NCBI RefSeq assembly: GCF_000814475.1
Contig: NZ_JSVC01000005.1
Span: forward strand, 124,001-188,000
Source of the DNA: Flavihumibacter solisilvae
Lineage (GTDB): Bacteria > Bacteroidota > Bacteroidia > Chitinophagales > Chitinophagaceae
DNA: 64,000 nt
Direction of reading: 5' to 3'
The translations under genes were made by a program, and so were the position numbers. Below, one piece after another: positions 1-64,000 of this stretch (position 1 is its first letter; every line of letters starts with the position of its first letter). The notes beneath the pieces are model-generated. The model had not been told where the DNA came from, made no database searches, and saw only the letters and a program-made list of their open reading frames with translations.

Positions 1-409
1 CAACTGAGGATGTAGCCCTTTTTATTTCTGCAGGATCTGACTGGGCCGCTTTTGCCAATGGAGTAAAGACCTGGCGGGGATGTTTTTTGACTTCCTGCCT
101 GATGCGCAGATATTTATCGGCGTTGTAGTTCCTGATGAACATCGGGCTTCCGTTGCTGAACCATCCTTTCCATTCTCCATCCGGTAAACCGTAACGGAAC
201 CTCCCTTTGTCTTTTATGCGCATATCCTCATACCGGCCTTCATATGCACTGTTCGATCTTGTGCTCACCACTTTCTCATCAGTTAAGTATGGAGTAGATT
301 CAGCACTATTTTCCATTTCGCTGGATGATGCGATGCCGGATTGCGCATACAGGCTAATGTTACCCATGCACAATGCCGCCATCATCGATATGATAATGGT
401 ACGTTTCAT
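1..409 (-). CDS. Secreted MORN-like hypothetical protein (3' part outside window)
   Basis: An open frame reads leftward from an ATG at 407-409 and leaves the window without a stop, so only about 136 residues are seen. The first 23 residues form a signal peptide (MKRTIII start, hydrophobic core, end YAQ/S). The mature part has one MORN-variant-like stretch (GLPDGEWKGWF followed by NGSPMF), typical of Bacteroidota YwqK-like surface proteins. The C-terminus of the visible part is charged. It starts 23 bp after the stop of the M14 peptidase gene on the same strand, so the two are probably cotranscribed. No enzymatic motif is seen. The function is unknown; export to the periplasm or cell surface is likely. 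Confidence 0.6.
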   Translation of the reverse strand, partial: MKRTIIISMMAALCMGNISLYAQSGIASSSEMENSAESTPYLTDEKVVSTRSNSAYEGRYEDMRIKDKGRFRYGLPDGEWKGWFSNGSPMFIRNYNADKYLRIRQEVKKHPRQVFTPLAKAAQSDPAEIKRATSSV

Positions 410-432
410 GTCTGCAAGCAATTACCACAAAT

Positions 433-2235
433 TTACTTAACAATCCTGTATACCGGGTACTGCATGTGATCCGGTTCGTAGTATGGCGAGTTGCGATAGA
501 TAAAATCCAGCTGTTGCGCGCCGCTTTTAGCGAAGGCGGTGTCTGCAGCTACTTTATTTTTTAATTTTTCTTTAAGATCCGGGTGGTCGGCAAGGTACTT
601 CTCGGCCGTATCCTCAAAGACATATGAACTGTAGCCTTCTTTTTGTCCCAGTATGGGATCGAAAAAATTCCAGCAGAAATAAGCATCCATCGCCTCCGGT
701 TCAAGCACTTCCATGAGGAACCTGTTTCCCGGTTGGTTCATAGGGATCAGCCAGTCGCCCTTGCGGAACTGCCTTTGTTGAATGTGCTTGCTGATTTTTA
801 CAGCGCTGTTCAGGTGATGGCCTTCAAAGGCGCGTGGACTGGTCTTATAATCTTCGATGCGGTAAGACTCTACTTCGATCGTCGTATCCCTCGATAACTG
901 GCTCATGTGAATCTTATTGGCTGCCAGCAGGTCGATCACCTTCCACCAACCCTGCGGGATGACGTAAGCTTCCGGCCGGTTTGCGTATACGGATGCCTTA
1001 TAGGTGTTATAGAATTTTACTTTCTTTTCGAATGGTTTACTCCTGTCATAATAGAGGCGTGGCTGGCCGGATACCCCGCTTGGTTTTCTACCTGCTTCAA
1101 ATCCTTTAAAAGTCAGCTCAGTGAAACTGTTTTTGTCGTGTTCCCATTGAAGGGGCAGCGATTCCGCAGTCTGCTGCCCGTTGAAGGCAGCCTTCCGTAA
1201 CTGCTTGATCTGGGTGGCGTTTTCAGTCGCGAAGCGCACAAAACATTCCATCAGCGCATAAGTGGCATCCACCCTCTTTATATATGGCTTCAGCATGTGG
1301 GTTTCCGGAACGAACGCAAAACTATTCCACAAAGAAGCATACCCGCTGCTGTACCTTGGTCCTTCCAGGAACTCAGGCCAGCCGGATTCGGGGGTATCAC
1401 TGAAGGCATTCACATAGGGCACCAGGTCATACCCCTTTTCCTTCATGAGGCGGTAAAGCCCCGGCTCAAATTCGCGGTTCATAAATTGCCCCATTTCCCC
1501 GCCAAGTTTATTGTGCTGTGACGCAATCAGAGTCATAATATGCTGGTAGTCAGCCCCGTTACTGACATGGTTATCTACAAAAATGTCGGGGTCCAGGAAA
1601 CGGTAGAGCGACGCGAAACTCCTGGCTTCACGGGTATCGCATTTGATGAAGTCGCGATTCAGGTCATAATTCTGGCTGTTGCCGCGGGAACCAAAGGCCT
1701 CGGGGCCGTCCTGGTCAACCCGATAAAAATTGCTCCGGTTAAGCGCTCCGCCGATATTGTACACCGGGATAAAGGCAAGTGCTACGTTGTCGGGAAGCTT
1801 CTTCTTTCCTTCCACCAGGTCACGCAGCAGCAGCATGCTGGCATCAATGCCGTCGGGTTCACCGGGGTGGATTCCATTGTTGACCAGGATCACTACCTTT
1901 TGGCTGCGGTGCCAAAGCGCCGGGTCGTTTTTCCCGTCATTACTGAAAAGTGCCAGGTGCAGGGGAAAACCGGCATCTGATGGGCCCATGGTCACCAGGC
2001 TGAGCTGGGCCGACCGTTTGTCGAGCAGCTCATAATAACTGATCACTTCCTGGTAGGTGGCGGTTTTAACTCCGCCCGACAGTTCATATACAGTTTTCGG
2101 TAGGGGTGTTACTATTGTCCCCCGGGAAATAACGGGTTTGCCAGGAGATGCGGGTTTTTTCCTGATGGGTAAGGTCTGGCCGGCCAGGTGAGAGCTGGAG
2201 ATCAGGGCAAGAACGAGCGATGCTATGAGCCTCAT
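433..2235 (-). CDS. Secreted M14-family zinc carboxypeptidase
   Basis: A 600-residue protein with an N-terminal signal peptide (about residues 1-19, ending HLAGQ). It carries the M14 metallopeptidase signature: HPGEPDG supplies zinc ligands H123 and E126, the third ligand is probably H223 in DNHVSNG, N188 and R194 in NYDLNR suit substrate binding, and E311 in FVPETH is the likely general base. Family members remove C-terminal residues from peptides or cleave peptidoglycan peptides; the specificity here is not readable. The catalytic domain lies at about 60-340, followed by about 260 residues seen in large Bacteroidota M14 proteins. It is likely periplasmic or surface-located. The gene lies downstream of rpsT but is separated from it by a terminator. 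Confidence 0.85.
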   Translation of the reverse strand: MRLIASLVLALISSSHLAGQTLPIRKKPASPGKPVISRGTIVTPLPKTVYELSGGVKTATYQEVISYYELLDKRSAQLSLVTMGPSDAGFPLHLALFSNDGKNDPALWHRSQKVVILVNNGIHPGEPDGIDASMLLLRDLVEGKKKLPDNVALAFIPVYNIGGALNRSNFYRVDQDGPEAFGSRGNSQNYDLNRDFIKCDTREARSFASLYRFLDPDIFVDNHVSNGADYQHIMTLIASQHNKLGGEMGQFMNREFEPGLYRLMKEKGYDLVPYVNAFSDTPESGWPEFLEGPRYSSGYASLWNSFAFVPETHMLKPYIKRVDATYALMECFVRFATENATQIKQLRKAAFNGQQTAESLPLQWEHDKNSFTELTFKGFEAGRKPSGVSGQPRLYYDRSKPFEKKVKFYNTYKASVYANRPEAYVIPQGWWKVIDLLAANKIHMSQLSRDTTIEVESYRIEDYKTSPRAFEGHHLNSAVKISKHIQQRQFRKGDWLIPMNQPGNRFLMEVLEPEAMDAYFCWNFFDPILGQKEGYSSYVFEDTAEKYLADHPDLKEKLKNKVAADTAFAKSGAQQLDFIYRNSPYYEPDHMQYPVYRIVK

Positions 2236-2320
2236 ATGGGGTAATTTTCCTGTAAGGCGGCAATTTAGGGGAATATTCCGCCAATTCTATATTAGAACTC
2301 CCTGAATTACAGGTACAAAC

Positions 2321-2348
2321 AAAAAAGGCCCTGTCAGCAGACAGGACC
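2321..2348 (-). terminator. Intrinsic terminator of rpsT
   Basis: Read on the minus strand, a 9-bp stem (GGTCCTGTC with GACAGGGCC, one G-U pair) and a 4-nt loop are followed by a T-run. It lies 28 bp after the rpsT stop codon and separates rpsT from the M14 peptidase gene. Confidence 0.85.
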
Positions 2349-2376
2349 ATATTCATTTACCGGAGCAGCACGCAGA

Positions 2377-2640
2377 TTACTGAGCTACTGCCAGGTTGTT
2401 GGCGCGCTTAGCGAGCTTGCTCTTCAGGTTGGAAGCTTTGTTCTTATGGATGATTCCACGCTTAGCCAGCTTATCGATCATAGCGATAACGTTGGGCAGG
2501 CTCTCATCAACGGCTTTCTTTTCTGAAGTCGCCTTCAGATCACGGATTGCATTACGGGTGGTTTTACCGTAGTAACGGTTTCTATCACGGCGCTTTGCAG
2601 CCTGACGCACATCTTTTTTGGTAGCCTTATGATTTGCCAT
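2377..2640 (-). CDS. rpsT: 30S ribosomal protein bS20
   Basis: An 87-residue, strongly basic protein of the expected bS20 length, rich in Lys/Arg/Ala. It has the typical start MANHKATKKDVRQ and the central KRGIIHKNKASNLKSKLAKR segment. bS20 binds 16S rRNA early in small-subunit assembly. The gene is monocistronic: a TACCTTTG -7 box lies 20-27 bp upstream of the ATG and an intrinsic terminator follows the stop. No Shine-Dalgarno is visible, as is usual in this phylum. Confidence 0.97.
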   Translation of the reverse strand: MANHKATKKDVRQAAKRRDRNRYYGKTTRNAIRDLKATSEKKAVDESLPNVIAMIDKLAKRGIIHKNKASNLKSKLAKRANNLAVAQ

Positions 2641-2659
2641 TCTTCAAAATTTAGGACGG

Positions 2660-2667
2660 CAAAGGTA
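2660..2667 (-). promoter_or_regulatory. -7 promoter box of rpsT
   Basis: On the minus strand this reads TACCTTTG followed by C, a perfect match to the Bacteroidota -7 consensus TAnnTTTG. It implies transcription starting near 2653 and a leader of roughly a dozen bases. A heptamer array directly abuts its upstream edge. Confidence 0.65.
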
Positions 2668-2702
2668 ATTAAAAATTGAGAAGTAAAAAGTAAAAATAAA
2701 AA
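2668..2702 (-). repeat. 7-bp tandem array upstream of rpsT
   Basis: Read on the minus strand, degenerate heptamers follow one another (TTTTTTA, TTTTTAC, TTTTTAC, TTCTCAA, TTTTTAA) and run directly into the rpsT -7 box. It belongs to the TTTTNAN family described in the findings. Confidence 0.6.
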
Positions 2703-2822
2703 AATCTTGCGGGTAAATTTTTATGGGCAGGCGGCGCCACCCCTGATCGCTCTCGCTAAAACTCAAGCCAGTTACGGCTTTACGCTCACCGAATATTGAA
2801 CTGCGACACCTGCAGGCGCTAA

Positions 2823-2854
2823 TTTGGAATTTTGACTTTTGAGTTTTGACTTTT
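2823..2854 (+). repeat. 7-bp tandem array upstream of sucA
   Basis: Five heptamers in phase: TTTGGAA, TTTTGAC, TTTTGAG, TTTTGAC, TTTTCCC. Immediately downstream is GATATTTGC (2858-2866), close to the -7 consensus, so the array occupies the place of the -33 region of a likely sucA promoter. Confidence 0.6.
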
Positions 2855-2914
2855 CCCGATATTTGCATACCCAATTCCCGACCTAGTTCAAGGGTTATCA
2901 AAAGGGCTATCCAT

Positions 2915-5674
2915 ATGAAGGATTTTTCGTATATCACCAACGCCTCCCCGGCATTTATTGAGTCTCTGTACCAGGATTTTGTGAAAGACCCTAACAGTAT
3001 TGACCCGGAATTCCGGAGATTTTTTGAAGGATTCGATTTTGCTATCGGCCAGTATGGCTCCAACGGCCTGGCTGCCGCCACAGAAAAAGCAGGTGTAACA
3101 ACCGCTGCACCTGCAGATGTGGACATAAAAAAAGAGATCAGTGCCTACCGCCTCATTCTCGGGTACCGCAATAAAGGTCACCTGATAGCAAAAACCAATC
3201 CCATCCGGGAACGGAAGGACAGGGGTGCAAACCTTGACCTTGCATTCTTCGGCTTCACTGATGCTGATCTGGACCGTAACTTTTATGCCGGAAATATCAT
3301 TGGACTGGGTGTAACCAGCCTTCGTAATATCCTGGCGTTTCTACAGCAGACCTATGCCCATCACGTGGGTATCGAGTTTAAATACATCAGCAACCAGAAG
3401 AAGGTGGATTTCCTTACCACTGAAATGGAAAAGGAGTTCGGTAAGGCGATGCCGATCGAAAAAAAACGCCGCATACTCGAAAAACTGAACCAGGGAGTGA
3501 TCTTTGAAAAGTTCCTCCACACCAAATATATCGGCCAGAAAAGGTTTTCACTCGAAGGGGGTGAAACAACCATTCCCGCCCTTGATGCCATGATCAACAC
3601 AGGGGGTACGCATGATGTGCAGGAAGTGGTTATCGGAATGGCTCACCGCGGCCGATTGAACATTCTTGCCAATATCCTCGGCAAGACCTACGAACATATT
3701 TTCAGCGAATTCGAGGGTACCGCGGTCATGGACCAGACCATGGGAAGCGGTGATGTGAAATACCACATGGGCTACGGCAGTGATGTGCAGACGCCAGAAG
3801 GGAAGACAGTTCACCTGAAACTGTGTCCCAACCCTTCTCACCTCGAAGCTGTTGACCCCGTTGTTGTCGGTTTCGCCCGGGCGAAAGCAGACGTCATGTA
3901 CGATCGTAACTACGATAAGATCCTCCCGATCCTTATCCATGGCGATGCATCGATAGCCGGCCAGGGGATTGTTTATGAAGTACTCCAGATGAGCAACCTC
4001 GAAGGTTACTATACCGGTGGAACCATCCACTTTGTGATCAATAACCAGATCGGTTTTACAACGGATTTTGAAGAAGCCAGGAGCTCAGATTACTGTACGT
4101 CCATTGCAGCGACTGTACAGGCGCCGGTGTTACACGTGAACGGCGACGATCCGGAAGCTGTGGTGAAGTGTGCGGAGATCGCAACCCGTTACCGCCAGGA
4201 GTTCAACTCGGATATCTTTATCGATATGGTTTGTTACCGTCGCCATGGACATAACGAAGGCGATGATCCGAAATTTACTCAACCAGGACTGTACAACCTG
4301 ATCGACAAGCACCAGAATCCCCGTGAAGTATATACGACCTTCCTGCTCGAAAATGGTAAGTCGGATGCACGCCAGATGGCGCAGGAAATGGAAAAGAAGT
4401 TCTGGGGCGACCTGCAGGAACGCCTTGACGAAGTAAAACAGAACCCGCTTCCCTATAAATACCAGCAACCTGAGCTTGCCTGGAAAAGCCTGCGTAAGGC
4501 AACTGAGGAAGACTTTTTGCAATCGCCAGTAACCGGCATCAGCGCTGCAGATTTCGATAAGCTTTTTGAAAGCATCATGAAATGGCCGGATGATTTCAAA
4601 CCGCTCAAAAAAGTGGAAAAGATCATCCAGGATAAAATAAAATTATTCCGGGAAGAAGGCAAGATCGACTGGGCCACAGGTGAATTGCTCGCGTATGCAA
4701 GCCTGTTGCTTGACGGCAAGGATGTGCGAATGAGCGGACAGGATGTTCGCCGCGGTACCTTCAGTCATCGCCATGCCGTACTTCGCGACGAAGAAAACAA
4801 TAAATCATACAACAGGTTGAGCCGTATCGATGGCGCTACCGGTAAGTTTATGATCTACAACTCGCTTTTGAGCGAATACGGGGTGCTTGGCTTTGAATAT
4901 GGCTATGCCATGGCCAACCCGGACAGCCTCGTGCTGTGGGAAGCGCAATTCGGTGATTTCTGTAACGGCGCGCAGACCATGATCGATCAGTTCATCGCCG
5001 CCGGTGAGCAGAAATGGAATCGCATGAACGGTGTTGTTATGCTGCTTCCGCATGGATACGAAGGACAGGGACCTGAACACAGCTCTGCGAGGTTGGAAAG
5101 ATTCCTGCAACTCTGTGCTGAACAGAATATGGTGGTAACCAATATCACTACAGCAGGCAACTTCTTCCATGCATTGCGCAGGCAGCTTACCTGGCCTTTC
5201 CGTAAGCCGATGATCAATTTCGCGCCGAAGGCTAACCTGAGGTTGCCGGAATCCTATTCGATTAAAGATGAATTCCTGCATGGCGGATTCAGGGAAGTGA
5301 TTGACGATCCGTATATCAGCAACGAGAACGATGTGACGAAAGTGCTGTTCTGCAGTGGTAAGATCTATTTTGACCTTGCCGCACGCCAGCAGAAAGAGCA
5401 GCAGAAAGATGTGGCCATCATCCGCGTGGAGCAATTGTACCCGCTGCCTCAGAAGCAGCTCGATGCCCTGTACGCGAAGTATGATAAGGCAACCTGGTTC
5501 TGGGTTCAGGAAGAACCGCTCAACATGGGCGCAGCATCCTACCTTAAAATGAACCTTTCCAATATTAACTTTGGCGTGATCAGCCGGCAGCCAAGTGCAT
5601 CTACCGCAACCGGTTATGCGAAAGTGCATGGCCAGGAGCAGGCAGAGATTATTGACACTGCCTTTGGAATCTGA
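2915..5674 (+). CDS. sucA: 2-oxoglutarate dehydrogenase E1 component
   Basis: This is the thiamine-diphosphate E1 subunit of the 2-oxoglutarate dehydrogenase complex. It decarboxylates 2-oxoglutarate and passes the succinyl group to the lipoyl arm of E2 in the TCA cycle. The ATG at 2915 (MKDFSYITNAS, 919 residues) is preferred over an upstream in-frame ATG at 2846, because SPAFIESLYQDF is the usual E1o N-terminus and the extension lies in the promoter/array region. Family motifs are clear: IGMAHRGRLNIL, the ThDP region HGDASIAGQGIVYE followed by NNQIGFTT, and in the C-terminal half HGYEGQGPEHSSARLERFLQ. The E2 gene follows after 50 bp, giving a sucA-odhB operon. Confidence 0.97.
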   Translation: MKDFSYITNASPAFIESLYQDFVKDPNSIDPEFRRFFEGFDFAIGQYGSNGLAAATEKAGVTTAAPADVDIKKEISAYRLILGYRNKGHLIAKTNPIRERKDRGANLDLAFFGFTDADLDRNFYAGNIIGLGVTSLRNILAFLQQTYAHHVGIEFKYISNQKKVDFLTTEMEKEFGKAMPIEKKRRILEKLNQGVIFEKFLHTKYIGQKRFSLEGGETTIPALDAMINTGGTHDVQEVVIGMAHRGRLNILANILGKTYEHIFSEFEGTAVMDQTMGSGDVKYHMGYGSDVQTPEGKTVHLKLCPNPSHLEAVDPVVVGFARAKADVMYDRNYDKILPILIHGDASIAGQGIVYEVLQMSNLEGYYTGGTIHFVINNQIGFTTDFEEARSSDYCTSIAATVQAPVLHVNGDDPEAVVKCAEIATRYRQEFNSDIFIDMVCYRRHGHNEGDDPKFTQPGLYNLIDKHQNPREVYTTFLLENGKSDARQMAQEMEKKFWGDLQERLDEVKQNPLPYKYQQPELAWKSLRKATEEDFLQSPVTGISAADFDKLFESIMKWPDDFKPLKKVEKIIQDKIKLFREEGKIDWATGELLAYASLLLDGKDVRMSGQDVRRGTFSHRHAVLRDEENNKSYNRLSRIDGATGKFMIYNSLLSEYGVLGFEYGYAMANPDSLVLWEAQFGDFCNGAQTMIDQFIAAGEQKWNRMNGVVMLLPHGYEGQGPEHSSARLERFLQLCAEQNMVVTNITTAGNFFHALRRQLTWPFRKPMINFAPKANLRLPESYSIKDEFLHGGFREVIDDPYISNENDVTKVLFCSGKIYFDLAARQQKEQQKDVAIIRVEQLYPLPQKQLDALYAKYDKATWFWVQEEPLNMGAASYLKMNLSNINFGVISRQPSASTATGYAKVHGQEQAEIIDTAFGI

Positions 5675-5687
5675 TCCGGGGGCTCCC

Positions 5688-5722
5688 TTTTGAATTTTGA
5701 ATTTTCACTTTTGAATTTGAAA
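5688..5722 (+). repeat. 7-bp tandem array between sucA and odhB
   Basis: Heptamers TTTTGAA, TTTTGAA, TTTTCAC, TTTTGAA, TTTGAAA fill nearly the whole sucA-odhB gap and end just before the odhB ATG, where a ribosome-binding region would be. There is no room for a separate promoter after it. Confidence 0.6.
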
Positions 5723-5724
5723 CT

Positions 5725-7299
5725 ATGATCGATATAAAAGTTCCGACAGTTGGGGAATCTATTACAGAGGTAACCCTGGTAAAATGGTTAAAACCGAATG
5801 GTGCTTACGTTCAGCGCGATGAAGTAATTGCAGAATTGGAAAGTGAAAAGGCGACATTTGAATTGAATGCCGAGCAGGCCGGTGTGTTGAATACCCGCGC
5901 CGGCGAAGGCGACACACTTAAAATAGGTGATGTGGTAGCTTCTATTGATGAAACAGCTGCTGCGCCTGCCGGCGCTTCGGCAGCTACTGCTCCAACCAAC
6001 GGATCACCAGCTGCACCTGCTGCATCTGCACCCGCACCGGCTCCGGTTGCGGAAGCGAAAGCTGCAGGTAAGGGCATTATCGAAATGAAAGTGCCGACTG
6101 TTGGCGAATCGATCTCAGAAGTTACGCTCATCAAATGGCTGAAGAAAGAAGGTGATCTCGTTCAGCGCGACGAAGTACTGTGTGAACTGGAAAGCGAGAA
6201 AGCTACTTTCGAACTGAACGCTGAAGAAGCCGGCCAGCTTTCACCAATTGCAAAAGAAGGTGATGTGCTGAAGATCGGTGATATTGTGGCGAAGATCAAT
6301 ACTGACATAGCTGTTCCTGTCAGCTCGGGTAAAGCTGCAGCTGCTGAACAGGCAAAACCTGCTGCTGATGCCCGCCCTGCTGCCGTGAACGCACCCGTTA
6401 CTGCCGCACCTAACGATCTCAAGGCAAGCCCAGTTGCGGCAGCCATTATCGCCGATAAAAAAGTAGATCCTAAAACTGTGACCCCAAGCGGTACCGGCGG
6501 CAAGATCATGAAATTGGATGTGCTGGATGCACTCAATAATCCCGGACGTAAACCCGGGGCGGAACTCTTTACCCGCAGCGAAAAACGCGAAAAAATGAGC
6601 AACCTGCGGAAGACAGTAAGCCGCAGGCTTGTGGAAGCCAAGAACACTACGGCAATGCTTACTACTTTCAACGAGGTAGACATGGGGCCGATCATGGCGA
6701 TCCGAACTAAATACAAAGATAAATTCAAGGAAAGCCATGGTGTAAACCTCGGCTTCATGAGCTTCTTCACCAAAGCTGTATGTTTTGCCCTGCAGGAGTG
6801 GCCTGCTGTTAATGCATACATTGATGGCGACTCAATAGTGTATCACGACTTCTGTGATATCTCAATCGCAGTATCCGCACCGAAAGGACTTGTAGTTCCT
6901 GTAATCCGGAACGCCGAAAGCCTGGGAATGGCTGACATCGAAAAGAAAGTGGTTGAGCTGGCGACGAAAGCGCGCGACAACAAGCTGACCATGGAAGAAA
7001 TGCAGGGTGGTACCTTTACCATCACCAATGGTGGTGTGTTCGGTTCATTGATGAGCACGCCGATCATTAATATCCCGCAATCTGCTATCCTCGGAATGCA
7101 CAAGATCCAGGAACGCCCGATGGTGGAAAAAGGCCAGGTTGTGGTGAAGTCGATGATGTACCTCGCGCTCAGCTATGATCACCGCATTATCGATGGCCGC
7201 GAATCGGTTAGCTTCCTCGTAAGGGTGAAGGAACTGCTGGAAAACCCCGAACTCCTTTTGTTCGGTAAGGATCCCGTTAAGACACTGCTCGAAGTTTAA
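5725..7299 (+). CDS. odhB: 2-oxoglutarate dehydrogenase E2, dihydrolipoyl succinyltransferase (two lipoyl domains)
   Basis: The E2 core of the 2-oxoglutarate dehydrogenase complex, 524 residues. Domain order: lipoyl domain 1 (about 1-76, lipoyl Lys K42 in ESEKATFEL), an Ala/Pro-rich linker, lipoyl domain 2 (about 118-194, K159 in the same ESEKATFEL motif), a second flexible linker, an E3-binding domain (about 231-270), and the catalytic acyltransferase domain (about 290-524) with active-site motif [12 protein letters not shown] (H486). Most OdhB proteins have one lipoyl domain; two occur in some lineages. The two lipoyl domains are nearly identical, suggesting internal duplication. The gene lies directly downstream of sucA. 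Confidence 0.95.
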
Positions 7300-7305
7300 G
7301 TCTTC

Positions 7306-8472
7306 ATGTTTGCAAAAGCACATTTACAGACAGCCCTTCTGCTGGTACAGGCATATAAGGGAGAGATGCCTTTTGTCCATTACGCAAAACAGTATTTCTC
7401 GTCCCACAAAAAGCATGGGTCCCGGGATCGCAGGCAGATCCTTCAACTATGCTATGCCTATTTCCGGATGGGACAGGCCTTACCTGAATGGCCAGCCGAA
7501 AAGCGCATTCTGACCGGGCTGTTTTTCTGTTCAACAGAACCCAATGCGCTGCTGCAGGCCCTGGAACCGGTATGGAATGAGCAGGCTTCGATGCCACTGG
7601 AAATGAAGTGTGAACTTGCGGGCTGCAAAATCACCGATCTTACCATATTCCCCTTTCCCGGGCAAATGAGTGATGAACCTGATCAACTGGCATTTGCAGT
7701 TTCACACCTGGTGCAACCGGATCTTTTTATTCGCATTCGCCCTGGTTTTGAAGAGTATGTTATTAAGAAACTCGACAAGCTTGGTATCAGCTACTCCATC
7801 CCGGAACCCGGGTCTGTCCGGCTTCCAAACGGCTTTTCCGTTGAAGAGCATTTCACCCTGAACCAGCAGGTTGTAATTCAGGACCTGAGTTCGCAGCGCG
7901 TCGGAAGGATCATGAGGGCGGCACATGATTACTACCAGATGGCTGAAGAATTCAGGATCTGGGACTGCTGCGCAGCAAGTGGTGGAAAAGCTATTATGGC
8001 GAAAGACATGTTCCCGTCTGCACTGCTAACGGTCAGCGATATCCGATCTTCGATCCTGGAAAATCTCCGGCGTCGTTTCAAGGAAGCCAGGATCTTTGAA
8101 TTTGAAAGCCTTGTTGTAGACCTGTCGGTTGCCACTCCATTAATCCCGCGACAGGATCTGATCATCGCCGATGTACCCTGTTCCGGCAGTGGCACCTGGA
8201 GCAGGAACCCGGAAAACCTGGCTACATTCGACAAGGCAGAGATTACCAGGTATGCGGAACTCCAGCGGAAGATCATAGGCAACGCCATGCGAAAGCTCCA
8301 GCCCGGTGGCTTGCTATTGTATATCACCTGTTCCGTTTACAGGGATGAGAATGAAGAAAATGTAAATCACTTCTTAAGCAATTACCCGCTCGAATTAGTT
8401 TCACAGCAATTCATCAGTGGCTATTCAGAGAAGGCTGACAATATGTTCGCAGCTATTATGAAACACATCTAG
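7306..8472 (+). CDS. RsmB/NOP-family RNA (cytosine-C5) methyltransferase
   Basis: A 388-residue SAM-dependent methyltransferase of the RsmB/NOP2 family, which makes 5-methylcytosine in rRNA or tRNA. The catalytic core is at about 190-388: the SAM-binding CCAASGGKAIMAKD segment, ADVPCSGSGTWSRNPE with the first conserved Cys (C292), and YITCSVYRDENEENV with the nucleophilic Cys (C342). The N-terminal ~150 residues are helical and divergent and do not match a full NusB domain by eye. It starts 6 bp after the odhB stop, so cotranscription is likely although the functions are unrelated. The exact RNA target cannot be read. Confidence 0.88.
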   Translation: MFAKAHLQTALLLVQAYKGEMPFVHYAKQYFSSHKKHGSRDRRQILQLCYAYFRMGQALPEWPAEKRILTGLFFCSTEPNALLQALEPVWNEQASMPLEMKCELAGCKITDLTIFPFPGQMSDEPDQLAFAVSHLVQPDLFIRIRPGFEEYVIKKLDKLGISYSIPEPGSVRLPNGFSVEEHFTLNQQVVIQDLSSQRVGRIMRAAHDYYQMAEEFRIWDCCAASGGKAIMAKDMFPSALLTVSDIRSSILENLRRRFKEARIFEFESLVVDLSVATPLIPRQDLIIADVPCSGSGTWSRNPENLATFDKAEITRYAELQRKIIGNAMRKLQPGGLLLYITCSVYRDENEENVNHFLSNYPLELVSQQFISGYSEKADNMFAAIMKHI

Positions 8473-8599
8473 GTACCAGCAGCCGGTTATTGGCGATATA
8501 AACCATTTGTCGACCCTACCTTATTGTTTGTCTACTATCCATTTTCAGCAGATACCGGGCTACCTGTTAATGTCTACCTTTAGGTCAGAATAGCTGCCA

Positions 8600-9550
8600 G
8601 TGAGTACTTCAGCTTTCTTTTTATCAGGCGAATCCCGCCATTGTATTGCCAGGCATTTAGTGTTCTGGCTGGTATACCTCAGTTATTTTTATATCCAGAG
8701 TGTAGCGCCGCGCAAGTACAGCGAATTCTTTATTGCTGACACCTGGTATTTTGCCTTCCTGAACGTATGTTGCTTCGGCCCGGTGCTTATCACAATGGTC
8801 TATGTCTCCATTTTTTTCCTTTTGCCGCGCTTCCTGATCCCAAAAAGATATGCTGTTTTCATTGCCGGTTTCTTGTTGCTGTACCTGGCGGGAACCGTAG
8901 TGAATTATTTCACGGCAGATATCTTCCTCAGCCATGTTCATTATTCCACACCAAAAGAAAACAACTTCCGCCACCGGCTCGAGTTTGGAAATTACAATAC
9001 CCGGTGGGCAATGGTGATCTCGGTTGTGGCAATGGGCATCAGGTTGGAAAAATTCTATTACCTGCAACAACAGGAAAATGTGAAGATTCTTCGGAATACT
9101 TTACAGGCAGAATGGCAACTGCAGAAATCTGCTTTTCATCCCGAATTCCTCCTGGACTCACTCGGTCATATCCGGTCGCTTATCAATACATCTTCTGATG
9201 CAGCTCCATCAATGATCCTGAAAATGGCAGACCTTCTCAGTTATAGTGTTTATGAAAACGATAAAGCAAATATTCCATTGGAAAAGGAACTTGCTGAATG
9301 TGAAAACCTTCTTCAACTTCAACACAAAAAAAATAGAAGCGATAGTTTATCGATGGACATATTTGGTGATCCACAGGGCAGACAGATCATCCCCATGTCA
9401 CTGCTGAAACTGGTGGAGGAAAATTTACAGCATACAGGCTCATCAATCATTGCTGTTACTGTTGAAGCTGACCAGTTACGGGTGAAATCGGTTCTTGGTG
9501 AAACAACTATTGAACTTGTGCGGCAAACCGAAGCATATGAGCATGCATGA
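8600..9550 (+). CDS. Degenerate LytS-type sensor kinase homologue lacking the ATPase domain
   Basis: A 316-residue membrane protein starting at a GTG codon. Residues 20-150 hold four hydrophobic segments, a helical stretch follows, then a degraded His_kinase motif FHPEFLLDSLGHI (H180). Compare IHPHFLFNTLNNI in the kinase encoded next door. The N-box-like segment MSLLKLVEENLQHTG is present at about 272-286, but the glycine-rich G-boxes of the ATPase domain are absent and the protein ends there. It overlaps the downstream kinase start by 14 nt. The tail looks intact rather than frameshifted. It may be a non-catalytic partner of the second kinase (inference). Confidence 0.75.
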   Translation: MSTSAFFLSGESRHCIARHLVFWLVYLSYFYIQSVAPRKYSEFFIADTWYFAFLNVCCFGPVLITMVYVSIFFLLPRFLIPKRYAVFIAGFLLLYLAGTVVNYFTADIFLSHVHYSTPKENNFRHRLEFGNYNTRWAMVISVVAMGIRLEKFYYLQQQENVKILRNTLQAEWQLQKSAFHPEFLLDSLGHIRSLINTSSDAAPSMILKMADLLSYSVYENDKANIPLEKELAECENLLQLQHKKNRSDSLSMDIFGDPQGRQIIPMSLLKLVEENLQHTGSSIIAVTVEADQLRVKSVLGETTIELVRQTEAYEHA

Positions 9551-10607
9551 ATTCATATTCACGGAACGAAAACCGGCAAAGTATTACAGGCACCTGTGCT
9601 TCTGGCTGCTCCATTCTGCGTTCTGGCTAATATGGGCAACTGTTTTTTTCTTTGATTTCAAATCATTTATTCAATGGAGCCTGAAATCGCAGTTCCAATT
9701 CCAGGTCTTCATTGCGATTGCTTTAACCTATTCGGTGACGTACTTTATCATTCCAAAGTACTTTATGACAAAAAAATACCGCCTTTTTGCCGCGTGGATG
9801 TTTGCTGCACTTTTATTGGCGTACCTGCTGTTTATGACCAACCAGATCTTAGCGTTCGATATTTTACAACTCCCGCCGGATGAGCGGAAGATGATTGCAT
9901 GGTATTTTTCCATGAATTATATTATTAACGGGCCCCCTGTATCATGTGCCATGTTCCTTACCCTGAAATTATTCAAGAATTATCACTTTAAGATGGAAGA
10001 GAAAAAGCAACTCATCCGGGAGAATTCAAAGGCCGAATTGCAACTGTTGAAAGCCCAGATCCATCCTCACTTCCTGTTCAATACTCTGAATAATATTTAT
10101 TCCTTTGCGCTTGATCGCTCACCTGTTGCAGGTGAACTTGTTGACAAACTTTCCGATACGATCGGCTATATGGTGAACGATTGCCGCGAACCTCTTGTAC
10201 CGCTTGATAAAGAGATCAGGATGGTCGTTGACTATGTTGAACTGGAAAAAGTTAGGTATGGCGACAGGCTTGATTTCCGGATCGAAGTGAATGGTGATGT
10301 GTCACAAAAATTTATTGCACCATTGTTGCTGATTCCCTTCGTGGAAAACAGTTTCAAGCATGGTGCAAGTATCATGCGCGGTAACCAGTGGGTCAGGATG
10401 GTACTCGATGTTGCCGGTGACATGGTTTCTTTCAGACTGGCAAATAGCAAGCCTGCCTCAGACATTCATTCAAATGGTAATTCCGGTATTGGTCTTAAGA
10501 ATGTGAAGAAAAGATTGCAGCTGCTTTATCCCGGCCGGCACTCACTAGCAATTGAATCAACAGATACCGTCTTTAATGTGAAGCTTCAGCTCGCGCTGAC
10601 AGCATAA
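9537..10607 (+). CDS. LytS/YehU-family sensor histidine kinase
   Basis: A 356-residue membrane histidine kinase of the LytS class. Four hydrophobic segments lie in residues 15-145; the phosphoacceptor motif is AQIHPHFLFNTLNNI (H176). The ATPase part has the N-box LLIPFVENSFKHG and the G-box SGIGLKNVKKRL near the C-terminus. I chose the ATG at 9537 (or 9543) over an upstream in-frame TTG at 9495, because the longer form only adds residues coded inside the preceding gene. It should phosphorylate the LytTR regulator encoded 10 bp downstream; the signal is unknown. Confidence 0.9.
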   Translation: MSMHEFIFTERKPAKYYRHLCFWLLHSAFWLIWATVFFFDFKSFIQWSLKSQFQFQVFIAIALTYSVTYFIIPKYFMTKKYRLFAAWMFAALLLAYLLFMTNQILAFDILQLPPDERKMIAWYFSMNYIINGPPVSCAMFLTLKLFKNYHFKMEEKKQLIRENSKAELQLLKAQIHPHFLFNTLNNIYSFALDRSPVAGELVDKLSDTIGYMVNDCREPLVPLDKEIRMVVDYVELEKVRYGDRLDFRIEVNGDVSQKFIAPLLLIPFVENSFKHGASIMRGNQWVRMVLDVAGDMVSFRLANSKPASDIHSNGNSGIGLKNVKKRLQLLYPGRHSLAIESTDTVFNVKLQLALTA

Positions 10608-10617
10608 ACTGATTCCT

Positions 10618-11316
10618 ATGCCTGAAAAAAGTATTACCTGTATAGTTGTGGATGATGAGCCACCTGCATTGGAAATCCTCAGGAAGTATATTGCACAGGT
10701 GCAGTCATTAAAACTGGAAGCCACTTTTACAGATGCCATAGACGCGTTCAATTTCCTACAGCAACATCCTGTTGAACTGATCTTCCTGGATATAAAAATG
10801 CCGGAACTGCTGGGTACAGACCTGGTCAGGACGCTCAAACGGGCGCCTGCTGTCATCTTCACTACGGCTTACCGGAAATATGCCGTAGAAGGGTTTGATC
10901 TTGACGCTGTGGATTACTTGCTAAAACCTGTTTCGTTTGAACGTTTCCTGAAAGCGGTTGGCAAGATCGAACCCGCCAACTCGGATTCTGTTGCTAAATC
11001 TTCCCCCCAATTCATCCAGTTGCGGACAGAACGCAAAATGGTTAAAGTCCAGCTCAGCGATATCCTGTATATCGAAAGCCTGAAAGATTACATCAAAGTG
11101 GTTACCCAAAACGCTTCGGTCGTTACAAAAGTTTCAATTTCTGCCATTGAAGCCAATCTCCCCAAAGAGCAGTTCCTCAGGATCCACCGTTCATTTATAG
11201 TGTCGCTGGATAAAATAGAATCGTTCAACCATGAACTAGTATGGATTGCCAAAACTGAACTGCCGGTTGGCCGGATGTATCGCCAGCAGGTAGAAGCAGC
11301 CCTTAATCCCCGCTAA
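10618..11316 (+). CDS. LytTR-family response regulator
   Basis: A 232-residue regulator with a receiver domain (about 7-120): acidic pair D12/D13 in VVDDEPPALE, phosphoacceptor D58 in LIFLDIKMPEL, FTTAY switch threonines and the YLLKP lysine. A LytTR DNA-binding domain follows (about 135-232) with FIQLRTERKMVKV, ILYIESLKDYIKV and FLRIHRSFIV. It is the output of the two kinases encoded upstream. The gene is followed by a 144-bp gap with 11-bp tandem repeats. Target genes cannot be inferred from the window. Confidence 0.94.
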   Translation: MPEKSITCIVVDDEPPALEILRKYIAQVQSLKLEATFTDAIDAFNFLQQHPVELIFLDIKMPELLGTDLVRTLKRAPAVIFTTAYRKYAVEGFDLDAVDYLLKPVSFERFLKAVGKIEPANSDSVAKSSPQFIQLRTERKMVKVQLSDILYIESLKDYIKVVTQNASVVTKVSISAIEANLPKEQFLRIHRSFIVSLDKIESFNHELVWIAKTELPVGRMYRQQVEAALNPR

Positions 11317-11326
11317 AACTCCCCTG

Positions 11327-11437
11327 TGGGTCCGCTATGGGTCCACTGTTCGTATACTGTCTGTTCACTGTTTCACCGGGAAAGCATAGCGATTCAGTGA
11401 AGGCATCCCGGAGTCATCCCGGTGTCATCCCGGTATC
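11327..11437. repeat. Two small 11-bp tandem repeat tracts
   Basis: Two units TGGGTCCGCTA / TGGGTCCACTG lie at 11327-11348, and three units ATCCCGGAGTC / ATCCCGGTGTC / ATCCCGGTATC at 11405-11437. Both have an 11-bp period. They fill the gap between two convergent genes (LytTR regulator and lipoprotein). No terminator hairpin with a T-run is apparent here. Confidence 0.6.
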
Positions 11438-11460
11438 AGAAGGTCTCTGTGGACGCTGAC

Positions 11461-12249
11461 CTAGTTGTGGGAAAGCATTCTCATCGTAATCCCAAACCCC
11501 AGTTTGTTTCCACTTGGGTAGGGGGGCACCGGAGTTCCGTTCCCATTCAGGGTGCGTGCCTCATATTTCCAGTGAACGAGATACTTGTAAATAAGACCAA
11601 CGTTCTTCGCATACACTTCATAGCTATGGGTACGGTAACCATCCTGGTCAATATCGACCGGGCTATACTCATATGCACTCTCTGCTATATCGGCCTGCAA
11701 AACGGTGACGGTGCTGTCTATTTCGACATCCCAGGGCATAAAGGGCTCATTAATGGCCTGGTAGGAATATTCCCAGGCATCGAGGTAGTCAAGCGAACTA
11801 CCTGGTGTAGTGGCTATGTGCGAATTTCCCCTCCATACCTTATCCTGTGTTATCGGTAATACAAGTTTCTGGAAACGCAGGTTATTTTCAACAACCTGTA
11901 CATCATTGCGGGTGGGGGTGATGAAATACGTGATATCTGATCGCCAGTCTGATTCATCAGTACTGTTCACCGGGCGCAGGTAACGGAAGATCCGCCAGCT
12001 TTTCTGACCCAGGCCATCGGTAATGATGGTATCCACCAGGTCCTTTGCCTGGTAACTTACTGTAGTGAAAGCAGTATCGTTAAAGGGAACCTTGACAAGT
12101 GAGTCAAGTTGGTAAATGGTGTACTTACCAGGTTCAAGGTTGAAATAGTCTGCCAGGTTTTCCTCTTCCAGCTTTACGGGGTCTTTACTGCAGGAACTAA
12201 CCAATACCAGGGAACAAATGGTCAATAGAAAACCAGTCAGTTTTGTCAT
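11461..12249 (-). CDS. Hypothetical lipoprotein
   Basis: A 262-residue protein with a lipoprotein signal peptide: a hydrophobic core and lipobox LVSSC, with the acylated Cys at residue 20. It should be anchored in the envelope. The mature part is rich in aromatic residues and beta-strand-like segments; I recognise no catalytic motif. It starts 22 bp after mnmA on the same strand, so the two probably form an operon. Similar small lipoproteins are common in Bacteroidota, but no role can be given. Confidence 0.75.
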   Translation of the reverse strand: MTKLTGFLLTICSLVLVSSCSKDPVKLEEENLADYFNLEPGKYTIYQLDSLVKVPFNDTAFTTVSYQAKDLVDTIITDGLGQKSWRIFRYLRPVNSTDESDWRSDITYFITPTRNDVQVVENNLRFQKLVLPITQDKVWRGNSHIATTPGSSLDYLDAWEYSYQAINEPFMPWDVEIDSTVTVLQADIAESAYEYSPVDIDQDGYRTHSYEVYAKNVGLIYKYLVHWKYEARTLNGNGTPVPPYPSGNKLGFGITMRMLSHN

Positions 12250-12271
12250 AGCGTTGTAACGATTATCAGCC

Positions 12272-13369
12272 TCAAATATTGCGTTGGATGATACCGCCTC
12301 CGATTACGTCATCACCCTCGTAAAAAACGGCGCTTTGTCCTGGTGCAATCCCCTTTACATCATCGTAAAACTTCACCTGAACGCCGTTATCGTGCGCGTG
12401 CAAGGTAGATAAACTTCCCTTATCCTTATACCTGATCTTTGTGGTCGCTTCCATGCCTTCGGTAACACTATCATATTTCATCCAGTTGATCCTGCTTACA
12501 ATCGCTTCTGACCGGTTCAGGTCTTCCTCGTCACCCAACATAACTGTATTGGTGTCTGGGTCAATCGCGGTTACGAATACCGGCCGTCCGAGGGCAATAT
12601 CAAGTCCTTTCCTTTGCCCGATCGTATAGAATGGGTAGCCCTTGTGTTTACCGAGGATCTTGCCATGTTTGTCAACGAATGCCCCGCCCATTACCCGCTC
12701 TTCAAGTCCATCGACCTTCTTTTTCAGGAATCCACGGTAGTCATTATCGGGAACAAAACAGATTTCATAGCTCTCTGCCTTCTTTGCCAGTTCCGGGTAG
12801 CCGTAATCGTGGGCCATCTGGCGGATCTCAGTCTTGCGGTATTTGCCCAGGGGCAGGAGGGTCCGGCTCAGCAGGTCCTGCTGCAGTCCCCAAAGCACAT
12901 AACTCTGGTCTTTTGTTTCATCCAGTCCCTTGCTCACATAATACCGGCCGTTGGAATGCTGGCCGATATTGCCGTAGTGACCTGTCGCAATGAACTCGCA
13001 TTCCATGGCATCGGCACGCTTCAGCAATGCCCGCCATTTGATATGGGTATTGCACATTACGCAGGGATTTGGGGTACGTCCTGCCAGGTATTCTTCGACA
13101 AAATTATCAATCACGAAATCACCGAACTCATCGCGGATATCGAGAACGAAATGCGGGAAGCCATGCTGGACTGCGGCCATACGCGCGTCATTGAAAGAAT
13201 CCAGGTTGCAGCAACCCGTCTCCTTCTTGCTTGCGCCGGAAGTAGCGTAATCCCATGTCTTCATGGTGATTCCCACCACTTCGTAGCCTTCATTGTGCAG
13301 CATCAGGGCGGTAACGGTACTGTCAATACCCCCGCTCATAGCTACCAGCACTTTCCCCTTTCGGCTCAT
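12272..13369 (-). CDS. mnmA: tRNA-specific 2-thiouridylase MnmA
   Basis: A 365-residue ATP-pyrophosphatase that thiolates U34 of the tRNAs for Lys, Glu and Gln, using sulfur relayed from a cysteine desulfurase. Visible motifs: PP-loop SGGIDSTV (12-19), the catalytic pair C103 (TPNPCVMCN) and C204 (SYEICFVPDND), GHYG, the IGQRKGL core and a C-terminal beta-barrel. Length and motif order match the family. The gene is divergent from ssb. A TATATTTG -7 box lies about 20 bp upstream and a lipoprotein gene follows closely. Confidence 0.97.
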   Translation of the reverse strand: MSRKGKVLVAMSGGIDSTVTALMLHNEGYEVVGITMKTWDYATSGASKKETGCCNLDSFNDARMAAVQHGFPHFVLDIRDEFGDFVIDNFVEEYLAGRTPNPCVMCNTHIKWRALLKRADAMECEFIATGHYGNIGQHSNGRYYVSKGLDETKDQSYVLWGLQQDLLSRTLLPLGKYRKTEIRQMAHDYGYPELAKKAESYEICFVPDNDYRGFLKKKVDGLEERVMGGAFVDKHGKILGKHKGYPFYTIGQRKGLDIALGRPVFVTAIDPDTNTVMLGDEEDLNRSEAIVSRINWMKYDSVTEGMEATTKIRYKDKGSLSTLHAHDNGVQVKFYDDVKGIAPGQSAVFYEGDDVIGGGIIQRNI

Positions 13370-13389
13370 TTCTGTTCAGTTTAAGGGTG

Positions 13390-13397
13390 CAAATATA
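13390..13397 (-). promoter_or_regulatory. -7 promoter box of mnmA
   Basis: The minus strand reads TATATTTG then C, a full match to TAnnTTTG, ending 20 bp before the mnmA ATG. No convincing -33 TTTG is seen at the usual distance. Confidence 0.55.
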
Positions 13398-13595
13398 CGA
13401 ATGATTTGGGCGTGGTTTGTATATGCAAACGACTGGGGCCGTTTTAGGGAATCGTTAGTAAATGGTGAATAACCAGTTGATTGATAAACAACGTGTTACG
13501 ATAGTAAATTCATTTTAGGTGATTTAACGGTTTTTCTGAATTGCCCTTCACCCTAAATTGCAGGATAATTTAAAACACGTAGCTAAATAATCTGT

Positions 13596-14048
13596 ATGAT
13601 CAAACTTCAGGTAATTGGAAATCTGGGAAGGGATTGTGTGACGAATAATGTGAACGGCAAGTCAGTAATGAATTTTACGGTAGCGCATACGGAGAAGTTC
13701 CGTGATGCTCAGGGTAACCAGCAGGAGAAGACGATTTGGGTGGATTGCGCATACTGGTCCGATCGTACCGCTATTGCTCCTTACCTGAAAAAGGGAACGC
13801 AGGTGTATGTTGAAGGTGCTCCCGAGGTAAGGACATATCCAAAGAATGACGGCACAACGGGCGCTTCACTGTCACTTCGCGTGCAAAGTGTACAGTTACT
13901 GGGCACCAGGCCTGATAACCAGGGTGGCGGACAGTCCTATGGTGGACAACAGTCAGGCCAGTCATACGGTGGTAACCAGTATGGGAACCAGTCGACCCAG
14001 GCCGCTCCGATCAATATGGATTCTGCTAATGATGATCTGCCCTTCTGA
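13596..14048 (+). CDS. ssb: Single-stranded DNA-binding protein
   Basis: A 150-residue SSB: an N-terminal OB fold (about 1-108, starting MIKLQVIGNLGRD), a Gly/Gln/Ser-rich disordered linker, and the acidic C-terminal tip DDLPF that recruits replication and repair partners. It coats single-stranded DNA during replication and repair. Its stop codon overlaps the start of the next gene by one base (TGATG), so translation is probably coupled. Confidence 0.96.
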   Translation: MIKLQVIGNLGRDCVTNNVNGKSVMNFTVAHTEKFRDAQGNQQEKTIWVDCAYWSDRTAIAPYLKKGTQVYVEGAPEVRTYPKNDGTTGASLSLRVQSVQLLGTRPDNQGGGQSYGGQQSGQSYGGNQYGNQSTQAAPINMDSANDDLPF

Positions 14049-15127
14049 TGGAGTCACAAATTTTCACTTACGGGCAGCTTAATGAGTTCACAATAAAAAT
14101 GTTCCGCGCTATTGGCTGTTCCGATGAGGATGCAGCCCTGGCGGCGGATGTACTGTTGAGTGCTGATCTGCGGGGCGTCGACTCGCACGGAATTGCCCGT
14201 CTCAGCGGCTACGTCCGGCTCTGGGAAGCGGGCCGGGTAAATGCTGACCCGGAAATCAGCATTGTACATGAAACTCCTTCCACCGCGGTGGTGGATGGCG
14301 ACAGCGGACTCGGTCTGGTAGTTGCTCCAAACGCCATGAAGATTGCCATCGAAAAGGCCCGGCAGGTGGGAACCGGGTGGGTCAGTGTGCAGAACAGCAA
14401 CCACTACGGCATTGCTGCCAGGCATGCAATGATGGCCCTTGAGCATGATATGATCGGGATCAGCATGACCAATGCAAGCGCCCTGGTAGCCCCGACATTC
14501 TCGGTTGAGCGACTGCTGGGTACCAATCCCATCTGTGTGGCTATTCCCGCAGGCGAAGAGCCCGCTTTTGTTGCCGATATGGCTACTACTACAGCTGCCA
14601 ATGGAAAGCTGGAGATCCTCCAGCGTAAAAAAGAAGCGGCTCCCGAAGGCTGGATCCAGGACGCATCGGGGACAGGAACAACCGATGCTCATGCGTTGAA
14701 GAATGGCGGAGCATTGCTTCCGCTTGGGGGTGACCGTGAGCATGGAAGTCATAAGGGTTATGCCCTGGGTGCCATCGTAGATATCTTCTCTGCAGTTTTG
14801 AGCGGGGCGAACTACGGCCCCTGGGTTCCTCCATTTCCTGCCTATGTTCCGATGCCAACAGGTATGCCCGGTAAAGGAATAGGACATTTCTTTGGCGCCA
14901 TGCGTATCGATGCATTCCGCCCGGCATCTGACTTTAAACACCACATGGATAACTGGATCCGCAGATTCCGGTCCGCAAAAAGCATCAAAGAGGATGTTCC
15001 CGTGATCATTCCGGGCGACCCGGAACGATTCCTGGAAAAGGAAAGGGCGGAGAATGGTATCCCATTATTGCCCGCAGTAGTAGAGGATCTTCAATCGATT
15101 GCCAAAAGGTTCTCTATTCCATTCTGA
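14048..15127 (+). CDS. Malate/L-lactate dehydrogenase-family oxidoreductase
   Basis: A 359-residue member of the Ldh_2 family (PF02615), NAD(P)-dependent 2-hydroxyacid dehydrogenases unrelated to classical LDH/MDH. Signature segments: RGVDSHGIARL near residue 40 with the catalytic His, VQNSNHYGIAARH, GTNPICVAIPA, and the C-terminal GHKGYALG-like SHKGYALGAIVD. Possible substrates are malate, lactate, ureidoglycolate or a related 2-hydroxyacid; sequence alone does not decide. It is coupled to ssb by a one-base overlap. A promoter for the next gene begins just after its stop. Confidence 0.9.
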   Translation: MESQIFTYGQLNEFTIKMFRAIGCSDEDAALAADVLLSADLRGVDSHGIARLSGYVRLWEAGRVNADPEISIVHETPSTAVVDGDSGLGLVVAPNAMKIAIEKARQVGTGWVSVQNSNHYGIAARHAMMALEHDMIGISMTNASALVAPTFSVERLLGTNPICVAIPAGEEPAFVADMATTTAANGKLEILQRKKEAAPEGWIQDASGTGTTDAHALKNGGALLPLGGDREHGSHKGYALGAIVDIFSAVLSGANYGPWVPPFPAYVPMPTGMPGKGIGHFFGAMRIDAFRPASDFKHHMDNWIRRFRSAKSIKEDVPVIIPGDPERFLEKERAENGIPLLPAVVEDLQSIAKRFSIPF

Positions 15128-15133
15128 ATCCTG

Positions 15134-15141
15134 TAAATTTG
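15134..15141 (+). promoter_or_regulatory. -7 promoter box upstream of aspartate kinase
   Basis: TAAATTTG followed by CACCC matches TAnnTTTG. It starts 7 bp after the stop of the dehydrogenase gene and would give a leader of roughly 50 nt containing the octamer array at 15173. Confidence 0.5.
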
Positions 15142-15172
15142 CACCCGTTTGAATTGGGGTTTACCTTTTCAT

Positions 15173-15196
15173 TTATTGACTTATTGATTTATTGAC
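15173..15196 (+). repeat. 8-bp tandem array upstream of aspartate kinase
   Basis: Three consecutive octamers TTATTGAC, TTATTGAT, TTATTGAC end 5 bp before the ATG of the aspartate kinase gene, where a ribosome-binding region would lie. The same octamer recurs at 16589-16620 and 56280-56311. Confidence 0.7.
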
Positions 15197-15201
15197 CTTT
15201 T

Positions 15202-16524
15202 ATGAAAGTAATGAAGTTCGGGGGCACCTCCGTGGGAAAACCGGAGCGTATGCACCAGGTTGCAGACCTGATTACCAGGGATGAAGAACCGAAAATTGTA
15301 GTATTGAGCGCCCTTAGCGGAACGACCAATACGCTGGTTTCCATAGGTGAAGCATTGGCCAAAGGCGACAAGCAGGAAGCCAAAGCCATCATCGATAAAC
15401 TTGAAGCGCATTACCACACTTTCATCAATGATCTGGTCAAACAGGAAAGCTCCAGGCAAAAAGCGCATGCCATCATCTCAGAGCACTTTGAATTCCTGAA
15501 CATCATAACCCGCATTTCATTCAATGAAGCGCTGAACAAGGATATTCTGGCACAGGGCGAATTGATGAGCACCAAACTGTTTTCCGTTTTTCTCGGAGAA
15601 GCCGGTATTAAGCACGCTTTGTTGCCTGCGCTTGAATTCATGAGCATCGATGCGAACGACGAACCCCAGGTCAGTGCCATCAGGCAGAAACTGACCGGTA
15701 TTCTGGCCGCAAACAAGGGAACAGACCTGTTCATTACCCAGGGTTATATCTGCCGGAACGCAAAAGGAGAAGTAGATAACCTCAAACGCGGCGGAAGCGA
15801 TTATACTGCCTCACTGATAGCTGCGGCCATCAATGGTACCGTGTGTGAGATCTGGACCGACATCGATGGGATGCACAATAATGACCCGCGTGTCGTAGGC
15901 AAGACCGTTCCGGTTGAGCAACTGAGCTTTGAGGAAGCTGCCGAGCTCGCCTATTTTGGAGCAAAGATCCTGCATCCGACATGTATCTGGCCTGCCCAAC
16001 AGGAGAAGGTTCCGGTTAAGCTGCTGAATACAATGCAACCGGAAGCTGCTGGTACAGTAATTACAAAGGAAGCCGGCTCCGTAGGTGTAAAAGCCATCGC
16101 GGCAAAAGATGGCATTATCGCCATCAACATCAAGAGCAGCCGCATGTTGCTGGCTTATGGTTTCCTCCGCAAGATCTTCGAAGTTTTCGAGAAATACCGC
16201 ACACCCATCGACATGATCACGACGTCCGAAGTGGCCGTATCTGTTACGATCGACAACCCAGCATTCCTGGACGCAATCGTGAAGGAGCTCGAACCATTCG
16301 GCAGTGTGGAAGTTGATAGTGACCAGTCCATCGTTTCTGTTGTAGGAAACAATATTGCACAAACGCAGGATATTCTCAGCAAGCTGTTCGAATCCTTGAA
16401 ACCTGTGCCGGTACGAATGGTAAGTTATGGTGGAAGCAGGCACAACGTTTCGCTGCTGATTGCGTCACCATACAAGACACAAACACTCCAGCTTTTGAAT
16501 AAAGGACTGTTCGGATTGGATTAA
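15202..16524 (+). CDS. lysC: Aspartate kinase
   Basis: A 440-residue monofunctional aspartokinase, which phosphorylates L-aspartate as the first step of the Lys, Thr, Met and diaminopimelate route. It has the N-terminal KFGGTSVG motif (4-11), the RGGSDYTASLIAAAI catalytic segment, WTDIDGMHNNDPR, and two C-terminal ACT domains (about 295-440; TTSEVAVSVT, VSVVGNN) for feedback control. No homoserine dehydrogenase domain is fused. It has its own putative promoter and an octamer array in its leader. A long hairpin follows the gene. Confidence 0.95.
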   Translation: MKVMKFGGTSVGKPERMHQVADLITRDEEPKIVVLSALSGTTNTLVSIGEALAKGDKQEAKAIIDKLEAHYHTFINDLVKQESSRQKAHAIISEHFEFLNIITRISFNEALNKDILAQGELMSTKLFSVFLGEAGIKHALLPALEFMSIDANDEPQVSAIRQKLTGILAANKGTDLFITQGYICRNAKGEVDNLKRGGSDYTASLIAAAINGTVCEIWTDIDGMHNNDPRVVGKTVPVEQLSFEEAAELAYFGAKILHPTCIWPAQQEKVPVKLLNTMQPEAAGTVITKEAGSVGVKAIAAKDGIIAINIKSSRMLLAYGFLRKIFEVFEKYRTPIDMITTSEVAVSVTIDNPAFLDAIVKELEPFGSVEVDSDQSIVSVVGNNIAQTQDILSKLFESLKPVPVRMVSYGGSRHNVSLLIASPYKTQTLQLLNKGLFGLD

Positions 16525-16552
16525 CGAGTTGGCGAGTAGTCGATAACTGAAC

Positions 16553-16620
16553 AGGTCAATAAGTGAATAGGTCGCGGTGCGACCCGGTTTATTCACTTAT
16601 TGACCTATTTACTTATTAAC
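16553..16620. repeat. Long inverted repeat with octamer arrays between convergent genes
   Basis: AGGTCAATAAGTGAATA (16553-16569) pairs perfectly with TATTCACTTATTGACCT (16589-16605), with an inner GGTCGC/GCGACC stem. The right arm continues as in-phase octamers TTATTCAC, TTATTGAC, CTATTTAC, TTATTAAC (16589-16620). The position between two convergent stops suits a bidirectional terminator, but there is no simple T-run. Confidence 0.7.
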
Positions 16621-16645
16621 TGCAATTATTTCATCGCAGGGCCAA

Positions 16646-17569
16646 TTACCTCTTCTTCAGTATCAGATCCTGGTTGAACAGCCACTGGTAAACATATTTC
16701 ATCCAGTCTACATCGCTTTGCGTATTAATGAGGCCGAAACCGTGACCACCTTTTTCGTAGAGGTACATATCGTGCTTCACCCTGTTTTTTTCCAGGGCTT
16801 CCGCAAATACCTCACTGTTCTGCACTTTTACTGCCTTATCATCGCGCGCATGCATCAGGAAAACCGGCGGGGTATGTTTGGTTACCTGCAACTCCAGCGA
16901 AAAGAATTTTAGTTTGTCCGGCGCTGGTTCCTTACCAAGCAGCTGCTCACGGCTTCCCTTATGTGCAAATTCATCGGTAAAGCTGATGACAGGGTAGGCG
17001 AGGATCGCGAAATCGGGACGCAGGGATGTTTTTAAGGGGTTCGGGATAAAAGCCTGGTCAAAATGAACAGTTGCTGATCCGGCAAGATGTCCACCTGCGC
17101 TGAATCCCATTATTCCAACCTGCTTCGGGTTGATTTGCCATAGCTTGGCTTTCTCCCTTACGATCTGGATGGCTCGCTGCGCATCCTGCAGCGGGCCGAT
17201 GGTCTTGTCCGTCATCGTTTCATCAGATGGCAGCCGGTATTTCAGAACGAATGCAGTTACACCCCATTCGTTAAGTGCTTTCGCAACAGCAGTACCTTCA
17301 TGTTCTGCGGCAATAAAACGATAACCGCCACCCGGTACCACGATCACGGCTGTTCCGTTGGCTTTGTCAGCCGGTGGAAGAAATACCGTCAGGGTAGGAG
17401 TGGTTACATTGGAAATGAGGAAGCGGCCGTTACCGGCTACCTCCGATTTTTCCTGAAGTTGTGAAGGCTTGCTGTTGGGAATTGCGCCTTCATACAAGGG
17501 GATTGTTTCCTGGGACACAGCAGCGAAGGAAATTGCAGCGGACATAACGGTGAAGAGGATCTTTTTCAT
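16646..17569 (-). CDS. Secreted alpha/beta-hydrolase, acetyl-esterase-like
   Basis: A 307-residue protein with a signal peptide (about 1-19, cut after AVSQ or nearby) and an alpha/beta-hydrolase fold. Catalytic triad candidates: S157 in GFSAGG, D243 or D244 in HARDDKAV, and H276 in GGHGFG. The oxyanion-hole stretch VVPGGGYRF lies at 78-85. It resembles bacterial acetyl-xylan-type esterases that deacetylate plant glycans, but sugar specificity is inferred, not shown. It is separated from upstream queA by a terminator, so it probably has its own promoter. Confidence 0.85.
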   Translation of the reverse strand: MKKILFTVMSAAISFAAVSQETIPLYEGAIPNSKPSQLQEKSEVAGNGRFLISNVTTPTLTVFLPPADKANGTAVIVVPGGGYRFIAAEHEGTAVAKALNEWGVTAFVLKYRLPSDETMTDKTIGPLQDAQRAIQIVREKAKLWQINPKQVGIMGFSAGGHLAGSATVHFDQAFIPNPLKTSLRPDFAILAYPVISFTDEFAHKGSREQLLGKEPAPDKLKFFSLELQVTKHTPPVFLMHARDDKAVKVQNSEVFAEALEKNRVKHDMYLYEKGGHGFGLINTQSDVDWMKYVYQWLFNQDLILKKR

Positions 17570-17598
17570 AGTGTATTCATTACAAACCAGGATGAAAA

Positions 17599-17625
17599 TA
17601 AAAAACCGCCTGCAAAACAGGCGGT
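17599..17625 (-). terminator. Intrinsic terminator of queA
   Basis: On the minus strand CCGCCTG and CAGGCGG form a 7-bp stem with a 5-nt loop followed by a T-run. It lies about 20 bp after the queA stop codon. Confidence 0.85.
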
Positions 17626-17644
17626 CTTATCGAAAAGAAGTTTG

Positions 17645-18694
17645 TTAAATAACCAGCATGGCATCTCCATAACTGAAGAAACGATACTTGTCCTTGATTG
17701 CTTTCCTGTAGGCTTCCATCGCCAGGTCATAACCGGCAAAAGCGCAGGTCATGATCAGCAGGCTTGTCTTGGGAAGATGGAAATTCGTAACAAGCGCGTC
17801 TGCAATGGAAAACTCGTAAGGGGGATGGATGAAGTGGTTAGTCCATCCTTCGGAAGGCTTCAGCAGTTTTTCCGCAGTAAATGAAGATTCAATAGCCCGC
17901 ATGGTAGTAGTTCCAATTGAGCAGAGGCGGTGACCTGTAGTCTTTGCCTTGTTCACTATCTGGCAGGCATTGTCTTCAATACGGTAATATTCAGCGTCCA
18001 TCTTGTGCTTGCTGAGGTCTTCCACTTCGATCGGACGGAAAGTTCCAAGCCCGGTATGAAGCGTTACTTCGGCGAAGCGGACACCCTTGATCTCCAGGCG
18101 CTTGATCAGCTCGCGCGAAAAGTGAAGTCCTGCAGTTGGAGCAGCAACAGCACCTTCATGTTTTGCATAAACTGTCTGAAAACGCTCTTTGTCTTCCTCG
18201 TCGGGTTTTCTCTTGATGTATTTGGGAAGTGGGGTTTCACCCAGGAATTCGAGCATCTGGCGGAATTCTTCGTCGGTACCATCCCACAGGAAACGGATCG
18301 TACGGCCGCGGCTCGTTGTATTGTCAATTACTTCTGCAACCAGTTCATCATTGTCGCCAAAATAGAGTTTGTTGCCGACACGGATCTTACGGGCCGGGTC
18401 AACGATTACATCCCAAAGGCGGTTTGGTTTGTTGAGTTCACGAAGCAGGAACACTTCGATCTTGGCGCCTGTCTTCTCTTTTCGGCCATACATTCTTGCG
18501 GGGAACACTTTGGTATTGTTCACAACGAAGACATCCTTGTCGTCGAAATATTCAAGGATATCACGGAAATTTTTGTTCTCGATATTTCCGGTCTTGCGGT
18601 GCACAACCATCATCCGGCTGTCTTCTCTTTTCTTTGCAGGGTGCTGGGCAATAAGGTTTAAAGGGAGGTCGAACTTAAACTGTGATAGCTTCAT
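17645..18694 (-). CDS. queA: S-adenosylmethionine:tRNA ribosyltransferase-isomerase QueA
   Basis: A 349-residue enzyme of queuosine synthesis. It transfers and isomerises the ribosyl part of SAM onto 7-aminomethyl-7-deazaguanine in tRNA, giving epoxyqueuosine. Family hallmarks: [27 protein letters not shown] at the N-terminus, [36 protein letters not shown] and [10 protein letters not shown]. Length is typical. No other que genes are in the window. The 167-bp upstream gap contains small hairpins but no recognisable preQ1 riboswitch. Confidence 0.97.
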
Positions 18695-18861
18695 GTATTA
18701 AATGGTTTTTACAACCATCAGCCACACGACACAAACCGGGTAAAGAAGGGTCCTTCTTTGAGTGTCTTTCAAGCCCGGTCTTACGGCACCGGGTTTGTTA
18801 TCATGTTACGGCATGATGTTCAAAGGCTGCGAAGGTATGGAAAAACTTTGATCTTTCAGGA

Positions 18862-20664
18862 TTAGCCCGACTGGCGCTTATTTCCGGGGATTGCTTCCAG
18901 CAATTTCCTGGTATAGGCTGAAGCCGGTTGGCTGAAAACCGTCTCCGCCTGCCCGATTTCCTCGATCACTCCCTTGTTCATCACGAGTATACGGTCACTT
19001 ATATACCGTACCACACCCAAGTCATGGGAAATGAACATGGCCGTAAAACCGAATTCGGCTTTCAGGTCGTTGACCAGGTTCAGGACCTGCGCCTGCACGC
19101 TCACGTCCAGCGCGGAAACACTCTCATCAAATACGATAAATCCCGGGTTCAGGGCGAGTGCCCTGGCTATGCCTATGCGCTGCCGCTGTCCGCCGCTGAA
19201 AGCATGCGGATAACGGTTAAAGTGGTCAGCTTTAAGATTAACCTTCTCAAGCAATTCGACAACCCTTTCCTTCCTGGCCCTTCCTGAATCGAGTACTTCG
19301 TGCACTTGCATCGCCTCCCGGATTGCTTCGCCAATAGTTAACCGCGGGTTAAGCGACGCATAGGGATCCTGGAAAACCACCTGGATCTCCTTCCTTAGCG
19401 CCTGCAACTCTTTTTTTTCCATGGTCAGCAGGTCTTTTCCGCGGTGAAGGATGCTTCCATTAGTCGCGGACTGCAGGCAAAGCAGGGTCCGTCCCAACGT
19501 TGTTTTACCACACCCCGATTCACCCACCACCCCCAGGGTCTCATTTTCAAAAATATCGAAGCTGAGGCCGTCCACTGCTTTGATGAACTTTTCCGGCTTT
19601 CCGAAGAATTTCTTTTCGGCGGGGAACCACACGCTCAGGTCGGTTACACGCAACAGGGGATTGCCCGTGATCTTACCGCCGGCCTTTTGTATGCGGTCGC
19701 CTCCAACGAAGTCACCGACATCACCCGCAACCGGCAAAGTCGACTTTGAACTGTCAGTATGAATGGGTTGTAAAACTTCATTGGGGCTTGCCTGGCTTAT
19801 TTTGCCTTCCGGATCCGGTTGCCAGAAATCGCTTACTACCGGCAGCCGGCTTCCCTTGTGATGAAGAATGGGCCGGCAGGCGAGAAGGGCTTTCGTATAT
19901 GGATGTTTGGGGGCATTAAACAGTCCATCGGTAGTATTTTCTTCCACGATGGTTCCGCGGTACATGACTACCACGCGATGAGCAATATCGCGGACCACGC
20001 CAAGGTCGTGTGTAATGAAGATCATTCCCATCTGCGTCTGTGCCTGTAACGAGGCCAGTAGTTCCAGCACCCCCTTCTGGACCGTTACGTCAAGAGCGGT
20101 CGTGGGCTCATCAGCTATGAGCAACCTTGGCTGGCAACAGATGGCCATTGCGATCATCACCCGCTGTTTCTGGCCGCCGCTTACTTCGTGGGGATAACGT
20201 TTGAAAAGGGACACCGGGTCTGGCAGCTGCACCTTTGCGAATAGTTCAATGGTAAGTTGTTTGGCTTCCTTCCGGGTTAATTCCGTGTGCTGCATTATCG
20301 CCTCGGCAACCTGGTCGCCGCAGGTAAATACGGGATTGAGGGAAGTCATCGGTTCCTGGAAGATCATGGCAATCTCACTACCCCGGACCTTTCGTAAATC
20401 CCTGTCGCCCATTTTCAGCAGGTCAACCGGAGTGTCGCCATTTGCGCTGAACAGCAACTCGCCCGACGGGTACACGGCTTTGTCCGCGGGAAGCAGTCTC
20501 AACAAGGATAACGCGGTTACTGATTTGCCTGAACCGGATTCACCAACCACGGCAACGATCTCGCCACGGTTTACCGTAAACGAAACATGCTCTGTGGCTG
20601 TTACCTGTTCCTTCCCGGAACGGAATGCCACACCAAGGTCCCTGATCTCGAGTAAAGGCGACAC
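18862..20664 (-). CDS. Fused two-domain peptide ABC transporter ATPase (DppD-DppF type)
   Basis: A 600-residue protein with two complete ABC ATPase domains. Domain 1 (about 1-260): Walker A GESGSGKSV, signature SGGQKQRV, Walker B LLIADEPTTALDV. Domain 2 (about 335-600): Walker A GESGCGKTT, signature SGGQRQRIGIARAL, Walker B FIVFDESVSALDV. Each is followed by the C-terminal extension of oligopeptide-type ATPases (HPYTKALLA). It powers uptake of di-/oligopeptides or similar solutes with membrane and binding proteins that are not encoded nearby. The start lies 10 bp after the stop of a small lipoprotein gene. Confidence 0.93.
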   Translation of the reverse strand: MSPLLEIRDLGVAFRSGKEQVTATEHVSFTVNRGEIVAVVGESGSGKSVTALSLLRLLPADKAVYPSGELLFSANGDTPVDLLKMGDRDLRKVRGSEIAMIFQEPMTSLNPVFTCGDQVAEAIMQHTELTRKEAKQLTIELFAKVQLPDPVSLFKRYPHEVSGGQKQRVMIAMAICCQPRLLIADEPTTALDVTVQKGVLELLASLQAQTQMGMIFITHDLGVVRDIAHRVVVMYRGTIVEENTTDGLFNAPKHPYTKALLACRPILHHKGSRLPVVSDFWQPDPEGKISQASPNEVLQPIHTDSSKSTLPVAGDVGDFVGGDRIQKAGGKITGNPLLRVTDLSVWFPAEKKFFGKPEKFIKAVDGLSFDIFENETLGVVGESGCGKTTLGRTLLCLQSATNGSILHRGKDLLTMEKKELQALRKEIQVVFQDPYASLNPRLTIGEAIREAMQVHEVLDSGRARKERVVELLEKVNLKADHFNRYPHAFSGGQRQRIGIARALALNPGFIVFDESVSALDVSVQAQVLNLVNDLKAEFGFTAMFISHDLGVVRYISDRILVMNKGVIEEIGQAETVFSQPASAYTRKLLEAIPGNKRQSG

Positions 20665-20674
20665 CTATAGAAAA

Positions 20675-21064
20675 TTATTTGTTGATTTTTTTGATGTTCC
20701 GGATATACAATGACCGTTCCGGTATCGGGTAATACGCCATGCATTGCATGCAGTTCTCCTCCGTCGGTTGCGGCGACACCTCAAATGTAAACACATCGCC
20801 TTCTTTTAATCCTGCCTGCGCAAAACTGCACTTGCTAGCCACACTAAACACATTTGAAAATGTAGCGTTCCGTTTTTCGTCCGCCCACGACGCCGCAATT
20901 TTCGCTGTATCCAGGCTTCCCGATTCCAGGCCCACGACGTAATGATTGCAAAGTTCGCTGATCACCAGTTTTCCTGTTAATACCCCTTGCTCACCCGGGC
21001 TTTTTGAACTCTTGCAGGCGATCATAAAACCTGCCGCGAGGACAACACTCAATACTTTTTTCAT
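20675..21064 (-). CDS. Small hypothetical lipoprotein
   Basis: A 129-residue protein with a lipoprotein signal (MKKVLSVVLAAGFMIAC; Cys at residue 17). The mature part carries five further Cys, including C-x-x-C in ENCMQCMAYY, and a beta-rich pattern. No family is recognised. The ABC ATPase start follows after 10 bp, so the two are likely cotranscribed; a link with transport is only inferred from position. Confidence 0.7.
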   Translation of the reverse strand: MKKVLSVVLAAGFMIACKSSKSPGEQGVLTGKLVISELCNHYVVGLESGSLDTAKIAASWADEKRNATFSNVFSVASKCSFAQAGLKEGDVFTFEVSPQPTEENCMQCMAYYPIPERSLYIRNIKKINK

Positions 21065-21173
21065 CTTAGTAAATTTTTGTTCTGATTCACCTATTGATAC
21101 TGGTATTGCTTAAATGGTTGCTTTGAAGTCTTTATTTCTTTACGTAGTTAGTCGCCGGTCAAAGTTATAGTCA

Positions 21174-21788
21174 TCAAAGCAGTTCTAATTCTTTTTGTAA
21201 GTTCTGTTTTGCCTGTGTTTCAAACTTCTTATAAAAAAAGTCTGTTTTGAATATCCTGTCCATTGTCAAAAAGTGATGCAAAACTTTTTTACGTCCCGGA
21301 TGGTACAAAAAGTCTGGGTACATAGAATATTCCATCCTTACGCTTTTGTAATAGGAAGAATAAGTTTCCCAGCCTTGTCCTAATATGGAAAGGTCAGCAT
21401 CCGTAAAATAATTGGTGTCGTTGTCAGCGGATTCCAGGTGTGACTTCGTTGCTAAAATCTGCTTTTTGCAAAGCTCTATTGTATCACTGGAGACTGAAAT
21501 TTGTTGTAGTCTTTTTTCAGCAAGATCACCACTCTTCTCTTCATTGTCCGATTTTAACGGATTGTAAATTATGTCGTGGTAGTAAAGCGTGAACAAAAGA
21601 GTTTCCCAGTTTTGAATTTTATGTTTTAATTCAGTCAATTGGGCCAACAAATTATCGAGGTGCTGTAAAGTATGGTAATGCCTTTTTTTACTTGTATACT
21701 GTTTTTCAATTTCAGTCCACAGTTCATTTGGCAGACGGTCATCATCCGTATACTTCGCCACAAGCGCTATGAATGTTTCTCTTAGCAT
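21174..21788 (-). CDS. Predicted HD-superfamily metal-dependent phosphohydrolase
   Basis: A 204-residue protein with HD-type metal ligands: H39 and H43 in HYHTLQHLDN, the HD pair H71-D72 in LYYHDIIYNP, then NEEKSGDLAEKRL. It matches a small, widespread family of predicted HD hydrolases whose substrate is not established. The gene is visibly more A+T-rich than its neighbours, suggesting separate acquisition (not computed). It lies 13 bp after the AMP nucleosidase gene on the same strand. Confidence 0.8.
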   Translation of the reverse strand: MLRETFIALVAKYTDDDRLPNELWTEIEKQYTSKKRHYHTLQHLDNLLAQLTELKHKIQNWETLLFTLYYHDIIYNPLKSDNEEKSGDLAEKRLQQISVSSDTIELCKKQILATKSHLESADNDTNYFTDADLSILGQGWETYSSYYKSVRMEYSMYPDFLYHPGRKKVLHHFLTMDRIFKTDFFYKKFETQAKQNLQKELELL

Positions 21789-21801
21789 ACGGAAAATGAT
21801 T

Positions 21802-22572
21802 TCAAAATCTCAAATGCCTTACCGTAAGCCCATTATTGATCAGCTGTTTCAATGAATCGATTCCGATCCTGATATGGCGCTCAACAAATTCACCTGTTAC
21901 CTTCTTATCGCTTTCTTCCGTTTTCACTCCTTCGGGAATCATCGGCGAATCACTTACGAGTAAAAGGGCACCTGTAGGAATTTTATTGTAAAAGCCAACA
22001 GAGAAGATTGTGGCAGTTTCCATATCGATCGCATAGGCGCGGATCTTCTGCAGGTATTCCTTGAAGTGTTCATCGTGTTCCCACACCCTGCGGTTAGTAG
22101 TGTAGACCGTTCCTGTCCAGTAATCGACACCGTGGTCACGGATGGTGGTCGATACCGCTTTTTGTAAGGCAAACGCCGGTAGCGCCGGCACTTCAGGAGG
22201 GAAGTAGTCATTGGAAGTACCTTCCCCCCGGATCGCCGCAATAGGAAGTATAAGGTCGCCGACCTTGTTTCTTTTTTTCAATCCGCCGCACTTGCCCAGG
22301 AATAACACTGCCTTTGGCTCAATTGCGGTAAGCAGGTCCATGACTGTTGCAGCGGTTGGACTACCCATCCCAAAATTGATGATCGTGATGTCGTCGGCGG
22401 TTGCACATTGCATTGGTTTTCCCACACCGATGATCTCGGTGTTGTTCCACTTTGCAAACCAATCCACGTAATTGCTGAAGTTGGTAAGCAATATATACTT
22501 CCCGAAGTTTTCTATGGATTGCCCGGTATAACGCGGTAGCCAGTTCTGAACAATTTCTTCCTTGGTTTTCAT
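21802..22572 (-). CDS. AMP nucleosidase
   Basis: A 256-residue nucleoside phosphorylase-fold enzyme matching Bacteroidota AMP nucleosidases, which split AMP into adenine and ribose 5-phosphate. Characteristic segments: TIINFGMGSPTAATVMDLL, FLGKCGGLKKRNKVGDLILP, IRGEGTSNDYFPPEVPALP, AIDMETATIFSVGF and LLVSDSPMIPEGVKT. I use the ATG at 22570-22572 (MKTKEEIVQNW); the longer frame begins at a TTG and only adds 14 atypical residues. It is divergent from the HSDR_N-like gene across a 72-bp gap. Confidence 0.9.
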   Translation of the reverse strand: MKTKEEIVQNWLPRYTGQSIENFGKYILLTNFSNYVDWFAKWNNTEIIGVGKPMQCATADDITIINFGMGSPTAATVMDLLTAIEPKAVLFLGKCGGLKKRNKVGDLILPIAAIRGEGTSNDYFPPEVPALPAFALQKAVSTTIRDHGVDYWTGTVYTTNRRVWEHDEHFKEYLQKIRAYAIDMETATIFSVGFYNKIPTGALLLVSDSPMIPEGVKTEESDKKVTGEFVERHIRIGIDSLKQLINNGLTVRHLRF

Positions 22573-22632
22573 GCGCTTTGAGTTGTGGGTCCTTTCAAAA
22601 CTGAATTTTGGCAATATACGATTTTCGAATCA

Positions 22633-22640
22633 TAGCTTTG
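22633..22640 (+). promoter_or_regulatory. -7 promoter box very close to a start codon
   Basis: TAGCTTTG matches TAnnTTTG and ends only 4 bp before the ATG at 22645. Transcription normally starts about 6-7 nt after this box, so the mRNA would begin at or within the start codon. Confidence 0.4.
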
Positions 22641-22644
22641 GCAA

Positions 22645-23079
22645 ATGGAAACACTGGAGTACCCCGACTACCCGTTTCGGATACGAACCAACGAAGGCAA
22701 GCGCCAGATCTTTGATGTTGCACGGAAAAGGTGGGTGTTGTTCACCCCGGAAGAGTGGGTACGGCAGAACTTCCTTCAATACCTGATCCAGGTGAAACAA
22801 TATCCTCCCGCACTCATCGCAGTTGAAAAAGTGCTGCAACTTGGTGAGCTTACGAAAAGGTTCGATATCCTCGTTTATGACAGGAATCACCAGCCGTGGA
22901 TGATGGTTGAATGCAAAGCCATGGAAGTGCCGCTGAATGACGAAGTGCTGCACCAGTTGCTTCGTTATAATATCGCTATTCCCGTGCCTTACCTCATCAT
23001 TACCAACGGAAGTAAAGCCTATTTCTTTCAACGCCTGGATGGGAAACTGACAGAGATTCCCAGCCTCCCGGGTCATTGA
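22645..23079 (+). CDS. Solitary HSDR_N-type PD-(D/E)XK nuclease-fold protein
   Basis: A 144-residue protein made only of a type I restriction enzyme R-subunit N-terminal-like domain. The PD-(D/E)XK residues are D74 (KRFDILVYD) and E89-x-K91 (MMVECKAMEV), followed by the Q-x-x-x-Y element Q104-Y108 (HQLLRY) of RecB-like nucleases. No helicase, methylase or specificity gene is nearby. Standalone versions are common in Bacteroidota and their role is unknown. It sits alone between the divergent AMP nucleosidase and convergent gdhA genes, and is followed by a bidirectional terminator. Confidence 0.85.
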   Translation: METLEYPDYPFRIRTNEGKRQIFDVARKRWVLFTPEEWVRQNFLQYLIQVKQYPPALIAVEKVLQLGELTKRFDILVYDRNHQPWMMVECKAMEVPLNDEVLHQLLRYNIAIPVPYLIITNGSKAYFFQRLDGKLTEIPSLPGH

Positions 23080-23104
23080 TTGAAAATTCAAAACTTATAA
23101 TGAA

Positions 23105-23161
23105 GAATTAAAAAAGGGTCAACCTCGCGGAGACCCTTTTTAAATTTTTACTTTTTAATTC
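23105..23161. terminator. Bidirectional terminator with flanking heptamer array
   Basis: AAAAAAGGGTC pairs with GACCCTTTTT around an 11-nt loop (23110-23141), with A- and T-runs on the two sides, between convergent genes. The right flank continues as heptamer-like TTTTTAC, TTTTTAA to the gdhA end; GAATTAAAAAA on the left mirrors it. Confidence 0.85.
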
Positions 23162-23164
23162 GAC

Positions 23165-24583
23165 CTATGGGAAAATCCCAAGCTCAGCATAACTCGTTGC
23201 TACCTTGTTGATCGCAACAACATATGCAGCAGTCCGCATGTCGGGAATTGAAGGGTTCTTTTGCCAGATCTCCATGATTTCACGGGTTGCAGAGATCATG
23301 GTTTCTTCAAGACCGGAATATACCAGGTCAACTTCATCGGGACCATGCTCGATCATTGTCTTCTCCCGATCGTTTACTTTTTTACCTGTCAGTCCTTCAA
23401 TCTGGTTGAGGATGTTCTTGTTCTGGTTCTCAGTAAAGCGTTTTTCCAGTCTTCCATAACGTACGTGGCTAAGATTTTTCAGCCACTCGAAATAAGAAAC
23501 TGTTACACCACCTGCGTTCAGGTACATATCCGGAACGACCAGTACACCTTTGGAAGCAAACACTTCATCTGCCTCCGGAGTAAGCGGGCCGTTCGCAGCT
23601 TCACCGATGATCTTTGCTTTTACCCGTGGTGCGTTGTCACCATTGATCACGTTTTCCAGGGCAGCAGGAATCAGGATCTCGCAATCCAGTTCAAGTGCAT
23701 CTGATGAGTTGGTGATATTAGTGGCACCGGGGAAATTCAGGATGGAACCTGTTTTCTTACGATGCTGGAATACTTCTTCTTCATTCAGTCCGTCAGGATT
23801 TGTGATAGCACCTTCGAATTCGGAAATGGCAATCACCTTGGCACCGCCTTCGCGGAAATATTTGGCTGCATGGTACCCTACGTTTCCGAGTCCCTGTACC
23901 ACTACTGTCTTTCCTTCAATACCGGTGCTGAGTCCCAGCTTCTTCATTATATCATCCATGTTGCACACTTCACGGATACCGAAGAACACACCAAGACCGG
24001 TTGCTTCGCGACGACCGCGAACACCACCCTGAGCTACCGGTTTACCGGTTACACAACCGAGTGCATCCACTTCTCCCGGGTTCATACTGAGATAGGTGTC
24101 GAGGATCCAGGCCATTTCACGTTCACCTGTTCCGTAGTCAGGAGCAGGTACGTCGGTACCAGGTCCGATGAAGTTCTTTTTGATGAGCTCATGGGTGTAA
24201 CGACGCGTGATCTTTTCAAGTTCGTATGGAGTATATTTTTTCGGGTCGATGGTTATCCCACCTTTTGCACCACCGAACGGTACGTTCACGATCGCGCATT
24301 TGTAGGTCATGAGTGCGGCAAGGGCCATCACTTCATCGAGGTTTACCGTGGTCGCGAAACGGATTCCGCCCTTACATGGTGTTTTGTGATGTGAATGCTG
24401 TACCCGGTATGCTTTTATCACTTCGATCTTGTCCCCGATCTTAACAGGGAAGTGCATCCTGTAAACTGAGTTGCACTGTTTGATCTGTTCCAGAATTCCC
24501 GGATCCCAATTCGTAAACCTGGCTGCCTTGTCAAAACTCTGCTCTACTGCTCCGAAAAAACTGTACTCTTGATGTCCAGACAT
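23165..24583 (-). CDS. gdhA: Glu/Leu/Phe/Val-type dehydrogenase, probably glutamate dehydrogenase
   Basis: A 472-residue dehydrogenase interconverting glutamate and 2-oxoglutarate plus ammonium. N-terminal substrate domain: [16 protein letters not shown] with the catalytic-type Lys, and [21 protein letters not shown]-terminal Rossmann domain: [16 protein letters not shown] with the GxGNVG nucleotide motif, then [13 protein letters not shown]. The family assignment is secure; preference for glutamate and for NAD or NADP is inferred. It is the last gene of a minus-strand series tdk-ccmB-ccmC-ccmD-gdhA, 51 bp after ccmD. Confidence 0.92.
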
Positions 24584-24634
24584 GATTTTCGTTTTTGTAA
24601 TTTGTTTTTTATATGGTGTTAAGCTGTCGACGAT

Positions 24635-24865
24635 TTATTCACCCTTCTCAAGCCTGCTGATCTTTTTGTCGAGGTTAACCAGGTATACCACCACACCAGC
24701 GAGGATGGTAACTACTACGGCAACAACGACATAGATCTTTCCACTTGAGCGTAATCCTTCTGCCATCTGAACAGGTTCATTGGGCATGGTATCCTGGGCG
24801 GCGAGACTGCATCCGATCAGGAGAAGAAATGTCAGGGTACAGATAGAGGCAATGATCTTATGCAT
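24635..24865 (-). CDS. CcmD-like small membrane protein
   Basis: A 76-residue protein with a signal-peptide-like N-terminus, then a single membrane segment (about 45-64, YVVVAVVVTILAGVVVYLV) followed by the short basic/acidic tail NLDKKISRLEKGE. This architecture and its position after ccmC match CcmD-type proteins that stabilise the heme-handling complex of cytochrome c maturation. Sequence conservation in this family is weak, so the call rests on context. It overlaps the ccmC stop by 8 nt. Confidence 0.72.
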   Translation of the reverse strand: MHKIIASICTLTFLLLIGCSLAAQDTMPNEPVQMAEGLRSSGKIYVVVAVVVTILAGVVVYLVNLDKKISRLEKGE

Positions 24866-25526
24866 GATTCAGTTTTTGGTCTTCCAGTAATTTGAGCCTG
24901 ATGCGCAGGGTAGTGATCCATACGCCGAGCAGTGTCCATGCCGGAACTGCAACCGGCCAGAATAATAATCTCATCCGGCTATCGATATCATCCGTATTTA
25001 ATGCGGGGTTTCCCATACCACCCGGATGCAGGCTTTCAACGAGTCGTGGAATGATCCATATGGTAGGGAACAACATGGCAAAAGCGAAAATGTTGTATAC
25101 AGCGCTTATCCGTGCCCGTTTATCAAGGTCAACCATCGAATTCCTCAGGACCAGGTATGCAAAATAGATCAGTAGTGCAATGGCAGCCCCGATCTGTTTT
25201 GGGTCATTGCTCCAGGCTTTTCCCCAGGTAAAGTTTGCCCATATCATACCGGTAACCAGCCCCAGGATCCCAAACAGGATCCCCGTGTTGGCGTATTCAA
25301 CCGAATAGGCATCATACCTGATCTTGCCCGTTCGCAGGTAGCGAACCGAGTTCACCACCGATACGATGAAAAAGATCATCATGCCAAACCACATGGCAAC
25401 ATGGAAATAGAGGTTACGGATTGTCTCGTTCAGGATCGGCTTTGCCGGCACTCCGCCCAGGAAGCCTGCTATGGAGATGAATAACAGGAGAAAGATGCAG
25501 AGTATTTTCCACCAAGATAGGCGCAT
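24858..25526 (-). CDS. ccmC: Heme-handling protein CcmC/CcsA family
   Basis: A 222-residue polytopic membrane protein with about six hydrophobic helices. It has the tryptophan-rich periplasmic motif of heme-handling proteins (MIWANFTWGKAWSNDPKQ), a conserved His in NLYFHVAMWFG and another in ESLHPGGMG that could ligate heme. It should present heme for covalent attachment to c-type cytochromes. It is flanked by ccmB (54 bp upstream) and ccmD (8-nt overlap). Two-heme cytochrome genes elsewhere in the window (39848-40900) would need such a system. Confidence 0.88.
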   Translation of the reverse strand: MRLSWWKILCIFLLLFISIAGFLGGVPAKPILNETIRNLYFHVAMWFGMMIFFIVSVVNSVRYLRTGKIRYDAYSVEYANTGILFGILGLVTGMIWANFTWGKAWSNDPKQIGAAIALLIYFAYLVLRNSMVDLDKRARISAVYNIFAFAMLFPTIWIIPRLVESLHPGGMGNPALNTDDIDSRMRLLFWPVAVPAWTLLGVWITTLRIRLKLLEDQKLNHA

Positions 25527-25580
25527 ATGTTGTTATAAGTGGGGCAAAATTAGGGGGACATTCTCACATTTCCGCAAAAC

Positions 25581-26231
25581 TCAGTCTTTCCAGAGAAAGG
25601 GAAACAGGATTATGGAAAGGGTGATTACCAGCACATCCATTACAATTAGTAAAACTACGATCATCAGCAGGCTGTCCTGTATCACCTGGCTGAAAGCGGT
25701 GTTGGCAAGTTTCATCATCAGCAGCAGTTGCGTTACAATTAGCGGGAAACCGAGGATGGCCATCAGGGCCGCATTCTGTTGTGCCTTTGCAGCAATTGCC
25801 GACAGGAAAGTGAAAACCAGGCTCAATCCTAAGCCGCCCAGGATCGAGATCCCTATAAACCTCAGGCCATTAATCACCGGGTTTCCCAGCAACAGGCTGA
25901 ACAATGCCCATGTTACCAGGCTCAGCAACGCCATCAGCAAGGAATTGAACAGAAGCTTGGACAAAATGAAATCGCGGGCACCGGCAATGGAGTAAAAATA
26001 TAACAGGCGGCCGCGGCTCTCCTGCAGAAAGCTTTTTGCAACCGCATTCACACAAACGAACAACTGGATCATCCAGAACAGGCCATTCCATACCAGGTCC
26101 TCCGGTTGACCCATCGCGAGATACAGGACAAAGATGGTGCTGGCGACATACAACAGGATTCCATAGAAGGTATATTGTTGCCGGAACTCCAGCAAAAGGT
26201 CCTTTTTGAAAAGAGAAATTATATTCTTCAA
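25581..26231 (-). CDS. ccmB: Heme exporter protein B (ABC permease subunit)
   Basis: A 216-residue protein with six predicted membrane segments and the CcmB N-terminal pattern LFKKDLLLEFRQQYTFYG. The SRGRLLYFYSIAGARDFILSKL loop is typical. CcmB is the permease of the ABC complex involved in cytochrome c maturation. The partner ATPase CcmA is not encoded in the window; the gene upstream is tdk, 12 bp away. Confidence 0.9.
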   Translation of the reverse strand: MKNIISLFKKDLLLEFRQQYTFYGILLYVASTIFVLYLAMGQPEDLVWNGLFWMIQLFVCVNAVAKSFLQESRGRLLYFYSIAGARDFILSKLLFNSLLMALLSLVTWALFSLLLGNPVINGLRFIGISILGGLGLSLVFTFLSAIAAKAQQNAALMAILGFPLIVTQLLLMMKLANTAFSQVIQDSLLMIVVLLIVMDVLVITLSIILFPFLWKD

Positions 26232-26243
26232 CTTGAATGGATT

Positions 26244-26813
26244 TTAGTCTTTTTCATGGAAGCAAACCCTGCACCGTGGCTCATATGATTCCTGTTCGCC
26301 AAGTAATACCTGGTTTGCTCCCGGAACTTTTCGGTAACTATAACTCGCTATATTTCCACATTTTACACAAATGGCATGCAACTTGGTGATGTAATCAGCT
26401 TTGGCCAGCAGGTAGGGAATCTGCCCGAACGGCTTGCCAAGGAAGTCCATGTCCAGGCCCGCAACGATCACCCTGGTCCCCCTTCTGGCGAGCTGATCGC
26501 ACACTTCGGGGAGCTGGTCATCAAAGAACTGGGCCTCGTCGATCCCGACGACATCGACATCACTGGCAAGCAGCAGGATGGTCTGGGAGTTATCAATAGG
26601 AGTGGATGGGATAGCTTTTTCGTCGTGTGACACAATATTTAGTGGATCATAACGTACATCTATGGAGGGTTTGAATATTTCCACCTTCAGATTTGCTATC
26701 CTCGCTCTTTTTAAACGACGGATGAGTTCTTCGGTCTTACCTGAGAACATCGATCCGCAGATCACTTCGATCCAACCCCGCCGTACGCCACTAAGATTTG
26801 GTTCAATAAACAT
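26244..26813 (-). CDS. tdk: Thymidine kinase
   Basis: A 189-residue type II thymidine kinase that phosphorylates thymidine in nucleotide salvage. P-loop GSMFSGKT (20-27), the DEAQFF motif with the catalytic Glu, a lasso-loop region, and zinc-type Cys pairs CVKCG and CRVC. It is the first gene of the series tdk-ccmB-ccmC-ccmD-gdhA and is divergent from the conserved unknown at 26877. Confidence 0.96.
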
Positions 26814-26876
26814 ATTCAGGGAAAAAAGTTAAAGGTTTGAGCTACCTCGAACTTCAGACATATTTGTTATAACTTT

Positions 26877-27617
26877 ATGAAATCCAATACTGACCCAAAA
26901 GTACCATATCAAATGGAAAGAGTAAGAGCGCTGATAAATAAGTTGCAGGAACAACTGGATCAGCAGGCCGATACCCACTCACTACTGGTAACTGTACAGC
27001 TGTTACAGGCTGAATTGCAGGGTGCTTCAAAACCTGAGGCTTCCCGTTCCGGTTCCGGCAAAGTTGCGGTAGTAATGCCCGCCAACTCCCGCCGGCAGGC
27101 AGAAAGCACAGTTCCGTCTTATTCGCAGCCGCAAAAAACTGAGGAGGCCGTCCCGATGGAAACCAGCCAGGCACATCCGGTCCCCGAACCACTCCCGGTA
27201 CAGGCTCCGGCCCAGACCGACTGGTTGCATAACCTGATGCAGGAAATTCCGACCCTGGCCCACCAGAAGGAGATCCGCGAACTTAACGAAGTGATGAGCC
27301 AGCAGAATGGTGCTTCCCTTAATGACAGGCTCAGGCAGCAGTCTGTTGAAGTGGCGGAAGTCCTGACCCGCGAACCGGTCCGCGACCTGAAAAAAGCAAT
27401 CGGTGTAAATGACCGCTTTGTATTCGTCAATGAGCTCTTCAGGGGTGACGAAGTGATGTATGAAAGGAGTATCAAAACCATCAATTCCTTCAATATTCTG
27501 CAGGAAGCCGAATTCTGGATCCAACGGGAATTAAAACTGAAACTCGGCTGGGACGATTCCAAAGAAGTTGTCAGGCACTTCTGTCAATTGGTAAGAAGGC
27601 GATTCTCTTCCAAGTAA
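26877..27617 (+). CDS. Conserved Bacteroidota-type protein of unknown function
   Basis: A 246-residue cytoplasmic protein with an N-terminal helical, Gln-rich stretch (about 15-45), a Pro/Gln/Ser-rich linker (about 50-115), and a well-structured acidic/basic C-terminus (about 150-246) containing LKKAIGVNDRFVFVNELF and SFNILQEAEFWIQREL. This C-terminal part resembles proteins I have seen only in Bacteroidota; no function is known to me. An alternative ATG lies at 26913 (MERVRALINK). Its 3' end overlaps the convergent waaA gene by 34 bp. Confidence 0.8.
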   Translation: MKSNTDPKVPYQMERVRALINKLQEQLDQQADTHSLLVTVQLLQAELQGASKPEASRSGSGKVAVVMPANSRRQAESTVPSYSQPQKTEEAVPMETSQAHPVPEPLPVQAPAQTDWLHNLMQEIPTLAHQKEIRELNEVMSQQNGASLNDRLRQQSVEVAEVLTREPVRDLKKAIGVNDRFVFVNELFRGDEVMYERSIKTINSFNILQEAEFWIQRELKLKLGWDDSKEVVRHFCQLVRRRFSSK

Positions 27618-28852
27618 TTTATAATGGTGTTTGTAGCGCCTTTCCTGGTGCGGACGAAAGTTTCTGCTGCCGCGGAGGCCTCGTGATAAGCTGCATTTTC
27701 CTCCAGCATCCGCCTTAGCGTGGATTCCAGCTCCAAAGCATTGTTTACGGCAAATGACGCGCCTGCATCTAGCATGGCTATCGCTTCGGGGAACCTGTCA
27801 TACACCGGTCCATGGATCACCGGTACCCCATATACAGCTGCCTCCAGGATATTATGAAGCCCGTCCTCCCCAAACCCACCCCCGACATAAGCCACGGTCG
27901 CATAATGGTATAACCTGCTCAACATCCCTATATTGTCGATGATCAGGACGTTGGGCGGATTGGCAGTTGCCTGTAATTCCTTCCATCGCTTTTCCCACTC
28001 CCCGTATCGCACCGTATTATTAAAGAGCTTCTCCATTTCTTTCAGGTGTGTCTCGCCAATTTCATGAGGCGCAATAATAAACCTGACCTGTGGCTCCGAA
28101 TTGGCAAAATGGTCCAGCTCCTCTTCATCCTCCGGCCAGGTACTGCCGGCAACCACCGTTTTGCTCCCGTTCACAAAAGCTTCGATCAAAGGCAGGGGCT
28201 GAAAGTTTTCAGCGATCGCAGAAACCCTGTCGTAACGGGTGTCGCCGCTTACACTCACCCGGCTGAATCCCACTGAATTCAGCAAATCCTTTGAATCTTC
28301 ATCCTGGACAAAGATGTGACGGAAGCAGCTTAACATATGCCTGTGCAACTTACCATACCAACGGAAAAAGGGCTGCGACGAGCGGAACAACCCCGAAACC
28401 AGCAACACCGGCACCTCTTTTTTCATGAGCTGGTGTAGAAAATGATACCAGAACTCGTACCGCACCCAAATCACCAGGTCTGGCTGAACGATGCCGATGA
28501 AGTCTTTGGCAACCCTGTATCCGTCCAGGGGCAGGTAACAGATATGATCCGCCCCGGTGTAATTTTTGCGGACCTCATAGCCGGAAGGGGAGAAGAAAGT
28601 AACCACCAGCGTATACCCGGGCTTTGTTTTACGGATATATTCCAGTACCGGCCTTCCCTGCTCAAATTCCCCCAGAGAAGCGCAGTGCATCCAAACAACC
28701 GGAGCCTTTTTTTCGCCTAATGCCGCCGTTAGCCTGTCTTTCCAGTCTTTCCGTCCCCTGAGCCAGAGTCTTGCCTTCTCATTAAAGTTTGCTGCAATGC
28801 CAATCCCGAGCCGGTATAGTATTAGAAATATGTTATATAATAAAAGACTCAC
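27584..28852 (-). CDS. waaA: 3-deoxy-D-manno-octulosonic acid transferase
   Basis: A 422-residue GT-B glycosyltransferase that adds Kdo to lipid A at the inner membrane. Features: N-terminal membrane anchor (about 1-18), HCASLGEFEQGRP motif, FFSPSGYE, an extended acceptor-side domain, and the donor-side AGSTWPEDEEEL, GGGFGEDGLHNILEAAVYGVPVIHGP segments conserved in KdtA. It confirms a Gram-negative envelope with lipid A. A TAGTTTTG -7 box lies upstream, divergent from the nucleotide-sugar operon. The 3' end overlaps the convergent unknown gene. Confidence 0.95.
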   Translation of the reverse strand: MSLLLYNIFLILYRLGIGIAANFNEKARLWLRGRKDWKDRLTAALGEKKAPVVWMHCASLGEFEQGRPVLEYIRKTKPGYTLVVTFFSPSGYEVRKNYTGADHICYLPLDGYRVAKDFIGIVQPDLVIWVRYEFWYHFLHQLMKKEVPVLLVSGLFRSSQPFFRWYGKLHRHMLSCFRHIFVQDEDSKDLLNSVGFSRVSVSGDTRYDRVSAIAENFQPLPLIEAFVNGSKTVVAGSTWPEDEEELDHFANSEPQVRFIIAPHEIGETHLKEMEKLFNNTVRYGEWEKRWKELQATANPPNVLIIDNIGMLSRLYHYATVAYVGGGFGEDGLHNILEAAVYGVPVIHGPVYDRFPEAIAMLDAGASFAVNNALELESTLRRMLEENAAYHEASAAAETFVRTRKGATNTIINYLEENRLLTN

Positions 28853-28875
28853 GTAATCAAATGGTTAATGTGCTG

Positions 28876-28883
28876 CAAAACTA
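28876..28883 (-). promoter_or_regulatory. -7 promoter box of waaA
   Basis: The minus strand reads TAGTTTTG followed by C, matching TAnnTTTG, 23 bp upstream of the waaA ATG in the divergent intergenic region. Confidence 0.5.
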
Positions 28884-28914
28884 AATTCAAACTTTCACCC
28901 TACCTATATTTTGC

Positions 28915-28922
28915 TATTTTTG
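28915..28922 (+). promoter_or_regulatory. -7 promoter box of the nucleotide-sugar operon
   Basis: TATTTTTG matches TAnnTTTG and lies 31 bp upstream of the DegT-family start. A second near-match (TATATTTTG) sits just upstream. It is the only promoter candidate I see for the seven-gene block to 36215. Confidence 0.45.
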
Positions 28923-28953
28923 TGCGCATTTAAAAAAAGAGGGGGACAGACTT

Positions 28954-30084
28954 ATGCGGCCAATTCATATGGTTGATCTGAAACAACAATACCTGCATAT
29001 CAAACAGGATATTGATGCGGCGATTCATGAAGTGATAGATACGGTGGCCTTTATTAATGGAAAGGCAGTTGTTGATTTCGGTAATTCTCTTGCGGATTAC
29101 CTGGGGGTTAAACATGTGATCCCCTGTGCTAACGGTACCGATGCCCTGCAGATCGCTATGATGGCTTTAGACCTGCAGCCGGGTGATGAAGTAATCACGC
29201 CATCCTATACCTATATTGCCACAACCGAAGTAATAGCATTGCTGAAACTGACACCGGTATTTGTGGACGCTGATCCAAAGACATTTAATATCGACCCTGT
29301 AGCGATCGAAAAAGCAATTACCCCCCGCACTAAAGCAATAGTTCCGGTACACCTGTACGGCCAGTCGGCAAATATGGAAGCAATCATGAAGATTGCGGAA
29401 AAACACAACATTCCTGTTATTGAAGATAACGCACAGGCCATAGGCAGCGACTATCGTTTCAGTAATGGCCAGACGAAAAAGACCGGCTCTATCGGAACCA
29501 TCGGCTGTACTTCGTTTTTCCCTTCCAAAAACCTGGGTTGCTATGGAGATGGCGGTGCTATCAACACAAACGATGATGCTCTTGCTTCGAAAATGCGCAT
29601 GATCGCCAATCATGGCCAGAGCAAAAGATATTACCACGACCTCGTAGGCTGTAACAGCAGGCTGGATTCTATCCAGGCCGCTATCCTGAATGTGAAGCTG
29701 CCCCTGCTGGATAAATATATTGATGCACGCCGGTCGGCAGCTGATTTTTACGACAATGCCTTCGCCGGCAATCTAAAAATCACTGTCCCTTTCCGCTCTG
29801 CTGAAAGCAAACACGTATTCCATCAATATACGTTGCAGCTGGAAGGCGTTGACCGTGACGGGTTGAACCAGTTCCTTTCAGACAACCAAATACCGTCGAT
29901 GATTTACTACCCGGTTCCCGCGCACAGGCAGCAAATGTTTGCGAGCTTCGGTTCGGCGGCATGTAATTTGCCTGTAACGGACTGGTTAACCGAAAGGGTT
30001 ATCTCCCTGCCCATGCATACTGAGCTGGACCAGGAGCAACTGGAATACATCAGTTCAAAAGTCTTATCGTACGTCAATAAATAA
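28954..30084 (+). CDS. DegT/DnrJ/EryC1/StrS-family sugar aminotransferase
   Basis: A 376-residue PLP enzyme of the sugar-aminotransferase family, which makes amino sugars from nucleotide-linked keto sugars. Visible motifs: CANGTDALQIAMMAL, TPSYTYIATTEVI, VPVHLYGQSANM, EDNAQAIGSDY and the PLP lysine K192 in FFPSKNLGCYGDGGA; NSRLDSIQAAIL follows. It opens a tight operon of nucleotide-sugar genes. The substrate is not readable; the two UDP-sugar dehydrogenases downstream suggest a UDP-linked keto sugar (inference). Confidence 0.93.
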   Translation: MRPIHMVDLKQQYLHIKQDIDAAIHEVIDTVAFINGKAVVDFGNSLADYLGVKHVIPCANGTDALQIAMMALDLQPGDEVITPSYTYIATTEVIALLKLTPVFVDADPKTFNIDPVAIEKAITPRTKAIVPVHLYGQSANMEAIMKIAEKHNIPVIEDNAQAIGSDYRFSNGQTKKTGSIGTIGCTSFFPSKNLGCYGDGGAINTNDDALASKMRMIANHGQSKRYYHDLVGCNSRLDSIQAAILNVKLPLLDKYIDARRSAADFYDNAFAGNLKITVPFRSAESKHVFHQYTLQLEGVDRDGLNQFLSDNQIPSMIYYPVPAHRQQMFASFGSAACNLPVTDWLTERVISLPMHTELDQEQLEYISSKVLSYVNK

Positions 30085-30105
30085 ATCAACCAAGAGCTTA
30101 TCTAA

Positions 30106-31437
30106 ATGAAAATTGCAGTAGTTGGCACAGGTTATGTCGGATTGGTGACAGGAACCTGCTTTGCTGAAACAGGAAACGAAGTCACCTGCGTGGATATCGA
30201 CAGTAAAAAAGTTGAAAGGCTGTCAAACGGTGAAATAACCATTTATGAACCAGGCCTGGAAAAACTTTTCCTGCGGAACCTGAAAGAAAACAGGTTGCAG
30301 TTTACTACCAGCCTCGAAGATGGTATCCGTGATGCAAAAATTGTTTTTCTCGCACTTCCTACGCCTCCCGGCGAAGATGGTTCAGCAGACCTTAAATATA
30401 TTCTCGGGGTTTCAGAAGAAATCGGCAAACTGCTGAAAGACTATAAAGTACTGGTAGATAAAAGCACTGTTCCGGTAGGAACAGCTGAGAAGGTAAAGGC
30501 AGCAGTACGTAAAAACTATTCCGGCGAGTTTGATGTGGTATCCAACCCCGAATTCTTGCGGGAAGGTGTAGCCGTGGACGACTTCATGAAGCCAGACCGT
30601 GTTGTAATCGGAACTACTTCCGAACGCGGAAGGAAAGTGATGGGCGACCTTTATGCTCCGTTTGTTCGTTCAGGCAACCCCGTTATCTACATGGATGAGC
30701 GTAGTGCTGAACTTACCAAATACGCAGCAAACTCTTTCCTGGCAACTAAGATCTCATTCATGAACGAAATAGCCCAGTTGTGTGAGCGCGTTGGTGCCGA
30801 TGTGGATATGGTCCGTCTCGGCATTGGCAGCGATGATCGTATTGGCAAGCGTTTCCTTTTTCCTGGAATCGGGTATGGTGGCAGCTGTTTTCCCAAGGAT
30901 GTACAGGCATTGGTAAAATCATCATGTGAAGCGGATTACCAATTCCGCATCCTCAATGCAGTAATGGAAGTCAACGAAAAACAAAAACTGCACCTGATCC
31001 CCAAGATCAAAAAATACTTCAATGACGACCTGAAAGGCAAGCATTTTGCATTGTGGGGACTCGCATTCAAACCAAACACAGATGATATTCGCGAAGCTCC
31101 CGCTTTATATATTATTGAAGAATTGCTGGCAGCGGGTGCCACGGTAAGTGCTTTCGATCCGGAAGCAATGAAGAACGTGCAGCAATTGCTTGGCGACCAG
31201 ATCCATTTTGCTGAAAACCAGTATGAGGCATTGAAAGGCGCAGATGCGCTGATCATCGCAACGGAATGGAATGAGTTCCGTACCCCGGACTTCCTCAAAA
31301 TCGTTACCAGCATGAAAAATAAAACCATTTTTGACGGCAGGAACCTGTTCGATGTAAGTGCGATCTCAGAACTCGGATTTCATTATGAAAGCGTCGGCCG
31401 CAGGTCCATATCTCCGAATTCAAACCATAAGAACTAA
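30106..31437 (+). CDS. ugd: UDP-glucose 6-dehydrogenase
   Basis: A 443-residue NAD-dependent enzyme oxidising UDP-glucose to UDP-glucuronate. N-terminal Rossmann motif [19 protein letters not shown], central [15 protein letters not shown], catalytic Cys in [16 protein letters not shown], and C-terminal [16 protein letters not shown]. The next gene makes UDP-xylose from its product and overlaps the stop by one base (TAATG), a strong sign of coupled function. Confidence 0.95.
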
Positions 31438-32423
31438 TGAGCAGGAAACGAGTTTTGATTACAGGAGCCGCAGGTTTCCTTGGATCCCATTTATGTGACA
31501 GGTTCATTGCTGAAGGATTTCATGTGATCGCTATGGATAACCTGATCACCGGCGATCTTCGCAATATTGAACACCTTTTCAGCCTGGAACAGTTTGAATT
31601 CTATCACCACGATGTGAGCAAGTTCATCCATGTGCCCGGCGAACTCGATTATATTCTTCATTTCGCTTCTCCGGCAAGCCCAATCGATTATCTCAAGATC
31701 CCGATCCAGACACTTAAGGTCGGAGCATTGGGAACACACAATTGCCTGGGACTGGCAAAAGCAAAAAATGCCCGGATCCTGGTGGCTTCCACTTCGGAAG
31801 TATATGGAGACCCGCTTATTCACCCGCAGACGGAAGACTATTGGGGAAACGTAAATCCTGTGGGCCCGCGTGGTGTTTACGACGAGGCTAAGCGGTTTAT
31901 GGAATCAATCACCATGGCCTATCACACTTTCCACAAAGTGGAAACAAGGATTGTCCGGATTTTCAATACTTACGGTCCGCGGATGCGACTGAACGACGGC
32001 CGTGCATTACCCGCATTTATCGGGCAGGCACTAAGGGGAGAAGACCTGACCGTATTCGGTGACGGTTCACAGACCCGTTCCTTCTGTTATGTCGACGACC
32101 TGATAGAGGGCATCTACCGCTTGTTGATGAGTGATTACAGCCAGCCGGTAAATGTTGGAAACCCCGATGAAATTTCCCTGCGTGATTTTGCAGAAGAAAT
32201 TATTAAACTTACAGGTACATCCCAGAAGGTCATTTATAAGCCGTTGCCGCTCGATGATCCCAAGCAACGGAAACCGGATATTTCGAAAGCCAGGGCCTTA
32301 CTTAACTGGGAGCCGAAAGTCAGCCGGTCTGAAGGAGTCCGCATAACCTATGAATACTTTAAATCCCTTCCGCACGAAGAACTTTTTAAACAACCAAAAG
32401 AATTTAAAAGTTTACACCAATGA
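31437..32423 (+). CDS. UDP-glucuronate decarboxylase (UDP-xylose synthase type)
   Basis: A 328-residue short-chain dehydrogenase/epimerase fold protein. It has [14 protein letters not shown] (NAD binding), [17 protein letters not shown] and the catalytic YDEAKRFME (YxxxK), with [10 protein letters not shown] typical of UXS enzymes. It converts UDP-glucuronate to UDP-xylose. Its start overlaps the ugd stop by one base and its end overlaps the next gene by 4 bp (ATGA), so the block is translated as a unit. Confidence 0.93.
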
Positions 32424-33706
32424 AAATTTATCAGGAGCTGCTGGATAAGAAAGAAAAAATTGCGGTTATAGGTCTGGGTTATGTGGGCTTGCCTCTTGCC
32501 CTTGAATTTGGCAGGAAATTGTCAGTCATTGGATTTGATATCAATGGACGCAGGGTGGAAATGATGCGCAATGGCATCGACCCGAGTAAAGAAGTTGCTC
32601 CTGAAGAGTTCAACGGAAGAGATATCATTTTTACCGATGATCTTGATGTGCTGAGGACGGCAAAATTCTTCATTGTTGCCGTTCCTACGCCGGTTGATAA
32701 ATACAATGTACCTGACCTGAAACCATTGGTAGGTGCATCAACAACAGTAGGAAAAGTATTGAAGACCGGTGATTATGTAGTGTATGAATCCACTACTTAT
32801 CCCGGCTGTACCGAAGAAGATTGCCTGCCAATCCTGGAAAAGGTGTCCGGGCTCAAGCTGGGAACTGATTTCAAACTGGGATATTCTCCCGAAAGGATCA
32901 ACCCGGGTGATAAAAAGAATACCCTTCGCACAGTAGTAAAAGTAGCTTCGGGCAGCGACGAGGAAGCACTTGAGGAGATCGCGCAGACATATGAACTGGT
33001 GGTGGATGCAGGTGTGCATCGTGCTCCTTCCATCAAAGTTGCGGAGGCGAGCAAGATCGTTGAAAATACGCAGCGTGACATGAACATTGCTTTGATGAAC
33101 GAATTATCGCTCATCTTCGACCGTATGGGAATCAATACCTATGATGTGATCGAAGCGGCCGGCACAAAGTGGAACTTCCTGAAGTTTCAACCTGGACTGG
33201 TAGGTGGTCACTGCATCGGTGTGGATCCTTATTACCTGACGCATAAAGCTGCGTCACTTGGCTACCAGTCAAGGGTAATTGCAGCAAGCCGGTATATCAA
33301 TGATGATATGGCTAAATACCTGGCCCGTAAGATCATCAAGTATGTGCTGCGCAATTCTGATAACCCAAGGGTATTGGTGAAAGGCGTAACTTTTAAAGAA
33401 AATGTAAGCGATATCCGGAATTCAAAGATCGTTGACACGGTTCAGGAGTTACTGGCATTCAATATTCATGTTGACGTAGAAGATCCGTATGCTGAACATG
33501 CAGAGGTGAAAGAGGAATATGGCCTCAATCTTACACGCCACGGCGGAAAAGACTATGATGCGGTAATTATCACCGTTCCACATGACGAATACCGCCAGCA
33601 TGACGATGCTTATTTCGGTTCTATAACAAAGGAGAATGGCGTTGTCGTTGACCTTAAGGGCATTTATAAGAATAAAATTAAATCAAGATTATACTGGAGT
33701 CTTTAA
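32420..33706 (+). CDS. Nucleotide-sugar dehydrogenase, TviB/WbpO type (UDP-HexNAc 6-dehydrogenase)
   Basis: A 428-residue second UDP-sugar dehydrogenase, distinct from ugd. N-terminal [15 protein letters not shown], the SPERINPGD motif specific to UDP-GlcNAc/GalNAc-type dehydrogenases, [15 protein letters not shown], and the catalytic Cys in [18 protein letters not shown]. It likely makes a UDP-N-acetylhexosaminuronic acid for surface polysaccharide; the exact hexosamine is inferred from family only. It overlaps the previous gene by 4 bp and abuts rfbB without spacing. Confidence 0.9.
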
Positions 33707-34771
33707 ATGAAAACATTTTCTAAATCCATCCTTGTAACCGGCGGTGCGGGCTTTATCGGTTCGCATGTAGTAAGGTTGTTTGTCAACAAGTATCCCGGAT
33801 ACAGGATAGTAAATCTTGACGCCCTTACCTACGCAGGTAACCTTGAAAACCTGAAGGACATTGAGCAGGCTGATAACTATCTTTTCGTAAGGGCAGATAT
33901 CACCGACGAATCTGCGCTCAACAACCTGTTTGCGGAATTTAATTTCGACGGTGTTATTCACCTTGCAGCGGAAAGCCATGTCGACAGAAGCATCCTGGAT
34001 CCGTTACAATTCGTACGGACCAATGTGTTAGGTACAGCTAACCTGCTGAATGTGGCGAAAAAACACTGGGCGGGGAACTATGAAGGAAAGCGATTCTACC
34101 ATGTTTCTACTGATGAAGTTTATGGATCGCTGGGAGAGGAAGGGTTCTTTACTGAAGAAACAGCTTATGATCCAAGGTCCCCGTACTCTGCATCCAAAGC
34201 GTCTTCCGACCATTTCGTAATGGCTTATTTCCATACATACCATCTGCCCGTTGTGATGAGCAACTGTTCAAACAATTATGGTTCGCACCACTTCCCGGAA
34301 AAATTGATTCCGCTGATGATCAATAATATCCGCAACAGTAGGCCGCTGCCGGTTTACGGAAAGGGAGAGAATGTTCGTGACTGGCTCTATGTGGAAGACC
34401 ACGCACGCGCGATCGATGTGATCTATCACAAAGGCGTAACAGGTGAAAAGTATAATGTCGGCGGGTTCAACGAATGGAAAAACATAGACCTGGTGCACCT
34501 GCTTTGTTCCATCATGGACAAGAAACTCGGCCGTGAACCAGGCGCTTCGGCGAAACTGATCACCTATGTTACTGACCGCCCGGGACATGATCTCCGTTAT
34601 GCTATCGACGCCACGAAGATCAACCGCGAACTCGGATGGCAGCCTTCGCTGCAGTTCGAAGAAGGATTGGAAAAGACTGTTGACTGGTACCTGTCAAATA
34701 CAGAATGGATCGACCATGTGACCAGCGGCGACTACAAAAATTATTACGAAGAGCAATATCACAGCAGATAA
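33707..34771 (+). CDS. rfbB: dTDP-glucose 4,6-dehydratase
   Basis: A 354-residue SDR enzyme making dTDP-4-keto-6-deoxyglucose, the second step to dTDP-L-rhamnose. Motifs: TGGAGFIGSHVVRLF, AAESHVDRSI, STDEVYGSLG, the catalytic SPYSASKASSDHF (YxxxK) and NNYGSHHFPEKLIP. Its start directly follows the previous stop. rfbC and rfbD follow in pathway order; rfbA is not in the window. Confidence 0.96.
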   Translation: MKTFSKSILVTGGAGFIGSHVVRLFVNKYPGYRIVNLDALTYAGNLENLKDIEQADNYLFVRADITDESALNNLFAEFNFDGVIHLAAESHVDRSILDPLQFVRTNVLGTANLLNVAKKHWAGNYEGKRFYHVSTDEVYGSLGEEGFFTEETAYDPRSPYSASKASSDHFVMAYFHTYHLPVVMSNCSNNYGSHHFPEKLIPLMINNIRNSRPLPVYGKGENVRDWLYVEDHARAIDVIYHKGVTGEKYNVGGFNEWKNIDLVHLLCSIMDKKLGREPGASAKLITYVTDRPGHDLRYAIDATKINRELGWQPSLQFEEGLEKTVDWYLSNTEWIDHVTSGDYKNYYEEQYHSR

Positions 34772-34773
34772 CG

Positions 34774-35328
34774 ATGGCATTTACTGAAACCGGCTTCCCC
34801 GGATTGGTGGTTTTTGAACCCAAAGTCTTCGGCGATGACCGTGGATATTTTTTTGAATCTTATAACGATGCCTGGTTCAGGGCACATGGACTGGACTACC
34901 AGTTCGTGCAGGACAACCAGGCGAGATCCGTTTACGGTGTTGTACGCGGTCTGCATTACCAGCGGGAGCCTTATGCGCAGACAAAGCTCATCAGGACGCT
35001 GGAAGGCACTATCCTGGACGTAGTAGTGGATTGCAGGAAGGGTTCACCTACATTCGGTAAAGTGTTCTCCATTGAGTTGTCCGCTTCCAATAAGAAACAA
35101 CTGCTGGTACCTAAAGGATTTGCACATGGTTATTCCGTACTCAGCGAAACTGCCGAGGTAATGTATAAGTGTGATGCATTTTATAACAAGGAGAGCGAAG
35201 GTGGTGTGTTGTTCAATGATCCTGCACTCGCGATCGATTGGAAAGTCCCCGAACACCAAATGATCCTGTCTGATAAAGACCGGATATATTCCAGGTTTGC
35301 CGATACCGAACAGCCCTTCAATTTCTGA
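34774..35328 (+). CDS. rfbC: dTDP-4-dehydrorhamnose 3,5-epimerase
   Basis: A 184-residue cupin-fold epimerase, third step of dTDP-L-rhamnose synthesis. The ATG at 34774 (MAFTETGFPGLVVFEPKVFGDDRGYF) gives the canonical N-terminus; an earlier in-frame ATG at 34705 lies inside rfbB and is rejected. Typical motifs: DNQARSVYGVVRGLHYQ with the catalytic His, VVVDCRKGSPTFG, PKGFAHGYSVLS. It starts 2 bp after rfbB and ends 2 bp before rfbD. Confidence 0.95.
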   Translation: MAFTETGFPGLVVFEPKVFGDDRGYFFESYNDAWFRAHGLDYQFVQDNQARSVYGVVRGLHYQREPYAQTKLIRTLEGTILDVVVDCRKGSPTFGKVFSIELSASNKKQLLVPKGFAHGYSVLSETAEVMYKCDAFYNKESEGGVLFNDPALAIDWKVPEHQMILSDKDRIYSRFADTEQPFNF

Positions 35329-35330
35329 AC

Positions 35331-36215
35331 ATGAAAAAGATCCTGGTTACAGGTGCCAATGGCCAGTTGGGTGCCGAACTGCAACAGATCGCCGCCCTTT
35401 ATCCTGATTTCCGTTTCATCTTCACCGACAGCAAGACCTTGCCGATCGACCAGGAAGAAAAGGTTCGTGAAGCCTTTGCTTTACACCAGCCAGCTTACTG
35501 TATTAATTGCGCAGCTTACACGGCAGTTGACAAGGCCGAATCAGAGCCTGCGCGCGCCATGTTGGTGAATGGTACCGCGGTTGGCTTACTGGCGCAGGAA
35601 GCGGAAACAGTTGGTGCAGTGCTGATCCATATTTCTTCCGATTATGTTTTCGACGGAACAGCCTTACGGCCATTAAAAGAAGACGATCCGGTAAATCCAT
35701 TGGGTGTGTATGGCCTATCGAAAAGAAAAGGTGAGGAACTGGCACAGTTGTATAACCCGTCGTCTATTATCATCAGGACTTCCTGGGTATATTCTTCCTA
35801 TGGCCACAATTTTGTGAAGACCATGTTACGCCTTATGGCTGAACGCACGGAGATCAATGTAGTGAATGACCAGGAAGGCACCCCAACCTTCGCTGCCGAT
35901 CTCGCCAAAGTCATTCTGGATATCATCAGTTTCGCCGAACAGTCCGGAAACCCAGGTTCATTCGGTGGTATTTATCACTACTCAAACGATGGTGCTACAA
36001 CCTGGTATGAGTTTGCGTCCGCTATAAAGGAATTCAGCGGCAGTAAGTGTACCGTAAATCCGATACCTACATCTGCTTATCCTACGCCTGCCCAACGACC
36101 CGCATACAGCGTATTCAATAAGGAGAAGATCCGCTTAGTCTTCGGCATTAATACCATACCCTGGAAATACAGCCTGCAATCCTGCCTCCTTCAACTGCAG
36201 CGCTACCTGGCGTAG
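35331..36215 (+). CDS. rfbD: dTDP-4-dehydrorhamnose reductase
   Basis: A 294-residue SDR reductase, last step of dTDP-L-rhamnose synthesis. N-terminal KKILVTGANGQLGAELQ, NCAAYTAVDKAESEP, ISSDYVFDG, and catalytic GVYGLSKRKGEE (YxxxK), followed by IIRTSWVYS. It ends the co-oriented nucleotide-sugar block; a new promoter (36256) and a heptamer array follow. Confidence 0.95.
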   Translation: MKKILVTGANGQLGAELQQIAALYPDFRFIFTDSKTLPIDQEEKVREAFALHQPAYCINCAAYTAVDKAESEPARAMLVNGTAVGLLAQEAETVGAVLIHISSDYVFDGTALRPLKEDDPVNPLGVYGLSKRKGEELAQLYNPSSIIIRTSWVYSSYGHNFVKTMLRLMAERTEINVVNDQEGTPTFAADLAKVILDIISFAEQSGNPGSFGGIYHYSNDGATTWYEFASAIKEFSGSKCTVNPIPTSAYPTPAQRPAYSVFNKEKIRLVFGINTIPWKYSLQSCLLQLQRYLA

Positions 36216-36255
36216 TAGCCGGCAAGCCGGGACCACTTTGGTTCCTGCAATCAAC

Positions 36256-36263
36256 TATCTTTG
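36256..36263 (+). promoter_or_regulatory. -7 promoter box of the ferritin-like gene
   Basis: TATCTTTG followed by CCC matches TAnnTTTG; a TTTG lies 15 bp upstream (36237-36240). It suggests the following gene is transcribed apart from the sugar operon, with a leader of about 45 nt. Confidence 0.5.
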
Positions 36264-36287
36264 CCCACACCTGGTAGCAGGTTGTGG

Positions 36288-36320
36288 ATTTTGAATTTTT
36301 AATTTTCAATTTTGACTTTG
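36288..36320 (+). repeat. 7-bp tandem array overlapping a start region
   Basis: Heptamers TTTTGAA, TTTTTAA, TTTTCAA, TTTTGAC, TTTGAAT follow each other in phase. The array runs into the apparent TTG start codons (36312 or 36318) of the next gene. Confidence 0.6.
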
Positions 36321-36938
36321 AATATCGCATCATCCCTCGAAAAGATAGTCGCAGATCCGGCACTTCATTCCCGCTGGCTGAACACGCTCTCCATGCTTGA
36401 GAATGCAGGCGCAAAAAAGATCAAGCAGTGCGAACATCCTGTATTTGTACCGGAGGAAATTCTTAAACACGCTGCAGAAGAAGCGCGACATGCCTGGTAC
36501 CTCAAAAAGCAGTTAAAGAAGATAGGTTCGGGATTGTGTCCTACCTACGAATCACCTTATCTGATGGCTCCAATTGTGAGTTCAAGATATCTTCACCGCC
36601 TGGACATTACCATCAGCCGCTACCTCAGGGAAACTTTCGGATTTCGCAATCATGACCTGAAATATGCCGCTTACCTGCTGGTGACCTACGCTATTGAAGT
36701 GAGGGCCGACGAATTATATCCCATCTACCAGGATGTACTTCGCCGCAACAAAAGCTCAATCAGCGTGCATAACATTATCACGGAAGAGCAGCAACACCTC
36801 GCTTCTATGGAAGCGCAGCTACAGAAACTTTCGGACAGGTGGAAGGAACTTTGTGAAATTGCCTGCTCTGAGGAAGCAAAGCTCTACAGCGAGTGGGTTT
36901 ATGCTGTTACGAAAGAAGTACCTGCAGTACCCGTGTAA
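36312..36938 (+). CDS. Ferritin-like putative di-iron protein
   Basis: A roughly 208-residue all-helical protein with no ATG before residue 28; start is TTG at 36312 or 36318. Residues fit a four-helix di-iron site: E30 (helix 1), E57-x-x-H60 (EEARHAW, helix 2), E129 or E134 (AIEVRADELY, helix 3), E159-x-x-H162 (TEEQQHLASM, helix 4). This E, ExxH, E, ExxH pattern is that of ferritin-like oxidases and rubrerythrin relatives. No signal peptide is present. I cannot assign a reaction. It sits between rfbD and a serine hydrolase and has its own promoter. Confidence 0.72.
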   Translation: MTLNIASSLEKIVADPALHSRWLNTLSMLENAGAKKIKQCEHPVFVPEEILKHAAEEARHAWYLKKQLKKIGSGLCPTYESPYLMAPIVSSRYLHRLDITISRYLRETFGFRNHDLKYAAYLLVTYAIEVRADELYPIYQDVLRRNKSSISVHNIITEEQQHLASMEAQLQKLSDRWKELCEIACSEEAKLYSEWVYAVTKEVPAVPV

Positions 36939-36973
36939 CCGATTTCCCGCAACTGTAGTCTCATCTGTAAAAA

Positions 36974-38293
36974 ATGAAGAGACTATACCTTATCCTCGTG
37001 TTATCGTTGGTGATAATGAATGCCGGAGCGCAGGACATTCCAGGCAAAGCAGCAGAATTGCTGAAGGCATATACTGCACAAAGCAAGTTCAGTGGAAATG
37101 TGCTGATCGCGAAACAGGGGCAAATTATCTTTCAGCAGTCATATGGATATGCAGACCGCCGGCACAACACTGCAAATACGCTCGAAACTACTTTCCGCGT
37201 TGGATCGCTGACCAAGATGTTTACTTCTGCAGTTGTTTTAAAACTTGTGGAAGCAAAAAAACTGTCCCTGCAGGATCCGCTGAGTAAATTTATCCCGGCT
37301 TTTCCCGGAAGCGATTCCATCAAAATTATTCACTTGCTGAGCCATACTTCCGGTATCCGGGGAAGGGGCACAGGCAAGGCGTTACCGACGCTTGAAGAAC
37401 AGGTAAAATTATACCAGTTTGATACGCCTGCAAATATGCCCGGTACTACTTTCGAATACAACAATTTCAACTATATATTACTGTCATACATCGCACAAAA
37501 AATATCGGGCAGGCCTTTTGAAAAACTGTTGGCAAACGAAGTGTTTACAGTTGCCGGCATGGAGCATTCAGGGCTCGACCGGAACGATCGAAATGATTTG
37601 CGCCAGGCTATTGGATACCAGACTAATCCCGCGTCCGGCGACTGGGAAGCTGTTACCGGTAAACCCGTCGAAACTGCGTCAGGGGCAGGAGCAATGTATT
37701 CAACCCTTTCAGACCTCTTCAAATGGTCGCAGCTTGCCGGCTCGGGAAAGATCTATTCCGTTGCTACTTACGACCTGGCAACAAAACCCGTGCAAGGCAA
37801 CTATGGACTGGGCTGGATCATCAATGATCACAACGGTCATAAGGAGGTTAGCCATTCAGGTGCCATCGAAGGTTATGTCGCTAATTTTATCAGCTATCCA
37901 GAAGAGGGTATCACCATTATCCTGCTTTCAAATTATGGTGATACAGATGGACGCAGATTGTCAGGTGACCTGAGAGCAATAGTATTCAATGAACCATATG
38001 AACTGCCCCGTCAGAAAGTAGCCATCGCCCTGCCAGATGATATCCTGCGTCGCTTTGCCGGTACTTATGAATTGAATGAACATTTCAATGTTACTGTAAC
38101 GCTGGAAAACAACAAACTTTTTGCGCTCGCAAAAGGCGATAACATGAAGATTGAACTGATCCCCGAAAGCGACCATAAATTTTTCCTACGCGGACCTCAG
38201 ACTACAGTTGAGTTCCTTGAAGAGTCAGGAAAAGTCAGTCATCTTTTTGTAGATATGCAGGGTGGAATGAAACTTTCCAGGAAGCAGGATTGA
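36974..38293 (+). CDS. Secreted serine hydrolase, class C beta-lactamase/PBP4 family
   Basis: A 439-residue protein with a signal peptide (about 1-19, MNAGAQ/D) and a beta-lactamase-family (PF00144) domain at about 25-340. Active-site motifs: S78-L-T-K81 (GSLTKMF), Y162-N-N164 (FEYNNFNY) and HSGAIEG in place of KTG. A C-terminal ~90-residue beta-rich domain is found in many esterase/peptidase members. Family members are peptidases, esterases or lactamases, so substrate is open. It ends at a terminator shared with the convergent tRNA-Gln. Confidence 0.88.
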   Translation: MKRLYLILVLSLVIMNAGAQDIPGKAAELLKAYTAQSKFSGNVLIAKQGQIIFQQSYGYADRRHNTANTLETTFRVGSLTKMFTSAVVLKLVEAKKLSLQDPLSKFIPAFPGSDSIKIIHLLSHTSGIRGRGTGKALPTLEEQVKLYQFDTPANMPGTTFEYNNFNYILLSYIAQKISGRPFEKLLANEVFTVAGMEHSGLDRNDRNDLRQAIGYQTNPASGDWEAVTGKPVETASGAGAMYSTLSDLFKWSQLAGSGKIYSVATYDLATKPVQGNYGLGWIINDHNGHKEVSHSGAIEGYVANFISYPEEGITIILLSNYGDTDGRRLSGDLRAIVFNEPYELPRQKVAIALPDDILRRFAGTYELNEHFNVTVTLENNKLFALAKGDNMKIELIPESDHKFFLRGPQTTVEFLEESGKVSHLFVDMQGGMKLSRKQD

Positions 38294-38324
38294 ATTCACT
38301 GGTATTTAACAGGTTGAGAGAAAT

Positions 38325-38360
38325 AAAAAAGGAAAAACGTATTATTGTTTTTCCTTTTTT
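38325..38360. terminator. Bidirectional terminator between serine hydrolase and tRNA-Gln
   Basis: AAAAAAGGAAAAACG faces TTTTTCCTTTTTT around a short AT-rich loop. A- and T-runs on both sides let it stop both strands. It abuts the 3' end of the tRNA. Confidence 0.75.
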
Positions 38361-38361
38361 G

Positions 38362-38432
38362 TTGCCCGACCAGGATTCGAACCTAGACAAACAGAACCAA
38401 AATCTGTCGTACTACCATTATACTATCGGGCA
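38362..38432 (-). tRNA. tRNA-Gln (anticodon TTG)
   Basis: A 71-nt cloverleaf on the minus strand: acceptor TGCCCGA/TCGGGCA, anticodon stem-loop with TTTTGGT centred on TTG, T-loop GGTTCGAATCC, discriminator A. CCA is not encoded. A -7 box lies about 21 bp upstream. Confidence 0.95.
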
Positions 38433-38452
38433 ATCCGTCCCAAATGGGAGTG

Positions 38453-38460
38453 CAAAAATA
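38453..38460 (-). promoter_or_regulatory. -7 promoter box of tRNA-Gln
   Basis: The minus strand reads TATTTTTG followed by C, matching TAnnTTTG, placed 20 bp before the mature tRNA 5' end. Confidence 0.5.
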
Positions 38461-38533
38461 ATGGCCGCATCCTTTTCTGCCAAATAAAAATGGAAAATTG
38501 TTGATTCCCTATATTTAATTCAAAATTAGCTGC

Positions 38534-39838
38534 ATGAACAACACCGGGAGACGGAATTTCCTTTCAGGAATGGGCAAACTTGGCCTGGGCGCCGTTCTTA
38601 CGAATATTACCATGCCCGCCTGGAGCAGGCAATTGCAACAACAGCTACAACGGTTCGAGCATGCAGATGCGGCTGCTCTGGCAGGGGAGGAGGACTTCTG
38701 GACCGCCGTGCAGCAGGCATATACAGTTTCTCCTTCTTTGATCAACCTGAATAACGGCGGGGTGAGTCCATCTCCCCGGGTCGTACAGGAAGCCATGAAA
38801 AAATACCACGACCTCAGTAATGAAGGTCCCAGTTACTATATGTGGCGCATCCTTGACCAGGGTCGCGAGCCATTGCGCAGGAACCTGGCTGCACTTGCCG
38901 GATGCGATACCGAAGAGATCGCCATTCAACGTAATGCATCGGAAGCTCTCGAAACGGTAATTTTCGGATTACCGCTTAAACCAGGCGATGAAGTTGTTCT
39001 CAGTAAACAGGATTATCCCAATATGATCAACGCATGGAAACAACGCGCCCTGCGTGATGGTATCAAACTGGTATGGGCAGACCTGCAGCTGCCATCCGAA
39101 GACACAGACTATCTCGTTTCGCAGTACACAAAGTTGTTCACCGCCAAAACGAAAGTGGTGCACCTGACCCATATCATCAACTGGAACGGACAGATCCTGC
39201 CGGTAAGGAAAATTGCTGATGCTGCACATGCAAAACAGATTGAAGTGCTTGTCGACGGTGCACATAGCTTCGCACATTTCGAATTTACTATCCCTTCGCT
39301 TGGAGCGGATTATTTTGGTACAAGTCTGCACAAGTGGCTTAGCGCATGTATCGGAAGCGGTATGCTGTATATTAAGAAAGAAAAGATCGCAAGGATCTTC
39401 CCGCTTTTTGCAGCTGGTGATCCGGTCAGTGCTGATATCAGGAAATTCGAGAACCTGGGAACGAGACCGTTTTTTATTGAACAAGCCATTGGCAAGGCTA
39501 TTGAGTTTCACCAGATGATCGGCGGAGCAAGGAAAGAACAACGGCTCCACTACCTGAAGAACTACTGGATGGATAAAGTGCGTGAACTGCCTGGCATAGA
39601 GCTTGGCACATCATCGAAGACCGGATTCGGTTGTGCCATCGGGTTAGTGAATGTTAAGGACCGGAAACCTGCAGAACTGGACCAGTATCTATTCAACCAG
39701 TATAAGATCCATGCGGTCTCTATCGAGTGGGAAAATATCAGGGGCGTTCGCGTTACCCCGCATGTGTATACTACAAAAGCCCAGCTTGATCTTCTCGTAG
39801 AAGCAATCACGAAATTTGTTACGGCGAAACCATATTAA
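38534..39838 (+). CDS. Exported class V aminotransferase-fold PLP enzyme
   Basis: A 434-residue PLP enzyme of the class V aminotransferase/cysteine desulfurase-like fold with a twin-arginine-type leader (GRRNFLSGMGKLGLGAV, residues 5-22), implying folded export. PLP site: VDGAHSFAHFEF and the Schiff-base lysine K267 in TSLHKWLSACIGSGM. It resembles isopenicillin N epimerase-like proteins, whose reactions vary, so the substrate is unknown. It converges with the diheme cytochrome gene with only 9 bp between stops and no visible terminator. Confidence 0.87.
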   Translation: MNNTGRRNFLSGMGKLGLGAVLTNITMPAWSRQLQQQLQRFEHADAAALAGEEDFWTAVQQAYTVSPSLINLNNGGVSPSPRVVQEAMKKYHDLSNEGPSYYMWRILDQGREPLRRNLAALAGCDTEEIAIQRNASEALETVIFGLPLKPGDEVVLSKQDYPNMINAWKQRALRDGIKLVWADLQLPSEDTDYLVSQYTKLFTAKTKVVHLTHIINWNGQILPVRKIADAAHAKQIEVLVDGAHSFAHFEFTIPSLGADYFGTSLHKWLSACIGSGMLYIKKEKIARIFPLFAAGDPVSADIRKFENLGTRPFFIEQAIGKAIEFHQMIGGARKEQRLHYLKNYWMDKVRELPGIELGTSSKTGFGCAIGLVNVKDRKPAELDQYLFNQYKIHAVSIEWENIRGVRVTPHVYTTKAQLDLLVEAITKFVTAKPY

Positions 39839-39847
39839 AGGATTCAC

Positions 39848-40900
39848 CTACTTCATACCTTTGATCCACTGCCTCACCAATTCAACCCCCTCTTTATGTA
39901 TCTGCTCACGGCCGATCTCGGGCATTGCAATCCCGGGATCTGTGGTATTCATCCGGAATACAAGGATGCTTTTATCGGGATGCCCAGGGTAAATATCATA
40001 GTCAAGATTTCCGGAACCGCGACCCGCAGCAACCGGCGTTTTCATGATTCCGAGTGCAGTAGGATTGCTGGTGTGCATGTCAAGCATCAATCCTGATGTG
40101 TTTGCCGCACCATTCGGTTGGTGACAATGCCCGCAATTGATATCCAGGTAGGCCCTTGCCCGGCTTTCCACTGAACCGGAGCCCGCTTCATCCCATTTGC
40201 TGTTCGCAGGAAGTCCTGATGATGGCAATCCGGTCAGCATTCCCTTTTGCTGCCAGTATTCCAGTTGGTTCTTTGTTCCATCCGCAAAGGTATATTCCCT
40301 ATTCAGGTGACGTGCCGCAATGCCAATCGGAATGAGTTGGTCGCGGTTGGAATGACATCCCCTGCACTGGTTCTTATTCGGGATTGCATAACTGGTGCTT
40401 ACCTTTTTACCTCCTGCATCTATATAGCTTATTTTCCTGACATCGCCTGCAACATCGTAAAACGCTTCTGTTTGTTCATCGTTCCAGATATAAGGCAACG
40501 CGTTCCACCCATCCTGTTCATGCACAAGCAATCTTGTCTCCAGGATCTTTCTCCCCTTTGAAGGATTGCGGAAATCGGCCGGGTAATAGAAATTCTTGAT
40601 CAGGATAGTACCGACAGGCATCCCGAAAACACTGTCGCGGTTATACTGAGCCGTTAGTCCGGCCGGCAACTTTATGAACCGTGCTTTCTCCGCGTAATTA
40701 CTGAACAGGGAACTGTTAAGCTGATAAGGAACCACATCTTCGGCAGGATTGAGTTCTGCCAGGTTTCCGGTAAAGAATCCATATTCCGACAGCTTTTCCT
40801 TTTTGCCGGATACTGAGGGCTGTTTTGCTGTGAATGCAACCCCGAGGATGACAAAAATGACAAGCGCAAATATTGTTGATATTGTTTTCATGCTGATCAT
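39848..40900 (-). CDS. Two-heme c-type cytochrome-like protein (TIGR03806-like), partner of beta-helix protein
   Basis: A 350-residue exported protein (signal anchor about 5-25) with two CxxCH heme motifs: C179-R-G-C182-H (NQCRGCHSN) and C256-G-H-C259-H (INCGHCHQP). Candidate Met ligands lie in the C-terminal FRMNTTDPGIAMPEIGRE. It resembles the SO_2930/HNE_0200-type family that occurs beside beta-helix proteins. The start ATG at 40900 overlaps the upstream stop (ATGA), so the pair is translationally coupled; ATG 40891 is an alternative. The electron partner and substrate are unknown. Confidence 0.85.
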   Translation of the reverse strand: MISMKTISTIFALVIFVILGVAFTAKQPSVSGKKEKLSEYGFFTGNLAELNPAEDVVPYQLNSSLFSNYAEKARFIKLPAGLTAQYNRDSVFGMPVGTILIKNFYYPADFRNPSKGRKILETRLLVHEQDGWNALPYIWNDEQTEAFYDVAGDVRKISYIDAGGKKVSTSYAIPNKNQCRGCHSNRDQLIPIGIAARHLNREYTFADGTKNQLEYWQQKGMLTGLPSSGLPANSKWDEAGSGSVESRARAYLDINCGHCHQPNGAANTSGLMLDMHTSNPTALGIMKTPVAAGRGSGNLDYDIYPGHPDKSILVFRMNTTDPGIAMPEIGREQIHKEGVELVRQWIKGMK

Positions 40901-42084
40901 TCACCTGCGACTTTCCTGTCCGCCACATCTTTACCACAATCGTAAGGCTTCATATCGCGGGAAATATTTTTGAATTTGTTTGCTGCGTCAATATTGGCGA
41001 AGCTGGCATCCTTGTTATTCCGGATACAGATCCGGTTTGCTGCGGCCTGTTTTTCATCAATGATACCATCGAATATTATATGCGGTACATCCTTCCCGAA
41101 CTTCAGCTTAAAGCGGTACATTTTTCCCATCCGGCCTTTCATTGTTGCACGCTTACGCTCCCTTTCATATACATTGTCATAGATGTAAATATTCCCGGGA
41201 TATGGATAGTATGTGCTGTCGGCGATTGGCTTTTCCGTTATGTAATAACTTACGATTGCCGTTCCCGTCGTTATATTATTGATGATCCGGTTCTGAAAGA
41301 TGTCAACGTTGTTTGTTGCCAGCACTATGATGCCGGTGCCCTGAGGCACTTTACCCACGATGTTTCCTTTTGGTGCGAAATTTACGTGATTGTTGTGGTG
41401 AACATGGTTGCGGTAAACTTTGGTATACCCGCCTTTTTTTACGACCAGGTCAGGCAGGTCGAAGATCAGAATTCCACCTGTGTTGTTGGTAACCTCGTTA
41501 TCAAACACTTCCGCATACATCGAGTTTTCGATTTCTATCCCCGCAACATTTTCAGTTGCCTTAGAATTCTTTACGATGATGTTTTTTGATTGCCCGACAT
41601 AAATGCCTGCATCACTTGCTCCCCGTGCAGCGCAACTGTCGATAATAACCCGGCTGCATTGTACCGGGTATAGTCCATATCCACCATTCTTTTCATTCGC
41701 CCCACGGGTCCATTCCGCTTTTACATTCCGGAATGTGATACCGTCCACCAGCTGTGTTTTAATACCATCTCCTTTTGTGTCCTGCACCGTCAGGCCCTCA
41801 ATAGTAATATCTGCACCATTGGTGATCTTGATCCCTTCTGCACCGGTTACCTGGCTGGCGAAATTCAGGATTGTCCTGTCCATTCCCTTTCCCCGGATCA
41901 CAATTCCTTTTTTCCCGTCAAGCGACAGTGAGGCTGTAAGCTGAAAAGTCCCTTCAGGCAATTCAATCACGGAATTGTGTTCCGCGTCGATGAATTTAGT
42001 CTGAAGGGACCTTTGGATGTCCTTTTGTGCTGAGGCATTGAAAGCAAGTGCCAGCACACAGATGGTGGAAAGCAGTCGTTTCAT
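40897..42084 (-). CDS. Secreted parallel beta-helix protein (TIGR03805-like)
   Basis: A 395-residue protein with a signal peptide (about 1-19, AFNASAQ) and about ten right-handed parallel beta-helix turns (about 30-330), such as GIKITNGADITIEGLTVQD, GIYVGQSKNIIVKNSKATEN and IEIENSMYAEVFDNEVTNN. These folds bind or cleave polysaccharides, but no lyase or hydrolase residues can be picked out. The family is known to occur in a two-gene pair with a cytochrome-like protein, as here. Its 3' end overlaps the cytochrome start by 4 bp. Confidence 0.85.
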   Translation of the reverse strand: MKRLLSTICVLALAFNASAQKDIQRSLQTKFIDAEHNSVIELPEGTFQLTASLSLDGKKGIVIRGKGMDRTILNFASQVTGAEGIKITNGADITIEGLTVQDTKGDGIKTQLVDGITFRNVKAEWTRGANEKNGGYGLYPVQCSRVIIDSCAARGASDAGIYVGQSKNIIVKNSKATENVAGIEIENSMYAEVFDNEVTNNTGGILIFDLPDLVVKKGGYTKVYRNHVHHNNHVNFAPKGNIVGKVPQGTGIIVLATNNVDIFQNRIINNITTGTAIVSYYITEKPIADSTYYPYPGNIYIYDNVYERERKRATMKGRMGKMYRFKLKFGKDVPHIIFDGIIDEKQAAANRICIRNNKDASFANIDAANKFKNISRDMKPYDCGKDVADRKVAGE

Positions 42085-42126
42085 ATTAAAGGTTCTTATA
42101 CCAATTTACGAAACGCCTTCCAGCTA

Positions 42127-43410
42127 TCATACTGCTTTAACTAGGTAATAATTTTTTTTGCCTTTCTGCACCAGCAGGTAACGGTTGTTCAGGAGATTGG
42201 TAGTGCTGAGTTTTGCCTCTACACCTTCCACTTTGCTTTTGTTGATGCTAATTCCTCCACTCTGAACCATTTTTCGGGCTTCTCCCTTACTGGGGAAGAT
42301 CCCGGATTCAGCAAGGAAGCCTACAATGTCAGCTCCGGCTTCGAATGCTGTGCGGGCATACTCGTGGGTAGGAACGCCTTCCATTACCTGCAACAGCTGC
42401 TCTTCGTTCAGGCTCAGCAACACTTCGGTAGTTGCGTTTCCGAAAAGGATTTCGGACGCCTTTACAGCGAAGTCGTATTCCTCACGTCCATGAACGAGTG
42501 TTGTTATTTCTTCGGCCAGTTTTTTCTGGATCAGCCTTAAGTGCGGCGCCTGCTTGTGTTCAGTGGTGAGAGAATCTGTTTCTTCTTTTCCCAGGAACGT
42601 GAAGATGCGGATCCATTTTTCTGCATCATCATCCGAAGCATTCAGCCAGAACTGGTAGAACTGGTAAGGGGAAGTCTTTTGAGGATCGAGCCAGATATTC
42701 CCGCGTTCAGTTTTCCCGAATTTTCCGCCGTCAGATTTTGTCAGCAGGGGACAGGTGAACGCAAATGCTTCCCCGCCACCCATCCGGCGGACAAGTTCTG
42801 TACCCGTGGTAATATTTCCCCACTGGTCACTGCCACCCATCTGGAGTTTGCAATTCTTATTCTTGTACAACCAGTAGAAATCATATCCCTGGATGAGCTG
42901 GTAGGTAAATTCGGTGAAACTGATACCACTGTCGCCTTCAATACGCTTGCGAACAGAGTCTTTCGCCATCATATAATTTACTGTAATATGTTTGCCGACT
43001 TCCCTGATGAAGTCGAGGAAACTAAATTCACGGAACCAGTCATAGTTGTTGACGATCTCGGCTGCATTAGCCTTTCCCGGTTCGAAATCAAGAAATTTTT
43101 CGAGTTGTTTTCGGATCCCCGCGAGGTTATGCTGAAGTGTTGCTTCATCAAGCATTTTCCTTTCTTCTGCCTTAAAGGATGGATCACCCACCATTCCTGT
43201 AGCCCCGCCAATCAGTGCAAAGGGTTTATGACCTGCCTTTTGCAGGTGAACGAGGAGTAAAATGGGTACGAGGCTTCCTATGTGCAGACTGTCTGCCGTC
43301 GGATCAAACCCGATATAGGCAGATGTCATTTCTTTGGTCAGCTGCTCCTCTGTACCGGGCATAATATCCTGCAACATGCCTCTCCATCGTAATTCTTCGA
43401 TTAAATTCAT
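42127..43410 (-). CDS. tyrS: Tyrosyl-tRNA synthetase
   Basis: A 427-residue class I synthetase charging tRNA-Tyr. HIGH-type motif [22 protein letters not shown], the Tyr-binding GGSDQWGNI, and a KMSKS-type loop (KFGKTERGN); the C-terminus is an S4 RNA-binding domain. I use the ATG at 43408-43410 ([13 protein letters not shown]), the usual family start; an earlier frame opening lies upstream of the TAGTTTTG promoter box. Its cognate tRNA-Tyr is at 56548. Confidence 0.96.
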
Positions 43411-43430
43411 AAAAACACTGCAATTTGCAG

Positions 43431-43438
43431 CAAAACTA
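43431..43438 (-). promoter_or_regulatory. -7 promoter box of tyrS
   Basis: The minus strand reads TAGTTTTG followed by C, matching TAnnTTTG, 21 bp upstream of the tyrS ATG at 43410. This also argues against the longer upstream start. Confidence 0.5.
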
Positions 43439-43530
43439 ACGTAATAAACCTCTCGCCCGAAGGGCAATATTAGCTCTCGACGGGCGTTAGTGTTCATTGG
43501 CCAACATTTGCTTATCTGAAAGCTGACCTA

Positions 43531-44643
43531 ATGACTATCAAGACCAGATGTCTTATCCTTCTCTGCACCCTTGCACCCACACTATTGGTGGCGCAATTTC
43601 GTAAGTATTCGAATGAGTTCCTGAACATCGGCGCTGGTGCCCGTGGCCTGGCCATGGGATCTGCCCAGGTAGCCTCGGTTTCCGATGGCACCGCTGGTTA
43701 CTGGAACCCTGCAGCCCTGGTTCATGTGAAGGACCAGGCACAAGTGAACATAATGCATGCGGAATATTTCGCCGGAATCGGAAAATATGATTTTGCCAAT
43801 GTGGCTATTCCTCTCAGCGATGGGAAAAGAACTATAGGACTTTCCGTATTGCGGTTTGCCGTTGATGATATTCCCAATACTGTTTTCCTTGTAGAACCTG
43901 ACGGTAGCATCAACTTCGATAATATCACTACATTTTCATCAGCAGATTATGCTTTCCTGTTCTCTTATGCGCAACAGCTGAAAATGAACAGTGAGGATAA
44001 AAAGCTGAATCTTGGTTTTAATGCCAAAGTGATCCACAGGAAAGCTGGTGATTTCGCAACTGCCTGGGGCTTCGGATTTGATGCCGGTGTTCAATACATC
44101 AATAAGCGATTGCAACTGGCACTGATGGCCCGCGACGTTACTACTACGTTCAATGCATGGTCGTACAGCATCAATGATAAAATGCGGGAAGTGTTTTATG
44201 TAACACAGAATGACATACCCGTTAAATCAACAGAACTCACGGCACCCAAACTGGTTGCCGGTGGCGCGTATAATTTCCGGCTTGGAAAATCGGTTAACCT
44301 GCTTGCTGAAGCCAATCTTGATTTCACTTTCGACGGACGCCGCAACACCGTGATCAGCTCAAGCGTAGTGAGCATTGATCCTAAGATCGGGTTGGAAGCA
44401 TCTGTGAAGAATGTATTTTTTGTAAGGGCTGGTATCAACAACTTCCAGAAAGCTCTTGAAGATGAAGACAGCACTTACACGAAAAAAGTATGGATCTACC
44501 AACCTTCCCTTGGCGCCGGATTCAGGCTGCAGAACGTAATGGTTGATTATGCCTTCACCAACCTTGCCAACCAGTCCAACCCCCTTTATACCCACGTGTT
44601 TTCTCTCAAGCTTGACCTTGTAAGAAAAAATAAAAAAAAGTAA
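43531..44643 (+). CDS. PorV/PorQ-family outer-membrane beta-barrel protein
   Basis: A 370-residue protein with a signal peptide (about 1-21) and the PorV/PorQ family start: KYSNEFLNIGAGARGLAMGSAQVAS, GTAGYWNPAALVHV. The rest has alternating beta-barrel strands. PorV shuttles T9SS cargo to the attachment complex and PorQ has a related role; which one this is cannot be settled by eye. It is followed after 12 bp by a C25 peptidase with a T9SS domain, so the pair acts in type IX secretion or cargo attachment. Confidence 0.85.
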   Translation: MTIKTRCLILLCTLAPTLLVAQFRKYSNEFLNIGAGARGLAMGSAQVASVSDGTAGYWNPAALVHVKDQAQVNIMHAEYFAGIGKYDFANVAIPLSDGKRTIGLSVLRFAVDDIPNTVFLVEPDGSINFDNITTFSSADYAFLFSYAQQLKMNSEDKKLNLGFNAKVIHRKAGDFATAWGFGFDAGVQYINKRLQLALMARDVTTTFNAWSYSINDKMREVFYVTQNDIPVKSTELTAPKLVAGGAYNFRLGKSVNLLAEANLDFTFDGRRNTVISSSVVSIDPKIGLEASVKNVFFVRAGINNFQKALEDEDSTYTKKVWIYQPSLGAGFRLQNVMVDYAFTNLANQSNPLYTHVFSLKLDLVRKNKKK

Positions 44644-44655
44644 TAGCCCAGGTTT

Positions 44656-47600
44656 ATGCACAAGAACCGTAGATATAGCACCGGAATTGTAATGCTGCTC
44701 ATTTTGATGCTGGTATCAGGACTTAGTTCCTTCGGCCAGGCTTTCAACAATGAATGGATCAACTACAACAATACTTATTACAAATTCAAGATCGGTAAAG
44801 ACAGTCTTTACCGCATCCCTGTAACTACTCTTGCACAAAGAGGACTCGATACCGTACCCGTTCAGTTCCTGAAAATGTTCAGGAACGGCCAGGAAGTTCC
44901 AATTTATACTTCTGTTGCAACGGGCACTTTACCAGCCGACGGGTATATCGAATTCTGGGGACTTGCCAACGATGGCGAAGCGGACCGGCCACTTTACCGG
45001 GTTCCCGGCCACCAGCATACCACGAAATACAGCCTGCATTCAGACACTTCCATATATTTTCTCACTGTTGAAAGGTCGCAGCCCAACCTCCGGTTTGCGG
45101 ATGTATCCAACGATGCTGCCACAAGCACGCTTCCTGTTGAATCTTACTTCATGTACACAACCGGAAAATATTACAGGGAGATACTCAATAAGGGCTTTGC
45201 CGCCGATCTCGAACAATATGTGTATTCTTCTGCGTACGATAGGGGGGAGTTCTGGGCAAGCCGCGATATTGCCCAAAGGACCACACGTACTGACGTAATT
45301 CCAAACCTGTTTGCTGCAACGTCCGGTCCGGAAGCTGTATTGCGATACGGTGTTTTTGGCAACACCACAAAAACCCGCAGGATAAGACTCGACCTCAATG
45401 GCGCACCACTACAGGATACTGCGGTAAACTTCTTTTCGGACCTGGTGTCTACTGTTAGCTTTCCCGCAGCTTCACTTGCATCCGGTTCTGCAAGCGTTGC
45501 CTTTACAAACGTTCAGCCACCCAAACCACCGACAGGAACAGATCCTTATACGGACAGGTTTGTCGTTTCCTTCTTCAATATCACTTACCCGCGCCAGTTT
45601 GATTTTGGTAACCAGGCCCAGTTCCAGTTCGAGCTCGAACCTCGTTCTTCAGGATATCTTCTCGAGATCAGGAATTTTAATGCCGGTGCTGCAACACCAG
45701 TTTTATATGATCTTGCTACACGCGAGAGATTTGTTGCAAACACCCAGGTCGCCGGCGCTTACCGGTTTGCACTTGGGCCGAACGCACAGGCCCGCAAACT
45801 TATACTCGTGCGGCAACAGGGAATCCCAATGGTTACCACAATGGCTGAACGCAAATTCAGGGACTACAGGAATCCTGATAACCAGGCGAGCTACATCATT
45901 ATTTCCAACCCCCGTCTATATTCCGGCACAGCAGGTAACAATCCTGTTGAAGACTACCGTCAATACCGAAGCAGCGTTGCCGGCGGATCGTATAATGCAA
46001 AGATTTATGAAACCGAAGACCTTGTAGACCAGTTTGCATTTGGTATTAAGGGACACCCGCTTTCAGTTAAGAATTTCCTGCGTTATGCCAGGACCAATTT
46101 CAGCCAGCCACCATCGAAGGCGTTCCTTATTGGCAAGGGAGTGAACTATACGGAATTTCGTTACCAGGTAAGCGCGACCGGGCCGGTGTTTGCGGACCAG
46201 CTTCGGCTCGATGAACTGAACCTCGTACCCACTTTCGGTTACCCGGGCTCTGACAATATGCTGAGTGCAAACGGGGTCGATAACAGTCGGGCAGTAACGG
46301 AAATCGGCAGGCTGTCAGTTATCCGTGCCGTTGAAATCGAAAACTATCTCGAAAAGATCAAAGAATATGAGCTGACACAAAAGACTGCGCCATTCACGTT
46401 GCAGGACAGGCTGTGGATGAAAAATATTTCACATGTAACCGGCGCAAGCAACGCCCTGCTGGGCTCGCAGCTGTGCAATTATATGAATACTTATAAGGAT
46501 GTTATCAAGGATACGCTGGTAGGTGCCAATGTAGTAGTGTTGTGCAAATCAGCATCTACACAACAGGACCAGACAGGTACCCAGATCCTGCGCGGCATGT
46601 TTGATAAAGGCATGAGCCTCCTTACATATTTCGGGCACTCTTCTGCAAGTACACTCGAATTTAACATTGAGGATCCGCAGGATTACAACAACGCGGGCAA
46701 ATACCCCGTGTTTTCAGTCAACGGATGTTATGCGGGAGATTTCTTCCGGTACAATATTGCGAGGTTTTCCGATCTCGAATCCCTGTCGGAAAAATTCACG
46801 CTTGCCAAACAACGTGGTGGCATAGCCTTCCTGGCAAGCACGCACTTTGGGGTTTTGAATTACCTCGAGCAATACCTCGAAGGATTTTATAAAAAGATGG
46901 GCAATACGGATTATGGTGCAAGTCTCGGTAGACTTACTGCCGACGCCCTTAGTTACATGGTGGATTCATATACACCGCTTGATTTTCTCGCCCGTTCCCA
47001 TTCTGAACAGATAAACCTTCACGGTGACCCGGCAATTGTGATGAACTTCTCACCGAAACCGGACTATATTGTTGAGGAATCTTTACTTGAACTTTCGCCT
47101 TCCTTCATTTCTGTTTCCACACAGTCAGTGAAAATGAAAATGAAATATTACAACCTGGGAATGGCGGTGAAGGATTCCATTCAGGTGGAAATCCGTCGCA
47201 CTAAACCTGACGGCAGCAGTGTGGTCCTTTACAGTGGCAAACGTCTCGCCCCTTATTACGCAGACTCCCTGGAACTGGACGTGCCGGTAGTGGCAACTAC
47301 CGACAAAGGTGAGAACCGGATCAGCGTTATCCTCGATGGCAATGAACTCATTCCTGAGATGGACGAGTTTAATAACAGCATCAATAAAACCTTCTTCATT
47401 TATGAAGATGGTGCCACCCCTGCATATCCATATAATTATTCAATCGTTTCCAACGCATCGCAGAAATTTTACGCATCTACTGCAAATCCGTTCAGTCCCA
47501 TGAAGCAATATATCATGGAGATTGATACAACTGCGATGTTCAATTCATCGTTGTTGAAAACGGCAACGATTTCTTCAAAAGGCGGATTGCTGGAATTTGA

Positions 47601-49791
47601 TCCGCAGATCACCTTTCTCGACAGTGTGGTGTATTACTGGCGCACAGCCTTAGTGCCCGCGGAAGGAGAACAGACCATCTGGAACCAGTCATCTTTCCTT
47701 TTCAGGAACAACAGTCAGACTGGTGCCAACCAATCTCATTACTTCCAGCATACCAATTCAACGCTTTCCAACCTGCTGCTGCAGGATGACCGGCGCTGGG
47801 CATTTGATGTTAACCATAATACTATCGTGATGCGCCAGGCAATGTATCCAACTTCCGGTACGCAGGACGGTGATTTTGCCGTGATTCTGAATGACGAAGA
47901 ATTTATCCAGAGTGCCTGCGTGGGCAGGTCACTCATCTTCCATATTATTGATCCGCTGACTTTTGTGCCATGGAAAAACGTAGATGCAAATGGAGCGAAC
48001 CTGCTTAAATGGGGAAGCGGATCGGCTAACTGTAAGCCCGCGCGTAACTGGAACTTCGAATTCTCGTACCTGACCGCCGCATCGCGGAAGAAGATCATGG
48101 ACTTCATGGATTCCATTCCAACAGGCTATTATGTTGTGGTGAGATCGACCGACTATCATGTACCTAACTCGTTCTCTACAACCTGGCAGAACGATACAAC
48201 CCTGTATGGAAAGAATAAATCACTTTACCATAAATTGCTGGAGGCGGGAATGACAGGTGTCAGCGAACTTACCGCGCCCAAAAGCTGGGTGTTTGTATAC
48301 AGGAAAGGAAACAACAGCTTTAATCCGCAGTCAAGGGTATCAGAAGGAATTTATGACCGGATCTCCCTGGCTGTAACCACACCAACTCCTGATTCAGTCG
48401 GCACCATTAAATCTCCGGCCTTCGGTCCTGCAAAAAAATGGAAAGAACTTCACTGGAAAGGCAAAAGCAGTGAAACTGCACCGGGCGATAACGTGATGGT
48501 TTCTGTACTTGGTGTAAGGAACGATAACAGCACAGTATTGTTGAAGGATTTCTCCATGACAGAACAGGATGTCGATATTTCAGATATCAGTGCAGCCGAA
48601 TTTCCCCGGCTTATGCTGCAAATGAGGAACAGCGATTCGATTCATTATACTCCCTACCAGCTGGACTATTGGCGCGTGGTTTATGAACCTGTTCCGGAAG
48701 GTGTGCTTGCACCTAATCTCTTCCTCATCAGCAAGGACACGATCGGGTTCGGGCAACAACTGGAATTTGGTATTGCATTTAAAAATATCAGTGAGATTCC
48801 ATTTGACAGCATGATGAAGGTGAAGGTGACGCTTACTGATCAGAACAATGTGACCCACCAGTTGCCGGTTGCGGATCTCAAAGTATTAGCGGCAGGTGAT
48901 ACCATCATGTTCCGTTATACGATCGATACGCGGAACTATGCTGGCGTAAACACACTCTTCATTGAGTTCAACCCCAATAACCACCAGGCAGAGCAATATC
49001 ATTTCAATAATTTCCTTTATAAAACCATTTATGTAGCCGGAGACAATACCAAACCGGTGCTTGATGTGACGTTCGACGGCGTACATATCCTGAACGGGGA
49101 CATCGTATCCGCGAAGCCGAAAATCATAATCAAGCTAAAGGATGAATCGAAGTTTCTCCTCCTGAAGGACACATCACTGATGAAAGTACAGGTAAGGTAT
49201 CCGGATGGAACCCTGCGGAATTATAAGTTTGACAGTGATACGGTTCGGTTCATTCCGGCCCAGACAACTTCAGACAATACCGCAACCATCGAGTTTACTC
49301 CCGCATTTACGACCACCTATAATGAAGAAACCGGCGTTGACGATTATGAACTTATTGTAACAGGTAAGGATGCGAGTAATAATTCAGCCGGCAACCAGGC
49401 ATACACGGTAGTATTTACGGTTATTAATAAACCGATGATCTCCAACCTGCTGAACTATCCTAACCCGTTCTCTACGTCAACGGCATTTGTATTCACGCTG
49501 ACCGGAAGCGAGATCCCGAGCAATTTCAAGATCCAGATCATGACTGTTACCGGCAAAATTGTACGGGAAATAACAGGCGATGAGCTCGGTCCGCTTCATA
49601 TCGGAAGAAATATCACTGAATATAAGTGGGATGGAACAGATCAGTTTGGTCAGCGGTTGGCAAACGGAGTTTACCTGTACCGCGTGGTCACCAGGCTTCA
49701 CGGAAAGAAAATGGATAAATTCAAAGGTGCTGGCGACAATACTGATAAATATTTCAATAAGGGATATGGTAAGATGTACCTGATACGCTGA
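44656..49791 (+). CDS. C25-family cysteine peptidase, PorU/PorU2-like T9SS sortase
   Basis: A 1711-residue secreted protein with a signal peptide (about 1-28). It has a gingipain-type C25 domain (about 400-800), with the catalytic dyad likely H661 (TYFGHSS) and C691 (NGCYAGDFF). Ig-like and beta-rich segments follow. The C-terminus is a T9SS sorting/FlgD-like domain (NYPNPFSTSTAF at about 1600, then YKWDGTDQFGQRLANGVYLYRV). PorU cleaves the sorting domain of T9SS cargo; classical PorU is shorter, about 1150-1300 residues, and longer homologues are called PorU2. It lies 12 bp after a PorV/PorQ-like gene. Confidence 0.82.
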   Translation: MHKNRRYSTGIVMLLILMLVSGLSSFGQAFNNEWINYNNTYYKFKIGKDSLYRIPVTTLAQRGLDTVPVQFLKMFRNGQEVPIYTSVATGTLPADGYIEFWGLANDGEADRPLYRVPGHQHTTKYSLHSDTSIYFLTVERSQPNLRFADVSNDAATSTLPVESYFMYTTGKYYREILNKGFAADLEQYVYSSAYDRGEFWASRDIAQRTTRTDVIPNLFAATSGPEAVLRYGVFGNTTKTRRIRLDLNGAPLQDTAVNFFSDLVSTVSFPAASLASGSASVAFTNVQPPKPPTGTDPYTDRFVVSFFNITYPRQFDFGNQAQFQFELEPRSSGYLLEIRNFNAGAATPVLYDLATRERFVANTQVAGAYRFALGPNAQARKLILVRQQGIPMVTTMAERKFRDYRNPDNQASYIIISNPRLYSGTAGNNPVEDYRQYRSSVAGGSYNAKIYETEDLVDQFAFGIKGHPLSVKNFLRYARTNFSQPPSKAFLIGKGVNYTEFRYQVSATGPVFADQLRLDELNLVPTFGYPGSDNMLSANGVDNSRAVTEIGRLSVIRAVEIENYLEKIKEYELTQKTAPFTLQDRLWMKNISHVTGASNALLGSQLCNYMNTYKDVIKDTLVGANVVVLCKSASTQQDQTGTQILRGMFDKGMSLLTYFGHSSASTLEFNIEDPQDYNNAGKYPVFSVNGCYAGDFFRYNIARFSDLESLSEKFTLAKQRGGIAFLASTHFGVLNYLEQYLEGFYKKMGNTDYGASLGRLTADALSYMVDSYTPLDFLARSHSEQINLHGDPAIVMNFSPKPDYIVEESLLELSPSFISVSTQSVKMKMKYYNLGMAVKDSIQVEIRRTKPDGSSVVLYSGKRLAPYYADSLELDVPVVATTDKGENRISVILDGNELIPEMDEFNNSINKTFFIYEDGATPAYPYNYSIVSNASQKFYASTANPFSPMKQYIMEIDTTAMFNSSLLKTATISSKGGLLEFDPQITFLDSVVYYWRTALVPAEGEQTIWNQSSFLFRNNSQTGANQSHYFQHTNSTLSNLLLQDDRRWAFDVNHNTIVMRQAMYPTSGTQDGDFAVILNDEEFIQSACVGRSLIFHIIDPLTFVPWKNVDANGANLLKWGSGSANCKPARNWNFEFSYLTAASRKKIMDFMDSIPTGYYVVVRSTDYHVPNSFSTTWQNDTTLYGKNKSLYHKLLEAGMTGVSELTAPKSWVFVYRKGNNSFNPQSRVSEGIYDRISLAVTTPTPDSVGTIKSPAFGPAKKWKELHWKGKSSETAPGDNVMVSVLGVRNDNSTVLLKDFSMTEQDVDISDISAAEFPRLMLQMRNSDSIHYTPYQLDYWRVVYEPVPEGVLAPNLFLISKDTIGFGQQLEFGIAFKNISEIPFDSMMKVKVTLTDQNNVTHQLPVADLKVLAAGDTIMFRYTIDTRNYAGVNTLFIEFNPNNHQAEQYHFNNFLYKTIYVAGDNTKPVLDVTFDGVHILNGDIVSAKPKIIIKLKDESKFLLLKDTSLMKVQVRYPDGTLRNYKFDSDTVRFIPAQTTSDNTATIEFTPAFTTTYNEETGVDDYELIVTGKDASNNSAGNQAYTVVFTVINKPMISNLLNYPNPFSTSTAFVFTLTGSEIPSNFKIQIMTVTGKIVREITGDELGPLHIGRNITEYKWDGTDQFGQRLANGVYLYRVVTRLHGKKMDKFKGAGDNTDKYFNKGYGKMYLIR

Positions 49792-49815
49792 TCATTTTCC
49801 CGAGGGCTTTTATGT

Positions 49816-49823
49816 TACATTTG
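49816..49823 (+). promoter_or_regulatory. -7 promoter box of hscA
   Basis: TACATTTG followed by C matches TAnnTTTG and lies 25 bp upstream of the hscA ATG. Confidence 0.45.
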
Positions 49824-49848
49824 CATCTGAACAAAAGACTGATGTATT

Positions 49849-51705
49849 ATGGCCAAGATCGGGATAAATATCGCCACGGGAAGTTTGCAGCAACAGGAAA
49901 TGATCGTTGGAATAGACCTCGGTACAACTAACAGCCTTGTTGCTGTTATACATCCGGATAGTAATGAACCGGTAGCACTCCGGGAAGTTGACGGACTTAC
50001 CCTTGTACCTTCCGTGGTTCATTTTGATTTGTCTGGTAACGTTGTGGTAGGTGAGGAAGCTAAGAAGTTCCTGGTAACAGATCCGTCTAATACCATCTTC
50101 TCCGTGAAACGACTGATGGGTAAATCTTACAACGATGTGCGTCATGACGCTTCATTTTTTACCTATAAGATAATTGATGATAATACAGACAGTCTTGTAA
50201 AAGTCCGGACAGGAGATAAGTTTTATTCCCCTGTGGAACTTTCCGCATTTATCCTGAAAGAACTTCGCAAAAGGGCGGAACATATTCTCAAAACACCCGT
50301 AAACAAAGCTGTGATCACGGTTCCCGCGTACTTCAACGATACGCAGCGCCAGGCCACACGCGACGCAGGGAAATTGGCAGGACTTGACGTGTTGCGGATC
50401 ATCAATGAACCTACAGCTGCAAGTCTTGCATACGGACTGGGTGTAAAAAATGGTCAGGACCAGGTCATTGCTGTGTATGACCTGGGCGGCGGCACATTCG
50501 ATATCTCCATCCTGCGTATCAGCAACGGGATTTTTGAAGTGTTGTCGACCAACGGCGATACATATCTCGGCGGTGATGACTTTGACCAGGCAATCGTGAA
50601 GCAATGGATGAAAGAGCACCGGATTACCCAGGATCAGATTAAAGAAGACAAACAGCTGACCCAACAACTGCGTCTCAAAGCAGAACTGGCCAAAAAGCAC
50701 CTCGGAAAAAAAGATGTGTTTATTGACCGGGTAGCCAACTACCAGTTACAGATAACAGTTGCTGAATTTAACAGGCTGATCAAACCAATGATCCAGCGTA
50801 CACTTGACAGCTGCCAGGCTGCTTTGACTGATGCAGGACTGAAAACTGCAGACATTGATGAGGTTGTTATGGTCGGAGGCAGTACCCGCACCCCCCAGGT
50901 GAAACAGGCGGTTGGGGAATTTTTCGGGAAGAAAGTACATGATAGCTTAAATCCGGATGAAGTAGTGGCCCTTGGGGCAGCTGTACAGGCGGATATACTT
51001 GCAGGAAGGAACAAGGACTTCCTGCTGTTGGATATAACACCACTGTCCCTGGGACTAGAAACAATGGGCGGATTGATGGATGTGCTCATTCCGCGAAACT
51101 CAAAAATCCCGACACGTGTTTCACGCCAGTATACAACCCAGAAAGATGGACAATCGGGTATCAAGATCTCCGTATACCAGGGCGAACGCGACCTGGTGAA
51201 GGACAACCGGAAGCTGGGAGAGTTTAACCTTGAAGGCATTCCGGCAATGCCGGCGGGCTTGCCGAAAGTGGAACTCACTTTTCTGATTAATGCAGATGGA
51301 ATCCTGGTCGTAACTGCAAAAGAGCTCAGAAGCGGTGTGGAGCAGTCGATCGAGATCAGGCCTCAATACGGACTTACAGATGAGCAGGTGGAAGAAATGC
51401 TGATGGCTTCCATAGTCCACGCAAAAGATGATATGGCCCAGCGGGCGTTGGTGGAAGCGACAACAGAAGCTACGCAGCTTATCCACTCCACCGAAAACTT
51501 TCTAACGCGGAACAGGGAATTCCTCCTGGAAGAAGAAGTAGCTGCTACCAAGGCTGCGATCCGACAGCTTGAAGCTGTAATGACTTCTGGAAATAAAGAT
51601 GAGATCCGTTCAAAGACAGAAAATCTTAATGAAGTTTCAAGGCCATATGCAGAAAGACTGATGGACGAAGCTATTGCGAAAGCGATGAAGGGGAAACAGA
51701 TCTGA
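49849..51705 (+). CDS. hscA: Hsp70-family chaperone, HscA-like
   Basis: A 618-residue Hsp70. Its N-terminus [30 protein letters not shown] matches the HscA branch rather than DnaK, which starts directly with the GIDLGTT motif. Nucleotide-binding motifs: [34 protein letters not shown]; a substrate-binding domain follows (about 395-500) and a helical lid. HscA helps transfer Fe-S clusters from a scaffold; isc genes are not in the window, so the role rests on the family. The 3' end overlaps the convergent membrane protein gene by 35 bp. Confidence 0.87.
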
Positions 51706-53731
51706 GTTTCCTGCTGCAGAACAATCCACCTGCAATTGCCAATAAAACCAGCCATGAAATGACAATGGCAAGTAGCCGGCCGTTCTCAAAACTGAACCGG
51801 ACGAGATGCTTTCCTTTTTCCAGTTCTACGGACATAAAATTACCCAGGTATTTTTCCATCCTTACAGGTTGGTTGTCTTTATAGATTTTCCAGCCGGGAT
51901 AGATGTTCTGTAATAATACAAGATTGTCCGTGCTGTCGGATTCACATTGAAAACGCATATCGGAGCTGCTGAAATCTGACAGTGGAGTTACTGGAAACGT
52001 TCCGCGTTCCATAAACACAAAAGGCCTGTTGTTGATGCGGGAAACCTCTTCTGAGTTGAAATAACTTTCTGTAGATACGAATAGGGTGGGATAATCACAT
52101 AATTCCGGTGTGCCGGGTTGTTTGGAATAATATGACCAGCACCCGACCACTTTCAACAGGTCCGGTCTGGTGTTGGCATATAACGGCGTCATGGCTGGAA
52201 CCGGAATGCCATCCGGAGAATCTTTCAGCAATGCCTGCATTTCCGCCGCACTTTTCGTCTGCACTCCTGAATAAGGCAGGTTTATCCACGCGGCTGCAAT
52301 GGTATCAGCCAGGACAAACAGAATCAGGAGAGCCGGAAGTTTAATCATTCGCGAAAAGGCAAGGGCAAGAGTGGTTATGATCAATATAATGGTGGCATTG
52401 ATCATCAGTTTTGCGGAAAATGGCAGGTTATCCAACATCCATTTACCTCTTGTGGTTATCGGGAGGCTGCTGAATTCAAAAGGAAGGGTCATTGAAAATG
52501 GATACCAGAGTATCAATGCGACCGCCATGATAAAAACTGCGAACCAGGAAATATAGCGCAGGTAGCTTTGCAGCCCCCGGAGATGCTGTGAAATTATGAG
52601 ATTGTTCAGCGGGTAGGAGCCAAGCAGGATAAATGCAATAATTGAAAATACCCGGTATTCGCCATTGGTCCGGATAAACTGGAACAGGGGCAGGTTGGAA
52701 TAAAGCAGTCTTTTTATTTCGCCACCAAGGCTCAGGACCAAAAAGATGATGCCGGTGATAAGAAGTGATTTCTGAAATGAATTCTTTGACTGGAAAAGAG
52801 CTATGCCAAAAAATAAAATACCCGCCAGTGAAAAATATCCGTTCCGCATTAATCCTGTATTCCCGAAAATCCCGTGTTCAACGTTGGTAGCAAAGGGAAA
52901 AATAAAAGACAGATAGGAGGGGACAGTGAAACCCGTTGTAATGTGGTATTCCTGCATCACCGTTTCCCTGCGGTTCAGGAAAGGAATGATCTCGGAAAAT
53001 GAATAAAGCAGCGGCAGGACAAAAGCGCATGAAACAAGCAGAAGTACTACTGATCGTCCGGCAAGTTGCAAAGGTTTGATGGGATGCTGGCTTTTTCTTG
53101 TTCCGAAATACCGGACCAGCATGAACGTGAAAATAAAATAGAACATTCCTATTGGAATCGCCGGGTGCCCCGCGGTGACCAGCAGATAAAATGATCCCGC
53201 ACATAACAGGGTGTTCCGGATATTATAGTCATCCTGCCATTGCAGGAATAATCGCAGGCAAAGCGGGATAAAGGCTGCGGAAGTAAGGAAGTTGGTGAAC
53301 TGGAGATTGCCAACGAAAAACCCGGAACTGGCAAACATGATAGCAATCAGCAAACAGGTCACGTGATGGTGTCCGAGCCACCTTCCCAGGTCGTGCATAA
53401 AGATGGCCCCCAGCCAGATGTAGAGCAGGTTCTCAATTGCCATCGTATACATATTATAGCCAATGGCGCCGAATAACCAGGTGATGGGATGCCAGAACGC
53501 AAATCCCGGATCGGCATAAAGTGGGAGCCCGAAGTTGATATAGGGATTCCAAAGCGGTAGTTCACCGTTCAGGAGGGAAGCGGAAAAAAAAAATTTAGGC
53601 GGAAAGTTGTCGGTCAGGGCATCGTTTTTCAGCGCAAAACAGAAGGAGGACAACGGCAGGTAGGCCACTACCACATACAGCAGTAATAAAAGGTAGACAG
53701 TTATTTTTTCATTGGACTTGCTGATATTCAT
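51671..53731 (-). CDS. YfhO-family polytopic membrane protein
   Basis: A 686-residue membrane protein with about a dozen hydrophobic segments, a long extracytoplasmic part (about 500-650) and a final membrane helix. N-terminal features ([35 protein letters not shown]) match the YfhO-type membrane family, which resembles GT-C glycosyltransferases; a role in glycosylating envelope components is inferred. Its start overlaps the ribE stop by one base, and its 3' end overlaps hscA by 35 bp in convergent orientation. Confidence 0.85.
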
Positions 53732-54333
53732 TATCCCATAGGTTGAAGTGCATTCTGGCTGATCCTGTTGATATACTTGCCAATCATGTCAAATTCAATA
53801 TTTACCAGGGCCCCGGGTTCCAGTCTTCCCATCGTTGTAAAAGAATAGGTATAGGGAATAATTGCCACTGTAAATTCGTTCCTGCTGATCCCAAAAATGG
53901 TCAGGCTTATTCCATTCAGGCTGATGGATCCCTTTTCAATTATCAGGTTGGCAAAGTTATCCGGAATGCGGAACCGGAATTCCCAGCTGCCTTCCCGGTT
54001 GATTTTACTGATACAGGTGGCTGTGCAATCGACGTGTCCTTGCACAATGTGCCCGTCGAGCCTTCCGTTAGCGATCATGCACCTTTCAAGATTTACCTGG
54101 TCGCCCGTCTTCCAGTTGTGCATGGTTGTCTTATCCAGGGTTTCAGCTATTGCGGTTACCCGGTGCATCCCTTCCGCCACGGCATCCACGGTGAGGCAAA
54201 CGCCGTCGTGAGACACACTCTGGTCGATCTTCAGTTCATGGGAGACAGGGGAGCTGATCCAGAGGACCCGGTTGGTTCCGCTGGCTTCAGAAGAGGCAAT
54301 AATGCCGGTTGCTTCAATGATTCCGGTAAACAT
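53731..54333 (-). CDS. ribE: Riboflavin synthase, alpha chain
   Basis: A 200-residue enzyme of two lumazine-binding repeats that dismutates 6,7-dimethyl-8-ribityllumazine to riboflavin. It begins MFTGIIEATG; repeat 1 (about 1-95) has SVSHDGVCLTVDA and repeat 2 (about 96-195) GSISLNGISLTI, with conserved GHIVQGHVDCTA. No FMN riboswitch is visible upstream. The stop overlaps the start of the YfhO-family gene by one base, suggesting translational coupling of unrelated functions. Confidence 0.95.
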   Translation of the reverse strand: MFTGIIEATGIIASSEASGTNRVLWISSPVSHELKIDQSVSHDGVCLTVDAVAEGMHRVTAIAETLDKTTMHNWKTGDQVNLERCMIANGRLDGHIVQGHVDCTATCISKINREGSWEFRFRIPDNFANLIIEKGSISLNGISLTIFGISRNEFTVAIIPYTYSFTTMGRLEPGALVNIEFDMIGKYINRISQNALQPMG

Positions 54334-54374
54334 GCACGCAATTTATAGGGAACGGCCGTTTTTTTGAAAAAGGA

Positions 54375-54405
54375 TTTGGATAAAGTGGATTCTTTCTTAT
54401 CTTTG
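54375..54405 (+). promoter_or_regulatory. rpsU promoter (complete Bacteroidota type)
   Basis: TTTG (54375-54378), a 19-bp spacer, and TATCTTTG (54398-54405) give the textbook -33/-7 arrangement of Bacteroidota sigma-A promoters. Transcription should start near 54411, leaving a short leader that contains the strong Shine-Dalgarno. Confidence 0.75.
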
Positions 54406-54421
54406 CCATCCTAAAATTACC

Positions 54422-54430
54422 AAAGGAGGT
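54422..54430 (+). promoter_or_regulatory. Strong Shine-Dalgarno of rpsU
   Basis: AAAGGAGGT, an extended complement to the 16S rRNA 3' end, lies 8 nt before the rpsU ATG. Genes around it lack such sites. In Bacteroidota the anti-SD is masked by bS21 itself, so this site probably serves autoregulation (see findings). Confidence 0.85.
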
Positions 54431-54438
54431 ATATTACC

Positions 54439-54636
54439 ATGCTGATCATCGATTCAAAAGATTGCGAAAACATTGACAAGGCGCTCAAAAAGTACAAGAA
54501 GAAGTTTGAAAAAGCAAAAGTGCTGGTACAATTGAGAGATCGTCAGTCCTTCACCAAGCCGTCAGTAAGACGTCGTGCCCAGGTGTTGAAAGCAGTCTAT
54601 AAGCAACAGGTCGCCAGCGGCAAGTTCGAAAGCTAA
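54439..54636 (+). CDS. rpsU: 30S ribosomal protein bS21
   Basis: A 65-residue basic protein of bS21 length, with KKYKKKFEKAKVLVQLRDRQSFTKPSVRRRAQ. bS21 sits beside the 16S 3' end and, in Bacteroidota, helps sequester the anti-Shine-Dalgarno. The gene has a complete promoter and an unusually strong Shine-Dalgarno, and ends at a strong terminator that abuts the xerC start. Confidence 0.95.
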   Translation: MLIIDSKDCENIDKALKKYKKKFEKAKVLVQLRDRQSFTKPSVRRRAQVLKAVYKQQVASGKFES

Positions 54637-54664
54637 CAGTTAATTCTGTTCATAATAGTGTGAA

Positions 54665-54707
54665 GGGATAGCAGCAAAGCATTAGTTTTGTTGCTATCCC
54701 CTTTTTT
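54665..54707 (+). terminator. Strong intrinsic terminator of rpsU, abutting the xerC start
   Basis: GGGATAGCAGCAAA pairs with TTTGTTGCTATCCC over 14 bp (one G-U pair, 8-nt loop), followed by C and six T. The T-run ends at 54707 and the xerC ATG begins at 54708, so this hairpin covers the region where a ribosome would bind. Confidence 0.9.
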
Positions 54708-55616
54708 ATGCAAATCATCGAAGACAGGCATCTTTCCGATTTCATCCAATACCTCCGGTTTGAGAAGCGGTATTCCGATCATACTGTCCGCGCCTACCAG
54801 GATGATCTGCTGCAGTTCCAGCAGTACCTTTTGAAAGAATATGAGTTGAATGCACCTGAGGCCGCATCCTCCATGATGATCCGCAGCTGGATGAGTTCAC
54901 AGCGCGAGGGCCCGGATGGTGTTTCCCCGCGAACGATCAACAGGAAACGGTCTACCCTGAGATCCTTTTACAAATATTTACTGAAGAAGGGTGTGGTAAC
55001 CGTGTCGCCCGTAGCAGCAATTGCGGCGCCCAAGGTTGGGAGGAAATTGCCAGTTTACGTGGAAGAGCACCAGGCGGAAGAATTGTTTTCACGCGGCAAT
55101 TACGGTGATGGCTGGAAAGCCATGACTACAGAATTGATGTTAAAGATTTTTTACCAGACCGGAATGCGTCGCAGTGAGTTGATACAGTTGAAATATAGTC
55201 ACATAAACTTCTTCACGAATACAGTCCGGATCCTGGGTAAGGGTAAGAAGGAACGTGTTGTTCCGATGAACCCCGAGCTGTTGCAGCAAATTCAGAAATA
55301 CGAAGAATCGAAGAAGGGGATCTGGGAAGATTATGACCAGAAGTTCCTGTTGCTGACGGAAAAAGGGAAGAGACTTTACCCGCATTATGTTTACCAGATT
55401 GTGACATCATTCCTTAAAGAATTCACCACGTTGAGTAAGAGGAGTCCGCATATCCTGCGACATAGTTTTGCCACACATCTGCTGAACAATGGTGCCGCAC
55501 TAAATGCGGTGAAGGAGCTGCTCGGACACTCAAGCCTGGCTGCTACTCAGGTATATACGCATACAACAATAGGCAAGCTTAAGGAAGTGCATAAAAAGGC
55601 GCATCCGAAGGGATGA
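54708..55616 (+). CDS. xerC: XerC-type tyrosine recombinase
   Basis: A 302-residue site-specific recombinase of the XerC/XerD type that resolves chromosome dimers. The N-terminal SAM-like DNA-binding domain is at about 1-95; catalytic residues are in TGMRRSEL (Arg), HILRHSFATHLL (HxxR), LGHSSLAATQVYTH (His and the nucleophilic Tyr). The start codon directly follows the rpsU terminator T-run, leaving no space for a ribosome-binding region outside the hairpin. Gene order rpsU-xerC-hpf is conserved in Bacteroidota. Confidence 0.93.
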   Translation: MQIIEDRHLSDFIQYLRFEKRYSDHTVRAYQDDLLQFQQYLLKEYELNAPEAASSMMIRSWMSSQREGPDGVSPRTINRKRSTLRSFYKYLLKKGVVTVSPVAAIAAPKVGRKLPVYVEEHQAEELFSRGNYGDGWKAMTTELMLKIFYQTGMRRSELIQLKYSHINFFTNTVRILGKGKKERVVPMNPELLQQIQKYEESKKGIWEDYDQKFLLLTEKGKRLYPHYVYQIVTSFLKEFTTLSKRSPHILRHSFATHLLNNGAALNAVKELLGHSSLAATQVYTHTTIGKLKEVHKKAHPKG

Positions 55617-55803
55617 ATTTATGTAGTAATATGTTGGATGTGAAGAGCTTGTGAAAATTAAAAATTATGGTGTGCATTCTTGGAAAATGGGTCTCATTAT
55701 CCTAACTTCATAGCAACACAATTGTTATATCAATACAAAGCCTATGACGAATCCTTACACAGAAAGTTCTTTATTTATTGTTCACTCGTAAAACGTGATT
55801 GCT

Positions 55804-56106
55804 ATGAACGTTAACATTCAGACGGTTCACTTTGATGCCGATGTAAAATTGATAGAGTATGTTACCAACAAATTGAGCAAGCTTGGGACATTTCATGACC
55901 GGATCATCAAAGTGGATGTATTTTTGAAATTGGATAATGTAGTGCATACGATTAAAGACAAAGTAGCGGAGATCCGAGTACATGTGCCCCGAAACGACTT
56001 CTTCGTAAAAGCAAGTTCGAAATCCTTTGAGGAGTCTTTTGACAGTGCGTTGGGTTCACTCATCAATCAGATAAAAAGAAAAAAAGAAAAACAATATGCC
56101 GGCTAA
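55804..56106 (+). CDS. hpf: Ribosome hibernation-promoting factor, short form
   Basis: A 100-residue HPF/RaiA-family protein (beta-alpha-beta-beta-beta-alpha fold) that binds the decoding region of idle 30S subunits. N-terminal MNVNIQTVHFDAD, VDVFLKLDN and a basic C-terminus IKRKKEKQYAG. The ATG at 55804 is preferred over a GTG at 55795. It has no long-form dimerisation domain. The gene lies 187 bp after xerC and is followed by a strong terminator. Confidence 0.93.
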   Translation: MNVNIQTVHFDADVKLIEYVTNKLSKLGTFHDRIIKVDVFLKLDNVVHTIKDKVAEIRVHVPRNDFFVKASSKSFEESFDSALGSLINQIKRKKEKQYAG

Positions 56107-56111
56107 CGGCA

Positions 56112-56139
56112 AAAGACCTCTTCGGAGGTCTTTTTTTTT
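56112..56139 (+). terminator. Intrinsic terminator of hpf
   Basis: AAGACCTC and GAGGTCTT form an 8-bp stem with a TTCG tetraloop, followed by a run of about eight T. It lies 6 bp past the hpf stop. Confidence 0.95.
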
Positions 56140-56279
56140 GTCCTTAAGCCGGGTAGGTTTCTATATGGTCATTGTGCCTCTGCATGAAGAGTTTTCTATT
56201 TGAGTTTAGCGTGAAACCTTTCCCTGGCGGCTCATTTGCCGGGCACCTTAGTTTCAGGTTGATGAAGCTCCCGGAATGC
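56140..56279. other. Gene-free stretch upstream of the tRNA cluster
   Basis: Between the hpf terminator and the octamer array at 56280 I see no convincing open frame, RNA gene or promoter. The whole gene-free interval runs to the first tRNA at 56423 and holds only the array and one promoter. Confidence 0.5.
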
Positions 56280-56311
56280 CAATTCACTTATTGATTTATT
56301 CTCTTATTCCC
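56280..56311 (+). repeat. 8-bp tandem array upstream of the tRNA cluster
   Basis: Four octamer-spaced units: CAATTCAC, TTATTGAT, TTATTCTC, TTATTCCC. They match the TTATTNAY family seen before aspartate kinase and at 16589. The tRNA promoter lies about 40 bp downstream. Confidence 0.6.
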
Positions 56312-56349
56312 CTTCGACGTCTTTTTTTAAAAAAAATCTTTTCAAAATT

Positions 56350-56378
56350 TTTGTATTTCTCAAATTCTGTTACCTTTG
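56350..56378 (+). promoter_or_regulatory. Promoter of the four-tRNA cluster
   Basis: TTTG (56350-56353), a 17-bp spacer and TACCTTTG (56371-56378) fit the -33/-7 pattern. The first tRNA starts 44 bp downstream of the -7 box. Confidence 0.6.
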
Positions 56379-56422
56379 CCATCCCGAAACAAAAAAGGGG
56401 TAGTTCTTTAAAGTATTTGATC

Positions 56423-56495
56423 GCCACTTTAGCTCAGCTGGTAGAGCAACTGATTTGTAATCAGTAGGTCGTTGGTTCGATTCCGACAAGTGGCT
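56423..56495 (+). tRNA. tRNA-Thr (anticodon TGT)
   Basis: A 73-nt cloverleaf: acceptor GCCACTT/AAGTGGC, anticodon stem ACTGA/TCAGT with loop TTTGTAA, T-loop GGTTCGATTCC, discriminator T. CCA is not encoded. First of four clustered tRNAs upstream of tuf. Confidence 0.96.
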
Positions 56496-56547
56496 CCCAC
56501 AGTACTGAAACGGAAGAATGTATTAATACCGGTTTCAATATTGAATC

Positions 56548-56630
56548 GGGCAGGTTCCAGAGCGGCCAAATGGGGCGGACTGTAAATCCGCTGTCTTTCG
56601 ACTTCAGAGGTTCGAATCCTCTCCTGCCCA
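56548..56630 (+). tRNA. tRNA-Tyr (anticodon GTA)
   Basis: An 83-nt type II tRNA with a long variable arm: acceptor GGGCAGG/CCTGCCC, anticodon stem GCGGA/TCCGC with loop CTGTAAA, T-loop GGTTCGAATCC, discriminator A. CCA is not encoded. Confidence 0.96.
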
Positions 56631-56671
56631 CGATTGCAGGCTGCAGTCAGCCATCGGGGATGATGTAATAA

Positions 56672-56744
56672 GCGGAAGTAGCTCAATTGGTAGAGCGATA
56701 GCCTTCCAAGCTATAGGTTGCGAGTTCGAGACTCGTCTTCCGCT
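56672..56744 (+). tRNA. tRNA-Gly (anticodon TCC)
   Basis: A 73-nt cloverleaf: acceptor GCGGAAG/CTTCCGC, anticodon stem ATAGC/GCTAT with loop CTTCCAA, T-arm GAGTTCGAGACTC, discriminator T. CCA is not encoded. Confidence 0.96.
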
Positions 56745-56796
56745 CACTGGTGTTAAATGTTTGGGTGTTCGATGTAAAGCGCCCTTCAGCCTCTTC

Positions 56797-56868
<72 letters not shown>

Positions 56869-56975
56869 CTAACGAGCCTGTATCCGGATAGTTATTTGCC
56901 GATTAATGGTGATAATTGTCCGGTGGTTCTTGTAAATGAACGTTTTGAATTGTGCAGGGAAGGGTATACGTCGTG

Positions 56976-56983
56976 TACCTTTG
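56976..56983 (+). promoter_or_regulatory. -7 promoter box of tuf
   Basis: TACCTTTG followed by C is a perfect TAnnTTTG box. A TTG lies 23 bp upstream (56950-56952). The leader to the tuf ATG would be about 60 nt. Confidence 0.55.
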
Positions 56984-57051
56984 CAGGTACATAAATTATA
57001 TGAAGACGATTTGTCTTCCAGTTTTAAACCACAACTTAAAAACAAAATAAA

Positions 57052-58239
57052 ATGGCAAAAGAGACCTTTAAGAGGGAAAAGCCCCACGTTAACGTAGGTA
57101 CTATTGGCCACGTTGACCACGGTAAAACCACCTTAACTGCCGCTATCACATCTATTCTGGCTCAGAAAGGTTTGGCGACGGCTAAGAAGTATGATGAAAT
57201 TGATGGAGCTCCTGAAGAAAAAGAGCGTGGTATCACCATCAATACTGCACACGTTGAATATCAGACAGCAAACCGTCACTATGCTCACGTTGACTGTCCT
57301 GGTCACGCTGACTATGTGAAGAACATGATTACCGGTGCTGCTCAGATGGACGGTGCCATCCTGGTTGTGGCTGCTACAGATGGTCCAATGCCTCAAACTA
57401 AAGAACACATCCTGCTGGCTCGCCAGGTTGGTGTACCCAAGATCGTTGTGTTCATGAATAAAGTTGACCTGGTTGACGATGCTGAACTGCTTGAACTGGT
57501 TGAAATGGAGATCCGTGACCTGCTTAGCTCTTATGGCTTCGACGGTGACAACACTCCGATCATCAAAGGTTCTGCAACCGGTGCCCTCGCTGGTGAAGAC
57601 AAGTGGGTTAAAGCAGTAGAAGAGCTGATGGATGCTGTTGACAGCTACATCCCGCTGCCTCCGCGCCCGGTTGATCTGCCGTTCCTGATGTCTGTAGAAG
57701 ACGTATTCTCTATCACTGGTCGTGGTACCGTTGCTACAGGTCGTATCGAGCGTGGCCGTATCAAGGTTGGTGAAGGTGTTGAGATCGTAGGTCTGATGCC
57801 TGCGGCAATGACTTCTACCGTGACAGGTGTGGAAATGTTCAAGAAACTCCTCGACGAAGGTGAAGCTGGTGACAACGCCGGTCTGCTCCTCCGTGGTATT
57901 GAAAAGAAAGATATCCGTCGTGGTATGGTAATCTGTAAGCCAGGTTCCATCACTCCGCACACTGAATTCAGAGGCGAAGTATACGTACTGAGCAAAGAAG
58001 AAGGTGGCCGTCACACTCCGTTCTTCAACAAATACCGTCCTCAGTTCTACTTCCGTACTACGGACGTAACTGGTGAGTGTACTCTTGCTGAAGGAACTGA
58101 AATGGTGATGCCTGGTGATAACACCAACCTGCGTGTTACCCTCATCCAGCCGATCGCTATGGAAAAAGGTCTGAAATTCGCGATCCGCGAAGGTGGCCGT
58201 ACCGTAGGTGCCGGACAGGTGACTGAAATCCTGAAGTAA
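57052..58239 (+). CDS. tuf: Elongation factor Tu
   Basis: A 395-residue GTPase delivering aminoacyl-tRNA to the ribosome. G-motifs: [10 protein letters not shown] (19-26 region), [12 protein letters not shown] and GSATG; domains 2 and 3 follow with the usual [13 protein letters not shown] and C-terminal [11 protein letters not shown]. It has its own promoter and is followed by an AT-rich hairpin, then tRNA-Trp, secE and nusG, the common bacterial arrangement. Confidence 0.98.
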
Positions 58240-58267
58240 TCTGATATTCAGATAATTGAAATATGAA

Positions 58268-58315
58268 AATTAAAAAGTAAAATGCGGGATCATACCCAAT
58301 TTTTACTTTTTAATT
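58268..58315. terminator. AT-rich palindrome downstream of tuf (inverted heptamer arrays)
   Basis: AATTAAAAAGTAAAA (58268-58282) pairs perfectly with TTTTACTTTTTAATT (58301-58315); an inner GGG/CCC lies in the loop. The right arm continues as heptamers TTTTTAA, TTTTTAC, TTTTGAT up to tRNA-Trp. It may stop or attenuate tuf transcription. Confidence 0.6.
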
Positions 58316-58336
58316 TTTACTTTTGATCTTTCATTT

Positions 58337-58410
58337 ACGGGCATAGTTCAATGGTAGAATAGCGGTCTCCAAAACCGTTGATACGGGTTCGAATCCTGTT
58401 GCCCGTGCCA
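58337..58410 (+). tRNA. tRNA-Trp (anticodon CCA), 3' CCA encoded
   Basis: Acceptor ACGGGCA/TGCCCGT (58337-58343 with 58400-58406), anticodon stem GCGGT/ACCGT with loop CTCCAAA, T-arm with GGTTCGAATCC, discriminator G at 58407, then genomically encoded CCA (58408-58410). secE begins 10 bp later. It is the only tRNA of the six here with CCA in the DNA. Confidence 0.95.
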
Positions 58411-58420
58411 GAAGAGAAAC

Positions 58421-58615
58421 ATGACTAAAATAACAACATACTTCAGCGAGTCTTATAAAGAGCTTGTCGAAAAAGTAACCTGGCCAACCTGGGTTCAGTT
58501 GCAGCAATCCACCATCATCGTATTGGTGGCAACTGTACTGATCACTCTCATCGTTTGGCTTATGGACTTCGCATCTAACTCTTTATTGAAATTCATCTAT
58601 TCATTTTTTGCCTAA
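58421..58615 (+). CDS. secE: Preprotein translocase subunit SecE
   Basis: A 64-residue membrane protein with the SecE pattern: amphipathic ESYKELVEKVTWPTWVQLQQS followed by one membrane helix (about 28-50). It stabilises SecY in the translocon. It starts 10 bp after tRNA-Trp and its stop overlaps the nusG ATG by one base (TAATG). Confidence 0.95.
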   Translation: MTKITTYFSESYKELVEKVTWPTWVQLQQSTIIVLVATVLITLIVWLMDFASNSLLKFIYSFFA

Positions 58616-59181
58616 TGGAAGAAATTGTCAATCAACAGGAGACCAAGTGGTATGTACTGCGTGTCGTGAGCGGAAAAGAACGGAAGGTTAAGGAATATCT
58701 GGACAAAGAGATCAGCCGCGGCGGATGGAGTGAGGTGGTTAAGCAGGTATTTCTTCCGGTTGAAAAGGTGTATAAGGTTCAGAATGGTAAAAAAGTAATG
58801 CGCGAACGCAACTACTATCCCGGTTATGTAATGATCGAGATCGTAGAGGGCAAACTGGGTGATGACCTACGCGATACCATAAAGAATACCAGCAACGTCA
58901 TTCATTTCCTTGGTAAAGATAATCCGATCGCCCTCCGCAAGGCAGAAGTGAACAAGATGCTCGGTAAGATGGATGAAATGAGCGAAGCAGGCGGTATGAG
59001 CATGAGCGAACCGTTCATTGTAGGCGAAACCATCAAGATCATCGAAGGACCGTTCAACGATTTCAATGGTATCATTGAAGAAGTAAACGACGAAAAGAAA
59101 AAGCTCAAAGTCACCGTTAAGATCTTCGGAAGATCGACACCGGTGGAACTGAACTATATGCAGGTGGAAAAACTCTCCTGA
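58615..59181 (+). CDS. nusG: Transcription termination/antitermination factor NusG
   Basis: A 188-residue NusG: NGN domain (about 8-110) with KWYVLRVVSGKERKV and the YYPGYVMIE motif, then a C-terminal KOW domain (about 133-188) with VGETIKIIEGPFNDFNG. It binds RNA polymerase and links it to Rho or the ribosome. It is coupled to secE. A terminator follows, so rplK starts a new transcript. Confidence 0.97.
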   Translation: MEEIVNQQETKWYVLRVVSGKERKVKEYLDKEISRGGWSEVVKQVFLPVEKVYKVQNGKKVMRERNYYPGYVMIEIVEGKLGDDLRDTIKNTSNVIHFLGKDNPIALRKAEVNKMLGKMDEMSEAGGMSMSEPFIVGETIKIIEGPFNDFNGIIEEVNDEKKKLKVTVKIFGRSTPVELNYMQVEKLS

Positions 59182-59199
59182 TTATAAATCAAGAACTTT

Positions 59200-59234
59200 A
59201 AAGAGCCGTCCTTTGAGACGGCTCTTTGCATTTT
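59200..59234 (+). terminator. Terminator of the secE-nusG transcript
   Basis: AAAGAGCCGTC and GACGGCTCTTT form an 11-bp perfect stem with a 6-nt loop; a short T-run (GCATTTT) follows. It lies 18 bp after the nusG stop. Confidence 0.85.
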
Positions 59235-59524
59235 AGGAGTCCAGCGCGGCCGAAACAACCGTAACTTTTTTATTATTACATGACTCTAGTCCTCGAAGAG
59301 AGGCGGGGACTTGCATCGTGGAACCTGTGCCTAAAAAATGAATCAACCACCCAAAATTTGAAAAATTTCGACTTTTTTCTGACCGCATTCGTCCGTATTC
59401 CGGCCTAAGCCGGGAAGAAGCCGAGAAGACCAAAGTTGGTCGCAAGCTGGACCCTAGCTGGACCCTACGTGGAATTTACATTTCGCTGGTTTTCAACCTT
59501 TTGGAATTTTGTGGTTTTTGGGCG
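59235..59524. other. Non-coding gap between nusG and the rplK promoter
   Basis: No supported gene. It holds an 11-bp perfect tandem duplication, AGCTGGACCCT twice (59445-59466), and a small GGCCTAAGCCGGG inverted motif near 59402. The nusG-rplK gap of 477 bp is unusually long for this operon and seems to hold regulatory DNA. Confidence 0.55.
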
Positions 59525-59555
59525 TTTTAGTTTTCCATTTTTCATTTTTCCTTTG
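59525..59555 (+). repeat. 7-bp tandem array upstream of the rplK promoter box
   Basis: TTTTAG then heptamers TTTTCCA, TTTTTCA, TTTTTCC, TTTGTAA run directly into the -7 box. It is the same arrangement as upstream of rpsT and sucA. Confidence 0.55.
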
Positions 59556-59563
59556 TAATTTTG
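59556..59563 (+). promoter_or_regulatory. -7 promoter box of the rplKAJL operon
   Basis: TAATTTTG followed by C matches TAnnTTTG. The predicted leader to rplK is about 90 nt and contains a strong hairpin at 59605-59633. Confidence 0.55.
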
Positions 59564-59604
59564 CATCCCCAAATAGAAGTTCTTATTTCGAATTGGATTT
59601 GGGA

Positions 59605-59633
59605 GCTGTCCGGGTCGCAAGGTCCGGGACGGC
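59605..59633 (+). promoter_or_regulatory. GNRA-capped hairpin in the rplK leader
   Basis: GCTGTCC pairs with GGACGGC (7 bp, one G-U), then a single bulged G (59626), then GGGTC/GGTCC (5 bp, two G-U) closed by the tetraloop GCAA. It lies in the predicted 5' leader, 26 nt before the rplK ATG. A role as the ribosomal-protein binding site for operon feedback is inferred. Confidence 0.6.
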
Positions 59634-59658
59634 GCTATCACCAAAAAAATCTATAACA

Positions 59659-60102
59659 ATGGCAAAAGAAATCACTGGTTTCGTGAAGTTGCAGTGTAAA
59701 GGCGGACAAGCCAACCCTGCACCCCCAATCGGTCCCGCACTCGGTTCTAAGGGTGTGAACATTATGGAGTTCTGTAAGCAGTTTAATGCCAGAACCCAGG
59801 ACAAGATGGGTAAGGTACTCCCGGTGCTTATCACCGTGTACTCTGACAAGTCATTCGACTTCGTTATTAAAACTCCTCCCGCATCTGTTCAGCTGCTTGA
59901 AGCTGCTAAACTCCAGGGTGGTTCTAAAGAGCCTAACCGTTCAAAAGTTGGAAAAGTTACCTGGGCCCAGGTAGAAGCAATCGCAAAGGATAAAATGCCT
60001 GACCTGAATTGCTTTACCGTGGAAAGTGCCATGAAAATGGTAGCCGGTACAGCACGTAGCATGGGTATCACTGTTGATGGTGTTGCTCCATGGGAAAATT
60101 AA
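59659..60102 (+). CDS. rplK: 50S ribosomal protein uL11
   Basis: A 147-residue protein of the GTPase-associated centre. [35 protein letters not shown] is the canonical start, so the ATG at 59659 is used; an open frame extends upstream but covers the leader hairpin. First gene of the rplKAJL operon; rplA follows after 26 bp. Confidence 0.98.
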
Positions 60103-60128
60103 TTGTTGACAACAAAAACTTTTGAGCA

Positions 60129-60821
60129 ATGGCTATCACTAAAAAAAGAAAAGCAGTTAATGCTAAGGTAGACTCCAACAAAATATATACCCTGAAAGAA
60201 GCTTCTTCACTCGTGAAAGAAGTGAACATCACCAAGTTCGACGCTTCAGTTGACCTGCACATCCGCCTGGGTGTGGACCCCAAGAAAGCTGACCAGGCTG
60301 TTCGGGGTACCGTTACCCTTCCCCATGGAACCGGTAAAACTAAGCGCGTACTCGTGCTTTGCACGCCTGACAAAGAGAACGATGCAAAAAATGCCGGTGC
60401 TGATTACGTTGGCCTGGACGAATTCATCCAGAAGATCGAAGGTGGCTGGACAGATGTTGATGTAATCATCGCAACTCCCGCTGTAATGCCTAAGATCGGT
60501 AAACTGGGTAAAGTACTCGGTCCCCGTAACCTGATGCCGAACCCGAAGACTGGTACCGTGACCAACGACGTTGCTGCTGCAGTAAACGAAGTGAAAGGTG
60601 GTAAGATCGCCTTCAAGGTTGACAAAGCCGGTATCATCCACGCATCTATCGGTCGTGTAAGTTTTGGTCCCGACAAAATCGCTGAAAACAGCCAGGAGCT
60701 GATCAATGCGATCCTGAAACTCAAACCTGCTACAGCTAAAGGTACTTACCTGAAAGGTGTAAGCATGGCCAGCACAATGAGCCCGGGTATCTCAGTCGAC
60801 ACCAAAACATTCATTCACTAA
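60129..60821 (+). CDS. rplA: 50S ribosomal protein uL1
   Basis: A 230-residue two-domain protein of the L1 stalk. Typical [27 protein letters not shown] and [22 protein letters not shown] segments. In many bacteria uL1 represses its own rplKA operon by binding the leader, which may explain the hairpin at 59605. It is 26 bp after rplK. Confidence 0.98.
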
Positions 60822-60865
60822 TTCACAAACCGTTCTCCTGTAAAGGCAGAAACAAATTTAGCGGT

Positions 60866-61402
60866 ATGACTAAAGAACAAAAACAAGAAGTGATTGACGT
60901 GCTGAAAAGCAAGTTCGAGCAATACAATAACTTCTATATCACTGATACAGAAAGCCTGTCCGTTGAGCAGGTTACAAAACTTCGCCGCCATTGCTTTAAC
61001 AAGCAGGTGGAAATGAAGGTTGCTAAAAACACACTCATCAAAAAAGCACTGGAATCCCTGGATGCTGAAAAATATGCTGGTGTTTACGCAGCTCTTAACA
61101 ATGTAACAGCCCTGCTGTTCAGCGAAAACCCGAAAGAGCCAGCGCTGATCATCTCCTCTTTCCGTACGGAAAGCAAAGGTGACCGCCCGACCCTGAAGGC
61201 CGCTTTCATTAACGGTGATGTGTACGTTGGTGACGAGCAACTGAAAGCCCTGACCAAGATCAAGACTAAAAACGAGCTTATCGGCGATGTTATCGGTCTG
61301 TTGCAATCTCCTGCAAAGCGCGTTATCGCAGCCCTGCTGGAAAAAGCAAACAAGGAAGGTGGCGTGGAAGCAGCTCCTGCAGAAGCAGCACCGGCAGAAT
61401 AA
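60866..61402 (+). CDS. rplJ: 50S ribosomal protein uL10
   Basis: A 178-residue stalk base protein: N-terminal rRNA-binding domain with RRHCFNKQVEMKVAKNTLIKKAL, and a C-terminal helix that carries uL12 dimers, ending in an Ala/Glu/Pro tail (EAAPAEAAPAE). It lies 44 bp after rplA and 111 bp before rplL, a gap with two hairpins. Confidence 0.97.
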   Translation: MTKEQKQEVIDVLKSKFEQYNNFYITDTESLSVEQVTKLRRHCFNKQVEMKVAKNTLIKKALESLDAEKYAGVYAALNNVTALLFSENPKEPALIISSFRTESKGDRPTLKAAFINGDVYVGDEQLKALTKIKTKNELIGDVIGLLQSPAKRVIAALLEKANKEGGVEAAPAEAAPAE

Positions 61403-61423
61403 TTTCATTTACTTAAAATCATT

Positions 61424-61496
61424 CCCCCTGCCTGAAGGGGGGTATAATTAGAATTTTTTTAAATCCCGCCGTCGGAGCGTCAGGCTGTGAAGACGG
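61424..61496 (+). promoter_or_regulatory. Two hairpins in the rplJ-rplL gap
   Basis: CCCCC (61424-61428) pairs with GGGGG (61437-61441), followed at a distance of 11 nt by an eight-T run (61453-61460). A second stem CCGTC/GACGG spans 61469-61496. The pair could act as an attenuator or RNA-processing signal controlling rplL relative to rplJ. Confidence 0.5.
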
Positions 61497-61513
61497 TAAA
61501 AATTTTAAACAAA

Positions 61514-61885
61514 ATGGCAGACGTTAAAGCATTAGCGGAACAACTGGTTGGCCTCACTGTAAAAGAAGTACAGGAACTGGCTGACGTACTGAAATCTGAA
61601 TATGGTATCGAGCCTGCAGCAGCAGCTGTTGTAGTAGCAGCTGATGGTGGTGGTGCAGCCGCAGTAGAAGAGAAAACTGCTTTCAATGTAATTCTGAAGA
61701 GCGGTGGTGCTTCTAAACTGAACGTAGTTAAAGTGGTTAAAGACCTGACTGGTCTTGGACTGAAAGAAGCAAAAGAACTCGTTGACGGCGCTCCTAAAGC
61801 AGTTAAAGAAGGTGTATCTAAAGCAGAAGCTGAAGATATCGCTAACAAACTGAAAGAAGCTGGTGCTGATGTTGAAGTTCAGTAA
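61514..61885 (+). CDS. rplL: 50S ribosomal protein bL12
   Basis: A 123-residue acidic stalk protein: N-terminal dimerisation domain ([20 protein letters not shown]), an Ala-rich hinge (about 40-55), and the C-terminal factor-binding domain with [28 protein letters not shown]. The ATG at 61514 is the canonical start; an earlier GTG would add nine residues within the leader. It ends the operon; a strong terminator follows instead of rpoB. Confidence 0.98.
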
Positions 61886-61908
61886 TCCGGTTTTACCAGA
61901 TATTACAG

Positions 61909-61935
61909 GCCGCAACTTTTTGTTGCGGCTTTTTT
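61909..61935 (+). terminator. Intrinsic terminator of the rplKAJL operon
   Basis: GCCGCAAC and GTTGCGGC form a perfect 8-bp stem with a 5-T loop, followed by six T and A. The T-run touches the stop codon of the convergent gene at 61934. Confidence 0.95.
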
Positions 61936-63001
61936 ATTGGCATTCCTGCAACAGGTATAAAGCATGATGTGAACCATAATAGTTGTTGTAAATGAGGACA
62001 TTCCTCAACCGCATGCGGCTACCTTTTTTCAATAGTAAATCGTTACTGAATTCCTGTTCCTTTACCAGGTGCGCCGTCAGCCATAATGCGAACCCCGATG
62101 CAGTATCGAACTCGCCGCAGATGTGCTTAAAGGCAAGCTGATGCGTCTCATCGCTTAATTGTGAAGCGAAGTTTGAATAATAGTGATCAAAGCGGTTGTC
62201 ACCGTTATTTCCCAGCAACACAACATCAAGGTCATTCCAGCTTAACCCGTTCGCGTTGAGCAGCGCCTGCGCCTGTTCACGAACCTGGTGCTCCTGTGGT
62301 TCAAATAACAGCTTCATTCCATTCAGCCGCACCATGGCATCTTCTGGCTGTTTCTGCAGAACAAAGAAGAATGTGCCTTCACCTGCAATGCTACCCGGGG
62401 TATCAGCCTGCAGAAGTTCAGTCCGGGAGATATTCTCCTTCTTCCAGTAGCCCATCTTTTCCTTGATGACGAAATGTTCGCCAGTGATTTCTTCAAATGA
62501 TCCGACAAGTGCGTTCTCCGCTTCGCCATCATGTAAATGCATCATGGCATCCAGAATGGCATGCTCCAGCGAAAATCCGCGGTGAACATAAGTTGTGTTG
62601 TAACTGCTGCTGTCATGATGCAGGCCGATCATTCCATTCAGTGCATTGTAAGTCGACTGGATGAATGGTGTAGGGTTCAGCGTACCCTCATTGAACTCCA
62701 TTATATTATGGATGAACTTTTCCGTATCACTTAAGCTTCCCTTACCCGTTCCCGTTATAATCGCCTGCGGATGTGTGAGCTTTGCGTCCCTGAGACATTC
62801 AATTGCAGCCACCATTCCGATCCGAGTGATCCGGCTCATCCTTCGCAGCTGCATGATCGTAAAGTAATCCTGGTACGCCGGCTGCAGATACGAAAGCGTA
62901 TTATTTATCGCATCTGAAAAAACAGCTGGCAGGGAGTTCGCGGCAAACGTATCCTGCGCAGTTACCGCGCGCGATGCTCTTATGTATACCGGGTCAAGCA
63001 T
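61934..63001 (-). CDS. Ketosynthase-like chain-length-factor protein without catalytic cysteine
   Basis: A 355-residue thiolase-fold protein of the beta-ketoacyl-synthase N-terminal type (PF13723-like). At the place of the active Cys it has PFIQSTYNALNGMIGL instead of a TACSS motif, so it cannot act as a condensing enzyme by itself. It resembles chain-length factors in aryl-polyene/flexirubin clusters, which pair with a catalytic ketosynthase. The ATG at 62999-63001 overlaps the upstream ketosynthase stop by 8 nt. An alternative start is at 63025. Confidence 0.78.
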   Translation of the reverse strand: MLDPVYIRASRAVTAQDTFAANSLPAVFSDAINNTLSYLQPAYQDYFTIMQLRRMSRITRIGMVAAIECLRDAKLTHPQAIITGTGKGSLSDTEKFIHNIMEFNEGTLNPTPFIQSTYNALNGMIGLHHDSSSYNTTYVHRGFSLEHAILDAMMHLHDGEAENALVGSFEEITGEHFVIKEKMGYWKKENISRTELLQADTPGSIAGEGTFFFVLQKQPEDAMVRLNGMKLLFEPQEHQVREQAQALLNANGLSWNDLDVVLLGNNGDNRFDHYYSNFASQLSDETHQLAFKHICGEFDTASGFALWLTAHLVKEQEFSNDLLLKKGSRMRLRNVLIYNNYYGSHHALYLLQECQ

Positions 63002-64000
63002 ATTTACTGAATAACAGACTTGCATTGTTTCCGCCGAAGCCGAACGAATTGCTCAATACGTGATTTACGGGTATCCCCGTTTTTACTTCGGTTACCGGTA
63101 CCAGGTCTAACCCCGGCATCGGGTCATTGAAATGAAGAACCGGGTAAATTTCGCCATGCCGGATACTCATGATTGAAAATACAGCCTCGATCGCTCCCGC
63201 TGCGGCCAGTGTGTGGCCGGTAAATGATTTTGTGGAACTGAATGCCGGCATCTCCTTTCCGAATAATCGTAGCAATGCTGCACCTTCTGCTTCATCGTTG
63301 TTGATCGTGGCAGTACCGTGTGCATTGATCCATGAAATCGAGCCGGTCTCAAGGCCGGCTGCTTCAATTGCTCCCTTCATGGCATGGTAGGCTCCTTCTC
63401 CTTCGGGTGATGGCGCAGTAGGGTGGAAGGCTTCATTGAAATTGCAGTACCCACTCAGTATGGCAAGCGGGGTAGCGCCGGTAATATTTATGCTTTTCTC
63501 ACTTTCCAGTACCAGGTACGCAGCACCTTCACCAAGGTTCAGCCCGTTCCTGTTGGCATCAAATGGTCTGCATGGCTGCTTGTCAATATTCTTCAGACTG
63601 TTGAATCCGTTCAGGGTAAACCGGGTCAGCGTATCTACGCCGCCGCAGATGGCACGGTCGATAATCCCATGCCTGATCAGCCTCGCGCCATACATGATCG
63701 CATTTGCAGAAGAAGAACAGGCGGTACTGATGGTACTTACAAATTGTGTAAAGCCAAAATGCCGGGCAAGCTGCTCCGTGCCGGCCGCACAATCAAGAGC
63801 ATCACCCGCGCCTAAATTATCGCGAATCCCAGGATTGATGAGTGAATCATATACGTCTTCCACGTCACCCATTCCGCCAACCGTGGTGGCATTGATAAAG
63901 CCGGTAAGTGGTGAGGGCTTTCCTGATGGACCAAGGCGGTCACAAAGGGCCTCCTGGATCGCCAGCGCGGCGAGAACAACCAGCCTGCTTTGCTGCAGGT
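62994..64000 (-). CDS. Beta-ketoacyl-ACP synthase, catalytic (5' end outside window)
   Basis: The open frame enters from the right edge and covers about 335 residues without its N-terminus. It has the catalytic Cys in STISTACSSSANAI, the two active His regions INAHGTATINNDEAEG and KSFTGHTLAAAGAIE, and NSFGFGGNNASL near the C-terminus, as in FabF/KASII-type condensing enzymes. It overlaps the chain-length-factor-like gene by 8 nt, so both are likely made in equal amounts as a heterodimer. The product type (polyene pigment or fatty acid) is inferred. Confidence 0.9.
   Translation of the reverse strand, partial: LQQSRLVVLAALAIQEALCDRLGPSGKPSPLTGFINATTVGGMGDVEDVYDSLINPGIRDNLGAGDALDCAAGTEQLARHFGFTQFVSTISTACSSSANAIMYGARLIRHGIIDRAICGGVDTLTRFTLNGFNSLKNIDKQPCRPFDANRNGLNLGEGAAYLVLESEKSINITGATPLAILSGYCNFNEAFHPTAPSPEGEGAYHAMKGAIEAAGLETGSISWINAHGTATINNDEAEGAALLRLFGKEMPAFSSTKSFTGHTLAAAGAIEAVFSIMSIRHGEIYPVLHFNDPMPGLDLVPVTEVKTGIPVNHVLSNSFGFGGNNASLLFSKYA

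What the first reader, a model, noticed from the sequence alone, without database searches (positions are those of the whole stretch)
2668..59555. Dispersed 7-bp tandem arrays (TTTTNAN) placed by rule at promoters, start codons and gene ends
At least seven intergenic regions carry in-phase heptamers: 2668-2702 (minus), 2823-2854, 5688-5722, 23137-23161, 36288-36320, 58300-58328 and 59525-59555. In six of them the T-rich strand is the coding strand of the next gene. Three run straight into a -7 box or near-match (rpsT, sucA, rplK), two end at a start codon (odhB, ferritin-like), and two sit at gene ends as part of hairpins (23105, 58268). Units vary in sequence while the 7-bp period holds, unlike a simple A+T bias. 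This could be a slippage-prone element tuning promoters or initiation, or a phased protein-binding site. I know of no description.
Basis: partly seen in the sequence, partly recalled or inferred. Interest (0 to 1): 0.7.

Follow-up and report, generated by a model that had tools for sequence, protein, structure and literature searches.

The report
Seven-base repeats bracketing bacterial gene spacers
Short runs of a seven-base repeat sit in the gaps between genes of this bacterium and many relatives, often as mirror-image pairs that could fold into a hairpin; the letters of the repeat change from species to species while the seven-base step and the mirror layout recur, which gives a lead on why such repeats are common between bacterial genes.

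Summary
The arrays are real. In 46 kb of this genome's spacers, exact TTTTNA runs (3+ units, period 7) number 10, shuffles 0.0. Genome-wide I found 52; between co-directional genes the T-strand is coding in 34 of 41. The promoter rule fails: exact -7 boxes follow 4 of 52, 2.5 expected. TTTTNAN is one of many interchangeable units. In Bacteroidota spacers period 7 is in excess, and like arrays sharing a spacer are inverted 24 times, direct 2. At one orthologous spacer (sucA|odhB) 12 of 57 records carry period-7 arrays, shuffles 0.0; in 9 of the 12 the arms match each other better than other species' arms. Spacers with array plus inverted repeat favour convergent genes (none in this genome's sample). 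Some indels are whole units. The core between arms is reversed in 2 of 26 comparisons, direct in 9, uninformative in 15. Best reading: slippage-built hairpin brackets kept as gene-end hairpins; single T-rich arms end up at starts. Mechanism and function are inferred. Three of the seven window arrays have no mate.

The parts
2669..2703 (-). TTTTNAN array (5 units, 3 exact) upstream of rpsT; mate of 2823 in a divergent spacer
2823..2857 (+). TTTTNAN array (5 units, 3 exact) in front of the sucA promoter core TTTTCCCGATATTTGC
   Evidence: core GATATTTGC kept in 11 of 12 relatives compared, array not
5688..5722 (+). TTTTNAN array (5 units, 4 exact) between the sucA stop and the odhB ATG; no mate seen, no significant fold
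23080..23100 (-). short array (3 units, 2 exact), left arm of the hairpin between convergent genes
23138..23158 (+). TTTTNAN array (3 exact units), right arm of that hairpin, ends next to the stop of the 23165-24583 minus-strand gene
   Evidence: fold z -3.7 (+) and -3.3 (-)
36289..36323 (+). TTTTNAN array (5 units, 4 exact) running into the probable TTG start (36312) of a ferritin-like gene; no mate
   Evidence: fold z -1.8
58256..58283 (-). array (4 units, 2 exact), left arm of the hairpin after tuf
58300..58334 (+). TTTTNAN array (5 units, 4 exact), right arm of the hairpin after tuf, ending just before the tRNA gene 58337-58407
   Evidence: fold z -5.7; similar arm read by eye in 11 of 14 tuf spacers including this one
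59531..59566 (+). degenerate period-7 stretch in front of rplK, overlapping TAATTTTG; no mate, no significant fold
   Evidence: not seen by eye in 13 relatives' rplK leaders

Best explanation
The TTTTNAN arrays are one local family of a kind of intergenic element spread through Bacteroidota: short tandem arrays, most often of 7-bp units, that form at the edges of gene spacers and are often mirrored at the other edge (A-rich or purine-rich arm after a stop, T-rich or pyrimidine-rich arm before a start or at a converging stop), so that the spacer can fold into a hairpin around a core. Shown: excess of period 7, inverted rather than direct arm pairs, arms that match within a site but not between species, some whole-unit indels, preference for convergent spacers in the relatives, and a reversed core at two sites (one clear, one weaker). 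Inferred: units are added by replication slippage; the second arm is written or kept complementary by template switching in the hairpin, which can also flip the core; what is kept is a hairpin at gene ends (two-way terminator, insulator or transcript-end protector), not its letters. Single T-rich arms next to starts, the commoner form in this genome, are tolerated as U-rich leader or spacer DNA.
For: Period-7 excess against shuffles in three Bacteroidota groups (36 vs 4.4, 14 vs 2.9, 7 vs 1.0) and 24 inverted against 2 direct pairs. 12 of 57 orthologous sucA|odhB spacers with period-7 arrays, other periods 0-1; 9 of 12 with arms matching above the 95th percentile of between-species arms. T-strand ends nearer the downstream gene edge in 31 of 36 arrays facing a stop, summed over three genomes. 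Array plus strong inverted repeat in 23 of 80 convergent, 45 of 379 co-directional, 8 of 87 divergent spacers. Hairpin folds at tuf and 23070-23165. A-arm mate upstream in 15 of 47 arrays of this genome against 20 of 191 control spacers. Core reversed with arms kept at two spacers.
Against: 32 of 47 arrays of this genome have no mate by my criterion, and no sampled spacer here has both a TRF array and a strong inverted repeat. The edge rule is weak on the start side (38 of 62 summed) and not significant in this genome alone (29 of 47, p 0.14). Periods 8 and 9 are also in excess in G022 and period 8 in G017. Gaps of 9 nt are as common as gaps of 7 nt. Core reversal rests on 2 of 26 comparisons; at the weaker site G022 matches G060 reversed (p 0.002) but not G059 (p 0.35), although G059 and G060 match each other directly. 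The simple terminator scan did not list either window hairpin. 13 of the 24 inverted pairs come from one genome, G022. No expression data.
Confidence: 0.42

Rival explanations
1. Plain neutral microsatellites: slippage makes short tandem repeats wherever selection allows, that is in spacers; inverted pairs come from template switching alone and nothing is selected.
For: Patchy distribution: 12 of 14 congeners have 0-1 hits, G010 has 3 and G014 has 15; unit sequence turns over at the same site; some indels are whole units.
Against: Recurrence at one orthologous spacer in 12 of 57 records, convergent-spacer preference and orientation bias are not expected without a bias of site; a mutational bias could still give them.
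Confidence: 0.33
2. Start-proximal leaders: the T-rich arrays act in the mRNA next to start codons, as sites for ribosomal protein S1 or another RNA-binding protein, tuning initiation (the proposal made for TAACTGA repeats).
For: In this genome 15 of 37 arrays facing a start lie within 30 nt of it, 13 of 15 in two phases modulo 7; 34:7 coding-strand bias.
Against: Arrays at stops and in convergent spacers; unrelated units at the same sites; only 3 G022 distances to a start under 31 nt among 13 start-facing arrays.
Confidence: 0.13
3. Dispersed mobile or REP-like hairpins: a repeated element with inverted ends that was copied into many spacers.
For: Similar arms at many places in G022, G059 and G060; a dispersed hairpin of another kind stands in G060 where G022 and G059 have a bracket.
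Against: Cores differ between the sites compared; arms abut stop and start codons; arm letters are site- and species-specific at sucA|odhB.
Confidence: 0.05
4. A promoter element: the arrays place repeated -33-like boxes or an upstream element in front of a -7 box.
For: rpsT, sucA and rplK arrays run into a -7 box or near-match; one-mismatch boxes follow 26 of 52 arrays against 15.3 expected.
Against: Exact boxes follow 4 of 52, 2.5 expected; the sucA -7 core is kept in relatives without the array.
Confidence: 0.05

Closest known systems
Intergenic TAACTGA heptamer direct repeats (MacGregor 2015, PMC4679880; abstract and the Introduction, Cyanobacteria and Bacteroidetes sections read)
   Same: 7-bp units, intergenic, often just upstream of start codons, patchy across lineages including a few Bacteroidetes; 7-nt indels between related strains.
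   Different: One fixed unit there; here many units, degenerate, often as inverted pairs. TAACTGA x2 does not occur in the window, up to 2 mismatches.
Abundant tandem heptamers of prokaryotic spacers (SPADE survey, PMC6344855; passages read; Mrazek 2007 only as cited in PMC4679880)
   Same: Same unit length and intergenic place; the survey says there was no clear clue to function.
   Different: The passages seen do not describe inverted pairs, gene-edge placing or same-site turnover; 'inverted' does not occur in the held text.
Small loop inversions in chloroplast spacers (trnH-psbA, PMC2903610; abstract and outline read)
   Same: A core between inverted repeats found in both orientations among relatives.
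   Different: Plastid DNA, and polymorphism shown within species; here two sites between species, arms made of tandem arrays.
Intergenic inverted repeats, terminators and REP sequences (PMC13155455 and PMC12306157, passages read; PMC3733652, search listing only)
   Same: Intergenic hairpins; in the first paper arms are more conserved than loops near terminators.
   Different: Those works treat perfect or fixed-family palindromes; here arms are degenerate tandem arrays of many families.

Membership tests
Tandem heptamer simple sequence repeats | Tandem 7-bp units above chance, in spacers | tested here: met
   10 exact arrays vs 0.0 in shuffles; 36 vs 4.4, 14 vs 2.9, 7 vs 1.0 in three groups
Tandem heptamer simple sequence repeats | Length changes by whole units | tested here: inconclusive
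   Clear examples, but 9-nt gaps equal 7-nt gaps in number and no within-species data
TAACTGA repeats (MacGregor 2015) | Unit TAACTGA | tested here: not met
   0 matches of TAACTGA x2 in the window with up to 2 mismatches
TAACTGA repeats (MacGregor 2015) | Forward orientation close to a start codon | tested here: inconclusive
   34:7 forward, 15 of 37 within 30 nt of a start in this genome; stops also used
Intrinsic terminator | Stable hairpin after a stop, followed by a T-run | tested here: inconclusive
   Significant folds at tuf and 23070-23165; the simple scan did not list them; five window arrays have no such fold or were not folded
Intrinsic terminator | Ends transcripts | not testable with these tools
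   no transcript data
Hairpin-loop inversion (as in plastid spacers) | Core found in both orientations between kept arms | tested here: inconclusive
   2 reversed, 9 direct, 15 uninformative of 26 comparisons; 18 identical bases in reverse complement at the clearer site
REP/BIME | Conserved palindrome family with a short end tag and a partner transposase | not tested
   arms differ between species at sucA|odhB; tag and transposase not searched

The most novel reading that the evidence does not exclude
Bacteroidota keep a sequence-agnostic hairpin system: spacers are fitted with mirrored heptad arms whose letters are free but whose 7-bp step, mirror order and place at the gene edges are maintained, by a copying or strand-exchange activity that also flips the core, so that gene-end hairpins can be rebuilt from any sequence.
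Probability: 0.1. Interest if true: 0.85.

Novelty: new variant of a known kind. Interest (0 to 1): 0.52.

Why it matters
A survey of 7006 prokaryotic genomes reports heptamers as the most abundant tandem repeats of spacers and says there is no clear clue to their function (PMC6344855, passage). The mirrored layout, the placing at gene edges and the same-site turnover give a testable lead: the hairpin, not the unit, may be what matters. Spacers of this phylum may also differ by reversed cores and unit changes, which ordinary alignments would misread.

Tried and rejected
The built-in control (pattern read backwards) is no control, since TTTTNAN arrays match it too; TTTTKAM against its mirror was used instead. 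The list looked as if nearly all G022 arrays lay on one strand, which suggested a replication-strand bias; my own scan found minus-strand arrays that the list lacks, so I dropped it as a listing artefact.

General T-over-A skew as the cause of orientation: spacers without arrays show no such skew in G000 and G022 and a weak one in the same direction in G017. Promoter rule: not above chance for exact -7 boxes. Start context as seed: base frequencies before starts gave no clear heptad signal, with a home-made gene caller. Rfam gave six tRNA matches in the window and no other family at the gathering threshold. Core reversal in the window's genus: at most one bracketed spacer per genome pair, direct in six pairs, uninformative in one, absent in two. 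A whole-spacer direct/inverted comparison was dominated by conserved flanks and was replaced by a core-only one.

Rows left out: one search grouped 74 of the 80 loci (six unassigned) and skipped loci under 5 kb; groups follow record titles and my judgement (L080 is titled Sphingomonadales, L045 and L057 Sphingobacteriales; all three were put with Chitinophagales). One search used 57 of 68 loci (11 spacers outside 20-400 nt). could not place 5 of 52 G000 and 12 of 40 G022 arrays. For G017 and G022 one search each was made and loci were given for the first 30 places only. G022, G059 and G060 are close relatives, so their counts are not independent. Gene starts come from my own caller and can be off.
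Full report
What the genome is. The window is G000:C45:124001-188000 of a 5.41 Mb assembly in 75 contigs. Named records nearest to its OdhB are Chitinophagaceae; Flavihumibacter sp. CACIAM 22H1 is the most alike (84% over its best segment).

The arrays. All seven stretches are present with period-7 rows in Tandem Repeats Finder, scores 30-48. In 400 kb of this genome the spacers hold 10 exact arrays of 3+ TTTTNA units at period 7 against 0.0 in 20 shuffles; with one mismatch per unit and 4+ units 16 against 0.2, and period 8 also shows 8 against 0.3. Samples of G022 and G017 give 5 and 6 exact arrays, shuffles 0.0. The pattern TTTTKAM x3 occurs in 24 of 59 genomes searched, this one included, with 341 hits in G022 and 0-5 in the mirrored control of any genome, and in 41 of 296 genomes drawn from the phylum, where in some (G227, G231, G263, G349) the control is as high. 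Within the genus 12 of 14 relatives have 0-1 hits, G010 has 3 and G014 has 15.

Placement in this genome. Around the hits I found 52 exact arrays; 47 have two called neighbours: 34 read with both, 7 against both, 3 divergent, 3 convergent. Distances to a start under 30 nt are 2, 2, 2, 9, 9, 9, 9, 9, 10, 10, 13, 16, 17, 19, 24: 13 of 15 are 2 or 3 modulo 7, so a degenerate unit often continues to the start. Of 10 arrays whose T-strand meets a stop, 9 lie at -17 to 8 nt from it. Exact -7 boxes follow 4 of 52, 2.5 expected. Start and stop closeness are real; the promoter rule is not.

The wider kind. De novo detection shows many families besides TTTTNAN, such as ATTCACC/ATTGACC, GAATTAA, ACTGAATA (8) and CACTAAGGA (9). 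Period 7 is in excess in spacers of three groups of named Bacteroidota (36 vs 4.4; 14 vs 2.9; 7 vs 1.0) and hardly in five alphaproteobacterial loci (2 vs 1.0, 8 kb only); periods 8 and 9 are also in excess in G022, period 8 in G017, period 11 in G000. When one spacer holds two adjacent arrays of like unit and period they are inverted 24 times and direct 2 times; 13:0 of these come from G022 and 5:2 from G017.

One site, many letters. The sucA|odhB spacer, home of the window's 5688 array, was compared in 57 named records: 12 hold a period-7 array (16 of 21 lag matches), periods 4-6 and 8-12 give 0 or 1, and shuffles average 0.0 at period 7 with a maximum of 1. In 9 of the 12 the left and right parts pair at scores 27-36; parts from different species average 13.9, 95th percentile 24.9, maximum 34 of 132 pairs. 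The own scores were taken at the best split, but shuffles split in the same way average 10.5-16.3 and never reach the nine. L036, L041 and L038 are not brackets. So arms agree within a site and mostly not between species, while step and layout recur.

In the window's genus the sucA promoter keeps GATATTTGC in 11 of 12 relatives, while the DNA in front of it is TTTTGAC heptamers in G000, 8-mer-like repeats in G009, another heptamer in G011 and other sequence elsewhere (by eye). No rplK leader of 13 relatives shows the G000 array, the ferritin-like gene was found in 4 of 15 genomes with the array in G000 only, and the tuf hairpin arm is seen in 11 of 14 spacers including G000 (by eye).

Anatomy. 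In G022 and G017 the two arms often stand at the two edges of a spacer around a core of about 20-45 nt. The T-strand ends nearer the downstream gene edge in 31 of 36 arrays facing a stop and 38 of 62 facing a start, summed over three genomes; per genome 29 of 47 (p 0.14), 18 of 23 (p 0.011) and 22 of 28 (p 0.0037). Spacers with both an array and a strong inverted repeat are 23 of 80 convergent, 45 of 379 co-directional and 8 of 87 divergent, the order expected of gene-end hairpins; none is in the G000 sample and three of the five genomes are close relatives. In this genome 15 of 47 arrays have an A-rich mate upstream, against 20 of 191 control spacers.

Change over time. In orthologous spacers of seven genome pairs, isolated gaps of 7, 14 and 21 nt number 9, 3 and 3; gaps of 8 and 9 nt number 4 and 9, gaps of 4, 10 and 12 nt none. 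Some are plain units, e.g. three heptamers between G004 and G005 (median protein identity 97.4%); others are not. Comparing cores between G022, G059 and G060, 9 of 26 comparisons are direct, 2 reversed, 15 uninformative; at the 1% threshold used about 0.3 reversals would be expected by chance (my estimate). The clearer case (spacer 129, 132) has 18 identical bases in reverse complement; it contains self-complementary pieces, yet scores 22 reversed and 12 direct. The weaker case is G022 against G060 (25, shuffles 12.1, p 0.002); G022 against G059 shows no reversal (p 0.35) although G059 and G060 match directly.

Reading. The evidence supports slippage-built arms and, at some sites, hairpin-linked copying and perhaps flipping; it suggests that a gene-end hairpin is what is kept. 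It shows no function. Three of the seven window arrays (5688, 36288, 59525) have no mate and no significant fold (z 0.1, -1.8, 0.1); for these only the single-arm or leader reading is left.

Literature. Searches list heptamer abundance (PMC4679880: abstract and three sections read; PMC6344855: passages read) and plastid loop inversions (PMC2903610: abstract and outline), and no title or abstract start describing mirrored heptamer arms in Bacteroidota spacers. The library is open-access only, so this is weak evidence of novelty. The TANNTTTG -7 consensus is recalled; conversion of imperfect palindromes by template switching is mentioned in a passage of PMC4060949.

Noticed in passing
window 11404-11438 (CATCCCGGTGT), 59445-59473; G000 spacers: Excess of 11-bp tandem arrays in this genome's spacers, 23 against 3.9 in shuffles, many of them rich in G+C.
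   Followed up: no
window 15173-15196 and 16589-16621: Octamer arrays TTATTGAC and TTATTCAC, a sister family of the heptamers.
   Followed up: no
G022, G059, G060 spacers 130 and 132 (L131-L140, L294-L313): A hairpin of another kind (GACAAGC/ATCCC arms, similar core at two places) stands in G060 where G022 and G059 have a CTTAGTG bracket.
   Followed up: partly
G022:C1:2432347-2432499 and 1902497-1902593: Unusually long TTTTGAC/TTTTTAC arrays of about 22 and 14 units.
   Followed up: no
window 56423-56868 and 58337-58407: tRNA genes next to tuf; the array 58300-58334 ends just before the last of them.
   Followed up: partly
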